From the NCBI GenBank assembly GCA_015956445.1, contig WIUZ02000028.1, positions 1 to 64,000 of the forward strand: a stretch of DNA of 64,000 nucleotides. The letters are read 5' to 3'. Source of the stretch: Thelephora terrestris (taxonomy: Eukaryota; Basidiomycota; Agaricomycetes; Thelephorales; Thelephoraceae). The notes below the pieces were generated by a model. That model was given only the letters and a program-made list of their open reading frames with translations, did no database searches and had not been told where the DNA came from. How positions within the stretch are numbered: the first letter of the stretch is position 1; the number at the start of each line of letters is the position of its first letter. A program made the position numbers and the translations under genes. Below are positions 1 to 64,000 of the stretch, piece after piece.

Positions 1-2100
1 GAGCGCAAAAAACAATACCGTGTTGTGATGCGCGTGCATTCACCGTGTTGCGCCAACGACGGAAGTTCAGCTGTTGCTGGCCGAGACAATATATTGTATT
101 TGATGGATTGGGGATCTTCCCAGCATCTCGACTACATAATTGCTCGGTTCCTGGGACAGCGTGCAGATGTTGGGGGTCAGAGCTGGTCGGAAACCTTGCA
201 AGCAGGGTAATGATCACAACACAGGAGGGCCAATAGCTAAAATGTAGAACAAGCACCATGGAAGAGTGTAAAGGTGACGGTGGAGAAGGTGCTCGTGTCA
301 CGTTCTCTACCTGGAAAAAGAGCACAGAGACCACACACCAATTTTGGGTCACACATGTTTTTCCGTTCCATATGAAACCTTTGTCCATTTTACACAGGTA
401 TGTAGGAAAAAAATGTCCCTTGCGGGCATTGCTCCAACTCAACAAGCAAAACCTTCCCCAGAAAGTGCACCGACCACTCTGCAACCGCTACCCCCTGCGT
501 CATTCGTTCGATCGTGCAGATCGGCGACCCTGGACACCAGGGTAGGGGTTCCTAGGGACATTGGGGTGTCCCCGAGTGCGCTCCCGCGCACACCCTGTTT
601 AGAGAATAGGAGGAAGCAGTCTGAATACCCGTAGCATCAGCAGGGACGGTATGATCGGGGAAAAAACCAGTTTGGGGTCAGGCTGGGGGAGGCATTCAGG
701 GGAATGGGTCGGATCACGTGTGGGGACTTGTAAAGAAATTTGCTTTGGAGAAATCTATCATCGATTCATGCAGGGTACAACAACGTAGATGCACTTTTCT
801 TTACTCTGTTGAAGCTATGTTGAACCTGATGTTTATGACGCGAACCCATCACAATCATACGTTCTGGCCTGACCCAAGCCTGATCCCAGTCGCGTGGCCT
901 AAATCTTTCTACGTGAAACAGATCCAGCACGCCCAGTGTCACTCGGCCTTGGTCAAGCTTGACTCAATTCTCACTGGGGTTGAGATCTTGACTTATTCTC
1001 GATCTCGTCAACTATCTGGGAGTGCACGAGCCAGAACGCAACATCAGACCCCAGAACGATAAGCCAGTTGTCAGCCATGTACCTTCCCCGGCTTATCAAT
1101 CTCCTGGTCTTTTTCAGATGACTGGGCCCCGTAGTCCGGCTCAGCAGATGATGGATCCCCGCTCCTCTTGGAGGCGCTCTCGGCGGTGGTTGGAGATCGT
1201 CCTCGTCAGAGGAAATCTCAGTGGTGTTTTCGAGTGGCAGGGTGGACTGGAAGTGTCGCAGTTGCTTTGTTCGTGCCCGGGATGAGCCATGGGATCTGTC
1301 CGCTCGACGTATAACCCGACCGGCGTGTTCAGTTTCTGACATAGATGATGCGGCAATTACTGGGACAATAAGTCCTGGGAAAACCATGCAGTCACATGAA
1401 ACTTTCCAGGATCATGACTTGACTTCTACGCTGAGTGAGGTCTTCTCTGCGAAAACCAGGGGGAGCCGTGCAAAAAGATAAGGTTGGGTCCGTTCACTTT
1501 CCACTGATGACGTAGGGGTCCCACAGACCTTCTGCCGGCCAAAAGCCCATAAATCGTGACACAAAATACAAAATTAAAAACTACTGTTCGACGTTGGCCC
1601 CTACCTGGGCAATAGAACATAAGGTTTGTACGGATACATGGTCTTCGTAGATACTAGGTCTTGGGATGCCGCCCCCTTACAGTGCCAAGATGGAGGTATC
1701 GATTTACAGTTTTTATCAAGTATTGTATTGGCTTGCTTGCCCAACACAACAAGTGGATATCGTGGTTATCAAGTTTGGGTGTCTCGGGAGGGCTGGCTCC
1801 TGGAGCTTTGTCTATCCCAGCATGCCACCGCCGAAGCGCAGCGCAAAAGTGTCAGCGTGCTGAATTTTATTCCCTTTTTGAACCATTTTTCACACCCAAC
1901 TTTCGCCCACTTCCCTTACCTATACCCCTTTCTTATCTTATCCTTTCCTTTATCACGACTCACACGTCATCAAGGAACACAGACAAGGACACTGATGATA
2001 TTACACAAGGCGCGCGGCGAAGACATGAGACTACCAAACCGACGGAGTTGAATCCGCCCAGACTCTATGGACGAGGACTAAGGTGTACAAACCCTGGTCG
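1..2100. other. Stretch without a supportable gene
   Basis: Only short overlapping open frames on both strands, none with a recognisable motif or a convincing exon chain. A minus-strand frame around 971-1,387 has an acidic Ser/Asp/Glu patch and a hydrophobic stretch, but I cannot place it in a family. This may be decayed repeat DNA or the far 3' flank of the coiled-coil gene that ends near 2,126. Confidence 0.4.
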
Positions 2101-2125
2101 TCAAGACCTAGTCTGCCAGTACTCC

Positions 2126-3851
2126 TCAGCACTGGCAACCTCCTCCTCCGTCCCCTCCGAGGCATTCTCGTCGACTTCCTCGTCGACCATCTCGACGACC
2201 CGAGCTTCCTCCAGACGATGAGCGACGGCCAACTGAACCTCGGCGCGAAGGCGGTTCCTCGCTGAATCGACCATAGTCTGATCCAGAGTCCTCTGGACTG
2301 ACCAACCCTCCACTCTCTCGGTCAGTTGAGCCACCAGGCGAACGGCCTCCGCTGCACGCTGGACCGACAAGAGCGTAAGGTCGGTTAAGCCGTTCACGTC
2401 GACGGACTCCACCGGAATCAGCTCGCCGCGATCCACGCGACACTGTAGCATCGTCGCATCGGAATAGGACGGTGGACTCAATGTCTCCACCCTGGCGGAC
2501 AACGTTGGGATTACTGGGACGCATGCGGTGCGCTGGACGAAGTGCCCCACGATAAGGAACCCAACGACGAGCACGGATAGAACGTTGCCCACGCACCGGC
2601 GAGATCGACGGAGGCGGAATCGGAACAGCCACTTCGTTCTCCCCCGCGTACTCCAACTCGGGAGAACTGCTAACCGGATTCACGGCCGTCTCCTCAGACG
2701 TCTCGCGAACGACCTCCTCCCCGCCATCGGTATGCGCAGGTGTGCGGTACGACCCATCGGAAGCTAAGAAGAGATGTCAGTGGACAAGCCAAATATGTCA
2801 ACCGACATCCCACCTATGGGAGAAGCCATCCGATCGGGTATCGACTCATCCTCGGACTCGTCGCGAACCGCAGCTACCGAACGAGTACGGCAGTGACACA
2901 GCCGCTCGCTCATCGATTCGACTCGAGCGCCCAACAAAGGCAAAGCGTCGTCCAACGTATCGACCTAGGAATGGCATGAGCTCTCTTGGGCGAAGACCAG
3001 GAGAAGTCGCACCAACCTTGGTGTCGAGCTCATTCAGCGCCCTTCTATGACGATTGAGCCGTCGGTCGACCTCGATCAGGTCTCGTTGAATGGTGTCATC
3101 CCGTTCCTTCAGGGACTCGACCAACCGATTGTGTTCCTCACGCATCGCTAGCATCTCGCTCTCAAACGTGACGCGAAGCGTGTCGTTCATCAGGAGTAGC
3201 GTCTTCTTCGTGTCCAACGCTTCCGAGTACATCCTACGGGCATCATCCTTCGCTTCCTTCACTTCGCGTTTCAGCCGCTCATTCTACAAGCCTGTCAGTG
3301 TTATCCCACAAGCGGGATGCACAGACCGACTCACCGCTTTCTGTTCTGTCCTCAAAAGGAACCAGAGACGGTGACCAACGGCTGCTGTAAAGTGTTGCGA
3401 ACGAGTCGCCCCCGGCCACCTTCCTTCACCGTTTCCCAGATCGTAGATTCCCATCTTCAGAAGACCCCACAACGATGACGCCACCGGAGTCTCCCATGGC
3501 ATACGCAACTCGGTGTCAAACGTGACCCCGCGCATAGACTCCTGTAGCTTGTGGTCAATCAAGTTGTGATACCACAACTCGTCATCTATGGTCAAATAGT
3601 GGGGAGGCCTGGCGATCGTTGCTTCCAGCTGTCGAGCATCCACCTTGTCGGCAACCGCGAAGATCTACGATGCGATGTCAGTTGTTGCCAGTAAACAGCG
3701 ACACATGACGTCGCACCTCGCGATAACTGGGGTACGCCACGTTGGCGTTCGGGAGGAAGTAACTCTTGTTCTGTACGGAGCGCGGATCCGCAGATTCGAT
3801 GGTAGCGGTGCTGTTCTCAGCACGGAAGACACGATCAGAGATCATGGGCAT
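2126..3851 (-). CDS. Coiled-coil protein of unknown function (copy 1 of a local pair)
   Basis: I do not recognise this family. The chosen start is the ATG at 3,851 (MPMISDRVF). Visible introns are 3,716-3,665, 3,334-3,284 and one after ELDTK (gttggt...cctag); a further one probably uses ATAG|gtggga to reach SDGSYRTP. The first third is globular and contains DDELWYHNLIDHK. The middle (about 3,283-3,020) is a long charged coiled coil beginning NERLKREVKEAK. After it comes a C-x-C motif (LCHCRTRS), then a basic, Arg/Gly/Ser-rich tail. The same order of blocks, with shared motifs DDELW, EREVKEAK-like, C-x-C, ELEYA and NRPY, occurs at 31.3-32.8 kb on the other strand, which supports a real gene family. 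A second open frame overlaps the tail down to 2,101, so the C-terminus is uncertain. It could be a host gene or a gene of a mobile element; nothing decides this. Confidence 0.55.
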
Positions 3852-5399
3852 AATGGATGAGTAAGTTGGTTGGTGGGATTGTTGATTTGGGAAGAAGGGG
3901 GTTTGATGGATCCAATGGCCGGTCGCACTACGCTTTATTCGACCCTCGACAGCGCCCGCGCCCTATCCGCCATTGGCTCGGCCCATCGTTTCACCGGTCC
4001 AGACTCCTCATACATTCGCCTTCGACATTCGCGCCCCACTCGGTCCTTTGTTGTCCTGGTCGGACGAGCTGACGCGTCGTCCCCTCATTGGTTCACCCTT
4101 GCATGTGATATTATCCTTTGTCATTCCTTTCCCACACGACGTCATGACCCCTTTCTTATTTTCTCACGAACCCTGACCCATTAGTCACTCCTTTATCATT
4201 TCAATTCTATACTCCGGGCCGCTTACTGTTCGTGCTTACTCTCGGCCCTTCTTTGTTCCGAGTTATTATTAGATAGGGTTATCTATGTCCCGGCCACTCT
4301 CTTATATAAGTACCAGTAGAGTAGCTGAGGACTCCCCATCTTTGATATCTCGGGAAGTCCTCTTCTCCTTGCAGCATCGGTGTATTTGCTGTAGGCCACT
4401 GAAGAGCTTATCGAGTAACTCCTTGAACCGTTCGCTCTCCTCTCTCACTCAGTCTTGATCCTTAACCGGTGTTTGAAGCAAGCTCGGACGCGACATCGAG
4501 TTCCGCACTGCTCTTTGGATCAAGTCATCAGTTTGAGGCGCCATCCTCGGGCTCCTGTATCTGCCCTCAGAAGACGATAGGGATTTACCTGATAGAGGCT
4601 CGGCACTCCTGCTGTGAATTCGGACAACCTACCGGAGAACGCTCGTCCATCGCGTTTTGGACCACGTAGACTTTGGGTGGATATAGGGAAGTCGTTCCCC
4701 CTTTGCCCCATTGTTTCTTGTTGGTTGGAGTTGCGACTCACCAACAGCACTGGTACCTGAAGGGCGAAGAGTGGCCCTGACAAAAAGCCTCTATGCTCAA
4801 CGGCGGTACCACCCAAACGAACCGGAAACAAGCCGTGCTTGCGGCGCGATTCAAACGGGCCTAAGGGCAGGTGAGCCAGGGCTAGACACCATGGTTCTCA
4901 AATTAAATTGGCATTCAGTCTCTCCTACATGACTCCCGAACGTCGCCTAACAACGGCGACTGATCATCGCTGGGTGGTGACTGCCCTGATATCCCCATGC
5001 GAACGCTGGACTCAAATCCAACAGGCACCGACGTGATCATGGGAAAAATCCGAGACCAGTCAAAAACCCTGGATGAGATGAAGTTGGCCAACCTTTGGAC
5101 TGTCAGGATTCCTGGTTCTGACAACATGTCAATCAACAAGTCCAAGATACACCTTACGACGAGCCTTAGTACCCTGTCTCCAATCGATCGGCCCCACCGA
5201 AAATCTCATCGATAAACATGTTAGCCGCAGCCCATGGGTAAAAGCATCTCAAGAGGTTGCAGTGACCATGGGTTGAGGAATTTGTTATGGAAAGGTTCTC
5301 CATCATTGGATCCATACATTTATACTGAACCCAATGTCACTACCGACAAATGCTTGGGGCTCCGGAAATGTCGACGTCTCCCGTTTCGACACCGAGGAT
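3852..5399. other. Intergenic, with one TATA-like site
   Basis: No gene is supportable. A TATATAA-like string lies near 4,302-4,311, followed by T/C-rich DNA, and a very similar CTTATATAAGTAC string recurs near 8,498. Fragments near 4,930-5,300 may be the far 5' remains of the transposase relic that follows. Confidence 0.35.
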
Positions 5400-6620
5400 G
5401 ACCTGCGCAAGGAGCCTCGAACACATTTACTGACCTTGTCAAGTACATTCACCGCCAGGACATGAGGACTTGTTATGGGGCCATGGTCTCAATCTCTATC
5501 ACCACTGCCAGACGTTGGATGGCAATACTTGACTACCTGTGGAAAGATATGCCTTCTGGTAAATACGTTGATGGCCCTGAGCGCACGGATGTCGTCGAAT
5601 ATAGGCAGAATGTATCCCTCCCTGCATGGCTTGCTTGCAAAGGAGGAAGTTTGGCCGAAGGAAAACCAGGACAAACCAGCCTGCACTCTCAACAGGAGCA
5701 TGGATATCCCTGACAACGAGACCATGCACAACGAGCCAGTCACTTGCTCCGAACGCCAACGCAATATTGTGGTCTGGTTCATGACAAGACCAAGGTTTAT
5801 GCGAACGAACGTCGCTGGGTCCCCAAGACCGAGACTGAGGTTCCCAAGCCCAACAGTGAGGGTGCTTCACTCACAGTGGCAGACTTTGTGTCAGTAGACT
5901 ATGGGTGGCTCCGGTCACCCGACTGGAAGGAGCCTGCGGGAAGGAGTCTGCCTGTGTCTTCATTCGCCCTGGAGCGTAACGTGACGGCTATTTCACAAAC
6001 CGCAACATATTGGCTCAAGTCACTCACTGTAGCGATGGACATCATTCAGACGCACTCCCCCCACGATGATCATTTTTTTGTCTTTGACAATGCAACAACG
6101 CACCTCAAACGAGCTGACACCGCACTTACTGCACGGAAGATGCCTTTGAAAACCTCCAAACCAGAAAAGAATTGGCTGGTCGGAACTTCCTCCCTTGATG
6201 AGTTGGGAAAACAACTCTACGAAGCCGATGGAGGAAGTTGATAACAAAGGCTCAGATGGCCCCCGGGACCGTTGCAGATGGGTCATTCCACGCATTCTAC
6301 TTACCGATGGCTGTGAATCTGCCTGCCTTTTCAAAGGGATGAAAGTGGTCTTTGAAGAGCGGGTACCATAACCTGAAACGGGAGTGTCACGGCTTCTATT
6401 GCCCGCCCGGTCGTGCCGATTGCTACTCCCAGCCTGACTTTCAAGGTGTCACTTCTCTCCTCGAGGAGCATTGTAAAGAAAGTGGCTTTGACGTGCTGTT
6501 CCTCCCCAAGTTCCACCTGGAGCTTAACTTTATTGAACAATGCTGGGGACGTGAAAAGTGGAATTACCATCAACGTCCTGCCTCATCGGTTTAAGACAAG
6601 CTGACAAAAACTGGTTCCTA
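5400..6620 (+). pseudogene. Degenerate DDE transposase, Tc1/IS630-like (agaricomycete family)
   Basis: Pieces of one well-known agaricomycete transposase-like protein can be read in order but in changing frames: TTARRWMAILDYLWKD, YVDGPERTDVVEYR, RNIVVWF, VSVDYGWLRSPD, YFTN..NILAQ, then FDNATTHLKRADTAL with MPLKTSKPEKNWLVG, LKSGYHNLKRECHGFYCPP, and finally LPKFHLELNFIEQCWG. The FDNATTH block corresponds to the second catalytic Asp region and NFIEQCWG to the final Glu of the DDE_3 (Tc1/mariner/IS630) fold. Frame changes and stops (for instance after FSKG near 6,345 and after RPASSV near 6,594) show it is not functional. No terminal inverted repeats or target duplication were identified. Family placement is by remembered motif similarity. 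Confidence 0.75.
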
Positions 6621-8984
6621 GGTCCCCACGAAGGTACGCTCTGCTGGTATCTTGTCCCGAGTATAGCTGGTGAAAATTCATCCAAAATTGCTACTGCATA
6701 TCCCTAGAGATAGAGCCGTTTGGATTGCTTGTTGTTGACGACCTGCATGACTTTGGGATTGGGGTACCCAAGAGGATACTCGCCCATCCAATCCGGATCT
6801 TTTACTCTGTTGGACCAGAAGGAGTCCGGGACCTCAAAGGAAGGTAGGCCGCTTCAAATATGTCTCAATGAGGTTCTTTCCATCCGGAGGTTTGGTCGGG
6901 GGCAATTCTGAAGTTCGCGAGAAATGTGCCTGCCATGAAGAAGATGCCATCAAGGCACATTGAAAATATACTTCATACCTGCAGCACAACGCATGCTTTG
7001 TTTCACACAACTCTCATCCAGTGTTGCATCCCCTTATTTGGTGGTCTCCTTTTTCCTCCTCTCAAAAACGAATCCTGGAACTTTTGTTTGCCCGTGCAAA
7101 CTGGGGCAGCACGCCAACTATTTACATACATGAGTGGGCCTGGTGATCAACTCCAACTCTCTGCAGGAAACAAGTGTCCTGCCTTCCACACAAAAAGACT
7201 CCCAGGGTTAGGCACCTTCTGGTGGCCACCGTCGAGCTGCCAAACAGAAGACATTTGCCCATTGTGGCAGGCGACCTGTGCATCCCCCTCAGCACCAGAG
7301 TCCAGGCCGGTCAGTCAAGATAGTTTGTCCACATCATAGGTCCACCTTGGGTCCACCGGTTTCTAGATTAGCAACGTCAATCTGTTCGCCGAGTAGAATC
7401 ATACAGCTCTCAAAACAACTTTTGACCCATTCAAGATAGACGAACAATACTGACCCCTTCAGTGGCAACTTGAACACCATCCTGTCAAGTCATTTTTCAC
7501 ACTAACAAACAAGAATCACTATGGGAGTAAGTGACAACACTTGCAATCTCACAGGCAAAAGTCTAAAGAATGCTGAAAAGTCTAGGGATACCAGGAGAAC
7601 GGCTAAGAATATATGATAATATCATGGGAGAGAGAGGAAGGACACGGATAAAGAACGAGCAAGAGAACAACAGAGAAAGAGGGGCCGAGAAGGACAGAAG
7701 GATGGGTGTTGGGAACTCTTGAAATTGCTCTGAGGCAGGACAGGGAAGATTGGCGATGTGGAAAAGTTTTAGAAGTCAAGATTGTCAAAGAGGGCTGGAC
7801 GTCTACAGGAGCGAGACAACAATTTTTGGTGGCAAGTGAAGGTGCCACAAAACAAGGAGAATATTGGATGTGGAGATTTTCAACATTTTTTGGGAAGAGT
7901 TGAGAAGGGTGGATCCGGCAACTTCCAAAAGATCACCATGACCCAGGTGTTGCCTGAAGATGATGGGAGGTCTTTAAGGATGATATATGTTTCCCCGCCA
8001 CTGGGTTGCCATTGAATTCTTTGAAACCAGTGACACCTTTGAAAAAATACACAAACCGATAAGGTACGCCGCCCTGTGGATCTGATGTTGCGGATCATGT
8101 CAAGTGGGGACATCGTTTGATATCGGGGTAGCCGAGAAGCTGATATCCACTGATGTGTAACTTACTATCGCGCAATATTGCCTGGCACAGTAGCTATCTC
8201 TAGATATCACCCTGAAAGCCACCTGGGACCTGATCATTCACCCTTAGGGGTATGCACATTCCCTCCTCATTATAGGAGAAATGTGAGTTTCATTCTTGTG
8301 GTTACATTAAGTACTTGAGAGGGTAAGAGTTGTTTGAGAGAAGTCTCAGAAACAGAGATAAATCAGTCCATTGACAACCGTTCATCAGCAACATAGCAGC
8401 GAACTTATTTTTTACGTTGCCTTTTGCTTCTTTTCAGTCGCTTATCTGCCAATTATTATCACATTTGGAAGGCCAACTTTTTTTTATTGACCACATAGCT
8501 TATATAAGTACTACATGATTGTGGAGGTTGTTGGTGATTTGCGATGGAATCGCGGGTTGTGCAAGGGTGTGGGACGATACACCCGCGTTACTCCTGAGAC
8601 CACATAATCTACGTGAGGCCAGTGGGTGAGGGACTGAGGAGGTAGTCCTGGGATGAATATGCGAGGACCCCCGCCGTAATTGGTAAAGTTTGTACACCTT
8701 GAAGATTAGTGTTTTTGTGGAATCTGGCAATCGGAAGCGTGCTGGTTTAGGGTCACCAGCAAACCTAAACATGACCCCTCGTGGCCAACTGGATGACACT
8801 GCTGACGGATACTGCGCCCCAACCACGGGCGCCGTTACACCTCTCCCTCCCTCCCCACGAACGCCAACAGATCATCGGTCGTGTTCGGCTTGGAGTGGAA
8901 GGGAACCAGAGATGAGCAGAGGGATCGACACGGAGTTCATCAGAGGTCGGCACTAATGGTTGTCCCCATCGTTTGAAAAGCAAG
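6621..8984. other. Stretch without a supportable gene
   Basis: Short frames only, on both strands, without motifs or plausible splice chains. It lies between the transposase relic and the left 2.2 kb repeat and is probably intergenic or old repeat DNA. Confidence 0.4.
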
Positions 8985-11216
8985 TGATAACTGCCCTCCC
9001 GCGTTGTGCAGTGTGGGGCGATAAATTGTTCCCAGGCCCTTTTCAACGACAATTATTGATTGCCGGTGGGGAACCGTGTTGCCAAACCGGGCAGGTCCTC
9101 TCGCCCTGCCGGCGTCCGCTCTCGTGCTTTCCCGCAGGCAGGCGAACCCCCTCCCTCGCTGTAGATAGCAATAATTACACTACATATATCCTAATCTAGG
9201 GTTCCTTCGTTGCCTTTTGCAACGAGAGACGTGTTGCAGCCGTGCGAAATATCGACTTCGCAGGTGATGGCGCGATGCCTCCCTACCGTGAGCGCCAAGC
9301 TCCCCGACGCGAACCTCCGCGCCGATTTCCAGTCGGGAAATCCTCCTCCTCCTCCCTTGGGGCTTTTCCCGGGGTTCGCGGACGTACCGTGACCGTGAGA
9401 AGGAGAGTTCTTCGTCCCTATTGGCTCACGTTCACCCAATGTTTCCGATCGGCGCCCACGACGCTGCAGTACAACTTCTTGTTTCGTCGTCTTCCCCTCC
9501 TCCCGATCCACTCAGCCACATCGTCTGCCCTCCCGTCTACTCAACCTGGCATATTGCAGCTCGTGGGACGCCCGATTCTGTTCCCGATCTACTGATCCGT
9601 GTGGATCGTTTGACGGACGCCTCCCCCTTTCCCGCTCGGTAATCCACCCTTCCTCATTCGTTATCTCACTTATCGCATTCTTCGTCGAGCTGGTCACGTC
9701 CCAACTTAGCCTTTTGCTTTCCTTTCTACTTATTTACTTCCTTGTCGCACTGCTCGATGACGATGCCGTCTCCTTCTATTCCGTCCCACCTTCCTCCTGC
9801 CGCGCCTTTGATAGGTCGACAGACCCCTCTGGATTTGTGCTTCCGTCTTTCCCAGACCGGTAATCTTCTTTCCCCTCAACCGTTTTCCTGTTTATTGTGT
9901 CCCCCAGATCCTTCGCTTCTGGTTGGTCGGCGGATGCTGACTTCTCCCGACCCGCCCGCATTGCCCCTCCATCGTCGACAACCACCCTCCCACCTTCCCC
10001 ACTGGCCAATCGTCAATCATTGGTTGATAGGTACCGTCCCGCTTACTACCCGCTTCTCCCTCCTTTCAGGTTTGGCGAGAAAATTCCTCTCGCATTTACC
10101 GGCGGCCACGCTTCTCGCGTTTGTGTTTCCTAGATGGACACGCTTCTCGCTCGGGCCGTTCCCCATAGATGGCGGCAATACCCCCCTTCTATTCGTTTCT
10201 TAGTTATCGCGTCTGCCTTTGACAATATTCTCCTGATTGGCTACGAATGTCGTACGTTTGCATGCCACCCGGCTCTGACACGCTCCTCCCTCCCTCAGAT
10301 TTGCAGCTTGCCTCCTCCATTTGGTCACCCACATGGCGCGTCTTCATCCCCCTCGCCCATTCATTGTGTTTGCCTGGCTCCCACGCTTTTAATTGGTGGA
10401 TGGTCCCTCCTGGATCGGTAATCGTCCTCCCGCCACTCACTTTTGATCGGTCAACGGATTCTCGCCCATTCCCGACCCACCCACCCCTCTGGCTCGGAGG
10501 ACCGGAAACGGAACTCGAGATTCCCACCGTTTCACCGCCCGTCGAAGCAACCCTTGCCGTGCGGCGCGCACGGTCCGCTTTCCGCCTCGGCGATCCACTC
10601 AGCGCTCCAGGGTGTTGTACTTCTGATTCAACAACAGGCGTCAGCCTAGTTTGGCTATACACCTCCTCCTGTTCGTTTGCTGACCGCGTCATCCAGCAGT
10701 CACGGCTCTCCCCTTCCCAACCTACTCCCATCCTCTCCTCAGCACCGCAATCCAACTTCCCCTCATTTCCAGCACCTCTGGTCAACGGATACCTACGGTC
10801 CACATTTCTATGCCGAAATCAGCTGTCTACTGCCCCCGCCTCACTCACCCACTAACATATCCCGTCGCTTGGACGGATCGATCTTTGGGGTGAGCTCCTT
10901 CCTTTCTGGTACGCCTATCGGCCCTCTTGTGAAACACCAATTCAATGTGTCCTTCCTGCGCTTCTCAGCCACAATCCACGTCCCTCGATGATCTCATTTT
11001 CCTCGACAACCACGTCCCTCGATGGTCTCGTTTTCCTCGACAACCACGTTCCTCGATGATCTCGTTTTCCTCGGCAACCATGTCCTCACCCCTTGCCGTG
11101 TTTTGTGTTGAACATGTTTCCCCTCGTGCCCTTTCCTTCATCAAAACTCCCTTATCGCATCCCCGGTGAGTTCGTCTTCGGCAGCTGCTACATCTCACCG
11201 ATATAACTCCGTATCA
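8985..11216 (+). repeat. Left copy of a 2.2 kb repeat, inverted relative to 29,066-31,227
   Basis: The sequence matches the reverse complement of 29,066-31,227 almost base for base. A position x here pairs with about 40,212 minus x until the 34-base tandem block, after which the offset grows by about 66-68. Similarity starts abruptly at TGATAACTGCCC (8,985) and the near-identity stops after CCGTATCA (11,216). The plus strand is strongly pyrimidine-rich. Open frames inside it (for example 9,742-10,203) are low-complexity Pro/Ser/Leu strings of the kind produced by C/T-rich DNA, so I do not call genes. No flanking target duplication is visible: GCAAG before, GGTGT after. The unit could be a non-autonomous mobile element, or the end of a larger one. 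Confidence 0.85.
10983..11084 (+). repeat. Three tandem copies of a 34-base unit
   Basis: CCTCGATGATCTC-type units begin at 10,983, 11,017 and 11,051, each with TTTTCCTCG and CAACCA(C/T)GT. The inverted copy on the right carries a single unit (about 29,195-29,240). The two extra units account for nearly all of the length difference between the two 2.2 kb repeats. Confidence 0.85.
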
Positions 11217-13350
11217 GGTGTTTTTCGCCTCTTTCCCTTCCCAGTCCATCTGTTGATCACCCCGATCGTTTTCTATGCGCGGGTATAATTCCTTCCGTGC
11301 ATGGCTGACTCACGCCATCGTTCGATAGCCACATTCCCGTTCGCAACCCATCCTCCTGACTTCCCAACGCACCCCATCTGCTTTTGAACTCGCTCCACAC
11401 TGCTCGCTTACAGATCCCCGTGTCTCGGTGTAGATAGATCCTGTACCGGGTATGCTCAGCACAGAATCCATTCATTTGTACCTGCCGACTCTGCATTTCA
11501 TCCGGCAGCACCCGGAATCTCCATCCCCAGCTCTGGCCTAAATCGTCATCACCATCCCTTACACTGCGACGACTTGTTGCAGATCGTCCGATTGCGTGGG
11601 AAACAACTGTATAAGTTTATATGCCCTCGCTGAGCCGCCTCCAGCGAGCCGCTCAGCGGCCTACCCCACACATTCCAGGTTCAACCCAGTCCCACCCGTT
11701 CTCCGCTCCTAAGCAGCCAGCCAACCGTGTCGTCGCTGCATCTACTCGTTTTCACGTTCTGCGGTGTGCGTATCCCGCTCTTTTCTCGGCCCTTTCGTGA
11801 GTACCCGTCCAGCGGTCCCCACTTCTCATCGACACACCTATATGCCAGCCGTCTTCCAGCTCCCCGTATCCCTCTCCATCGGTTCTCGTGGCCGAACCAT
11901 CCGTGTGATCGCCTCGAATTCCTAATGTGTGTGGATTCCGTTCCGCACCGCTCTTTCCTTCCGCTTGCGTACATGCGTCCAACTTTCCACCCCTGCCTTT
12001 GTGGTTCACTTATTGGGTTGCTTGTGAGGTGCCAATTCACTACTCTTTCTCGTGCTCTTTCCAGACAACCTTACGTCTATCAACGTCTCATGTTTTTCTG
12101 ACAACCACGCCCCCGCCTCGTCACGCGCCACTCCTTGTCGCATCCCATGAGCACACTTCTTCTAGGCCCTTCCGCAATCTTACTCCGTCTGTGTTGGAAA
12201 TACCCCTATCACATCCTTTGAGTATTTGCTTAGTATCCCCCACCTCTCACTGACATACCTCTGTTACGCGTTACAATTCCCTCGTTTCCCTCTCTGATTC
12301 TCGTGGCCGAACAATCCGTGCATCCGCCTCGATCCCTTCTTCATGTGTGTAGGTACAATTCCTTCCCAATTTCTCCCTCGGCTTGCCGTCCTACTTCCCC
12401 TCATTCCCCGGTTGGGCAATCTACCCTTTGCCTTGTTCGTGTTCCCACCCATCTTCCGGACGATCCAACCCTTCCGGTCAGTTTATTCCTCTTCTGGTTC
12501 ACCCATCGTGTTACTTGCGAGACGCCCATCTAATCTTTCTTGTCGTGTCTTTCGCAGAAGCGTTACGTCCATCAATGTCTCCTTCTCTTCCGATAAGCAC
12601 ATCCCGCCCCGTTCAATCATTGTCGGGTCTCGCGGTGAATATGTCCTCAGGTTCTCTTGCAGCTGAACCCCTCCCGAAAACGCCTTTACCACAGCTTTTG
12701 TGAGTACCTGTTCGACAACTCCCACCTCCCGCCAGCGCCCCATACCCATCTCCTCTGGTTCCCCTGGCCAAACCATCTGTGCGCTCGCCTCGATCTCTCC
12801 TCCATGCGTGTAAGCCCCATTCCTTCCCGCCCTCTCTCTCTCAGCTTGCCATCTTACTTTTTCCTGTTTGATCCGCTTCCGTTCCCCTGGTTGGCAAATC
12901 TACCCCTCGCCTGGTTCGTTTTCCCACTCATCCCCCAGCTGGTCTAATCTTTCCGGTCAGTTTATTCCTCTTCTGGTTCACCCATCGTGTTACTTGCGAG
13001 ACGCCCATCTAATCTTTCTTGTCGTGTCTTTCGCAGAAGCGTTACGTCCATCAATGTCTCCTTCTCTTCCGATAAGCACATCCCGCCCTGTTCAATCATT
13101 GTCGGGTCTCGCGGTGAATATGTTCTCAGGTTCTCTCGCAGCTGAACTCCCCCCCGTCGTCAAAAACGCCTTTACCATAGCTTTCGTGAGTACCTCACTG
13201 ACTCCATTCCAGTCGCTATCCAGCCCCCGTGTCTGTGCCCTCCGATCTTCTCGGCCGTTTCACTCCTTCTCGGGGAACAACCAACTCTCGTTGTCGTTTA
13301 ATAGCTACATCTCATTGTCCGCCGTTTATTCCCGAGCCCTTATGTATGTT
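11217..13350 (+). repeat. Array of diverged ~480-base repeat units
   Basis: A unit recurs with landmarks CGTGAGTACC, then TCTCGTGGCCGAACCATC, then CCGGTCAGTTTATTCC, then CATCGTGTTACTTGCGAGAC and CGTCCATCAATGTCTCC. Starts are near 11,788, 12,219, 12,702 and 13,186. The segment 12,472-12,668 is repeated nearly exactly at 12,951-13,147, a period of 479 bases. All units are C/T-rich on the plus strand. Related units sit on the opposite strand at 27.8-29.1 kb, again next to the 2.2 kb repeat. I see no coding capacity. The GTGAGT strings look like splice donors, but no matching exon chain was found. Confidence 0.75.
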
Positions 13351-14975
13351 TAGCCTACAATCGTTTGTGTAAATACCCCGACAGAACCTCTCTGTCGAAC
13401 TACAACATTCGGAATTTGTATCCCTAACCTATCATCACTGTGCTCAGCGAAGGCTTGTTCCGGATCGTCCGATACTTTTGTGAGAGATGAAAGTACGAGA
13501 GGGCGTCTAGTATTACAAATTTGCCATTCAAGTCTGCAATACCCCTCCAACAGGCTCCCTACCCCTCAACGTTCAACCACAACTTCCTGTAGCCCATCCA
13601 GCACAACCTTTCCAAATCTGATCTAATTTCGTTAGCTCAATCCCCATACGTCTCGCAACAGGGAACTCCAAGCTGGCCACTCATGCCTTATCATCGGCCG
13701 CCCAGGATTAGCCCGATGTCGTCGTCCTGCACATCGACGTTCACCGTCGTGAAATTTCCACCAGAAGATGCAGCTCCCTTGCCCGGTCATCGCCACTATC
13801 GTGCCCTTCCTAGTTATCCCAGGTGTCTTCTCAAGATCTCGACGCTAGCAGGCCTCTTGTTCTCAGTGTCGTCCTCTCTGCTCACGAATCAAGTCTTAGG
13901 TCGTTGGTTCATCTTTCACCACTTCAACCTTAGTTGTATATCTTTTCCCTCGTCCGCAACCTGCCGTTCCTATTGCAAGAACCTTCTCTCACTGCCTCGC
14001 AGCCTTTTTGCAAGTTTTGTGGGGTTTCGCACTTCACGGCACAAGCTCGCTCCCACTCTCCACCTACGCAAAACAGACGTCTCGGCACACACTTTACATT
14101 GAACTCAGGTGAGCAGCACGTCGCGTGCTATCTCTGATCTGCATTGACCGAAACAAACCAACAGTAACAACGCACCGCCCATCCTTCAATCCCCTTCCTG
14201 CTCCCCTCTGCGCCCTGCAACCCATCTTCCAGATCTCACGAAAATGCCGGGGAGTCCAGCCAGTCTCTGGTCCTCTCCCACGACTCACGCCCTCTGCCGT
14301 CTTCCTCACCATCTATCCAGACCTAGCCTATGACAGGCACACCAAATACTAAGTCGCAAGCTCCGTTCGTTGCAGCTTTTTGCATACTTACACGCAAGCC
14401 GTTCATATACCTACTGTTCTAGTTAGATCGTATTATTCACCAGGTGCTCGACGTCACCTTGCGCCTGACTATAAACAACGTTAGCTTGAAGTTCAAAGAC
14501 TTCTCGGTTTCAGCGCGCCTTGTTCCTTCTCTCCCTCGTCTGGAACCTAAACCCACCTTGTTCGACCTGCGTCCCTCCCATCTCGCCACAGTAGAGCCGA
14601 CTACCTCTTGTTTTCCAGCGCACAACGATAATGTGCAAGTCATTTGATACCTCGTCAACTCCAACTCGCCTTTCCTCGAATGTTCACCCCGCCCGCCTTC
14701 CTCCGACCCGCCTCATACTGTATCCCCACGCGCACAAGTCCGTTAATATGGACCATTTCTTGTGTGTGCTGACGCACGCATTCTGAGCGTTGGTCGTCGG
14801 AATCGACCACGCTCGTTTTTCCACTCGGCGCCTAGCAACGACAATGAACTTTACATATAGCCTGTAGAATTATCTTGTTCGTTCGATCCTCCACATTGTT
14901 AGCATGGTTGAACTGTATATTCATTTGTGCGCGTACATGGAGTCAAGGTTTTCGGCCAAGAAATACATACCAAAA
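13351..14975. other. Non-coding stretch downstream of the KDZ gene
   Basis: Still pyrimidine-rich to about 14.6 kb, with no convincing gene. Parts near 13,370-13,480 resemble repeat-array DNA around 11,540 and 28,690 (shared GATCGTCCGAT). The 3' end of the KDZ element should lie here or in the array, but I could not identify a terminal inverted repeat. Confidence 0.4.
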
Positions 14976-17900
14976 TCAGGACATATAGTAGTCGTCGTCG
15001 TATTCGAAACCAATCCCAAGCTTATCGCTAGTCTCTCCCTCGTTGTAGATTTTACAATCGGCATCAAGATCCAGACCAATCTCGTCGTCGCTGTCATCCT
15101 CGTCATCAGAGTCTCCCGGTTGGGCGACGCCATCCTTTTCACGAGGAGTAACCACTCCTGTCGAGGACAGGCCACTTGGCGATAGGCTCTCGTGGACACT
15201 TGAGGAACCTGGTGGGTACCCCACTGCTGGATGAATAATCTCAGCAGTCCAGGTATAGGTTTTCGTCCATGCAGGGTCGAGCCCCAACCCGAGGAGACGG
15301 GGTAGCCACTGACTAACCAGAGAGACTGCGAGCTGGTGATACGTGTCCGCCTGCCTGCGAGCGTAGGCGTCGATCCCGTGTTGAATGTCGGCTGTGACGA
15401 GGCCCAAGCGAGACTCAGCTTTTTCACCCCACCAAGTAGACTTCCACTCGAGGAATGCAATGATCCGGCGCATCTCTTCCTGGAGTAACTCTGACTCCTC
15501 CTTCCAGCGGTCCGCTCTTGCCCTACATGTCATCCACTCATGGCGGACCGTTTCGTTCACTTCCTGCTCGGAAGGATCATGAGACCCTGAAGATCCACTC
15601 CAGATCCAAGACATGGTGTAACGGCCATCTCCGACGCCCTGCTCGTCTAGCTCCTTCCCCGGCCCGCGGTTGTCATTGTCGGTGAGCTCATGATACTCCT
15701 TGCGCCAATCGCCCGTGGGATCCAAAGAAAGGAGTGCGGTGTATGCGAGACGGTAGCGCCGTACCACCCGGTTTACTCGAACTTGGACCCCGGATTCAAC
15801 GGACCTTGACTTCGTCTGAACCTTTTGACCTTCTCCAACCACATTGGATCTGAAATACGTCCTCAGGCTTCGGAGGGTCCGCCTGAGACGCCTCAAGTCC
15901 ACCAAGCCGTCTTGGGCTTGGGCTAGGCGAAGCGTGAGCTCGGTTTCCGCAATACCCTTGTGACATAACAATCGTTCGTCCGGGGAGAGTTGGGAGGGGA
16001 GGGAGAGTGGCCAGAGTTCAGGTTTTGCTTCGTCAAATTCGTACGAATCTTCGGAGGTATGATGGTCTCGTTCGCCGGGTAGGTATCCAGACACCTGTGG
16101 CATATACACAGCCTGGGCGGTCTTCCACAGCTTGACCCGTCGCGCGAGAGCATTCCTTCGCTCCTGAATTTCTGCTTTCTGTGGATCTGTCCGTGGTGTT
16201 TTGGACGCTAGGTGTGTTAGGACTTGCTGTCTACGAGAGTGAGGGGAATGAAATCCTGCACGTCAAGAGAAGTAGGGCTACACGTACTGTTGGTCCTCGA
16301 GTTCGAGACCCATACGTACAAAGGAAAGGGGTGATAGTTGATGGGGGAGCGTATTGTTAGCTGTGGGATCAAGCGCTTCGATCTCTGCGAGTTTTCGCTT
16401 TGCGGAACTGAAGTTCGAAGCTACAAAAACCAGAGTTAGTAACGACAGTGTAATAACGAAGTAGCATGAGCAACGAATATACCTGTCTCAACCACTTTAT
16501 ATGGGTCTGGCTGCAAAGGGTCTACCTCCCACCTACGTTTTATCATCTTCCATTCATGAACCGTCCCATGGGGCCTGTGCTCCTCGAAATCCCTGCAAGC
16601 GTCCTCACTCTTTTTCGCCATGTTGATAGCTTCGCGCAGGTTCCTCAGTAGCAGCGGCCCTGCAGTTGGCTTGTTAGTCGTTGCATAAATTCAATCAACA
16701 TATAGAGATCTACCAAATCCAACAATCTTCCGCCAATTCCATCCACCCCAATGACCATCGAGTGCAGAATGTCGGGCGCCAGCACCCATCTCTCGTGTGG
16801 AAATCGACGCCGGGTTGGTGTGAGCCCATCCCGACTCGATATTCTCCCCATGGGTACGTCCGACGCCCGGGCGGTAGTTAAACGAGTACCGTGTGTGACA
16901 GCTTGATCCATGAGCAGGGAGGTGGAACTTTGGGATGAAGAATTCCAGCGCGAACTTGTCCTCAGGAATATGGAGCTCGTCGGAATAACCCTGAATCCGT
17001 TGGAACAATTTGATGGACCAACGGCACGCGATATCGTAAGAAACCTTGACTTTCTTGATCTTCTCGTCTTTCATGGTGGACAGGAAGATGTAATCCATGT
17101 TGACAAACCTTGTACAAAATGATTAAACACGAAGGTGCACAATTCGTGTACAACATACCTCTCTCCCTTTTGTAAGTCGACAACACCATTTTTACGAATG
17201 AGACCGTGCCGACATACTATGGCACCCACGCCAGAGACGGTGAAATCTTTCGATCGTTTTGAATTTGCATGGTTTACCGCATGGAACTCGGTTCCACACG
17301 TCTCGATCTGTTGAGGAATGAACACGTGAAACAGTGGAACGAGCAAGAATTCCTCACGTCAGCTTCATCGGTATGTCTCTTGAGATGGGCGTTGAACTTT
17401 TCGACATTCACAAAGTATGCCAAGCCAGACCCGAGCTCCGGATCTGTGATCCCCCGCGTCTTTAGCTTGAGTCTGAAGTTTGCATCTATTGCAACAAAAA
17501 GGCTATACAGCCACCTACAACGAAGAATCACTGGGTGTCACGGTACAAGATGGTAAGGAGGGGACATACGCCTTATCGTCAGGTTCGTTCTCCCATTCCG
17601 GAGGTAAATTCCGTCCTGGATGCGGACACGCTGGGCACTCAATCGCCAGAGCCCCGTCACCTAGTTCGTCAATCGTTGCAGAGGTGTGTCCTGCTGCCCC
17701 TCGCTTGATTTCCTTGAGGTGGCGCCACTGTCGGACACACCGCGAGATCTCGTGATATCTGTACTGTTAAATGATATAAGCTACAAAACTCACGTTACAG
17801 ATTGACTGACACACCTTGATCTTTGTATGTCCACGATTGTCGGTCTTTTGCATGATCGCGGTGTAGAAGTCGTACAGGTTTAACTTCCCTTGCATCGATA

Positions 17901-18865
17901 TTTTGTGATATGTATCCAAGAGATCGAAGGTGAAGACGGTCTTCGGCTGAAGAATTGATGCGGGGAACCAACGAACCCTCAGGAACTGGCGGAAAAGGTC
18001 CAGGAACGAGGTATGGGGGCATGTGCAAAACCGAATGCGGACGAAATGGTAACCAGAAAGATCAACGACAAAGATGCGTTTGGTGTCTGTATTCACAGGG
18101 CAGGCGCCGCCAGAATGAGAGAGGTTGATGACCAGCCCGAGGCTTTCGAGGGATACGGTCTCGAAGAAAGCACCATTCCACCGCTTAGGCTGACATCAGC
18201 TCGAGTCACTGGCACGGGTCCCTCACATACCTGTATTTTGTGGAGCGGGAGGTCCCGGTGGAATAAAACCGTGCACGCTGAGCAGCGCAACGTCCCCTCC
18301 AAACAGTCGTAACATCTGAATGTGGCTGGGTGGCGCGAGCAGTCTGGGCATGGTTGGGAACAATTTGACGCGTCACCCAAACCTTCCAGACGTAACAATT
18401 CGTCGAGAAATATCGATCGATGCCGAACCCACTGCTCCATTTTTGTCTGAAATCGCGAATGAGTTTGAGGTGGCGGGAGAAAAATAACGCACTTACACTG
18501 TCATTTTCCTGAACAGTCCTTATGCGCCTCCGCTTTTTGTCTTTTTTCTTGACGGTGTCGGAAGGGGACTCAGCATCTGCCAGCACCCCGGTCTCCTCAA
18601 GGGCATCGACCTCGGCGACATTGACCTCGGTTCTTCCGAGGTTCTTACTCGTCGAGGATTCTTCGGATGGGGGTAGCTGGGAATAATGCTTGAGGGTTCT
18701 CCTACTCGCCTTGATACGTCCCATTTTCTCAGAAGATGAGATGTCCCAGACGCGGACATTCTCCACGGTCTTGTTGTTTGGGTCGAAGTTATATGACTCG
18801 AATGTTGCATTACCTTTCCTTTTCTTGCGAACGGCTTTGGAGCCGCTTCCCTGGCGTTTAAGCAT
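14976..18865 (-). CDS. KDZ (Kyakuja-Dileera-Zisupton) transposase with CxC2 zinc cluster, apparently intact
   Basis: Ten exons give an uninterrupted 1,146-residue frame: 18,865-18,497; 18,446-18,231; 18,189-17,794; 17,763-17,570; 17,514-17,358; 17,307-17,159; 17,108-16,714; 16,659-16,483; 16,420-16,288; 16,230-14,976. The N-terminus is basic (MLKRQGSGSKAVRKKRKG). Residues about 150-190 hold the CxC2-like cysteine cluster (CPDCSRHPATFRCYDC, then CSAC). Fungal KDZ landmarks follow in order: RQWRHLKEIKRG with CPACPHPGRNLPPEWE, WLYSLFVAIDANFRLKLK, FHAVNHANSKRSKDF, DLQKGER, SYDIACRW and GVGRTHGENIESGWA, the last two carrying acidic residues expected at the active site. The C-terminus has LDPTGDWRKEYHELTDND, RGPGKE and SWIW, then an acidic tail. 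No stop, frameshift or missing motif was seen, so the gene may be active or recently so. The encoded enzyme would cut and move a DNA transposon in the nucleus. It sits between the two inverted 2.2 kb repeats. Confidence 0.9.
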
Positions 18866-21661
18866 ACTCTGAAGGACGAGGGACGTCGGGGAGTGCCAGC
18901 AGAGTCAACACGCGCGATTGGCACACGTGTATGGATGGGCGGATTAATAAAAATTGCTCTGCCGGGGATTCGGCAACCCACGAGTGGTCGGACCATTCAG
19001 GGAACATACTTGCGTGGGTTGATGGTGGACTTCAAGCAAATCTTTGATTGTGATCGGACGCATCTCCTCCTACCTGCCCCTCGCACTCAGCAGTATTCTG
19101 CCGTTCCATCCCTCTCTAGTGCCTTTTCCCTGCTGCACGTAGGTATTCTGCAGGTATTACATCAATTGCGCGGGCTCTCTAACAGCCCGGCCGCCCGAAT
19201 CGTCTGTGACCAATTGTGTATCGACAGTACTTCTGAGGTACGTTACTGTCGGTGGTCTCTCACGATCTCACCCCTTACTCTAATCGTCCCTCATTGCCCC
19301 TCCACTCTACTACTATCAACTACTGCGCAAACCTGCCTGACTGGATCTAACCGGACACGTGCACCGACCCATAGTGGTTCCAGGTCCGTCTGGTTTTTAA
19401 GGTGCGTGTATTGTTTAATCGTGACGCGCGAAGGTGCTGACAAGTACGCTCTCGGTATGACCACGAATCTAGCCCAGTTTTATGCGACCCTGATCAACAT
19501 TACATTCGCTCCGATACTTCAAGCCTCGCACCTCGCTCCATGGCGCTCCCCAGTATCCCTCTCTTTCTATTCATCTCACAGTCCGGTCCACCTCGTCCCC
19601 GGTACGAACGCTGTATTTATTCTCAGTACCTAGGGTGTGGCGCCCTTTTCTTCGGCGTTTCTGAAGTAATTTGACATTTCGTGGTCGAACGAATCGCCGT
19701 GATCTTGCGGTATGTATGTTTAGCTTGTGTTCATGACTCCTAGCACACTGTCCGCTCTGTTCACAACTCCTAGCACTGTCCACTGTGTCCTCACATTTTT
19801 TGTAGTCGCTATATCATTCCAAACCCCAGTCTCAACTCCTCCCCCACCCGCACGGTTTCTGCCTTTATTGTGGGGTTTGAGGGATTTTCGGCTCTGAGCG
19901 ACGTCTGACGTCTAGTTTGTGGTTTGAAAACCTCTTGTTATCAGTTTTCATACAGGACTAGCCATATCCCCTTCGTGTATCGCTTCCTCTCGAATGTACA
20001 ACTTTCCGGCTTTCTTACTTTTACGGTTACCTGAACGCGAGCAACGCTGAACAAGCCACCAGTGCTCTGAATCAGTCTTGCGAGGGATCTTTCAATCGAT
20101 TATCGAACGTACAATCAAAGTCTGCAACTCTTCGAAACCGCCCTGGATCTATTTCAACACCATAAGGCGTGCGACTCGATAATCCAAGGATGTGACAAGT
20201 CTGAAGGAAAGCCCCCGCACCGAATGCTGAACGATAGAATACACAATTGATAAGTTACATATCTGACCCCGAGTGATGCACCCTTTCGCTGCATGGTAGA
20301 TTCTGACTCGCGGTCCATCCTCTATCTCACAACCTAGCTTTTGGTCGCTGACGTTGTGAATGAAGCTGGCTCTTGACGGCACCTCCTTAATCGAGACCCT
20401 CGGGATACGGCGAGAGAAGGTATGGGGTTTGTGTGTATGTTGTGATACAATGCATCCCAACGTATTGGACTTGTTCTCTGATTACTCTGTATAGTACACT
20501 CGACGAGACTATTTTACTTTGCTCGCAGAGTAGGATACTGTACTGGATAAATCCACCCACGGTTCCATCAGCGTGAATGTGTTTCCGCCAAACCCTTCCG
20601 ATTTGTGTGAGGAAACGGGGCAGACTAGAAGAGCCCTGGTTAAGGAAGGGGTCGTTCGAGTACTGTACATACTATATAGTACACATATGAGTTACAGGAG
20701 CCACCAACTCAAATATCCATCTTGTTAGATATTCGTTCTGCGCGGTGTGAGTTGGGAGGGTGACGACCTGGTGCACCGCAATCGAATATTGTGCTCGGCT
20801 GACGGTTTCCATAGACCAGGACTCATATCATAGGAATAACTCCATGAAAGTCATATCTCAATCTGCAAGTGCCTCTCGGGAGGTCCAAGGGGCACCTGCA
20901 GCAACGGATGTCCGCAGATGTCTTCCAATTGATATCGCATATCCAGGACTTAATCGATTGATCACCTTTGATAACCTAAACGGATATCTTCCGGATTTCA
21001 AAATCTGTTCGCAATGTACGTTCGCCATGAAGGTATGATCCACACATTTGTAATAGCATGTTTTCTGGAAACTTGAAAAGGCAGGATCCGATCTTTCGAT
21101 TGGTTTTAGGGCTAAGAAACTTATGTGATTTGTTTCTACCGAGGGGAATCTAATGGTTCTATGCAAGTGCACGTTTCCTCACTAACTAGTTATGTGTAAG
21201 AGTGGAGATACCCCTCAGGTAGACTGGGATGCGGGCTTTTCCCTCCTGGGTTTGCGATGAATGCCGCTTTTAACACGCCGATCGACCTTAGATGTGCATG
21301 ATGGGGGAGCAGAGGGAAAATCGTGTATAGGGCGCTATGTAAGGGAGCACGGGAGATCAGAGCATACAAGAAGGCGCAGCAGGTAGTATACGGAGACGGG
21401 CGCAGAACTGTGATAAGCTACGGCGGACGACAAACAGATTTTCAGCAGACATAAGTTGAACGCTACGGAAGGGAACTTCAATTCAGGACCTCAATAGTGC
21501 CAGCAGCAAGACGAGAATTGTAGGCATATTTCGCGCGGTCCCACGAATCAAATTTACGGTGGTTGCTATGTGAGACGCCAGTAACCCACGGTGCAATTTC
21601 TTGCCTGGGCGACATTAACAAGGTGATTGCAAGGAGAAATCAATGAACCAAGCTTACCATG
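18866..21661. other. Stretch without a supportable gene
   Basis: This is the upstream flank of the KDZ gene plus intergenic DNA. Only short frames are present. A small near-palindrome with TACTATATAGTA lies near 20,665-20,685. Nothing else could be assigned. Confidence 0.4.
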
Positions 21662-22437
21662 CTAAAAAGATACCCACATACAACCCTTTGCTGACGACGT
21701 AGTATTCTGAGTAGTCGGCGAGTCCACTGGCCGTTGGAGGAACCCGATAAGGACCGGGAACACCTGTGATGATGTATTAGGGTTTGACATCTGCGGCAAG
21801 GGACGATACGAACCAGGCCGAACAAATTCAGGATGATGGGTATAATCAGGGCGGCCGACAAACCTCCTGCTGGAAATGATGAGAGGGTAGCGGCCATGCA
21901 TGATGGGGGCTTGGGTGTCATCCGGAGTTGGGGTTGGCGCTCTAGTTGGGGTTGGGACCGGAGTCGCAACTGGAGGTGCGGTCGCGTTGGCGTTTGGAAC
22001 AGGCACTCGATTGCTGGAGCAGCGACCGAACGTAGAGGTTGACAACGTTGACGGGGTTACGTCGCTGGTACTGGAGACAGAGGTCGAGGTTGAGACCAAA
22101 ATCGCACCGAAGTCCTCGGTCCACGGCTGTTGGATGGGCTCTGGAAGGGGCAAGTGTCATGGCGGAACACTGAGAAGGATGTGAGGAGGATGTGGGACTT
22201 ACCCGGGTCAATCGCAAGAGCGGTGAAGTTTAAAGAGAGCTCTGGCCCAGCTGTATCCAGCAGCCGATCAGCCCTCGTCAAAAGGGTGTCAATGACATAG
22301 CGAATGTCCCTCAGCTCGGCTTCGGGGAGTTGGATCATGAGGTGGAACGACATGCGAAGGAGGCCGTCGCACATGTCGAAGGCAGAGGTAGGAGAGAGTT
22401 CAATGGAACGTCTGGCATTCCGTTGACGAGGCATCAC
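21662..22437 (-). CDS. Hypothetical protein with Thr/Pro-rich linker
   Basis: I do not recognise this protein. The proposed start is the ATG at 22,437 (MPRQRNARRSIELSP). One intron is visible, from gtaagtcccac after ATTGACCCGG to the acceptor CCTTCCAG before AGCCCATCC, joining IDP to EPIQQPWTEDFG. Exon 1 encodes a short helical-looking domain with FDMCDGLLRMSFHLMIQ and LRDIRYVIDTLLTRADRLLD. Exon 2 is Ser/Thr-rich, then strongly Pro/Thr-rich (ATPVPTPTRAPTPTP), ending in a Tyr/Pro/Gly-rich tail and a stop at 21,662. There is no signal peptide or membrane segment. It lies between the KDZ gene and the large gene at 24-27 kb, inside the region bounded by the inverted repeats. The 3' end could include another intron. 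Confidence 0.5.
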
Positions 22438-23984
22438 GAGGTTCAGAGGTGGAGGGGAAACTGCAGGGGCAAAAGGCAAGCTGGGGTAAAATGTGGTGGG
22501 GGTGGGGAAGAGCTGTCGTTCGAGTCCGGTGGTAGTTAAGCATTTGCAGGGCTGAGCTTTTGGGTACTCGAACATCTTGAAAGGGTTTTTGTGGGAAAGA
22601 AACCCCAGCGTGGAGGTTGCGTGGCTTCGGGCAAGAGCGACGATCTCCCAGAACTAGCCACCCAATCACCACCGATCTGATCCCTGTCCCGACCTCAAAG
22701 AACGAAGAGAGATCTACGCGTCAACGTGTCAAATTTCGACGTTCAACGCCAACAAGCAATTGTCTAGAAGGTGGTCACATCAATTCGGGTTTCCATTCAC
22801 TCACATTCTCGTTCCTCGGACTGCCCAAGAAAGAGGTCTAATTTTGATAAGAAACATTTGCATCAAAATTGGCATGACCACTGCTTGCACGAGCGCGATC
22901 CCCTGCGATAAACCTGGATGGTCCACTACCGTACGCTGCCAACACTCCCGGAATGGAGCGTTGACTCGTACGATACCGGTGAGCACTTGAATTCCCGGGG
23001 AGAATCGTGTTCTCATGCACATGGTCTAAGCCTTTTGTTTACACGCTCAGACCTGATTTTCCGAAATTAGTTGTATGCCGACGTTCCATTCCACCACATC
23101 ACACCGAATAACGTGACCGGTGCCCACCGAGCACTGAGGCATATGTTCGCTCACCTCTTGGATACTCTAGTTGGGCGCGCAGAACGTTGGTATACTCCGA
23201 CCGCCACAACGCAGCATGTCGGTTGAGCTGGTGCCTCCTAGCCGCAATAATAGGCACTCTGGAACATCGCACGTGGGTGGGTAATTAGCCAGAATCTAGC
23301 ATCCGAAGCCAGACTTGCTATCTAGGCGTTCATTATTACAGGATCAGCCGTATTGACCACGATTGGATTCGACTCCGAAAGAGACTACATGCAGGATGCC
23401 GGTCACCGTCGATCGCCACGATAAAGGCATATTGACCAACGCCACGGACGTCGACAGAGCTTGTTGTCTCCCAGGGGTAACGGTCGGCATCCCAAGACTC
23501 TGCCGTTTGGTGTATGGCCCTCCACGTTTGGGCGCGATGGTTGAATCTTTCAAAGAAGGCTACCTACCTGGTACTCGTCCGTACGATTGGCCACGACTAA
23601 ATCAGAAGCCGATCCCACGTGTTGACATTGTCAATTAGCGTGTTGCCCTCCGAGGCTACAGCTCTGAAATCCTAACAGGTATGTCCCTCTCTAGACTTTC
23701 GCAAAGTCAGAAAATCAAACCGGAAGATAAAATATCCAGGTGGCAATTGTTCAGAAAGTTTGCGCCAATTGTTTGTCGAGTTGCCGCACTCGCCTTCCGG
23801 CCTTCGGCGCAACGCTGGAATTTCTCAAGAAAATCTTATTATTTTAATAAATACCTTCCGAATTAACACAGCAGGAGATGTAGTTGAGGGGCGAATATAT
23901 TAAGAGGCTTGTCGGCCTACGTCTGATTACATCCAGTCCCCATACCTTGTCTCAAATCTTTGCTCTTAACATCGTCTCATCCCA
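22438..23984. other. Intergenic stretch
   Basis: This separates the divergent hypothetical gene (minus) from the large plus-strand gene, so promoters of both should lie here. Short frames near 23,340-23,640 on both strands have no recognisable content. Confidence 0.4.
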
Positions 23985-26900
23985 ATGCCATCTAAGCGGT
24001 CGGAGGAGAAGAAGAAGGCCCAAGCAACGACGGCGGATGCCCCCAAGGTGTCCCGGGTCGGGTGGAAGACCGGAGAGCAGTTGGAGTGGATGCTCACCGA
24101 GTGGGCGAGTTTTGTCCATCATCAAAACGAGAAGACACTAGATCGTTTCTGGCCCCGCGTTTACCACGGTTGGGCTACCCGGTGGCCGATCATTCCCAGT
24201 CCCGAGTCCGTGGCAAAGCACGGTTCCAAGGAAAACGCAATCCTTGTTATTCGTATGGAACTCCGTACGGTACGTCAAGTAGGCTCCTCTTCTCATACTT
24301 ATGTGACTCATCCCTCTTCAGAAAATTCGCAATTGGTTTCACAACCACGGCCGCCCGGGTTCCAAAACTGGCAAGTCAGACTTACGGCTCACTCAAGGCG
24401 ACAAACGAAAGCTTGCTCCGGTTCAATTTTACTGTTCCTACGCCTGGAACAAGGGCCTTGAGAAGATTGTGCTCGACCGATGGCAAGCTCAGAAACACTC
24501 TTACATGTCAACGGACGACGACGACCCCACCGCTGACACGATCGATACGTCTGGTTCCGGCTCACACATCCCCATAAACTTCAAAATCATGGTCGCAAAG
24601 GAACAATACAACTTGTTAACTCCGGCGCAGAAGAAAGAGATTGACAATCGCCGCGAGGAGGATGTACAGAAAAAGTACAGGTCGATACCGGATATCAATG
24701 ACGATGGAGAGAGGATTAAAAAGCTCCGCGAACACCATCGGTGAGAGTTTCCTGTTGGTCACTGCCTGCGGTACCCTCTCTAATCAGCCATCAAATCTAG
24801 AAACCAGCCATCGATCTCGACTTCAATTATGCGCGTTATCAAGAACCTTGAAGACCAGACGGGGGCCATCGCGCATGTACTGGTTGGTTATATGGACCCT
24901 GAGACTGGAGCCCCATCGTTCGCAGGGTATGTTCAACTGCAGTGCAGCTCCTACACTCCGTCGCTTTGTCTAACACTTGTTTTTTGAATCAAGGTATTGC
25001 CAAGGGAAAACAACCGAGGGCCTGGGCTTTAGTCATTTCTATGGGGATACATGGGAGAAGACTGTTGTGAGTCCGTTCAGAGATTGGGGGATGGCTGTAT
25101 TTGGTGGTATGTCCCTTCGAGTGATGTTGGAGGGCACACGCTGACTCTTCCCATTAGAACTAGGCACCAAGCGCCGTTCTTCATTCTTGCTCTCTCCCGG
25201 CGACCAGGGATCCACACCAACTGCCTCATCCTCCACGAATTCTGACGCCATGGTCATTGACAAACCCACGGAAACCCCGCCTGGGTTTGGTAGCGTCATC
25301 GTCGACGGTAATGGACCTGTCGGGGGATCTAGCACGACACCTTTTCTCCACGTCTCCGGAACGACTCAAGCCGTACCACCTCAAACATTGGTTCCCTCTC
25401 CCGCAGTCGACCAACTTTCCGCTATGACACTCCAAACTCCTGGCAGCAATCTCGGATTCCCTGAGCCTATACAGCTGTACGACTTCAACCAACCTATCAC
25501 CTGGGACATGTTTCCATCTTCCCAGTTTGTCGGGAGTGTCAATGACTATCCCGAAATCGTTCTGCCCACGCCCACCGAGTCTCTCGTTGTTACTCCCTCA
25601 TCCACTCGGTCAGTTACACCCAACAATCAAGTCGTTATTCCCCCCACTGTTTGGGAACCTCCTTCTCCTTCTGTTGTTACCACTCTTGTTCTTGATGCCA
25701 CCGCAACCTCTGCTATTACCCATGAACCGGCCTCTCTTGTCACTTCCCCTGTTCTTGAATCCCTTCCATTAACGTCCAACCAAAACATGATTCCCGAGCC
25801 TGCGCCTCTTGTCTCTCCTCTCGTTCTTGGAACCGCCGCAGCCACAGCCACAGCCAATCAAACTGTGGTGTATCCTCTTGCCCATGAATCCTCTTCTCTC
25901 GGTGTTCCTGTTCTTGGACCCTCTCAGATAAATCAAACCACGGGTCTTCCCATGCCCCACCGGCACATTTCTCCTCGCCTTCCTTCTCGTACCCTCGAAT
26001 TTTCTCAGCCCATTGCGCCCAACCAAATTGTTGTCGCCCAAAGACCTACATCTCACCTCCCGGCGACCGACCCCCATTCCACCGCGTTGCAGCATTACCC
26101 TGATCGTTCGGGACTAACGACCAAAAGTTCCTACAAAACTAGAGGCAAGGCTGGCACGACTACCACCACCCGGCGAGACTCGCTTGATGGTGCACCGGAC
26201 ATCATACTGTCGCTGGGCTCATCCGGGTATGAAGTCGCCAAACCTTCATCACAGCCAGGGCTCCCTGTCACGTCCGAGAGCGATACGGATAGCTCCACCC
26301 AGCCCTCCACGCCTAGCACCCCCTCCTCTGCATTCTCTCCTGAGATTATCCCGTCGTCGCAACAGACCATTGAGGAATGTATGGTAATGCCTGCGGAGGC
26401 ACTTATTCAAGCCAAGTCTTCTGCCAGTAACCCCGTGGGGCCTTCGTCTCAGCGGTTGGCTGATGACGCCTCGACCACTCTTGCGGTATCCAAGACCACC
26501 CCTGCCCCTAGTTCGACTCTCCGTGAGGTCCCCACTTACGCCATGGACAAATCAGATTTTCCTTCGTGGTTTGATGACCGCGAGAAACTCGATTACGTTT
26601 TGTCTGTGGAAGGTGGAGAATTGTGGAAAAGGCTCATCGCCGCCTGGATCAGGCAAGAGAGAAGGGTCGGTTTTGGGTTGAATGAAAAACTTGTAAGTGA
26701 GAAAGGCGTCATTGTTTTATGGCATGTTCTAACAACTCGCCGCAGGGAGCAAGTCTGTCCTCAAAGAACAAGCCCCGTATCTTGGGAGATTATTTCAAGT
26801 GGCACCACAATCCCACCAAGGGGGATTCTGTCGCGTTGCCAGCGTTTGGGAACGAGGTAGCAGCCTGGTGGTCAAGTCTCCAGCCCGAGTGGCGCCAAAA

Positions 26901-27285
26901 GGACGAACTCTCCCCCAACGATCAGAACAACTACTCCTATATCCTTGCTGGCGGGAAGAAGGGTGTCTTCCTCCTGATCCTCTGTTTGGCGTGGTGGGAT
27001 AAAGCCCATGGCCGAGATGTGGAGAAAGAGAAGGCCAGACGTTGTGATGCTGCAAAGGCTGGGATGGGCGAAACTGCACTCAACCTTGACAACCTGCTCA
27101 CTCACGAAACTAAGTGGCTCGAAATCGTCAACGACCTCCTCTTCGTCATGGAGCTCGCTCAAGCCTGGCCGGTTCCCGGTGAAGGGACCTCTGGTGCTCT
27201 CGCCGACACCCCCGGCGATACGCGAACGAAACGAGCAGCTGAGCGAGGTTCCGGCTCAACTCGAAAGAAGGCGAAGAGATCCTGA
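23985..27285 (+). CDS. Large agaricomycete-specific family protein of unknown function
   Basis: Six exons give a continuous 1,005-residue frame: 23,985-24,269; 24,322-24,740; 24,801-24,926; 24,994-25,106; 25,158-26,692; 26,746-27,285. The N-terminal part has Trp-rich helices (LEWMLTEWASFV, LDRFWPRVYHGWATRWP) followed by KIRNWFHNHGR, which resembles the WF-x-N-x-R heart of a homeodomain recognition helix, then RKLAPVQFYCSYAW. The centre (exon 5) is a long Pro/Ser/Thr-rich disordered linker. The C-terminal part has KPRILGDYFKWH, a WWSSLQPEWR motif, ILAGGKKGVFLLILCLAWW and a basic end (KRAAERGSGSTRKKAKRS) that looks like a nuclear localisation signal. This arrangement (N-terminal NWFxNH, disordered middle, C-terminal W..LQP.WR and LYWWG-like block) recurs in many agaricomycete genomes as a multicopy family without a known role. 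A DNA-binding function is only inferred. Confidence 0.8.
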
Positions 27286-27769
27286 TCTTGCTCTACACCT
27301 CACTGGCTCCTGATGGCGTCCCTCTTCCCCTTCTGAGTACCCTCTAAAATAATTTGAACGTTTGTTTTACCCCGCGATCTGAATTGCCGTCACCTATCTA
27401 CCTGTCTTTACATGTGTCTAGTCGCGTCCCATGCTGTATGCCTCCGTATTTACGCCCGGCACGCTGTCAACCCACAATCTACCTGCCTCTCTTTACTTAC
27501 GTTTGCGTGTGTTGCCTATTGTGTTACCCGCATTGAAACTTTGATAGGTTTGTCAAAAACGAAGCACAGGTGATAAGAATGATGACTGAGCCGAGGGCAC
27601 CGCTTGTTTGATGGTCAAATTCTCTCACAAACAACGGCCAGATGCATTGTAAGTCGGGACATGTACAATCGTGCGCACGAGAAGACTAGACGTAGGAAAA
27701 TTCTGCACGACAGAGAGAATCGGTCAAGCACGTGCAAGTAATGATTGTATGTAAAAATACAGGGCCTAT
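27286..27769. other. Short intergenic stretch
   Basis: The 3' flank of the large gene up to the start of the right-hand repeat array. No gene or repeat is identified. Confidence 0.35.
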
Positions 27770-29065
27770 CTACACGAAGACTGGACCCTTGCAGGCATTG
27801 GGTGGAACGAGTTCAAGCGCAGGTGAAATACGTCGGGGATGGGGAGCCAGTGGTAAAGAGGGAAGCATACTCATGAAAAGAGAACAACGGTGAAGGTTGT
27901 GCCCGAGAAGGGACAAAAATGGGATTGGGAGGACCTGATGGAAACACACACTGCGGATGCGAGAATGAGTGAGCGGGACGAGGACGCAGTTGTCGAAAGT
28001 AAAAGAGACGTCGACGGACGTAATGGACGGAAGGTCATCTGAAAAGAGCACGAAAAGTGAAATTAATTAGTGTTTCACAAGCAACACGATAAGCGAACCG
28101 GTAGGGAGAGACTTGCCGGAAGTATTGGACCGCCAGGGTGATGAGTAGGAAGACGAACAAGAGGGGAGGCAGATTTGCAGACCGGGGGGACGAAACGGCA
28201 GACCAAACCAGGGAAAGTGGGGTGTAGTGCAGAGGGAGAGAGCAGGGAAGAACGGAGTCTACGCATGAGAGTTTGAGACAATTGCACAGGTGGTTTGGCC
28301 ACGAGAACCAGTGGAGGGGGATACAGGGAGCTGCAAGGCAGCTGAGACGGAGGTGTGGAAGACGAGAAGCTGAGACCATTGAACGGGTACTCACGAGGGG
28401 GACGATAAGAGCGCTTTCGACGAAGAAGGGGAAGTGTACACCATAGGGCGCAAGAACGAGTGCATGGGAGACGATGCGGTTGGCCAGCTTTGTATGAGTG
28501 GAGAACGAGTGAGTTTGAGTTGAATCTGGGAGGTGCGGCGTGGGGTGGCCGGGCTGCTGGAGGTCGTGATGATCGATGAAGAGGAGTACGTGATGGGGGG
28601 CTTAGCAAAGGTACAGAGCGTGGTGAATTATACCATCGTCTCCCGCGAACTCCTGTATCGGACGGATTGCAGCAAGTCGTCGCCGCGTGATGTGACAATG
28701 GTTAGTGCCTATTTACACCAGGGAATTGAAAACCGAGTTGTATATTGTAGAAATAATGACAAGGGGTAAAATCAATTTTAACTCTACAAAATTGAGGCGG
28801 TCACATGGGTGAAACGGCCAAGAGGACTAGCGGGAGGGATACAGGGAGCTAGAAGGCGCCTAGGATAGAGACGCGTCAGCGAGGGGTAGGAGTTTCAAAC
28901 AGTACTCGCAGGGGACTGCGATAAGTTGTTTCAGACAAGGGAGGGGGAATCAAGTCACGGGGATGCTTAGGAGGGAAACACACTCACGATGAGACCCGAT
29001 AATGAGCGAACGGGCAGGAGGGATTGTCAGAAAAGGGACGAGAAGTCAAGCTTCAAGGAAGGACC
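27770..29065 (-). repeat. Right array of diverged ~480-base units, inverted relative to 11.2-13.3 kb
   Basis: Read on the minus strand, this DNA shows the same landmarks as the left array: CTCGTGAGTACCCG, GGTTCTCGTGGCC, TTATCGTGTTGCTTGTGA and CCTTCCGTCCATTACGTCC. It also carries GCGACGACTTGCTGCA near 28,690, matching GCGACGACTTGTTGCA near 11,560. Similarity to the left array is clearly lower than between the adjoining 2.2 kb repeats. The plus strand is purine-rich here. No gene is called. Confidence 0.65.
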
Positions 29066-31227
29066 TGACACGGAGTTATATCGGTGAGATGTAGCAGCTG
29101 CTGAAGACAAACTCACCGGGGATGCGATAAGGGAGTTTTGATGAAGGAAAGGGCACGAGGGGAAATATGTTCTTCACAAGTCACGACAAGGGGTGAGGAC
29201 GTGGTTGTCGAGGAAAACGAGATCATCGGAGGACGTGAATTGTGGCTGAGAAGCGCACGAAGGACTGAATGAATTGGTGTTTCACAATAAGGACGATAAG
29301 TGTACCAGAAAGGAAGGAGCTCACCCCAAAGATCGATCCGTCCCAGCGACAGGATATGTTAGTGGGTAAGCGAGGCGGGGGCAGTAGACATCTGATTTTG
29401 GCATAGAAATGTGGACCGTAGGGTGTCCGTTGACCAGAGGTGCTGGAAATGAGGGGAAGTTGGATTGCGGTGCTGAGGAGAGGATGGGAGTAGGTTGGGA
29501 AGGGGAGAGCCGTGACTGCTGGATGACGCGGTCAGCGAACGAACAGGAGGAGGTGTATAGCCAAACTAGGCTGACGCCCATTGTCGAATCAGAAGTACAA
29601 CACCCTGGAGCGCTGAGTGGATCGCCGAGGCGGAAAGCGGACCGTGCGCGCCGCACGGCAAGGGTTGCTTCGACGGGTGGTGAAATGGTGGGAATCTCGA
29701 GTTCCATTTCCGGTCCTCCGAGCCAGAGGGGTGGGTGGGTCGGGAATGGGCGAGAATCCGTTGACCGATCAAAAGTGAGTGGCGGGAGGACGATTACCAA
29801 TCCAGGAGGGACCATCCACCAATTAAAAGCGTGGGAGCCAGGCAAACGCAATGAATGGGCAAGGGGGATGAAAACGCGCCACGTGGGTGACCAAATGGAG
29901 GAGGCGAGCTGCAAATCTGAGGAAGAGGAGCATGTCAGAGCCGGGTGGCATGCAAACGTACGACGTTCGTAGCCAATCAGGAGAATATTGTCAAAGGCAG
30001 ACGTGATAACTAAGAAATGAATAGAAGGGGGGTATTGCCGCCATCTATGGGGGAACGGCCTGAGCGAGAAGCGTGTCCATCTAGGAAACACAAACGCGAG
30101 AAGCGTGGCCGCCGGTAAATGCGAGAGGAAGTTTCTCGCCAAACCTGAAAGGAGGGAGAAGCGGGTAGTGAGTGGGAAGATACCTGTCAACAAGTGATTG
30201 ATGATTGGCCAGTGAGGAAGGTGGGAGGGTGGTTGTCGACGATGGAGGGGCAATGTGGGCGGGTCGGGAGAAGTCAGCGTCCGCCGACCAACCAGAAGCG
30301 AAGGATCTGGGGGACACAATAAACAGGAAAACGGTTGAGGGGAAAGAAGATTACCGGTCTGGGAAAGACGGAAGCACAAATCCAGAGGGGTCTGTCGACC
30401 TATCAAAGGCGCGGCAGGAGGAAGGTGGGACGGAATAGAAGGAGACGGCATCGTCATCGAGCAGTGCGACAAGGAAGTAAATAAGTAGAAAGGAAAGCGA
30501 AACACTAAGTTGGGACGTGACCAGCTCGACAAAGAATGCGATAAGTGAGATAACGAATGAGGAAGGGTGGATTACCGAGCGGGAAAGGGGGAGGCGTCCG
30601 TCAAACGATCCACACGGATCAGTAGATCGGGAACAGAATCGGGCGTCCCACGAGCTGCAATATGCCAGGTTGAGTAGACGGGAGGGCAGACGATGTGGCT
30701 GAGTGGATCAGGAGGAGGGGAAGACGACGAAACAAGAAGTTGTACTGCAGCGTCGTGGGCGCCGATCAGAAACATTGGGTGAACATGAGCCAATAGGGAT
30801 GAAGAATTCTCCTTCTCACGGTCACGGTACGTCCGCGAACCCCGGGAAAAGCCCCAAGGGAGGAGGAGGAGGATTTCCCGACTGGAAATCGGCGCGGAGG
30901 TTCGCGTCGGGGAGCTTGGCGCTCATGGTAGGGAGGCATCGCGCCATCACCTGCGAAGTCGATATTTCGCACGGCTGCAACGCGTCTCTCGTTGCGAAAG
31001 GCAACGAAGGAACCCTAGATTAGGATATATGTAGTGTAATTATTGCTATACAGCAAGGGAGGGGGTTTGCCTGCCTGCGGGAAAGTACGAGAGCGGACGC
31101 CGGCAGGGCGAGAGGACCCGCCCGGTTTGGCAACACGGTTCCCTGCCGGCAATCAATAAGCATCGTTGAAAAGGGCCTGGGAACAATCTGTCGCCTCACA
31201 CTGCACAACGCGGGAGGGCAGTTGTCA
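29066..31227 (-). repeat. Right copy of the 2.2 kb repeat, inverted relative to 8,985-11,216
   Basis: Its reverse complement is nearly identical to 8,985-11,216, with occasional substitutions and one rather than three 34-base units. It runs from TGACAACTGCCC (31,227 on the minus strand) to CCGTGTCA (29,066). A 403-codon open frame across 29,321-30,532 is interrupted in the left copy and has the Pro/Ser/Leu make-up of C/T-rich DNA, so I treat it as chance. The outer end abuts the coiled-coil gene copy at 31.3 kb. No target duplication is visible: the flanks read GATCA outside and GGTCC inside. Confidence 0.85.
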
Positions 31228-31256
31228 GATCAAAGTTAACAATCTGGACAACCACA

Positions 31257-32830
31257 GCTGCCCACGGTATCTCCACCATCTCCCGTATCGACCGTCATGC
31301 CGCCGCCCGCAAAACCTATGCCACCGCGGCTGGGACTCCTTATACCACGGATGACCAGGTATGGGGGAGGTCTAGAGCTTCTTGTGTTAGCACTAACGCC
31401 TTCCTCTAGGTAGAGGTTACGTTCTTTTGGCGTTTGATGCCAGCTAACGGCTTCTAGATCTTAGAGATTGTCAAGGAGGTGGACGCCGAACATCTCAGGG
31501 AGACGATCCCTCACTTGATGGGGTTGACCTGGGACGATGAGCTCTGGGTTCGGTCAATGATCGCCGAGAAGGTGGTCTTCCAGATGCGGGGTAGGTTCGG
31601 GGAGTTAGAGCATCCGATCAAAAAGGAGCTCTGGTACACCCTGCAAAGGGGAATCTACGATCAGGACCTGTTGGAGCACGGGGCAACCGTTCCTCCGGCC
31701 GTCCGCCATGCCACTGCCGCCACTTCGTTATTGTGGTCGCTCGTTCGGGAGGGAGAGAGAGCCGGGTAGGTTCTCTGTTTGAGTATTCGAGTATGACTCT
31801 CGACTAATCAAACTGCCTAGGTTGAACGTTTGGAGCGCGAGGTGAAGGAGGCGAAGGCAGACGTCCTACGTCTGTCGGCAGAGGGTCTTCTGATGAAGGA
31901 GACTCTGGCCGCCTTTCAGCAGGGGACAAACAAGGCGTTGGAGGCGATGGTTGCCAACCATCAAGAGTTGATCGCTGGGCTGAAGGTTCGGGACAACAAC
32001 ATCAAGGGGGCGTTGGCTAGGAGGGATGAAAAGGTTCTTTCAGCCTTTGCAGGTTTATGCAATGACTGAGAGACTTCTTCTAGACGGAACAGCTCGAAGA
32101 CGTGGTGGCCGTTTTGACGGCGCAGGTCGCGTCCTTGCAGGATAAGACCTGCAACTGCAAGGAGGGTCCGAAGTTGGTTGGTCAGGGGACTGCCGACGTT
32201 CCGTTCGAGCTGGAGTACGCCGATGAGGTGGTACTCCCGTCGCCTAACCCATCGTCCTATGCGACACCTCCGGTAGAGAACGCGGTTCCCGTTCCGACTC
32301 CGGCTCCGGCTTCGACATTGGCCAAGTCCGACAAGGAGAACTGTCGGCGCTGCCCGTTGCAGCCGATCAGTCAGCTGGTCAAAATCGAGGATGAGGTCAT
32401 GGAAGTCGACCGGGCCGAAGATGTTCCGAGGGCCATTGAGGTACGTCCGGTGATCAAGGGGCAGCGCTGTAAATGCTCTCGACGCCGCCTTGCTCATCGC
32501 ATGGCTCCTTCGGCTAACCCATACCCGCGTCCAGTTGAGTCGGATGGTGACCAGTCTGGTCGAGGTGGGGAACGAGAGTTCCGCTATTGGGTCAACCGTC
32601 CCTACCGACAGGTCGAGTCGGAGATCCAGCTTCGCCACCAGCTCCGACTCGCGAGAGAGGATCCCACCCAGGGGTGTGACGAGGGAGACGGAGGGTCGCT
32701 CGTCGACTACGTCGATAGTGCTGCCGAACAGTCACCCGGTGATGGAGATGTGGGACCAGGTGTTCCAGAGTTCGGTGACATCTGGGAGGCTGATCGGTCC
32801 GCTCGAAGGCATCTCTTCTTATCGGCTTGA
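31257..32830 (+). CDS. Coiled-coil protein of unknown function (copy 2), 5' end lost or displaced
   Basis: This is a paralogue of the minus-strand gene at 2.1-3.9 kb, with the same block order: VDAEHLRETIP with DDELWVRSMIAEK, a coiled coil (ERLEREVKEAKADVLRLS), CNCKEG in place of LCHCRTRS, FELEYADEV, then RYWVNRPYRQVE. Introns near 31,360-31,409, 31,416-31,457, 31,768-31,820 and 32,063-32,084 fit. No in-frame ATG is visible between the end of the 2.2 kb repeat (31,227) and the first homologous codons, so the original start may have been removed by that repeat. The join at 31,767/31,821 does not give an open frame with an obvious GT...AG pair, so the copy may be a pseudogene. The 3' end is uncertain because another frame stays open to 32,966. 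Confidence 0.5.
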
Positions 32831-33876
32831 ACTCGTCGTTCAGCTGAGTGCCGAAGATGGTGACGCCATGTTCGGGGAGGTCCTAGCGAGGAGGGGCCAG
32901 CACTACAATCTCCGGGATGGACGTTTGATGACCATGAGGCCTGCCGTAGATAGAGTCGACTTTTGATGGACTTGGATAGCACCGTATATAGCTCGTTGTG
33001 GATTCGCTGGGAATAGTACGCGCGCGTGTGTGTTTTGAATGATTGGCGTGAAGGATAAGGAGTGTGAAGCATTCAAACATAAGAAATGGTAAGAAGGGTT
33101 CGAAGAAAGAGTGTGTTATAAAAAGTTTAAAAATACCATGTTCCTGACAGGAATATCATACGCTTAGCACTTGTCTACGTGGTAGATACTGTTTCTGTGA
33201 TCACGTCTCTCATCTTCTCGTTCCCAAACTTGAGGGAATTGATTACCTATCACCTTGAACTCTGGCCAGACGAGCCATCTCCTACTATCCCGGACGCATC
33301 ACAGAGGGGACCATTGGAACTGCTTTCGATACACTCTACCGAAGTAGGTAATCATCCCCCCTTGCCCGATTGGGGCTCACATCTCACAGGCTCTTGTTGG
33401 ATCCAAGCGGTGAGGGTATAGAGCTGTTAATCAAAAGGTCCTCTGAGATGATGGTGGCACTTACACTGATCGGTATGCAACTCCTGCGAGTATTTTGGAA
33501 GCAAAATCTATAATTACTAACCTGCCAAAGATCCGGTGAACTAGCCACTAAGCCTTCGGAGTCCGAGAGGGCAGAGATGGCAGTTAGAAGGTCGGGTCCT
33601 CGGTTTAGAGGCGCGAGCCTCTAGGGAATCTGCGGGAAGCGAATGAACAGCGAGAGGGAAAGTCGGGATATGAACGGGAGAACGAGGCAGAAGACAACGG
33701 GAAAGCCAGAGAACGAAACTACCGATAACAAACAAAGGGAAACGTCGGGATACGTCGGGACAACAGAGTCAGAAATCGGGACGCCAGCGGGACACGAGAG
33801 ACCAGAGGGACGACGAGAACGAGGGCGAGATGACGAGGGAACCGAAGGGAGGACCGTAGCAACGCTGCTAGGCCTC

Positions 33877-33880
<4 letters not shown>

Positions 33881-33914
<34 letters not shown>
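33881..33914 (+). repeat. (GA)n microsatellite inside the LTR
   Basis: An uninterrupted run of GA dinucleotides of about 34 bases. On the LTR strand it is (CT)n, shortly downstream of the TATA box. Confidence 0.95.
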
Positions 33915-33916
<2 letters not shown>

Positions 33917-33956
33917 ACGCTGCTGATTGATTCTGTGGTCTATCGAATACAGGGGC

Positions 33957-33967
33957 CTTTATATACA
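33957..33967 (-). promoter_or_regulatory. TATA box of the LTR
   Basis: On the minus strand the string GTATATAAAGG lies within the solo LTR, as expected for an LTR's own promoter. A CT-rich tract follows it. Confidence 0.55.
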
Positions 33968-35018
33968 ATGCTAAGGGTTCTGAGAACGAAGGGAACCAAA
34001 GGGAACGAACCAAAATGATGTCAAGAGACCTTATGACGAGTCTATGACATAGGGAAGGTGGGGGATCGAAGGGAATGATGAAGGAAAGGAATGTGGTTGA
34101 GAAACGAACCAGAGGGAGGTCTGGAGTCGCAAGCAGGGCGATCGATCGAGACGTGATCGGGACGCAGGGAATGGAGATAGGGAGATGAAAACTAAACATA
34201 TAAAACGTACTGAAAAGTCGGGACGCGATCGGGACTGATCGGGACGCGATCGGGAGGGAATGTGAAGGAAACAAAGTCCTAGGGATACTAAATGCTAAGG
34301 AACGCAGGTCGCAGGTCGCGGGTCGAGGGGGCGCAGGTCGCAGGTCTAAGTCGCAGGTCGCAGGTCGAAAGGGGAAAACGTTGGGACGTCGCGATGTCGC
34401 GAAGGGGGATAAGGAGAGAGGGAAGTGTAGCGAAGCAAAGGGACAGCGAATCCTCATCAGGACAGTCGAGAATGCTGAGGGAAGTCATCTAGACCTCGCG
34501 CAGCGGTTGTCGATAGTCGAGAGAAGGTCGCGATTCCGGATAGTGTCCGAAATACGGTCACGACACCGGGGGGTTTTTGGTCAGGCCAAGAGGAAGCACC
34601 GCCCCCTATCGTCCATCTACCATTGCTTTCTTCCCTTACGAGGGTTAGAGTCCAACTAGTCTGGGCAAACCCATCCACCTGTCTTATGGGACTCTTATCT
34701 TCCATTCGCTCAGCCCCCGAATTATCCTCAGTCACTTTTTCGTTCGCTGACTGACGGGCCACTACTTCAATGTTTCCTCCCTCCAGAAGTTGGGCTGTTG
34801 TGGATAGGCAGTTGGCATCAACAATCACTGCGTGTACCATGGCAACAGTTGGCTTGAGGGTTGTATTGGCAGGCTGGCCAGAGGATATTCCGAGCTGGGG
34901 AGAACACTTCCCTGAGTTCAGGGAAGCTGGGGGCAAATCAAGAAGAGAGGTCGACAGCTATGAGTATTATGATTCGAGGCCAATCTTTAATGCTGAGTAT
35001 TGGAGAGACTCGTTGTAA

Positions 35019-36368
35019 TGTGTTTGCACTGTAAAAAGAGAGTGTAGTGATGATTAGTGTTGGCCTAGTAAGAAGTGTACTACCCAGAATAGTACGATGA
35101 ACACAAGATATTGGTAAAAAGAGTACTGTGCCTGGCCACATCAGATTAGTGCATTGTTGAAAGCTTTTATAAAGGGGACACATTACCCTAGTTGCTACAT
35201 TTCCATGTCACGTGTACTATTGCAGTTTGGGACACTCAGGTGTTTTTCAGTAGCACAGAATCCAATTGGTGGTACAAAATACAGAGGTTGCGTGTGTTAC
35301 AATAACAAGATAAACCACCTACTTTACAGTGGTAGTACAGCAGTTGAGATATTGGGTGTTGAGGGTGATACCAGGTTTAGTAAATGCCACAGGTCCTTTG
35401 ACTGGCTGTGTTTTGGTTGTTACGGAGGTTCTACTTAAGGCTGGAGGTGGCAGGCCAATCATTTTGGAGCATGGAGAGCTATGGATACTGCTCTCGCACC
35501 TGTACAGGAGTCCTTACATCATTTGTACCATTTCTACAGACCTCTCATGTACTTTAGTAAAATAAATGCGGTCTTAAATAATTTATCCCTCCCCTTGCTT
35601 GAAATAAAACTAATAGTAAGACTCTTAGTACTATTCTGCATTCCCTCATATGTTTCTGTGTGGGATGGTGGACCCGGGATGGCTTGTAACTGTGATTGGG
35701 ACATGTAACAGATCCCCTCTGGCACCTCAAACCTAATCTTGATACTTTCCGTGCTTCCTCCTCCCCTTGTTGTTGATGGTGTACTGTCCTCAATTATTTC
35801 CTGAAGGAGCACTCATGGGAACCTTCCTTCAATCCCTTACCTTCTCCTGCCCCCTCCACCAATCCTCCTGCCTCCCGCACGCTTCCCTCCTGGATTAATT
35901 ACCCACCCACCACCTAGCATTACCTGTAATATAGATACCTGCACAGAATGGAAGCAGGTTAACAGGTAGTTGATACCACAAGAGGTGAATGGGGGCAATA
36001 ATGAGCTCTTTCATCACATTTGTTCACCTTTTTCCTTTCATATTCACACCAAAAGACAATTATGGTGAGTGGTTCTATTACCAAGAAACTATAGGCTACT
36101 ATGGTATCTAAGCAAGAGTCCTGGACTCTGTGTTGTCCATCTCATCACTGGGGGCACCCTGGGGAAATTTTAGATATGTGGGGTTTCTTTCTGGGTCAGA
36201 ACTCAGGATTTATTGGAGTACACAAACCATGACACATATACAGGTCCTTCCAAAATCCAGAGTTTTAGAAGTCTGATAGTACAATCCAGCAGATAACAAG
36301 GGAAATGTGGTGAAATTGATCACAGTACCAACAGGGTCTTAGAAGAGAAATACATTCACAACCATTCT
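35019..36368. other. Intergenic, CpG-poor, 3' flank of the NLR gene
   Basis: No gene is supportable. The DNA is rich in TG and CA and almost free of CG. From 35,882 onward there is no CG at all, continuing into the NLR gene. Short frames near 35,150-35,800 have no motif. Confidence 0.6.
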
Positions 36369-39300
36369 CTACCTAGCCAATACATGACTAATATCAAGAA
36401 TCAACATATCAATGGGCCCAAAGCACATGACTAAGTGCTGATCATCCCACTGCACATCAATAGGCTTTCTGAAGGACTTAGGCAGCTGAAAAACCACCCT
36501 TCCATTGACAACAACCTGAACCTGAGACTGAATGAAGTCCCATAGCATAGTGCCATTAGGGTGGGGTTTGCTTGGGGGTATGTTGGACAATTGGATAGGT
36601 GATGATCCTGGAATTCCAAAGTCCCACCCCTGGTATTCTGATTGGGGATAAAAAGCCCAGACCCTTGGGCCATCTGTGACTAAGAATCCCCTACCCCCCA
36701 TATACTCAATCTCCACTTCACCCAAAACTTCCCCTGTCATGATGGACCAAGCCTGAATGTGGTGGTCACCCAGACAGAAGATCTTGGATCCATCCCCTGC
36801 TATCCTAAGACTCTCAACCCCTGACCCAGATGGATTTGGTACTAGAATGAGTTCCTCTTCACCAGCACCATAAATGTGGACATTTTTCTCCATAACCCAA
36901 GCAAAGATTAACCTGCCATTGACAAAGTGACCATCTCTTTTGCTGTCACCTGTAGCTGGAGTTTGGAAGGATGCCTTGCAGAGGCCAGTTGAGATATCCC
37001 AGATCCTCACTGTTCCATCTGAATCACTTGTGATAGTGATCCCATCTTTTGCTTGCAGAGTGGTGTGGACAACTTCATGTGAAGGGGATGATATGGATTC
37101 CAGATTGGTTTCAACTGACTCTTTTGTTAAAGTACCAATCTGCCAGAATTTAACTGACTCATCATCAGATGCTGATATGAGAGAGGTTGGAGAGCAAAAT
37201 GCAAGGGCATTAATCTCATCAGTGTGTCCAATGAATGTCTCGATGGGGCGAGGATCTGAGCTTGTAATGTCCCAAACATAGGCAATTTTGTCAATGGCTG
37301 CAGCAATGAGCCTGCCATCAGGCGAGAAACAGCAGTGTCTAGTGCCATAAGTTGCACGAATCTTTTTAATATCTGCTCTTGATTCAACAGCTTGAACTGT
37401 GATAACTCTTTCATTGTATAGAGCAAAGTGTTTACCATCCAAGGAGAAGGCAAAGTGATGACCATTGTATGATGGTCCAATCTGGCAACCATTGATGTCC
37501 CAATGCAGAACTGCATCATCCATAAGTCTCCCTACAATCTGCTGGGGATGTCTTGGAGAGAACATAACTTGGCACACCTGGTGCTGTTGGTTTATGACAC
37601 AGTGGCACTCCCCTGTTGAGATGTTCCACAGGCGAATTGTGGAATCATTAGACCCTGAGGCGATTGTTGCAGAGTTTGCTGAGATGGAAACACTGCAAAC
37701 CCTGCGTTGGTGACCAGAGAAGTCCTTGACAATTCCACCAGTCTGTATATCCCAAAGCTTGACAAGTTTGTCATTACCTCCAGATGCAAGCAGTTTCCCA
37801 TCTGATGAGTAGGTGACACACCCAACCCAATCAGAATGTCCAGAAAGGGTTGCTGTGCAGCTACCAGTGATTGCATCCAGGATGATGATGTCCCCAGAGC
37901 CCAAGCCAACTGCAATACTGGTATCCCAGTATGAGATAGTCAATGGGACGGAGCTGAGAGAAGCTGTGCGAGAACATTTTCCCCATTCAGCTTGAAGTCC
38001 CTTGACCACCCTAACATCTTCTGACACTGTACTATAACACCCATAAAGCCATGATGAAGAGGGGCAGAGTGGGAGGACAGAATAGTATATCCAGGAAGGG
38101 TTATCATGGATTATGTCAAAGTGTTCCAGTAGAAAACGCTGGATGTCATTGGCCCACTTCTGTGAGACTCCCACCTGGATTTTTATCAACACAAAGTCCA
38201 GCAAATAGTCCAGACATTACTTACTGAAGCATACCATTGCTCAACATCATTCATGGCATAAATCCCAACCTCAAGGTTCCTTGTCAGCACAAGGACTTCA
38301 ATCCAATACAACAAATTTGTTGCAGAGAATTCATCAATTGCCTTCTGTACTGCCCCAATATAGGGGGTGTCTCCAGGAATCTCCAGAAGGTGTTTTGACC
38401 AAAAGCAGCATCCATATTCCAAAGCATCTCCAATGTTCTCCTTTTTGTGAGCAGAAAGATCTTTGAGCTCAGTGAGATCAATAAAATCATCCAATTTGCA
38501 GATGTTCTTCTTCAACCTTTCCCTCATCAACTCCAGGCATGAAAGGAGAATTTCTGCATGGTGAACTTTTGGATCCATGAAAAACCATTTGTCTTTGCAC
38601 CGCTCTGGGTCTGTGAGGAAATCTGGGAATGACTTATGGAAGGCCTGGATTGGATCCTCTGCTTTTTCTGGTACAAGAAGAAGGGAGTGGAGGGGACGGA
38701 TGGTAGTGGGAATATTGGTTACTCTGAGAAGTTTGGACAATTCCCCCACAGAAAGGGGGTTAAACACAAGCAACACTGCTCCAACAACAGTTCTGAACTG
38801 AGAGTATGCCTTCTCCTTGTCTGTATTGCTGGCATTGGCACAATCAATGGCTTGCTCAAGAATCTGAGTGTATAAAGGGTCAATTCCCTTTCCTTCTTTG
38901 AAGCTTTGTGGGAGTGAGATGATCTTCTCCAGTTGTTCAGTAGGCGTGAAGCCTGTGGATGCCACATATTTGATGGCTGTTGAAGCGTAAATGAAAAAAC
39001 CAGCTGCCTTTTTGCAAAGAATTTCAATGTGAGATGGATTTGGCCAAGCTTGTGTAAAGTCACAATCACTCCGGTTTTTGGCAATTTCATTCAACCGAGT
39101 CCTAAAGAACAAGCTGAGATCTTTGTCCACTAAAGAAGGTTCAACTTTGTGTAGTTTAAGGACTTCTGTGATTGGTTGGAGTGAGTTGAGACGGAACCCT
39201 GATCGGATTGGAGGTTCAGGACGACCTGTGATTAAGAACTTGACAGTGGGGATCTTGTTCACATAGCGGGAGAGGATAGAAAGGATGGCAGAGGCAGGTT

Positions 39301-40150
39301 CATCATCCTTGCATTCATCAAGGGCATCAATGATTATGAGAGTGGAAATATGGGTTGCTTTGAGGGGGCCAACAATGGTCTTCTCCAACTGGGAACAGAG
39401 AGATTTGTGCCCAATGTCAGGATCAACTTTCAGGACTTGTAGCAGTTGCTGTCGGAAGAGGGGGTACTGATATGCAAGTTGAAAGGCAAGAGTTGGAAAG
39501 ATTGCTTGGATGTTGCTCCTGTTCTCAGAATCTCGAGAACAGAAGAAGCTTGCACCAAGCTTCCCTTCTGCAAAGGCAATATCTGCAAAGGTCTGGGCAA
39601 TGGTAGACTTGCCAGTTCCTGCCAGGCCATTGAGCCAGAAGATGGGTTGGCTTTTCTCATCCTCCATCCAATCTCCCAATTGTTGGAGAATTTCAGTCCT
39701 TGTACCCCCCAGACACCCCTGCCTTTTTCCAGAAGAGTGTCCAGCATCAGCAGTATGTCGCATGTTGTTCAGGAGGCTCAGGTCCACATTTTCCTACTTC
39801 CAGGTTATATATAGGGTCAGCAACAAGGATGTGATGCTCACAATAAGTTGGCAGCTCTTGTGATAGATGTCTTGTTGCAACAAAGTCTGAAATAATCATC
39901 AGATATGGCAAATGAATTTCTTCGGTTCACAAACCTGGTATTCCATCATGGCATCTCGGACATCTCCAACTACACCCACAAGCTTATCTGCATTCTCAAC
40001 ATTGTTGAAAAACCCCTTGACTTTTCCTTGCTTCTTCAATGGCTCCAGTTCTTGAAGAACCTTGTTCAGCTTCCTAATGATCAGTGATTGTCAGATCCAC
40101 ATTGACTCTGAAGAGAGTAGGCTCACTCTTCCAGCTGTTCTCTTCTTTCT
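35019..40150. other. CpG-depleted block
   Basis: Reading every line, there is no CG dinucleotide on either strand from 35,882 to 37,240, about 1,360 bases, and only scattered ones up to about 40,150. Just beyond, 40,381-40,440 alone contains five. The DNA before 34.6 kb and after 40.15 kb has ordinary CpG density. TG and CA are abundant inside, which suggests loss by deamination of methylated cytosine. The NLR reading frame through the block is nevertheless open. Confidence 0.85.
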
Positions 40151-41007
40151 CGCTCTTCTACATCACCCTCAGGAACGGGTTCACAGAGTTGTTCAGCAAG
40201 TGCCTTGACCCGTGGTGCCAGTGTTTCTATGTCTCGCTGATTTGTCTTTGTACGCTGGCAAGCCCATAAGCGTTGTGCATCGAGTATACAGGAGACAGGG
40301 CATACCTCGAAATTCTCAAGGATAAAGCAGAGACCTCCCGCAACTGACTTGAGGGGGCCGAAGGCATCTGCAGTGTCTCTCACCCCACGGAGAAGCAGCT
40401 TGGCCGCGGCAGACGCGGTGGGCTTCCAGTTTGATTTTTTCTCGTCTGTAATGGCGCCCGGTTCGGCGGCGACCCCGTGTTGAAGATCTTTGGGTGCGTC
40501 ATCAGAAACAGGAGCAGGTTCTACATTGTTCGCGGAAATGAGAGACCGCAGCAGGGATATCGAAGTACACATACCGTTGGATTGTGCATCGTCCAGAATC
40601 GTGGTGTCCGATAAGGCTTGCTCGACCTTTCCACTGTGTCCAGCTTCTGCCACAGTTTCGACGCCTGGACGCGGATACGAACGTTGATTATGGCTGATCT
40701 TGTTCTGGTCAGCATCATTCTCTCCCTCCCCTTCTTCATTGGTTTTGCTGTCACCTGTGGGCACAGGCTCTGATCCGTCTTTTCGCGGAAGGCGGTCAGT
40801 CGAACGGACGTGTTCGCCGACCGTACCTGGTCCGCTGCGTTCGAGATCGCGGTCGCTGCCCCCTACAAAGGGGGACTCTGCTCGCGAAAGCGGTTCCTCC
40901 GAGTCGGCTCTCCCCTCGCCGGTGTCAATGCGTTCCCCGTCCTGGTTACGCCTGCTTTGTTTGAAGGGACGCTTGATACGATTCTTCACCTTGGAAAAAA
41001 ATTTCAT
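36369..41007 (-). CDS. NACHT-WD40 NLR-like protein
   Basis: Seven exons give an open 1,439-residue frame: 41,007-40,575; 40,520-40,306; 40,254-40,127; 40,073-39,935; 39,886-39,842; 39,793-38,225; 38,159-36,369. A basic, then disordered N-terminus (MKFFSKVKNRIKRPFKQSRR) leads into the domain common to basidiomycete NLRs: LLLRGVRDTADAFGPLKSV, GGLCFILENFE, LAPRVKALAEQL, then DIYHKSCQLIENVDLSLLNN and GCLGGTRTEIL. The NACHT follows, with Walker A GLAGTGKST at about 376-384 and Walker B LIIIDALDEC at about 471-480. After the helical region come about seven WD40 blades from residue ~930, for example GHSDWVGCVTYSSDGKLLAS, GSNDSTIRLWN, SDSDGTVRIWD. The blades are diverged, unlike the near-identical repeats of highly selected HET-type NLRs. 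Such STAND proteins are thought to sense non-self or stress cytoplasmically through the repeat domain and signal through the N-terminal domain; ligand and output are unknown here. Confidence 0.92.
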
Positions 41008-42845
41008 GTTTATGTGCGACCGGCGATTGGAGATGAAGATGGTGGTGCGATAACGGGTGAGCCCTCGTGGCTTTGGCGGGATTCTGCGCTAGCGCTAAGT
41101 GTGGGTATCATCCCACAGCCACACTGTGGCCAGACCCTCGTAGACCTTCGTCCAACTTCACTTTTTATTGGTTTTCACTGCCGTTTTCCAATGCGGGATG
41201 TCTAGTTAACGTCCTATGTACCTCGGGGTAGGTACTGATGCTTGAGAGTTATGCTGATAGTCCACTTCCAGCGTCACCGCTTAGCCTGACGCCCCCATGG
41301 CCAGGCCGGACCGATTTCACCTCGCTCTTGAGCTACTAGCATCCTCGTTGCGGCTATTATCCTCATTACAAGTCAATTCCAGTCCGATTAATTCATGACG
41401 TTGAAAGCACGACCCCGAAGATCCGCTCTGGTCCCAACTCACACGGTGTGCGAGACGGTATCGAAATCCCCCGCACGGAAGATCCAGATTGAACACTGGG
41501 GAACATGAAGTCGTGTATGCTGAAGAATGGGAGAGGTATGAAAGGGATATTGAGGCGACCTTCCCGCACTGACCGTGCACATTTCACCCATTACGAGGCT
41601 CACAATGAAGAACGGAGAGGCCTCGAACGTTCTGTTTACGCCATCGCGAAAACGTCACAGAGGCTTCGGAGCATTTCTTTTGGGGCGAAAATGAGAATAA
41701 AACGGCGGGAAGAAACTTGGGTGGTTGGGGTGTCGATCTGAACTCCACGATTCGGTCCGTTCCCTCATGGTCTGTCCGCATTACCGCATCGTTTTGTTGA
41801 TTCAGGATTCGATGCGCCTGCGAACGAACTTTCAGGTCCCTTCCGAATCCCCTTGATCGCCCGGGAGATAGACCAAGATTAACCACTGGTTATTATCGAC
41901 TGTCAGCCCCTCAAATCGCCACATCAATTCCACCGTCCTTTCTTAAGGGTTGCGCGACGGGATAGATATTTTCCCTCGTCCCATGTTGTCATCAAGAAGT
42001 CCTTCCTCCAGCGCTATCGACTCACCCATACAGCACTGTTCCCCTCTTAGTGCGACAACCCGGATCAGTTCAAGACCTTTGCTGTGGACTTCGCCATGGA
42101 GTTGTGCTGGAACCCAGTCCTGGTCAAATGCAAGGTGGTGGAGCTTGCTGATTCGGAGCTTCGCAGAGTCGTGTTCTGGTTCGTCGAACAGTTACTTGGC
42201 AGGGATAAGATACTGTTGGCGCAGGAATACTCGTTACCCCCTCGTTCCACCTTCACTTCGGACAGTACTGGTGACAGCAATCATAAATGCATCATTCCCA
42301 TTCAACGTCACCAATAATCACACACGTGCTCGCACGCGGCCATAATTTCTTTGTGGTTTGTACCTCTAAGGCTGAGTGGCCAAGTACTACCAGAGCGTTA
42401 ACGCGTCACCCGCTGATCTGGGAATTCTGCTTTCGAAATCTACCGCCTAAGTGGTTTGGGAGGTAAACACAACGACCAAACGCCGTGATCAGAAACCAAA
42501 ACCACAACAGAACGGTAATGATGAGAAACAGATTTGAATGACACGGAGCAGAGCAGGCGGGTGTGACCAATTGGTCTGGGCAACATTCGTGGCTACTGCA
42601 TTGACCCATAGACGAAACACGAGAGGTCGAACGAAAGAAGTAAATGCATCAGAGGACCAGCTGAATCTTATGAGGCCGTGACAACGGGTCGACGCAAAGT
42701 TCGAGGCCTCGACTGGAGCGTTACAAGTTCTCTTGACGCCGAATGGGCTGGGATACAAGCAAGATGTCTTCAGTTTTTACGATGACATCGCACGCGACGT
42801 GTCTCCAGCTACACACGAAAAAGCCAAACGCCCCCTCTGCCCGTG
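41008..42845. other. Stretch without a supportable gene
   Basis: The upstream flank of the NLR gene. Short frames on both strands (for example near 41,950-42,345) show no recognisable motif. A weak tRNA-like string near 42,366-42,450 was considered and not accepted. Confidence 0.4.
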
Positions 42846-43596
42846 TCACATAGTTCTACCATCAACCGCTTCCGCACCCACAACCTTTTTGCAAATTCCC
42901 GACCCAACGACCTTCAGTTGCGACGGGAGTTCCGATGGAGTCGACGGGGTATCGTCCTCGGTACCCAAATCCATCGACATCGTACCAGACCCCCCATCAA
43001 GCTCATCAACCTGGAGGCTCTGGGGTAACAGACGAGGTCCACACAAACCATCCACAAGGCGTAAGACGTCCACTGAGTAGGGATAGATGACCGCGTGGGC
43101 CTCTCTCTCCGGCACCAAACTCTTCATCTCCCCCAGCGCTGCAGCAATCGACTTCCTCATTCCGACCTGAGCATCGGGCGAGAGGAACGCGTTCTCGTTT
43201 CCGAATTTGCGGAGGCGACTGCGGAGGTTCGACATCGCCGCTTCGTCTACGATAAACGGGCATTCGGAGGACCTTGAGAAGGCCAAATCCGTGATAGTTC
43301 TGTGCGCGCCAGGCGCGTCCTAAATATCGATCGTCAGCAATGGAAAAAACGCGATTCCACTGCAGCGTTCTCGCCTTTTCGATGTCATCCATTAAGGCTC
43401 GTATGGTGATTGAAGTCGGTGAGGGTGGAGTCGAGACGAGATTGTGCACTCCGTTCCTCCACTGCCACCCCCATGGTCCCATGTAGGTGTCCGGATAAAA
43501 TGGAGCGACCCACTCGCGTCCTTGAATGAAGAAGTATTCCTGGGCCGGATTGTATCGAGTTTGGTAGATGGTAGACATCTCAGAGTGTGAGCTCAT
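42846..43596 (-). CDS. Hypothetical protein, exon structure unresolved
   Basis: I do not recognise this protein. A plausible start is the ATG at 43,596 (MSSHSEMSTIYQ). The first frame is aromatic-rich (GREWVAPFYPDTYMGPWGW) and runs to about 43,290. A second frame from about 43,320 to 42,846 has a helical part (NLRSRLRKFGNENAFL, MRKSIAAALGEMKSLVPE) and an acidic/Ser tail. The two would belong to one gene if an intron joins them, but the only close splice pairs give the wrong phase or an implausibly short intron. It could instead be a frameshifted relic. Upstream frames to 43,914 may be chance. Confidence 0.35.
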
Positions 43597-44859
43597 GTTT
43601 GGAATGATTCTTGGTGGATCGACGATGGTGTCGCGTGCAAGAGTCGGAGAGTGAAAGGGAATGGTAAGGGAGGAGACACAAGCGAGGGCGAAGAGCCGTG
43701 CGCTCGCACTTTTGAAAGCGTTGATATTCCCACCCTGGCACGAGCAGTGACCGAGCCGTTGAGGGTGGAAACAAATCCACCATGGTCGTATTTCTCGAAG
43801 CCAAGGAAGCCATGTTTTCCCGCGATCTTGAAACACAGAATGAGGCCCGTAGTGACCGCAAACTCGGAGGGCCGGGAGCCGGAACGGTACGGATTCCGAG
43901 GTGGGTCCGGACAAAACCGAACCTTAGGAAGGGAATCCGACAGAGGTGGCGCATGGTCTCGACGTGTGCGATCTATGTGAGTACTGGATCTTCAACGCAT
44001 CACAGGTTGCGGCTCCACCCTGCCAAGTATCTGGAGCGCGATGGCCGCGTACCAGGCGATCTAAGGAAGAGGTGAGTAAGGGACGATGAGACACTAGATG
44101 TAAGAACGGACGTGAGAAATGGCTTCTGCGAAGAATGGGCAAGACAGTCGGACTTTTCGAAGACGGGTTGGGTTACATCTGAGCCTTGTAGACATTCTGT
44201 GCGGCCTATGCGAGCTCTTGCTCCCTCTGCACTACTTGCTCAACGGTCAACTAGGGGAGGGAGAGAAGATAAGAATCGGCCGATGTATATCAACGACATC
44301 AAATACGGATGGGAAACAATAACTCACCCCTCGTGAATCAGCAGCGTCTGCGTTTCGCTTTCCCATTAACTAGAGCTCTATGGAGTTAATTTCCTAGGAA
44401 ATCGACGCCCTGGCACCCCAGAACCTACCTCTGAAAAATAGAACGCAAGACGCAGATTAGCCCATCATCGCAGCGAGAGATTCAAGGGTACAGGCAGAAA
44501 ATAAGAAACCCAGTACACGCGTTAACATTAATCCAAAACGCACAACGCAGGAAAACGTAGCAAATTGCACAAAGCGGCAACGTCTCACGAACCTTCGAGG
44601 TCCCCTCCTGAGTGTATCCTTGTGGACCTCCCACCCAACGCCCACCCCGGCGACGGCTGCTCCAAGCCCCGATAACGAGGGTTCTGTGGAGGATGTCGGT
44701 TACATGATGGAGGCATCGAGACCTAAGCAAAGAGTTTCCTGAATGTTGGCGGGTTGATTGGGACGTCCGCGTCAGTCACTCGGCCCAACTTCTCCCTATG
44801 TTTGATTGCTCCGGATTCAGGCTCCGCGGCAGGCGGGCAAAGTCTGCTTGAGTGTTGTT
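43597..44859. other. Stretch without a supportable gene
   Basis: Only short frames; nothing recognisable on either strand. Confidence 0.4.
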
Positions 44860-45017
44860 CTTATAGTGGGGTTGCCGGAGGATAAGTCGAATTGGGAAGG
44901 GTAGTCCCCCGAGTTCAGGAGAGCTGGGGGAGAACTGAGAAGAGAGATTCACGACCATGACTATTGGGATCCGAGGACGATTTTTGATGCTGAGCGTTGG
45001 AGGAAACGGGTGTAACG
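44860..45017 (+). pseudogene. 3' relic of an F-box-family gene
   Basis: This short piece matches the end of exon 2 of the neighbouring F-box gene: PEDKSNWEG, EFRRAGGELRREIHDHDYWD, TIFDAERW, followed by a stop. A stop also lies inside it. The rest of the copy is gone. It sits about 300 bases upstream of the intact copy, consistent with past tandem duplication and decay. Confidence 0.75.
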
Positions 45018-45316
45018 TGCCTGGAAATGGGGATTTGAACGAGGGGGCTTCGCTCTGAACCCACCCTTGTGTACATGTCTATGGGATACGTGTTGTTTTC
45101 AACCGTTACAGGCGCTAAATAGACGCGGGAACGCGGCCACGGGTCCACCACATTTCTACTTCGATCTCCAGCTTCCTTCCACAAAGCGATCCGCAAGATC
45201 GCTGTCGGTTGCTTACCGGGGTTCATCGTCAGTCATACTTCACTAGTCTACTTGCTAGTCTACTTGAGGAAACGTACTCATCTCCAAGCTCTTAGATCTC
45301 ACCCGCTCGTCGTCGC

Positions 45317-46517
45317 ATGGATACACTCGCCCAAGAGCTCATCGATGAAATTATCGATAATGTTCCACGCCAGGGCATGCCCTTTTCCTCTCTCGTCGCG
45401 AGGAGCTGGAGACGCAAAAGCCAAAAACGCAACTTCGAACACGTCCTGTTCATGTTCGATAATCTGGACCTTTGGGAGTTCAACATCCCACAGGACTTAG
45501 ATGGCATCCCTTCCTACGTTCGCCATGTGCGGTTCAAATTCACCCATTTCTCTCACTTGGAACCTGGGACCCTTTCCCGCGTGCTCAAGTCCTTCGGATC
45601 GATGATTTCCCTGGCGATCGACAACACCAGCCTCCCACCACCTGAAGAGCTAGCAGTTCCTCTGTCGCTCGGCGAATTCGGGAATATCACACGCTTGATA
45701 CTCGTCTACGTGGTAGATCCGCTTTCTGTCATCACGTCTTTCATCTTCTCGTTCCCAAACTTGAGGGAATTGATCACCTACCACCTTGACCTCTGGCCAG
45801 ACGAGCCATTTCCCACCATCCCGGACGCATCACAGAGGGGACTGTTGGAACTGCCTTCGATACATTCGACCGAAAGGGATAATTACCCCGCCTTCGCCCA
45901 ACTGGGGCTCGCATCTCGCAGGCTCTCGTTGGATCCAAGCTGTCACGGTATAGAGCTGTTTATCAAAAGGTCCTCTGAGACGATGGTGGCACTGACGCTC
46001 ATCGGTATGCAACTCCTGCGAGTATTTGGGAAGCAAAATCTATAATGACACACCTGCCAAAGATGCGATCGGTTTCTGGTCGAGCGAAGAGGAAGCGGCG
46101 TCCCCCACCGTCCATCTACCACCGCTTCCTTCCCTGACGAGGGTTAGAGTTCAACTAGTCTGTAAAAAACCATCCCCCTGTCTTGCGGGACTCTTGTCTT
46201 CCATCCGCTCAGCCCCCGAATTATCCTCGGTCACTTTCTCGTTCACTGATGGAAAAGCCACTGCTTCGACGTTTCCTTCATCCGGGAGTTGGGTCGTTGT
46301 GGATAGCTGGTTGGCATCGACGCTCACCGCGCGTACCACGGCAACAGTTGGCTTGAGGGTCGTATTGGCGGGCTGGCCAGAGGATAATCCGAGCTGGGGA
46401 GAATACTTCCCTAGGTTCAGGGTAGCTGGGGGCGAATTAAGAAGAGAGGCTCACGACTATGAGTATTGTGATATGATGACAATTTTTGATGCTGACTATT
46501 GGAGAGACTCGTCGTAA
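45317..46517 (+). CDS. F-box-family protein (copy A)
   Basis: Two exons, 45,317-46,004 and 46,063-46,517. The intron has a gtatgc donor, a TATAATGAC branch region and a CCAAAG acceptor, and it is conserved with copy B. The N-terminus is F-box-like (MDTLAQELIDEIIDNVP, then CSLVA/SSLVARSWRRKSQ). The C-terminal part is a leucine-rich, LRR-like region typical of agaricomycete F-box proteins: SFPNLRELITYHLDLWPDE, APELSSVTFSF, VVLAGWPEDNPSW. Such proteins are expected to bring substrates to an SCF ubiquitin ligase through Skp1, but no target can be inferred. At least two damaged copies lie next to it and another at 33-35 kb. Confidence 0.85.
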
Positions 46518-46689
46518 CGTGTTTGGAAATGGGGGTGTGGACGAACGGGCTTTGTCCGAGCCTGCTCTCTCGCGTGGATGTCGACAGTATCTTGTGTTTA
46601 AACGTTTCAGAACCTCTAGGGCTTCAATAGACTGTGGGGAATCGGGGTTGTACCGAAAACCAAACTGAGCGCTTGACTTTTGGCTCTTG

Positions 46690-47049
46690 CCAGCACTTGC
46701 CATATTTCGGTGTTCTGATCACTGCGAGTTTGGGGGAGGGGGATTGCGCGCCATGACCCTCATTTCGTGGCCCAACGCGTTCGTGTCTCTGATTTTCTCA
46801 TTACCAAACCTGAAGGAACTGGTTATCCACAACTTTAATCTCCCGCCGTTCGAGCCGACCCCTATCGCTCCGGACACATCACTCAGGGAACCGCTAGAAC
46901 TGTTCGTGGTACGGGGGGGTCCAACAACTGAGTACTACGTTGCACTCGCCCGATGGAAACTCGCATCCCGCAGGCTCACGTTGGATCCGAGCGCCGAGGG
47001 TATGAAGTTATTGGTCGACGCTTCGAGGCGGGCATGTCGGAGGCACTGA
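46690..47049 (+). pseudogene. Internal relic of an F-box-family gene
   Basis: A fragment matching roughly residues 150-230 of the neighbouring F-box genes: FSLPNLKELVIHNFNL, PDTSLREPLELF, LARWKLASRRLTLDPS. It is closer to copy B (LPNLKELV) than to copy A in places. Neither the F-box nor exon 2 is present. Confidence 0.75.
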
Positions 47050-47195
47050 CGCTGCTCAATAAGGCGAAAAATCGATGAGAAGGTGGATTCCAATGTTTGC
47101 TGTGCAAGGTTGCCGTTGACAGTGCCAACCCTACGGACAGTCACTCAAGTGCTTAGTACTCGTCAATCATTCCCCACCTCCAGCCTGCCTTCCAC

Positions 47196-48012
47196 CTAAT
47201 CATTGCTCCATAAGGAGCCCCGTGCGGAAGTCCGGATCACCCCAAGCCGTTCCTCGAAAGTCTTTATCTGTTGGTCGTATTCCGCCCCGGTCTTATTTCC
47301 TGTTTGTGTGCAAAATTCAGGGGAAGATAAATGACCTAATCCTCCAATAATGCAAGAAGAACAGAAGAAAACGAACCGGGATCCACAATGAACGTCTGAA
47401 GGTCCCCCAGGAGCGAGTTAAACTCTCTCGTCCGGATCGCCGTGAACTCGGGTTCTCCCCAAGCTCTGACTGTAGCTAAATACAAGGCCAGGAGCAACGA
47501 ACATCCGCCGAGCACGCAAACTATGGGCTCGTCCTACGAAGCGACCACGGTTAGAAACCTCGTTGTTTGGAGGGAGGGAGGGGATCTCACGGAAAAGGCA
47601 CCAGCACCGATGATCAAGATGCAAAAGAAGGCTTGGAACACTACCACTCCGTTGATGAGTAACTTTCGTCTGTAAGCTGAAGGGTGCTTCGTCGTGAGCG
47701 CGCAAGGAACGTAACCAAGGCTTAGTACCGAAAGGCTTACATCGCTTTTGAGATTTGTCCCTCTCCGCTGTTGTGGACTCTAACATGTCCTCGAGAGTAT
47801 TATTTCTCTGTAAGGCTCACGTTCAGAATCCCTGAGCCCGTACTAAATAAATGAAAAACACTTACACTCTGTTGGGGTTCGGGTTCTGCGGGATGTTTCT
47901 GAGGTGGCTCAATCTGGATCCGTCGTTGGGTCTGCTGACCCTCGGCGTGGTACCCCCTAGGTTCCTCGATGACCGCCACGGGGGGGTAGAGATGACTTTG
48001 GGCAGATGACAT
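47196..48012 (-). CDS. SLATT-type two-helix membrane protein (fungal)
   Basis: Five exons give 182 residues: 48,012-47,866; 47,807-47,741; 47,676-47,591; 47,521-47,377; 47,299-47,196. The first 70 residues are polar and disordered. Then come two hydrophobic segments almost back to back (LLINGVVVFQAFFCILIIGA and FCVLGGCSLLLALYLATV, residues about 79-118), followed by RAWGEPEF, a helix with SLLGDLQTFIVDPG, and a final KTGAEYDQQIKTFEERLG. This order (hairpin, R-x-x-GEPE-like turn, LxxFxxD-like helix, final EYD helix) fits the fungal SMODS- and SLOG-associating 2TM effector domain (SLATT_fungal). SLATT domains in bacteria are proposed membrane effectors; their role in fungi is unknown. It is transcribed divergently from Duo1. 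Confidence 0.7.
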
Positions 48013-48857
48013 GACCTCTAACCAGGCGGTGGACAAAAGGAATTACAAGGTTCTTATATCGAAGGAGGATATGTTGTAGAGTTGGGATCTTCTATCGTGG
48101 GTGAGATAGGAGAGGTGGGGTGTGTGAGGGGGGAGCCAGATGGATTGAAGGAGTCGAATATATTATCCCATTCGATACACAGCCTGAGAGCTTAGACGGG
48201 GCACTGTAATGCCTCACCCGGGCAGCATGAACCAGCGGACGAGTTCGTCGACGATCAAACGCCTTTTCATCGAACAGCACTGCACCACTTTTCCTCATCT
48301 CTGTTCTCGTTCGCATCTCACCCGTTCATATTCACGCTTGACCGGTGACCTGTGGCACCGAGGCACATTCTAAGTGTAAGACAATACACTGGTGAGTACC
48401 CGCCACCACTTACTTCGATTGCGTCATGCGGTACGCGAACATTGGCCACAATCGGGCCTCAACTGACACATCTCCACGTGTTCTCGTAGTAAATGGCTGG
48501 CACAGGTTGAGAGTGGCATATTTGACCCGTCTACGGAGAAGATTTTGAATGAAGTCAGGGCTACAAGAGTGTGGACGGGCACACTCGACCGTCAGCGGCG
48601 TGGACAAGGCGTGGATCATCATGACCAGTGCCGCGCTTTACATAATCGTGTGCGTGATGCCAAGGTGGGCCGAACCACACGAGCCAATCGAATAAGCCAA
48701 ACAGAGACGTGCCACTTGGCCCAGCCTAAGACAATCCGAAGGGATCCAGCCCAGAACTGCATGTGCGGGAGGCGATGCGAGGTGCGATGTCCTCGGGATC
48801 ACTCTGGTTGAATGATGATCGAGATCATATCCGAACTCTTTGAGCCCTTTGACCAAG
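48013..48857. other. Divergent promoter region between the SLATT gene and Duo1
   Basis: About 845 bases separate the two divergently transcribed starts. Short frames on both strands lack motifs. No clear TATA box was found for either gene. Confidence 0.5.
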
Positions 48858-49937
48858 ATGGATTCCGTAGACCTCTCTGCAGACCTAACCGCTCTCCCGA
48901 TCGACCAAAACGCCCGGTTGCTCTCCGAATCTCCTCTGATAGGACGCTCCAGCCATTCAGATATCGCTTCGTCTGACTTATCCGTACACGATCTACCAAC
49001 TCGTGATCGCAGCCAGAGCGGAGCAGTAGATGACCAACGCGAAGAGGATGAAGTCGAAGAGGGCCCACGTGGTGAAGGAAATGAGGAAGAAGAAGGGGAG
49101 GAAGGTGGTGAAGACGAGGAGGCTCAGATCAGGAGGGCGAGGAAGGCTGCTCGGATGCGGGAGGAGAAGCTTCAAAACGACCTGTTCTTGCTCAAGAAAC
49201 TCAACAACTCCTTTTCGCTGTATACGGATGCTTTGCGAGCCACTCAGTCGAGTACAGAAGTGAGTTCACGTTCCCTCTGGCAGCCCACTCGATTTTATTG
49301 GCGTCTGTGATATCTAGAGATTGAAGGCGCGCCTGAAAGACACGAACGCGTTGTTGGATGTGTACATTGGAACGCTCGACCGTTCGGAAGCGGTGACTAA
49401 GCTGATACTGGACAAGAAGTGGGAGGGAGCATCTGCCGTATGTCATGCTCCTCGGCACCTATTACCCTCTCGACACGGATGGGAAGACATTGACGATATC
49501 TTATCTAGGACGAAGAGATTCTACTGAATCAGATACGGGAACGAGAGGCTGCCCAGCGGCGAAAAGCAGAAGCTCGCGAGCGAGAAGCGGAGCTTGCGCG
49601 ACTGCGACTGGAAGAAGAGCGATTGGCGAGAGAGGAAGAGGAGCGGCGGCAGGCTGAACGCGGGAAGGCGTTGGAGAAGAAGAGAGTGGTAGGAAGGGGA
49701 GTATCCAGGACGGTGGACCCGAGCTCGAGTGGGGTAAGAGGCGTCAGAGGGACGAGAGCCACGATGAGGGCGAGGAGTGCCGCCACTGGGACCGGCAGAG
49801 GCACGATTTTTTGTTGTTCGATATGCAAGGTGGCGCTCATTTTAGTTGAAGGTACGACGACGGGTATTCCTCGGCCTTCGTCCTCTGCATCGACCCGGAC
49901 GAGCGGGATTCCTTTACGGGGTCGTGGCCGCGCCTGA
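48858..49937 (+). CDS. DUO1: DASH complex subunit Duo1
   Basis: Three exons, 48,858-49,259, 49,318-49,437 and 49,509-49,937, give 316 residues. The Duo1 domain spans residues about 105-180: LQNDLFLLKKLNNSFSLYTD, TERLKARLKDTNALLDVYIG, then SEAVTKLILDKKWEGAS followed by DEE. This matches the Duo1 pattern of a helix pair ending in a W-x-GA-like motif. A highly charged Glu/Arg-rich helix follows, then a GVRGVRGTRA-type basic tail seen in basidiomycete orthologues. Before the domain is a long acidic Glu/Gly-rich stretch. Duo1 is part of the DASH/Dam1 complex, which couples kinetochores to microtubules in mitosis. The start ATG at 48,858 is the first in a frame that gives MDSVDLSADL. The last 30 residues may be intron read-through. 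Confidence 0.85.
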
Positions 49938-50860
49938 TATCAATCGAGGTCCAGTACTGTATGCGGCTCGAGGTAGCCTCGCACGTTCGTCCGTGCGGGT
50001 TATCCGAGGTGAAGTCGCTGCCTGCTCACGGGCTCCTGCAAACGAGTCTTGGATTGCGGACAACATTCTTCTTGTGACCGAGGATCCAACGTTCACGTTC
50101 AGTGTTCAGGGGTTCATACGATTCCTTGAAAGATAGCGTGCACATGGGCATTATCGGCCCATCCGAGACGGATCCAACGGGGGGATGTGTTTCGCCATAA
50201 GAAGTCGCCGGGGGAGCTAGAAGGCAATTGTAGTCAATCCTCATGTCCTTCTTTGAATTCATTCCGCGGGCTCATGGGACACGATACATACGTTATTGAG
50301 ACTAGACTTATTGGGGTTCAAAAGTTTGTAGTGAAATGAATGGTGATGTTTTTCGCCCGTGTTTGCCGGATGCTTGAATGGACCCTGTTTTCCCTTGTGA
50401 ATCGGTTTTGCCCCCTCTAATCCTTGTCAAGGTTTTTTTCACCTCATTCACTAAAGGGACGCGGATATCAAACGATGGCCTTGAATCCGAGTTTGCAAAG
50501 CAAGAAGCCGTTAGGAGACCGGTTTAATTGCCGCGGTGATCACTCCCGCCCAGTCCCGCCCTCGGCTCAGGGACGACCAGGAACGAAAGCACGCGGGGGC
50601 AATTCTCACTAATTATCTCGTGCACCCCGTCGGCTTTTTCTCCCTTACGTTGCGTGTCATTCGCTATTCGCTATCCGTGGATTCCCATTCCAGCACAAGC
50701 TCATCTCTTTCGATTACGTCCTCCTGCCCCCACCTTATGAAAGTGAAAGAGAATCCTTTGCCTTGTCTTTTGCACGAGATAACGGATGATCGATGCTAAG
50801 AAAGCCAATATAAATGCGAGTAACTCTTCGGATCTCACTGACCCCCTTCCCATCCCCCCG
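49938..50860. other. Intergenic stretch
   Basis: Between Duo1 and the Zn2Cys6 regulator, both on the plus strand. It should hold the Duo1 terminator and the regulator's promoter; no specific signal was identified. Confidence 0.45.
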
Positions 50861-53800
50861 ATGTCGATGTTGAGACCCTTGACTTGTATTCCCTGCCGGT
50901 CCGTCCTCCATCCCCCGTTGAATTCCGTTCCAACCTCTGAATCGCACCTTCCACCCGTACAGAGCTCGCAAAGTTGTCAGTACACGATCTCCTCATGCAA
51001 ATGACTTCTTTTTGTAACGAATCTACCGTTCCAGAAATGTGACAGTGGCGTTCCGCATTGCAATCGATGCGTTAGGACGAATAGGTCCAAGTCATGCACC
51101 TACGACCTAACGCTCCCCGCGAAGCGGAAAGTGTCGGCCTTGCAAAAGGGTGAAGCGTGTATACCGTGTCGGTGAGCCTTTTTGCGCCGTTGAGAGACCG
51201 GTTCCTCCGGCTCCAACCGGTTTGTTCGCCGGTGTTTTTCATCTCCGTTCATCTACCCGCATAACAGGACAAAGAAGAAAGTTCGTGTTCGTTTAGTCTC
51301 TCTCCCTTTGGAGTGACGCTCATTCCACTACTTCTACCGACAGCGCTGCGATGCGACGCGTCCCGTCTGCCAACGATGCACTGTTGCCCGCTATCAGGAT
51401 CAATGCCTGTATGATGCCGCCCCGCCTGATTCCCCTATCGAGCTCTCCCCGTCCCAAACCCGTAGAATATTGGCTAGACAAACGTCTCTGTCAGGCGATA
51501 CTCCCCACGCGCGTCTGTCTCCTACGCCCAACTACGGTCAAGATTCGCTGTATACTGGTCGACAGTCCTCCCATGTACCCACGACGCCCCAGCAGCCCGA
51601 TGATCCCATGGACCAGGGAGAGGGTGTATCTCAACTCCTCCCTTTACGGGACGTGCAACCCACCGCTTCCACCTCCTTAGTCCCCGCGCAACCGCCCCAA
51701 AAACGCACGGATATCTTTCAGCCCCGTGCCACGCAGTCCCACTACCGACCTCAAAAAACCTATCGAGACCAAAACCGTCCCCATCCCTCCAACGAGAACG
51801 GTCAGGCGGGCTCTTCGGTCGTCATCCGTTCGTCGGCGCTTGTCCCATCTTCACCTCTTCTCAAGTCGACGGTCTCGAACTCTCGCGCTTCTGAGCAATA
51901 CCCCATTCAGGCTGATCCGACGAGCCCATATTATACCTTTCAGGATACTCGATTGATACCGAACCCTATCGTTCGCATCTTTATGGAGAATGCGACGAAT
52001 CCCAGGATGTTCTCGCTCCAGAACATCAGCCCGGACACTCTCAGTCTATTGTTGTCAGTGTTCATCTTAGGTTGTATGCCCGTCGAAGGTAGCTAATTTT
52101 GTGACCTTTTAGCCGATTCGAGTTCGTTTCCCACCTCGTCCAGTTTGCACTCTTCCTCCCTGTTGCCAAACTGCAAGCGATCATCCTCGGTGACACTTCT
52201 GGAACCTTTGTCCACCCTTGTATCGTCCATCTTGCTAACCTCATGGGTTGTCACCTCCATCAAGATAACAGACTGGACTATGGCTTGAACCATCTCGAGC
52301 TCTTGCATCTGAACACCGTCTGTCACACACTCGAAGAAATGGATCGGGACCCTGAGCAACAATTCCAGCCGCGGTTCCACATTCCCGGGCAAACCCGCCA
52401 TCCTGTTCCCGTAGAACCTAACCCAAAGATGCAAGGGGAAGCCGAGGACCCGTTCACCTACGCCCAAATCCGCTTTTTGCTCTTCCTGTATGCTTTGCTG
52501 TGGAGAAGCACCAACGTTGCGAGTCGTCTGCTTAGATCCGTCTTTTACATCGTCGAGAGGAACGACCTTCGATTTGTGCCCGAATATAAGCTTGCACAGT
52601 TTCAGCATGGGCACGGCAGTCATGCCGAGCCTGTGGTAGGCCACGGCGGAGGCGGCGTGGCCCCCTTGCCAGAGTTTTCCGAATCAGACTACGAGCGCGT
52701 CGTGTTTTTGTCGTCGCTTATCGGGGCCGACGCAGGTCTGCAACTCTTTGGCCTGGAAAGGAGAGCAGAGCTGTCGTGGTTGGATCTCGAAAGACAGTTT
52801 TTTGACGAACTTCCGGTATGGCTCAACGGTACAACATTGTTGTGAAGTTAACATCGTACGATTCCAGGTCGTGTACCCTGCTTTGTCACAGATGCCTCTC
52901 GTGTGGCGTGATCGAGGGTTGTTGTTGCTCAACCACGCGACGAGCTTACAGAAACAACACATCGGTGGAAGTGCGTTGCTTTTTCTCTTCGCGAGTCTCC
53001 CTGCATCACGCTGATCGCCCATCGATCGTAGAGGACGTCATTCAGTCATGCAAAGACCTACTCAGTTCACACTTCATCATGATCGAGGGCCTTCCGAAGA
53101 TCATCGCTTTACACCATGATGACCAGGAAGGCCTCCTCATCCTCCGTTGCTCTGCTATCGTTGTTCACACCGCCATGGCTGTCCTATTGCGCACGCTTTC
53201 GCAAGCGTTGGCGGCTGGTCAGGGTGATTCCGCCGCCTTGGCTGACGACCAGGCTCCCCCGATGGTGTATCGGAGGAGATGCAGGAAGTCTTTGAAAGAG
53301 GCGATCAAGATTACGAGAAGATTGGCCGATGCGGATTTCCCGTTCATCGATGTCACGATGTCGGTAAGGCCTTCTGTCATGTTGGTGATTTTTCCGTTCA
53401 CCTCTTCGTTTTGTAGGTGTGCTGGTTTCAGATCCTTACGATCACCGCCGAGTTGGATAACGAGGACGTCGCGATGGGGATCAGCCCTGAGAGGGATTCA
53501 CCTCCTCCTTCGATCCCGCCCGCTTCGAAGAGTCCGACGATTAGGAGTGCCGAGCCGGTGACCAGGGCCGCTCAGATCCGCCAACAGCGAGCGCAATACA
53601 ATCGGGAACGCCAACAGCCAAGATCTTCGCCTACACCCCAACCTCCTCCCTCATCATCCGCCTCCACCACCTCTGCCTCCTTGTCAAGATCCTCGCGATC
53701 CTCTTCAGCGTCCCCACCTCACCAAGCGACGATTTCCGAAATCTGCGAGGACGAGCCGGAGCCTGGAATCGGTGGGGAGCCGATGCCGTCGATCGACGAG

Positions 53801-53968
53801 GTCGCGGAGGAGTTGTCGGATTTGCAGCTGTTGGATAAGAGCACGAAGCAGCTGCAGGCGAGTTTTTGGAGGCCGGTTCCGGACGCGTTGACGGGGAAGA
53901 TGCATGGGATTTTGGAGGGGCTTAAGGTTGTCATGGAGAATTTGGAGGGGGTGTATTCTAACCAGTAG
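50861..53968 (+). CDS. Transcription factor with two tandem Zn2Cys6 domains
   Basis: The start ATG at 50,861 gives MSMLRPLTCIPCR. First zinc cluster: CIPCR, then ARKV from a 13-base exon (50,963-50,975), then KCDSGVPHCNRC and CTYD (exon 51,035-51,171), spacing C-x2-C-x6-C-x6-C-x2-C-x8-C. About 15 residues later the second cluster starts: CIPCR, then TKKK from another 13-base exon (51,268-51,280), then RCDATRPVCQRC and CLYD (from 51,344). Two adjacent binuclear clusters are known from agaricomycete regulators. A Pro/Ser/Gln-rich linker follows, then a helical fungal regulatory region (RFEFVSHLVQFALFLPVAKL, FTYAQIRFLLFLYALLW, WLDLERQFFDELP, LVWRDRGLLLLNHATSL, ILTITAELDNED) with introns near 52,050-52,113, 52,816-52,866, 52,971-53,030 and 53,363-53,417. 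It ends in a disordered Ser/Pro/Gln tail and a short helix. It is expected to bind DNA in the nucleus; targets are unknown. The splice point near 52,050 is uncertain. Confidence 0.85.
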
Positions 53969-54576
53969 GACGGCTGTTATATGGCCTCTCTCCTCCTCAT
54001 CCTCCCGCTTCGTGCCGTGCTCGGTGACGTGGCGCGTGTACGGATCTCGTCTGTTTGTAAGTTTCTCGCTCGTTTTGTCTTTTCGTCGTTCTTGGTCTCT
54101 GCTTTGTCATTGCTTGAACCCTGCTTCTTGGTTTTTCGGGCATTCTAAAGGTACAAACACGATTCCCAGCCTCACGCTCACTGATCATGTATGCCTCTTC
54201 ACCGTGTAAAGTCTGTAAACGCTGTATGTAGTACTACGCTCGTTGCTTTCTCTTTCAGTCATTTTTCCTTTTTGCTTCGTCTTGAGGCCTCTCGCTCACA
54301 CACCAGATGTGTGCGCCTACCTGAACAGCGAGAATAAATCTCGGCGCTGGCGGCAAGAATCCTTACCGTGGGTAACAAACTTTGATCGGATCTATATCAG
54401 GCATCACCGATCCGTCTGCCCTATTGAAAGAGGCGTCGTCCCCGGCCTAATAGGTATCGTCCCCTTCTAAGATCGCGTCCTCCTCGCCTCTGAATTCGAT
54501 GCTGGATTCCAGCGTAGTCTGCCCTCGCTAGTGTGCTGTACTCATCTATTCTCAGATTTCCCCCGCTCGTCATTCC
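53969..54576. other. Intergenic stretch
   Basis: T/C-rich DNA between the regulator and F-box copy B; no gene or clear regulatory site was found. Confidence 0.45.
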
Positions 54577-55741
54577 ATGGATTTCCTCGCCCAAGAACTC
54601 ATCGATAAAATTATCGACCATATTCCAGGCGAGCACATGCGCTCTTGTTCACTCGTCGCCAAGCGTTGGAGACGCAGGAGTCAGCAACGCCTTTTCTCAA
54701 TCGTCCTATTCGCGTTCTACGATTTTGCCCGTTGGGAGATCAACATCCCACAGGACACGGATGGCATCCCTTCCTACGTCCACCACGTGCGATTCAATCA
54801 CCTTCCTCCCCGCCTTGAACCCGGGACTCTCTCCCGCGTGCTCAAGTTCTTCCCGTCGCTGGTTTCCCTGGAATTCGACCAGACCAAACTCCCACCGCCT
54901 GCGGAGCTTGCAGTCCCCTTGTCGCTTGGAGAGTTCGGGAACGGTATCACACGCTTGATACTCATTCGCGTATACGGCCCGTTCGATGTGATCACCTCTT
55001 TCGTTTTTTCCTTACCAAATCTGAAGGAACTGGTCATGACCGATGTCGAATTCGAGCCGGGTGGGTCGCCGCCTATCGTTCCGGACGCATCACGGAGGGG
55101 GCCGCTGGAACTGTTCATGGTCCAGGGGCAACGGATTCCCTGCAATGCCCTTGCTCTATGGAAACTTGCGTCCCGCAGGCTCTTATTGAATCCGAGCGTC
55201 GAGCGTATGGAGCTGCTCATCGGGGCTTCTTCGGAGACGATAGAGCTGCTGACGCTGAGAGGTATGCGATTCCTTCGAGCCTTTGAGAAGCAGAATCTAT
55301 ACTAACGCGGCCTGGCGATGTCAAGGTATGTCACCGGCAAGGCAAGCCGGGGATGATCCATCCCCCGTTTATTTGCCACCTTTTCCTTCCCTCACGAGTA
55401 TTAGAGTTGAGGTTGTAGGAAGCTCCCTCGCCGATCCCTTTTTGGGTCTCCTATCTTCCATCTGCTCAGCCCCGGAGCTATCCTCTGTCACTTTCTCATT
55501 CAATCGCCCATGGGCCATCCCCTCGGAATACGTTTCCTCCGGGGGTTGGAACGCTGTGGATAATTGGCTGGCGCGGATGGCGGCCGCGCGTGCCAGGGCG
55601 GGAGTCGGCTTGAAGGTTGTGCTAGCGAGATGGCCGGAGGCTAATCCGAGCTGGGAACGGTACTTTCCTTGCTTCAGGGAAGCTGGGGGCGAACTGAGCA
55701 GAGAGGCTCATGAATATGGATATCGGCCAATAGGTCAATAA
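54577..55741 (+). CDS. F-box-family protein (copy B)
   Basis: Two exons, 54,577-55,261 and 55,326-55,741. The intron starts gtatgcg and has a perfect CTATACTAAC branch site. It is closely related to copy A at 45.3 kb along its whole length: MDFLAQELIDKIIDHIPGEH, CSLVAKRWRRRSQQRLF, INIPQDTDGIPSYVHHVRF, FSLPNLKELVMTD, ASRRGPLELF, LPPFPSLTSIRVEVV, PELSSVTFSF, VVLARWPEANPSW. The N-terminal F-box-like helices should bind Skp1; the rest is LRR-like. It lies about 9 kb from copy A, separated by the SLATT, Duo1 and Zn2Cys6 genes. The frame is intact. Confidence 0.85.
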
Positions 55742-57386
55742 CCGATGCTGATCGCGAGGTCCCGTCGTGACGCGTCTGGAAGGGGGGCTTCGTTCTGAGC
55801 CTGCTCTTGCGTGATCGGCTCAGAACTTCTAGGACCCTAAACAGGTTTTGGGGATTCTGGATTTTGAACCAAGCGCCAGACTGAACGCTTGAGTTCAAGT
55901 GGGGCCATGCGCGTGCCCTGCTCAACCGTTGCAACTTCCACTTCCATAGGGCAAAATCGTGGTCGAGGGACTGCTTACTGGCGTTGATCGTCAGTGATAC
56001 TTTCCTAGTCTACTCAAGGAGGCCGCACTCATTTTGATTCTCAGATTGCGGCTGCTGAATTTTCTTGTTCGCACAAGAGATAATCTTTCCCCTCACCCTC
56101 CCACTTCGTATGCGCGTTTCTTTCGTTTGTAGGTTACTTGCTCTTTTTTTTTTGTTATTCCAAAGGTTCGAACGCAACCTCCTGCCTCGCCTTCACCGAT
56201 CCTGTACGTCTACTCACCGTCAAAATGTTGTAGTATCACACTCGGTTTTTTCTCGGCTACTTTAAATTCCTCCTTGCCCCGTTTTTCCCCGTTCTCACCC
56301 TCATTCTCCTCTTGGGATTGTCGTGTTGCTTGTTCACACAGACCGAGTGCGTTACAATGTATTGGCGAAAGGGCACCGTGCCATGAGAAACCCGGGACAG
56401 GTGGCAGTTTCTTCGCTCGTTTCTCCGGTCAGGGGCTGGTTTCCGCGCGTACTAGGCGCCTCGATGATGATGCATGATGCATGATGCATGGTGATCTGGG
56501 TTATCAGTACTTCAGTTCTGGTCGTTGAGATAACTCTGGATAAACGTTGGAACTGGCCGGGTTGTACGTGAGTTGGAAGCTGTATTCAACTAGCGCTTGT
56601 TTGATGCCAGTTGGTGCGGTGAATTGAACGGTGTCAAAAAAGCATCAACTACCGGGGTCTTTTCATACCTCACTCTATTTTGGTCTAACCTGGAGGCAAT
56701 GGGGCCTGCGTAGTGGCAAAGGGGGCCCACTGGAAGGATGGAGAATGGAGTTGAGGAACGCGTTTCGGGATTCAACGGCGCCCCGGCCGCGGGCACAGCT
56801 TCGATCGCGCTCAAACTTCCAGGGCGGGTACTATAGTACTCGTGTGCTCCATCACTATGCTGCATGCCACGGCTCCTGAAAGAAAGTGTGGGTAACGGCC
56901 ATACCCGACTCTATTCAAACCCAATGATGCAAGCAGCGCCGCAGGCGTTGACGTTGAGGCCCGGCGTCAATTCGGACGTGAGGTTTCCGTGTCTCGATTC
57001 AATCGGTGTGCATTGCTCGCAGTGACGATTAGGTACAGGAGCAAAAAATCGCGAAACCGCTAGTTTTTCTATCGCAGAGAAGAAGGAAAAGGGTGGCCGG
57101 TGGCCAGGGCAGTCGGAAGAAAACGATCGAGCTTTTTCCCCTTATCCCGTGAACAGAGTGTAAATTCAATCCAATTGAATAATACACCCCGGGTATAGCG
57201 TCAATTTTGCGGCTTCTAAGCGCAAAATGAATAGGTGCGACTCGCGCACATCAACCAAGGGTCATGCAAGACAGGGAAACTTGAGGAAATGACGTGTGAG
57301 TAGGCAAATCAAGTCATGTAGTGACTGCAGACACGCACCAAAGAACGTGGTGGGTGGTATGTAAGAGTGGGTATGCAATCGACCAT
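55742..57386. other. Intergenic stretch with a small microsatellite
   Basis: No supportable gene. A short tandem run of ATGATGC units lies at about 56,464-56,491. A ten-base T-run occurs near 56,142. Short frames have no motifs. Confidence 0.45.
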
Positions 57387-58657
57387 TCAATGGTTGCTGC
57401 TTCGTCCGTGGAAGCGACGGGCAGAGAGAGAACGTTTCTTGGACGCGTTCCTCTTGTTCATGCAGGTACTGGTGTCATTGGTGTTTGCCGGAGTGCCCGT
57501 ATAGGAGGGGGGAGAGGCGGTGGAAGAATAACCGGGGGAGCTGGAGGATACGCTGGAGGATACGCTGGAGGAAGAGGGAGTAGTACGGTCGGAAGAACTG
57601 CCATCGGCGAAGCTAACGACATTAGGACCAGCAACAACGAATTTAGTGAGATCGTCGTTGTAGATGTTAGGCCAGACGTATCCGTTGTACATTCCGGGGA
57701 AGCTGGTGAGTTCGCTTGCAGCTGGCTGGTCAGCACCTCCATTGTTGACGGTGACCTGACTATGGGAAGGGAGCTCTTTGAGTCAACGAAACATGAGCTG
57801 AAACCGGAAGGAACACGTACACGCAGCCTGGGAAGTACTGTGGCTGGCCTACATTATGAAGGGCAACGATCTCATAGCGAACCAACTACGGGCCAAGGAA
57901 GAAGCGTCAGCTGTCGGCTGAACGCAAACGCGATGGAAATAACTGACGTATTGCCCGGAAGCCAGCCCAGCTGGGATGGTGGAAGTCCACTGGTTGCCAT
58001 CTACATTGCGAAACAAGGGAATTCAACGCATGATTCAGAATTTCTGAACCGGCCGGACGTACCGGCGAGTAATTTCATCGATGCCCACTGTCCGTTTGTG
58101 TATCCACCTTGATCGATCTTGAACCATTGGCCATCGGAAGCCGTGAAGGTAGAACAGTCTCCATTGCAGGAAGCCATGAAAGTTGTAACGGGACCCTTGT
58201 GACTATCTGGCCACTGTAATGAGTCAATGACATGAGAGTAAGTCTCACGGTGATCAGCTGATAGCGACCGAGAAGCGTACGGCGGTCCAGTAAAAAGTCA
58301 TGTCACTTCCAGCATTGATTTCGAACGTGTCGTCCACACCGACGTTGCCTCCTTGGTTGCAGGCAATATCGGTGTTCGTGACATCGTACACGGGACCATT
58401 CCCGGGGATCTTGCGAATGACCCGAGTTGGGACAGGGCTCTCGTACCTGTGTGGGTCCAACCCGAAGCAGGATTTCATTGATGAGAAACGACTCAGAACG
58501 CCCATCATGAACAACAGGGGGGTCACACTTACGGATCGGTGAAAGGAAGCCAACCAGTCTGATTCTGACCGTCGGCAATGACTGAACTGACGTAGCCATG
58601 AGCGGCCACGTAGGTGACAGAGGATAACAATGCAACGAGGATGGTGAAGTGGCGCAT
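57387..58657 (-). CDS. AA9 lytic polysaccharide monooxygenase, secreted
   Basis: Six exons give 310 residues: 58,657-58,533; 58,446-58,281; 58,213-58,063; 58,000-57,948; 57,885-57,821; 57,759-57,387. A 19-residue signal peptide (MRHFTILVALLSSVTYVAA) precedes HGYVSSV, so the mature enzyme starts with the copper-binding His. AA9 landmarks follow: NGPVYDVTNTDIACNQGG, YWTAWPDSHKGPVTTF (second copper His), NGDCSTFTASDGQWFKID, WTSTIPAGLASGQYLVRYEI, ALHNVGQPQYFPGC, then SFPGMYN and the VVAGPNV end. AA9 enzymes cleave cellulose or related glucans oxidatively outside the cell with an electron donor. Two positions differ from the usual pattern: RYEI where R-H-E-I is common, and QYFP where Q-F-Y-P carries the axial Tyr. 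After the domain there is a Ser-rich tail and a basic end (CMNKRNASKKRS), with no cellulose-binding module. Confidence 0.9.
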
Positions 58658-59913
58658 AGTTGCGAAAGGACAGAAGAGTTAAAGGAGGGTCGGCGATATG
58701 GCGAATGAAAGAGAGACAAAGAAAGGGAGGAGAGAGGGGCTTGTAATGGCATAAGGAATTGGAAGGGGCAGATAAATATGTGGTCGCCAACAGGGAGAAG
58801 GGTGAAAGAATTGCCTCAAATCAGTAGTCGTGTTAACAACCGGACGGAACCATCCATCCTCACTCGCACCGATCGGACAAACAGTCTTGCCTTGAGCCAT
58901 TTTGCAGAGGGTTTGCATCCGATTGAACAGTTTGCAACCGTGTGCGCCAATTGAATGGTTCGCATGCGTGGGCAACGCTTGAGCGCTTTGCAACCATGGG
59001 CAACGATACAACGGGTTTTTTAGATCCTACCCGCAGTCGCTCAATGTAACTTCGGGGACGCAACCACGTCGCAGTTGCTCCATGCCGGGTGCCGTTACGC
59101 CAGAATCATTGAGCACAGATCTCTAGCGATGGTGGAAATCTAGGCTTGAAGCTTTGACGTCGTGCAACGGTAAAAGTTAGAACGGCAAAAATAACGCATC
59201 CTCTGCGTGATCGACCGACGATCAAGGTCAAATCAGCAAACTGGTGCCGAGCAGATACTTATGGTCAGCTCTTCCCACGAATGGCCGGATATGCGGCTAT
59301 CCGTCCATCCGAAGTTGATCGGACGATTCGCGGTTGTGTAGGTATCTTGTGTACCCTAAGGATCCACACACGAAAGACGAGAAGAAGTCGTCAGAGCCTA
59401 GAATAACCCTCGGGGGGAGATACAAACTCATACATGAATGCGCTGATGACTCTGTGCAGGTAGAATTGGTCAATCTTTTGGAACCTGTGGCGAGATTGTC
59501 CAACCGTTGGATAAGTTCTCGCAACCGGTAGGTAACAAAACTTTCCAACGAGTCCCGGATCTTTTACTAACTTCAGTCATGCTACCATATCGTCAGAAGC
59601 TGAGGACTGAACATGACAACTGATCCCCAGCTCGATTGCCCTCTGCCGCGACCAGATACAGGGAAATGATTCTGGCTGTAAATGTGCGTCTCGGATTCCC
59701 GCGATGTGGGGGTAACCGCGCTTGAGCCAAATCACATCTAACTTTCTGGCCGGCACGGGGGATGGGCAATTTCCCAACCTCCCAGTCAACCTCTCTGACG
59801 CTCTTCGGGGGTGAGGAGGACGTTTGAAGGGGAACACACAATCTGAGTCCACAGTCAGGGTCAGATAAGTATTATGAGAGTGGGAGCGGGATTACGTGTC
59901 CATACACTATTTC
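58658..59913. other. Intergenic stretch upstream of the AA9 gene
   Basis: Contains the AA9 promoter (see the TATA-like site) and the 3' flank of the next gene. On the AA9 strand the last 100 bases before the ATG are C/T-rich, as in many fungal promoters. No gene is supportable. Confidence 0.5.
58771..58780 (-). promoter_or_regulatory. TATA-like box of the AA9 gene
   Basis: On the minus strand CATATTTATC lies about 115-125 bases before the AA9 ATG and is followed by a CT-rich tract, a common arrangement for inducible fungal genes. This is an inference from position and sequence only. Confidence 0.4.
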
Positions 59914-61241
59914 TCAGTTATCCGATACTAAGTACCAACGCTGTAAGATCTGTTGGAAGGAAACGTGAGTCAGCAAGATCAGAGACCACCCGACGCAAAT
60001 GAACTCTTACGTCGGCTTCTGTAAATATCCCAAACTCTTCTCCTATCATCACGACAATATTCACTGTTCCCTCGTATTCACGTTCGATACGTGCCAACTC
60101 TCGCGCGATCCAATGGAGTTCGCGGTCCAGATCTTCCAGTTCTGAGCGATCGTGGCTGTTTTGGGATTCTATTTGGTCCAAGGGGTAGTCAAAACCGAGG
60201 TGGACCTTGGTTAACCGTGGGGAAGTTGCGGGTTTGAACGTCGAAAGGGCTTCCGGGATCCAATCTAGGCGTCCAAAGAGCCATTTTACGTGTAATGACA
60301 CTTCGTGAAGGTTTGGAAACTTGGAAAAGTCGAAGCAGCGATCGTGAAATATGATGCTAGCTGTAATGATGTCAATGGTCGTGTTCTGTGCGTCAGGGCA
60401 GGTGAGCCAAAGGAAAGAACTCACTGCGTTGGATGGGCGAATATCGGAGCCTGACCAGATTCTCGCCGCACGCTTCTGCGAGCCTTACGATCGAGGCGGA
60501 GGACCCGACTTCCGCGTAGACATACAGCTCGGTGAAGTGTATTCCGCCCGGAACCTCCAAGAACACATCCATGACGCGATCGTGAGCCCATTCATAGATG
60601 AGATTCAATACCCCACGAAATCCCCCCCTCAGGTTTAGTCCAGGCCCCGGCAACAAACACAAGCCCTCCGTGGGAGGATACTCAAGCTGCCCAGATAACC
60701 TCAGGTCATCCAGGTTGGGCAACCTGTTCATAAAATCCCACGCCTCTACAAAGTTGACTGTCCCTTTAAGATTTAAATAGGTGACAGCCTGTGGTAATTC
60801 CCTGAACAAAGGCGCCCGCAACGATAGAAGCTGCAGGCCCCCCATGATGGATAGCGCCTTTGCGTTCGCGAACATCGGGGTGTATTGGGAGAAAGCCTCG
60901 GGACCATGGAAATCGTACCCCCCTAACCAAAAGCCTAAATCTTTAACGTAGTGAGCAGGACTCTCCTCCGGCGTCCGGAACACCTTGACCCATTTTTTCA
61001 TGAGCGTCGGGGTGAAGAGGATGGTGTGGAAGAGGTAGCGACGGCACGATGAAACCCACGGTCTGGATACGAGGGAGCACGGCTGAAGGAATTCGTCGCC
61101 TGAACCATCGAAGAGATAATCCACGATGTTGTCGACGATTTCTTGTGGGAGTGTGGGGGCTGGTTTGGGGTCCGCGTGAGCGAACTGAGTTGCTTCTGGA
61201 GTTATGGCTCGGGACGACGACAAAGATTCCGCATGATCCAT
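59914..61241 (-). CDS. F-box/LRR-like protein (copy C, separate subfamily)
   Basis: Three exons, 61,241-60,425, 60,360-60,011 and 59,949-59,914, give 400 residues. The start MDHAESLSSSRAITPEA is followed by an F-box-like helix pair (LPQEIVDNIVDYLFDG, then CSLVSRPWVSSCRRYLF), the usual beginning of agaricomycete F-box proteins. The remainder is LRR-like with regularly spaced leucines: VKDLGFWLGGYDF, FANAKALSIMGGLQLL, AVTYLNLKGTVNF, LPNLDDLRLSGQLEYPP, FPNLHEVSLHVKWLFG. It should act as a substrate receptor of an SCF ubiquitin ligase; no substrate can be inferred. It is not closely similar to copies A and B. The small last exon is supported by a gtaaga donor and an AACAG acceptor; without it the frame stays open to 59,918. 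Confidence 0.8.
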
Positions 61242-62683
61242 CCGAGCCCCGTGTGGTCGGGGTAGTGCAGTGTCGAGATTTGGTAAAAAGGCGCGACACA
61301 CGATCCACCGGCAGTGAGGTGGATGGGGGTGAGTGATAGATCGTGGATGACCCTCTTCGGCCCGCCCGATCGCGTGCCACCCCCCAGCCACCGCCCTCCG
61401 ACGACATTTGGCACTGCTCGGGATCTCGAGGAGGGCTTGAAGGATATAATCGGCCACCCTACGGAGGCCGAGAGGGTGGAATTGTTCCGAGCGACCTTGG
61501 TGAGTGCCGCTGCTCAGACGATGAGACTGACTATTGAGTTTACAGCCATCCCTTAGACAGCATACTGCAAACTCCGAGACTGGCTGGATATTCCATGTCT
61601 GTTGCTCGAGGATTGGTCAAGGTCTAACGTTCTCTCGTTCCACGAACAACTCTCAAAGTCTATTAGTCCCTGACCCGGACCTTGTGACTCGTAGAAGAGT
61701 TTAAGTGCATCTCAGAAGAATAAGCACCATTCCATTCGGTGACCTCTAGGGGAAACAACCCGGAGAAAGGTCGACCACGCAGGAGGAGGCTGAATCCAAA
61801 GGCTCGAGCGAAGAGGTGGGCAACCATGAAAGATATCTTTCTAGCCATGTGTAGCAAGAGAGGCTGATGCCTTAGGCTAGGTACGTCAGCGAAAAACGCA
61901 CAAGGGTTGACGAACGACGCCTCTATGTGGACTATTGATCCTCTGGTTCATCTAGAATTTCGAACGCGTGCTTGTGAGGGCCTCACGGCATGGACTCGCT
62001 GGGTAAAGCTTGATGTTCCCAGCATGCGAGCCGCACCCCCACTATATGCGCCGGGTTTTGTGCGCAAGAGTTCCTGCTTAGACGGCAAAAAAAAACCGCG
62101 CCCTCCGCACAGGCCCTGAACTGGGACGTTTGAAGCACGATGGCGTGTAGTCATGACACCAGGAAATTTACAAACACGGTTTCCATCACTTTCTGGAGCA
62201 CGATTAAACATACAGCAAAACTGCATATTTACGCGCAGATGAGTGCAGTTTTTGACCCGTATATATCCGTTCACCATATGGGAAGCATCGCGTATTATTT
62301 TGAGGCCGTGAGTGGGTATAATACTAGACTCTTACTAAACACCGCCCGAACAAAGCCCCAGGTCAAGGAGGGTCAAAAAACACCACAAGGATTACAATCA
62401 AATCAGAGCCGCGGTAACATTATGCAGATTTCCAAGAGAGCCTGTATAGAATACAGCACGTGGAGTGGAGACCGAAGCTATTCATTGAGAAACCCGCTTG
62501 GGAAAACCTTCGGCTTGCATGATCAAGATTCTTGATGGCGTCATTCGATTCGATGACTGGCTTCCCTTCACTCTCCGAGACTCTGCGTCAGGCTTATACA
62601 ATCCACAAGTATAAATACCATGCCCCCTTCTTTTCATCCTGGCGTCCAGCAGAGCACTCTCTGTCTCCCTCTGTCTCCGAAAG
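61242..62683. other. Intergenic stretch between F-box copy C and the GGT gene
   Basis: This divergent interval should contain both promoters. A plus-strand frame at 61,314-61,556 contains LEEGLKDIIGHPTEAERVEL, followed by a gtgagt donor, and might be an exon of something I cannot identify. The rest shows no gene. Confidence 0.4.
62610..62617 (+). promoter_or_regulatory. TATA box of the GGT gene
   Basis: TATAAATA lies about 67-74 bases upstream of the ATG at 62,684, followed by a C/T-rich leader. Position and sequence fit a core promoter. Confidence 0.6.
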
Positions 62684-64000
62684 ATGAGGGTCGGCACGTT
62701 GGTCTGGTCGCTCGTCGCGTTGCTTGCTCCGACTTTTCACGTTGCTGAGGCTTACCCAACGTCGGGTAGCCCGCAGTACAACTCGCTGGGTAGACACGGA
62801 GGAATCGCCACTGAGGTGAGAGCATATAGTCACCGGTCGGAACGGTGGGTTTCAATGACTTGTGCCGATACTAGGTCGCGGAATGCTCAGAGATCGGAGT
62901 CGAGCTGCTCACCCAAGGTGGAAGTGCGGTAGATGCTGTGAGTTTATCAGTTCTCGTACTTTCAGCATGTGATGGCTAGAATGCGGCACCCTCATCCATC
63001 ACAGATCATTGCCGGGTCTTTGTGTGTCGGTGTCATCGCGGCCTACCACTCAGGTATCGGTGGAGGCGGATTCGGATTGTGAGCGCAACAAAAATGCGTC
63101 GATTTCATCAACTTCGCTTACATCGACCTCAGAGTACGTTCCGTCGGAGGAGACGGAAAGGTTTCTTACGACATGGTACTTCCATTGACCTGCTTCTTTC
63201 GTGAGACCATTGCTGAGAATCACCGAGGTCGACTTCCGTGAAACCGCTCCCGGAGCGAGCAACCTGTGGATGTACGTCAACTCCACGGATCCAACCGCTT
63301 CTACGATTGGCGGACTCGGTTCGTTCACTCCCAGCCCTACATTCACTTTGTTGAACCGAGTTGACTTATGGTGCAGCCGTCGGCGTTCCTGGAGAGCTGC
63401 GCGGGTGGGAGCTCCTGCATCAAAAATACGGAAAGCTCCCTTGGCCGAAACTTTTTGAAGGGGCGATAAAGTTGGCCCGGTGCGGGTTCACGGTTAATCA
63501 AGATCTCGCGGCCGCGCTGAACAACGGTGGGGGACGCTGGCTCCTTACAGCTTTGCTGCAATCAAACGGTGTTTGACCTGCCGCCCTGCAGACACTTACC
63601 CGTTCTTAACGACCGATCCCCTCTGGGCGGAAGTGTATGCCCCGAACGGAATCCTCCTTCAGCAAGGAGACACGGCTTACCGAAAGAGATACGCAAATAC
63701 CCTCGAAATGTTGGTCTCGAACGGTTTCTCTTCCACCTCTTGTCCTCAATTATTCCGTTTATAGTATTGCCCAACAAGGTGCCGACGCGTTCTATACCGG
63801 GTCCATCGCAGAGAACATCGTTTCAAGTAAGTCTCTTGTCGGTCCTCCACGTCTTGTGTACACTATACCGAAGGGCGGCTTTCCCCCAGCGGCCAGCTCG
63901 AACGGTGGTATCATAACTTTAGACGACCTCGAAAACTACTCAGCTCTCACCCGGACACCAGTCAACATCACCTACCGCGGCAACCGCATCTTCTCCACCG
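62684..64000 (+). CDS. Gamma-glutamyltranspeptidase, 5' part (cut by the window edge)
   Basis: At least eight exons join cleanly to a GGT N-terminal half. Exon 1 encodes a signal peptide-like start (MRVGTLVWSLVALLAPTFHV) and ends RHGGIATE. Later exons give VAECSEIGVELLTQGGSAVD, IIAGSLCVGVIAAYHSGIGG with GGGF, VDFRETAPGAS, VGVPGELRGWELLHQKYGK, a substrate-side segment with NGILLQQGDTAYRKRYANTL, IAQQGADAFYTGSIAENIV, and GGIITLDDLENYSALTRTPV. These are the ordered hallmarks of the GGT family (Ntn hydrolases that self-cleave at a Thr and transfer or hydrolyse gamma-glutamyl groups, mainly from glutathione). The catalytic Thr region lies beyond the window. The enzyme is expected at the cell surface or secreted. 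All introns seen are 45-70 bases with good GT...AG ends, except a GATT|gtgagc donor that leaves GGFGLVRS at the GGGGF motif. Confidence 0.9.

What the first reader, a model, noticed from the sequence alone, without database searches (positions are those of the whole stretch)
8985..31227. A 22 kb segment bounded by inverted 2.2 kb repeats and carrying an intact KDZ transposase plus two passenger genes
The outer 2.2 kb at both ends are near-identical inverted copies. Inside both lie related repeat arrays, then a complete KDZ transposase (14,976-18,865), a hypothetical gene (21,662-22,437) and a 1,005-residue family protein (23,985-27,285). This layout would fit a large cargo-carrying DNA element with long terminal inverted repeats, mobilised by KDZ. 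Against it, no target-site duplication is visible at 8,984/31,228, and the repeats may be independent insertions in opposite orientation.
Basis: partly seen in the sequence, partly recalled or inferred. Interest (0 to 1): 0.72.

Follow-up and report, generated by a model that had tools for sequence, protein, structure and literature searches.

The report
Giant KDZ transposon with homogenised arms
The segment is a real 22-kb fungal "jumping" DNA element whose two long mirror-image arms appear to be copied onto each other, and its two best-preserved copies have traded neighbouring DNA, which marks either a chromosome exchange or an assembly error.

Summary
Observation confirmed; interpretation right in the main. 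Contig C21 of an unnamed 40.6-Mb genome carries a KDZ element at 8951-31260 (22,310 bp), slightly longer than reported, with arms about 95% identical over 2.1 kb. A near-identical full-length copy lies on C19. Target-site duplications exist, 7 bp long, but swapped: C21-left pairs with C19-right (AGGTCGG), C19-left with C21-right (CCCACGG); the latter two flanks are also the two halves of one interrupted repeat. A second pair (C58/C16) shows the same exchange; an element on C1 has its TSD in cis. Cause: recombination between copies or assembly cross-joining; undecided. The 990-residue "passenger" is a conserved second gene: 19 of 22 loci found lie within 15 kb of a KDZ locus, all 19 head-to-head. 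The small "hypothetical gene" shows no coding signal. In 7 of 7 elements the arms match each other (93-99.6%) but hardly match other families, while the outer 34 bp stay end-specific: concerted evolution, with one conversion patch seen. The gene block's orientation relative to the ends differs between families. Known superfamily, unusual architecture.

The parts
8951..31260 (.). Giant KDZ element, 22,310 bp, termini CACTAATGGTTGTCC... and ...GGACAACCACAGCTG
   Evidence: Same extent as C19:245104-267413; 35 substitutions, no gaps, over 22,313 compared bases
8944..8950 (+). 7-bp TSD half AGGTCGG; its other half follows the C19 copy (C19:267414-267420)
31261..31267 (+). 7-bp TSD half CCCACGG; its other half precedes the C19 copy (C19:245097-245103)
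   Evidence: target inside an interrupted ~3.3-kb repeat
8951..8984 (+). X-type end (CACTAATGG...), 34 bp, like the X ends of other families but unlike the other end
31227..31260 (-). Y-type end (CAGCTGTGG...), 34 bp
8951..11219 (+). Left terminal inverted repeat arm (KDZ side)
   Evidence: 2139 bp at 95.7% to the right arm; 2237 aligned columns at 93%
29063..31260 (-). Right terminal inverted repeat arm (partner-gene side)
30300..30384 (-). Gene-conversion patch: equals the left arm at 20 of 20 sites where the C19 right arm differs
14976..18865 (-). KDZ transposase gene, 9 predicted exons, 1136 aa, CxC2 + KDZ domains
   Evidence: codon-position substitutions 5/15/57 against the C59 relative in one exon
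23985..27285 (+). Conserved partner gene, 6 predicted exons, 990 aa, no Pfam or PDB match
31261..33150 (+). Second half of a high-copy ~3.3-kb repeat interrupted by the element; first half is on C19 (243686-245105)
11220..13200 (+). Subterminal repeats, including 270-bp direct repeats at 12406 and 12885 (92%)
   Evidence: weaker inverted counterpart on the right side, 68-75%

Best explanation
8951-31260 is a giant, recently duplicated member of a two-gene clade of KDZ DNA transposons. The transposase (CxC2-KDZ), probably helped by the divergently transcribed 990-aa partner protein, is inferred to recognise the outermost ~34 bp, which differ between the two ends (X = CACTAATGG.., Y = CAGCTGTGG..), and to insert the unit with a 7-bp target duplication (duplications shown, recognition inferred). 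Inside these ends the arms, up to 2.1 kb, are copied onto each other by gene conversion (shown as a pattern; one 85-bp patch caught between C21 and C19), so arms match within an element but drift apart between families. The two near-identical copies on C21 and C19 inserted separately and now have each other's flanks. As assembled this is a reciprocal exchange between two dispersed copies; whether it happened in the cell or in the assembler is not settled.
For: Second copy of identical extent. 7-bp TSDs paired in trans for C21/C19 and C58/C16, in cis for the 35-kb C1 element; over 12 X and 9 Y ends, 5 exact matches in 108 comparisons, 0.007 expected, none with one mismatch. Interrupted-repeat test: C19-left and C21-right flanks join up on the 3 of 3 uninterrupted copies examined, L040, L041, L042. 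Terminal pattern: 8 hits, 0 for the reversed control; the broader end pattern 26 hits at up to 2 mismatches, 18 of them with at most one, against 4 control hits. Arms 93-99.6% within 7 of 7 elements; between five families, 20 comparisons give 0-823 bp alignable at 67-87%. Outer 34 bp between families: X-X 0.79, Y-Y 0.77, X-Y 0.58; positions 135-534: 0.58 against 0.49 shuffled. Partner gene: 19 of 22 loci within 15 kb of KDZ, 19 of 19 head-to-head. Codon periodicity.
Against: No strain comparison, reads or expression data were available; activity is inferred from similarity. Two elements with both ends in hand (C10, C22) have flanks without a matching 7-mer in cis or trans, and 7 of 12 X and 4 of 9 Y ends have no partner. 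The role of the partner is inferred from association alone; its C-terminal fold was not predicted with confidence (pLDDT 52.7). Intron positions come from my own scoring, not from transcripts.
Confidence: 0.85

Rival explanations
1. The exchanged flanks are an assembly error: two copies of 22 kb (and two of 19.7 kb) were cross-joined, and the true chromosomes still carry each TSD in cis.
For: The C21 and C19 copies differ at only 35 of 22,313 sites, with one stretch of 7.3 kb without a difference. Other contigs end near KDZ copies: C1 starts with the reverse complement of the last bases of C7, and C1, C7, C17, C59, C21 and C60 have a KDZ match reaching within 15 kb of an end. The one cis-matched element (C1:3337053) belongs to no near-identical pair that I saw. 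Two of two wrong by random choice is not improbable (1 in 4).
Against: The assembler kept copy-specific differences and passed through these copies while it broke elsewhere, so it had some support for the joins (inference). C10 and C22 also lack matching flanks.
Confidence: 0.5
2. The exchange is real: ectopic homologous recombination between dispersed near-identical KDZ copies made reciprocal translocations (C21/C19 and C58/C16).
For: Exact reciprocal pairing of the four 7-bp TSDs and of the two halves of an interrupted repeat; gene conversion between arms shows that these repeats do recombine. Of 7 elements with both ends in hand, 4 pair in trans, 1 in cis, 2 not at all.
Against: No read-level or second-strain evidence; two of two near-identical pairs being translocated needs two rearrangements in this one strain.
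Confidence: 0.45
3. Two independent insertions of a 2.2-kb repeat in opposite orientation happen to flank an unrelated KDZ gene.
For: No TSD across 8984/31228 in the window itself.
Against: The full 22,310-bp unit recurs at C19 with the same ends; C58, C16, C1, C22 and C10 have paired X and Y ends with matching arms around KDZ sequence.
Confidence: 0.01
4. The arms are similar because they arose recently by duplication, separately in each family, not by gene conversion.
For: Arms hardly align between families.
Against: A conversion patch is seen: at 20 of 20 sites in 30300-30384 C21's right arm equals its left arm where C19's differs. The two end types are shared by the families, so two-ended elements predate them; in fixed bins the within-element identity jumps after position 34 in all seven elements.
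Confidence: 0.1

Closest known systems
Kyakuja elements of Agaricomycetes (Kojima 2025, PMC12730594; sections 3.1.1 and 3.2 and passages read)
   Same: KDZ transposase; 7-bp TSD; 5'-CA..TG-3' termini
   Different: The two Laccaria families described there have no TIRs and carry TET/JBP; here TIR arms of up to 2.1 kb and no TET/JBP match (whose controls were silent too)
Cryptococcus neoformans KDZ1-KDZ3 (PMC12810828; passages read)
   Same: Mobile fungal KDZ elements with TIRs and a cysteine-cluster (CxC1) domain
   Different: About 9-11 kb, TIRs 139-241 bp, TSD 8 bp (KDZ1) or 4-8 bp (KDZ2, KDZ3); no second ~1000-aa gene mentioned in the passages read
Giant KDZ elements of Ectocarpus (to 30.3 kb) and Chlamydomonas (31.7 kb, active), as told in PMC12477816 (passages read)
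   Same: Giant size, KDZ transposase, accessory genes
   Different: Algae; kilobase TIR arms and arm homogenisation not mentioned in the passages read
Mutator-like elements with long TIRs (PMC3310237) and the Foldback element Tetris (PMC4079207); only the start of each abstract seen, in search listings
   Same: DNA elements with long terminal inverted repeats
   Different: Other transposase superfamilies (recalled); a resemblance of layout, not kinship

Membership tests
KDZ superfamily | KDZ transposase domain (PF18758) over the curated cut-off | tested here: met
   196.9 bits vs cut-off 26.6, E 4.7e-58
KDZ superfamily | CxC cysteine cluster ahead of the KDZ domain | tested here: met
   CxC2 PF18803 1.5e-31 at residues 225-331, KDZ at 397-608
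KDZ superfamily | Unit bounded by target-site duplications | tested here: met
   7-bp TSDs, cis in C1, trans in C21/C19 and C58/C16; C10 and C22 unmatched
Kyakuja (Kojima 2025) | 7-bp TSD and 5'-CA..TG-3' ends | tested here: met
   definition
Kyakuja (Kojima 2025) | No TIRs (the two Laccaria families) | tested here: not met
   TIR arms aligned over 0.56-2.1 kb in 7 of 7 elements
Kyakuja (Kojima 2025) | Transposase groups with Kyakuja in a tree | not testable with these tools
   No reference KDZ proteins of fungi at hand; placement in Kyakuja is left open
TET/JBP-carrying KDZ | TET/JBP dioxygenase gene in the element | tested here: inconclusive
   PF12851: 0 matches genome-wide, but the search's 14 control genomes were silent as well
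Zisupton / Dileera | 8-bp TSD (Kojima 2025) | tested here: not met
   7 bp: an eighth base does not match for CCTGCTG, GAATGAT and CTGTGAC; for AGGTCGG and CCCACGG an eighth G would fit as well

The most novel reading that the evidence does not exclude
A clade of giant fungal transposons runs on a split design. Two short, different, strictly kept ends (about 34 bp) carry the transposition signal, and between them kilobase arms are repeatedly overwritten by gene conversion. The arms act as recombination substrates: they flip the gene block relative to the ends (window family against the other families, and C7 against its 99%-identical relative C10) and trade flanks between chromosomes, so that dispersed giant copies generate reciprocal translocations.
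Probability: 0.42. Interest if true: 0.72.

Novelty: new variant of a known kind. Interest (0 to 1): 0.56.

Why it matters
[quoted passage not shown] Here one genome gives ends, TSD length, a conserved second gene and a natural experiment in arm homogenisation. PMC12477816 notes that giant elements are thought to be limited by ectopic recombination between copies; the trans-paired TSDs are the footprint such recombination would leave and make the idea directly testable with long reads. If it is an assembly artefact instead, TSD pairing in trans is a simple test for cross-joined contigs at giant repeats.

Tried and rejected
Pfam on single exons: nothing but one weak FNIP hit at E 1.8; spliced models were needed. 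PDB sequence search with the partner: none. AlphaFold of the partner C-terminal exon with 8 sequences: pLDDT 52.7, not used for a fold search. TET/JBP cargo: no match, controls silent. Subtelomeric location, suggested by many copies near contig ends: no telomere-like arrays in the 16 contig ends read (one TTAGGG word at C22 start, one CCCTAA at C37 start), so contig ends are better read as assembly breaks near KDZ copies. Independent-insertion reading: rejected. Small gene at 21662-22437: rejected for lack of codon periodicity. C10 (17215-53945) and C22 (7014-43249) as units with matching TSDs: not met; C10 is a nest of fragments that I did not resolve. Because of this the probability of the novel case rose from 0.40 to 0.42. 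Naming the fungus: not attempted; no eukaryote collection at hand; that KDZ with CxC2 is common in basidiomycetes is recalled.
Full report
What is there. The window is C21:1-64000 of a 40.6-Mb, 60-contig genome without a name. The inverted repeats at 8985-11219 and 29063-31227 are real. The 2.2-kb left repeat has ten matches in the genome: five full-length (two on C21, two on C19, one on C3) and five partial ones on C10 (two), C7 and C1 (two). The C19 pair is the same distance apart as the window pair, and KDZ and the inner genes recur there, so the whole unit is duplicated. Base by base the C21 and C19 copies differ at 35 of 22,313 sites without a gap.

Ends and target-site duplications. The identity between C21 and C19 runs on past the reported limits, to CACTAATGG.. 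at 8951 and ..CAGCTG at 31260. Directly outside, C21-left has AGGTCGG and C19-right has AGGTCGG; C19-left has CCCACGG and C21-right has CCCACGG. So each insertion made a 7-bp duplication, and the two halves of each now lie on different contigs. An independent test agrees. The C21 right flank (to 33150) is part of a repeat with 39 further matches of 1.65 kb or more (40 of 733 candidates were scored, so a lower bound), and its missing first part is the C19 left flank: on the three uninterrupted copies that were fetched (L040, L041, L042) the two flanks abut, overlapping by 10-18 bases with the TSD in the overlap.

A second pair and a control. C58:1382535-1402230 and C16:248978-268688, about 19.7 kb, carry a related KDZ and the partner gene. 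Their flanks are also exchanged: CCTGCTG left of C58 and right of C16, GAATGAT left of C16 and right of C58. The 35-kb element C1:3337053-3372102 has CTGTGAC on both sides. C22 and C10 have no match. Of seven elements with both ends in hand, four pair in trans, one in cis, two not. Over 12 CACT-type and 9 CAGCTG-type ends there are 108 comparisons, 0.007 chance matches and 5 exact ones; none has a single mismatch. I did not count the one-base-shorter end at the start of C1.

Cause of the exchange. A crossover between two dispersed copies would give exactly this, and so would an assembler that joined the wrong sides of a 22-kb repeat. For the first: the copies keep their own differences and were passed through. 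For the second: the copies are 99.8% alike with a 7.3-kb stretch without difference, and other contigs stop near KDZ copies, with C1 starting where C7 ends, in reverse complement. I hold these about equal.

Genes. A simple intron-aware model gives an open KDZ gene of nine exons, 1136 aa, with CxC2 and KDZ domains. Between C21 and C19 it differs at three residues, the partner at none. The genome has 125 KDZ-domain matches, exon by exon, which I merged by eye into 59 loci. The 990-aa protein has no Pfam match at E 1 and no PDB match, but 69 matches in the genome (46 of 88 candidates scored, so a lower bound), which I grouped by hand into 22 loci. Nineteen of 22 lie within 15 kb of a KDZ locus and all nineteen are divergently oriented to it; about 4% of the genome lies that close. 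The copies share descent, so the binomial value given there (3e-24) is not a fair probability; the point is the conserved pair. The three others are C45 (which does have an X-type end 9 kb away), C12 and one of two on C13. Substitutions by codon position are 5/15/57 in a KDZ exon and 45/26/16 and 55/38/28 in partner exons, but 93/80/89 in the region of the small hypothetical gene.

Arms. In 7 of 7 elements the two arms are alike: C21 95.7% over 2139 bp, C19 95.0% over 2139, C10 93.3% over 1570, C58 98.4% and C16 98.3% over 1392, C1 97.7% over 1696, C22 99.6% over 562 (only 1,049 bp of one C22 arm was fetched, which counted only roughly collinear pieces). Between five families the same kind of arm aligns over 0 to 823 bp at 67-87%, and not at all in 5 of 20 comparisons. 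The outer 34 bp behave the other way: within an element the two ends are 0.54-0.65 alike, between families like ends are 0.77-0.79 alike and unlike ends 0.58. At positions 35-134 the within-element identity is 0.85-0.95 and at 135-534 0.92-1.00; the bins were fixed, so the exact border in each element was not measured. One conversion tract is visible: at 30300-30384 the C21 right arm equals the left arm at 20 of 20 sites, and the C19 right arm differs. The four further differences in this arm are single sites. I infer that selection keeps the two ends different while recombination homogenises the rest.

Orientation. In C58, C16, C22 and C1 the CAGCTG end lies on the KDZ side and the CACTA end on the partner side. 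Incomplete elements agree: C21:148592, C60:1539137, C59:1783992 and C45:117055 have the CACTA end on the partner side, and C59:815149 has the CAGCTG end on the KDZ side. In the window family (C21, C19, C10, and the truncated C3) it is the reverse. C7 is telling: its KDZ fragment is 99.2% identical to that of C10 and 81% to the window's, its Y arm is 97-98% identical to C10's, yet its KDZ points at the Y end and not at the X end. So the gene block has changed orientation relative to the ends, once between families and perhaps again recently, as recombination between inverted arms would make it.

Methylation trace. Outside the patch the C21/C19 differences are 14 transitions and 1 transversion, 11 of the 14 at CpG; against C3 (alignments over 94% identity only) 381 transitions and 43 transversions, 271 of 381 at CpG, while CpG makes up 22% of C contexts. 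This looks like deamination of methylated CpG.

Comparison with what is known. Kojima 2025 (PMC12730594; sections 3.1.1 and 3.2 and passages read) gives Kyakuja 7-bp TSDs and CA..TG ends but no TIRs, and 8 bp for Zisupton and a Dileera. The Cryptococcus elements are 9-11 kb with 139-241-bp TIRs and 8-bp or 4-8-bp TSDs (PMC12810828; passages). Giant KDZ elements of about 30 kb are known in algae (PMC12477816; passages). In Pleurotus, intact KDZ genes are preceded by CxC2 (PMC7641404; passages). I found no description of kilobase KDZ arms, their homogenisation or this partner gene in the listings of searches and the passages read; most subscription journals are not in that library, and the Marasmius KDZ TIR motifs are in a supplement that I did not read (PMC8290104; passages). 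By terminus and TSD this fits Kyakuja; by TIR it does not; I file it as KDZ, not further.

Noticed in passing
window 31264-33150; C19:243686-245105: Halves of a ~3.3-kb repeat with 39 further matches of 1.65 kb or more at 87-93% identity (capped list); a piece of it also adjoins the C10 element end.
   Followed up: partly
window 3001-4783: Part of another high-copy repeat, 39 further matches at 94-98% identity (capped list).
   Followed up: no
G000 C1:1-45 and C7 last 45 bases: C1 begins with the reverse complement of the end of C7, 29 bp outside a CACTA-type end, and the left flank at C59:1783992 carries the same bases. Contigs seem to break at copies of one KDZ insertion or of a larger duplication.
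   Followed up: partly
C21:148592-170749 and C60:1539137-1559942: Both contigs end in KDZ elements with partner gene that score almost alike but have different left flanks, each cut off by the contig end.
   Followed up: no
C3:260306-277744: Copy about 96% identical to the window element with the left arm and KDZ, an 840-bp insertion in KDZ, truncated before the partner gene.
   Followed up: yes
C10:5810-53945: Nest of KDZ fragments, a partner gene interrupted by a Y-type end, and a high-copy repeat; ends 36.7 kb apart without matching TSD.
   Followed up: partly
window 8951-22985: Substitutions between copies are mostly transitions at CpG, a sign of cytosine methylation.
   Followed up: yes
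window 10000-14000 and 28000-30000: Strong, mirror-image strand skew (GC skew about -0.32 to -0.34 and +0.35) in and inside the arms; cause not studied.
   Followed up: no
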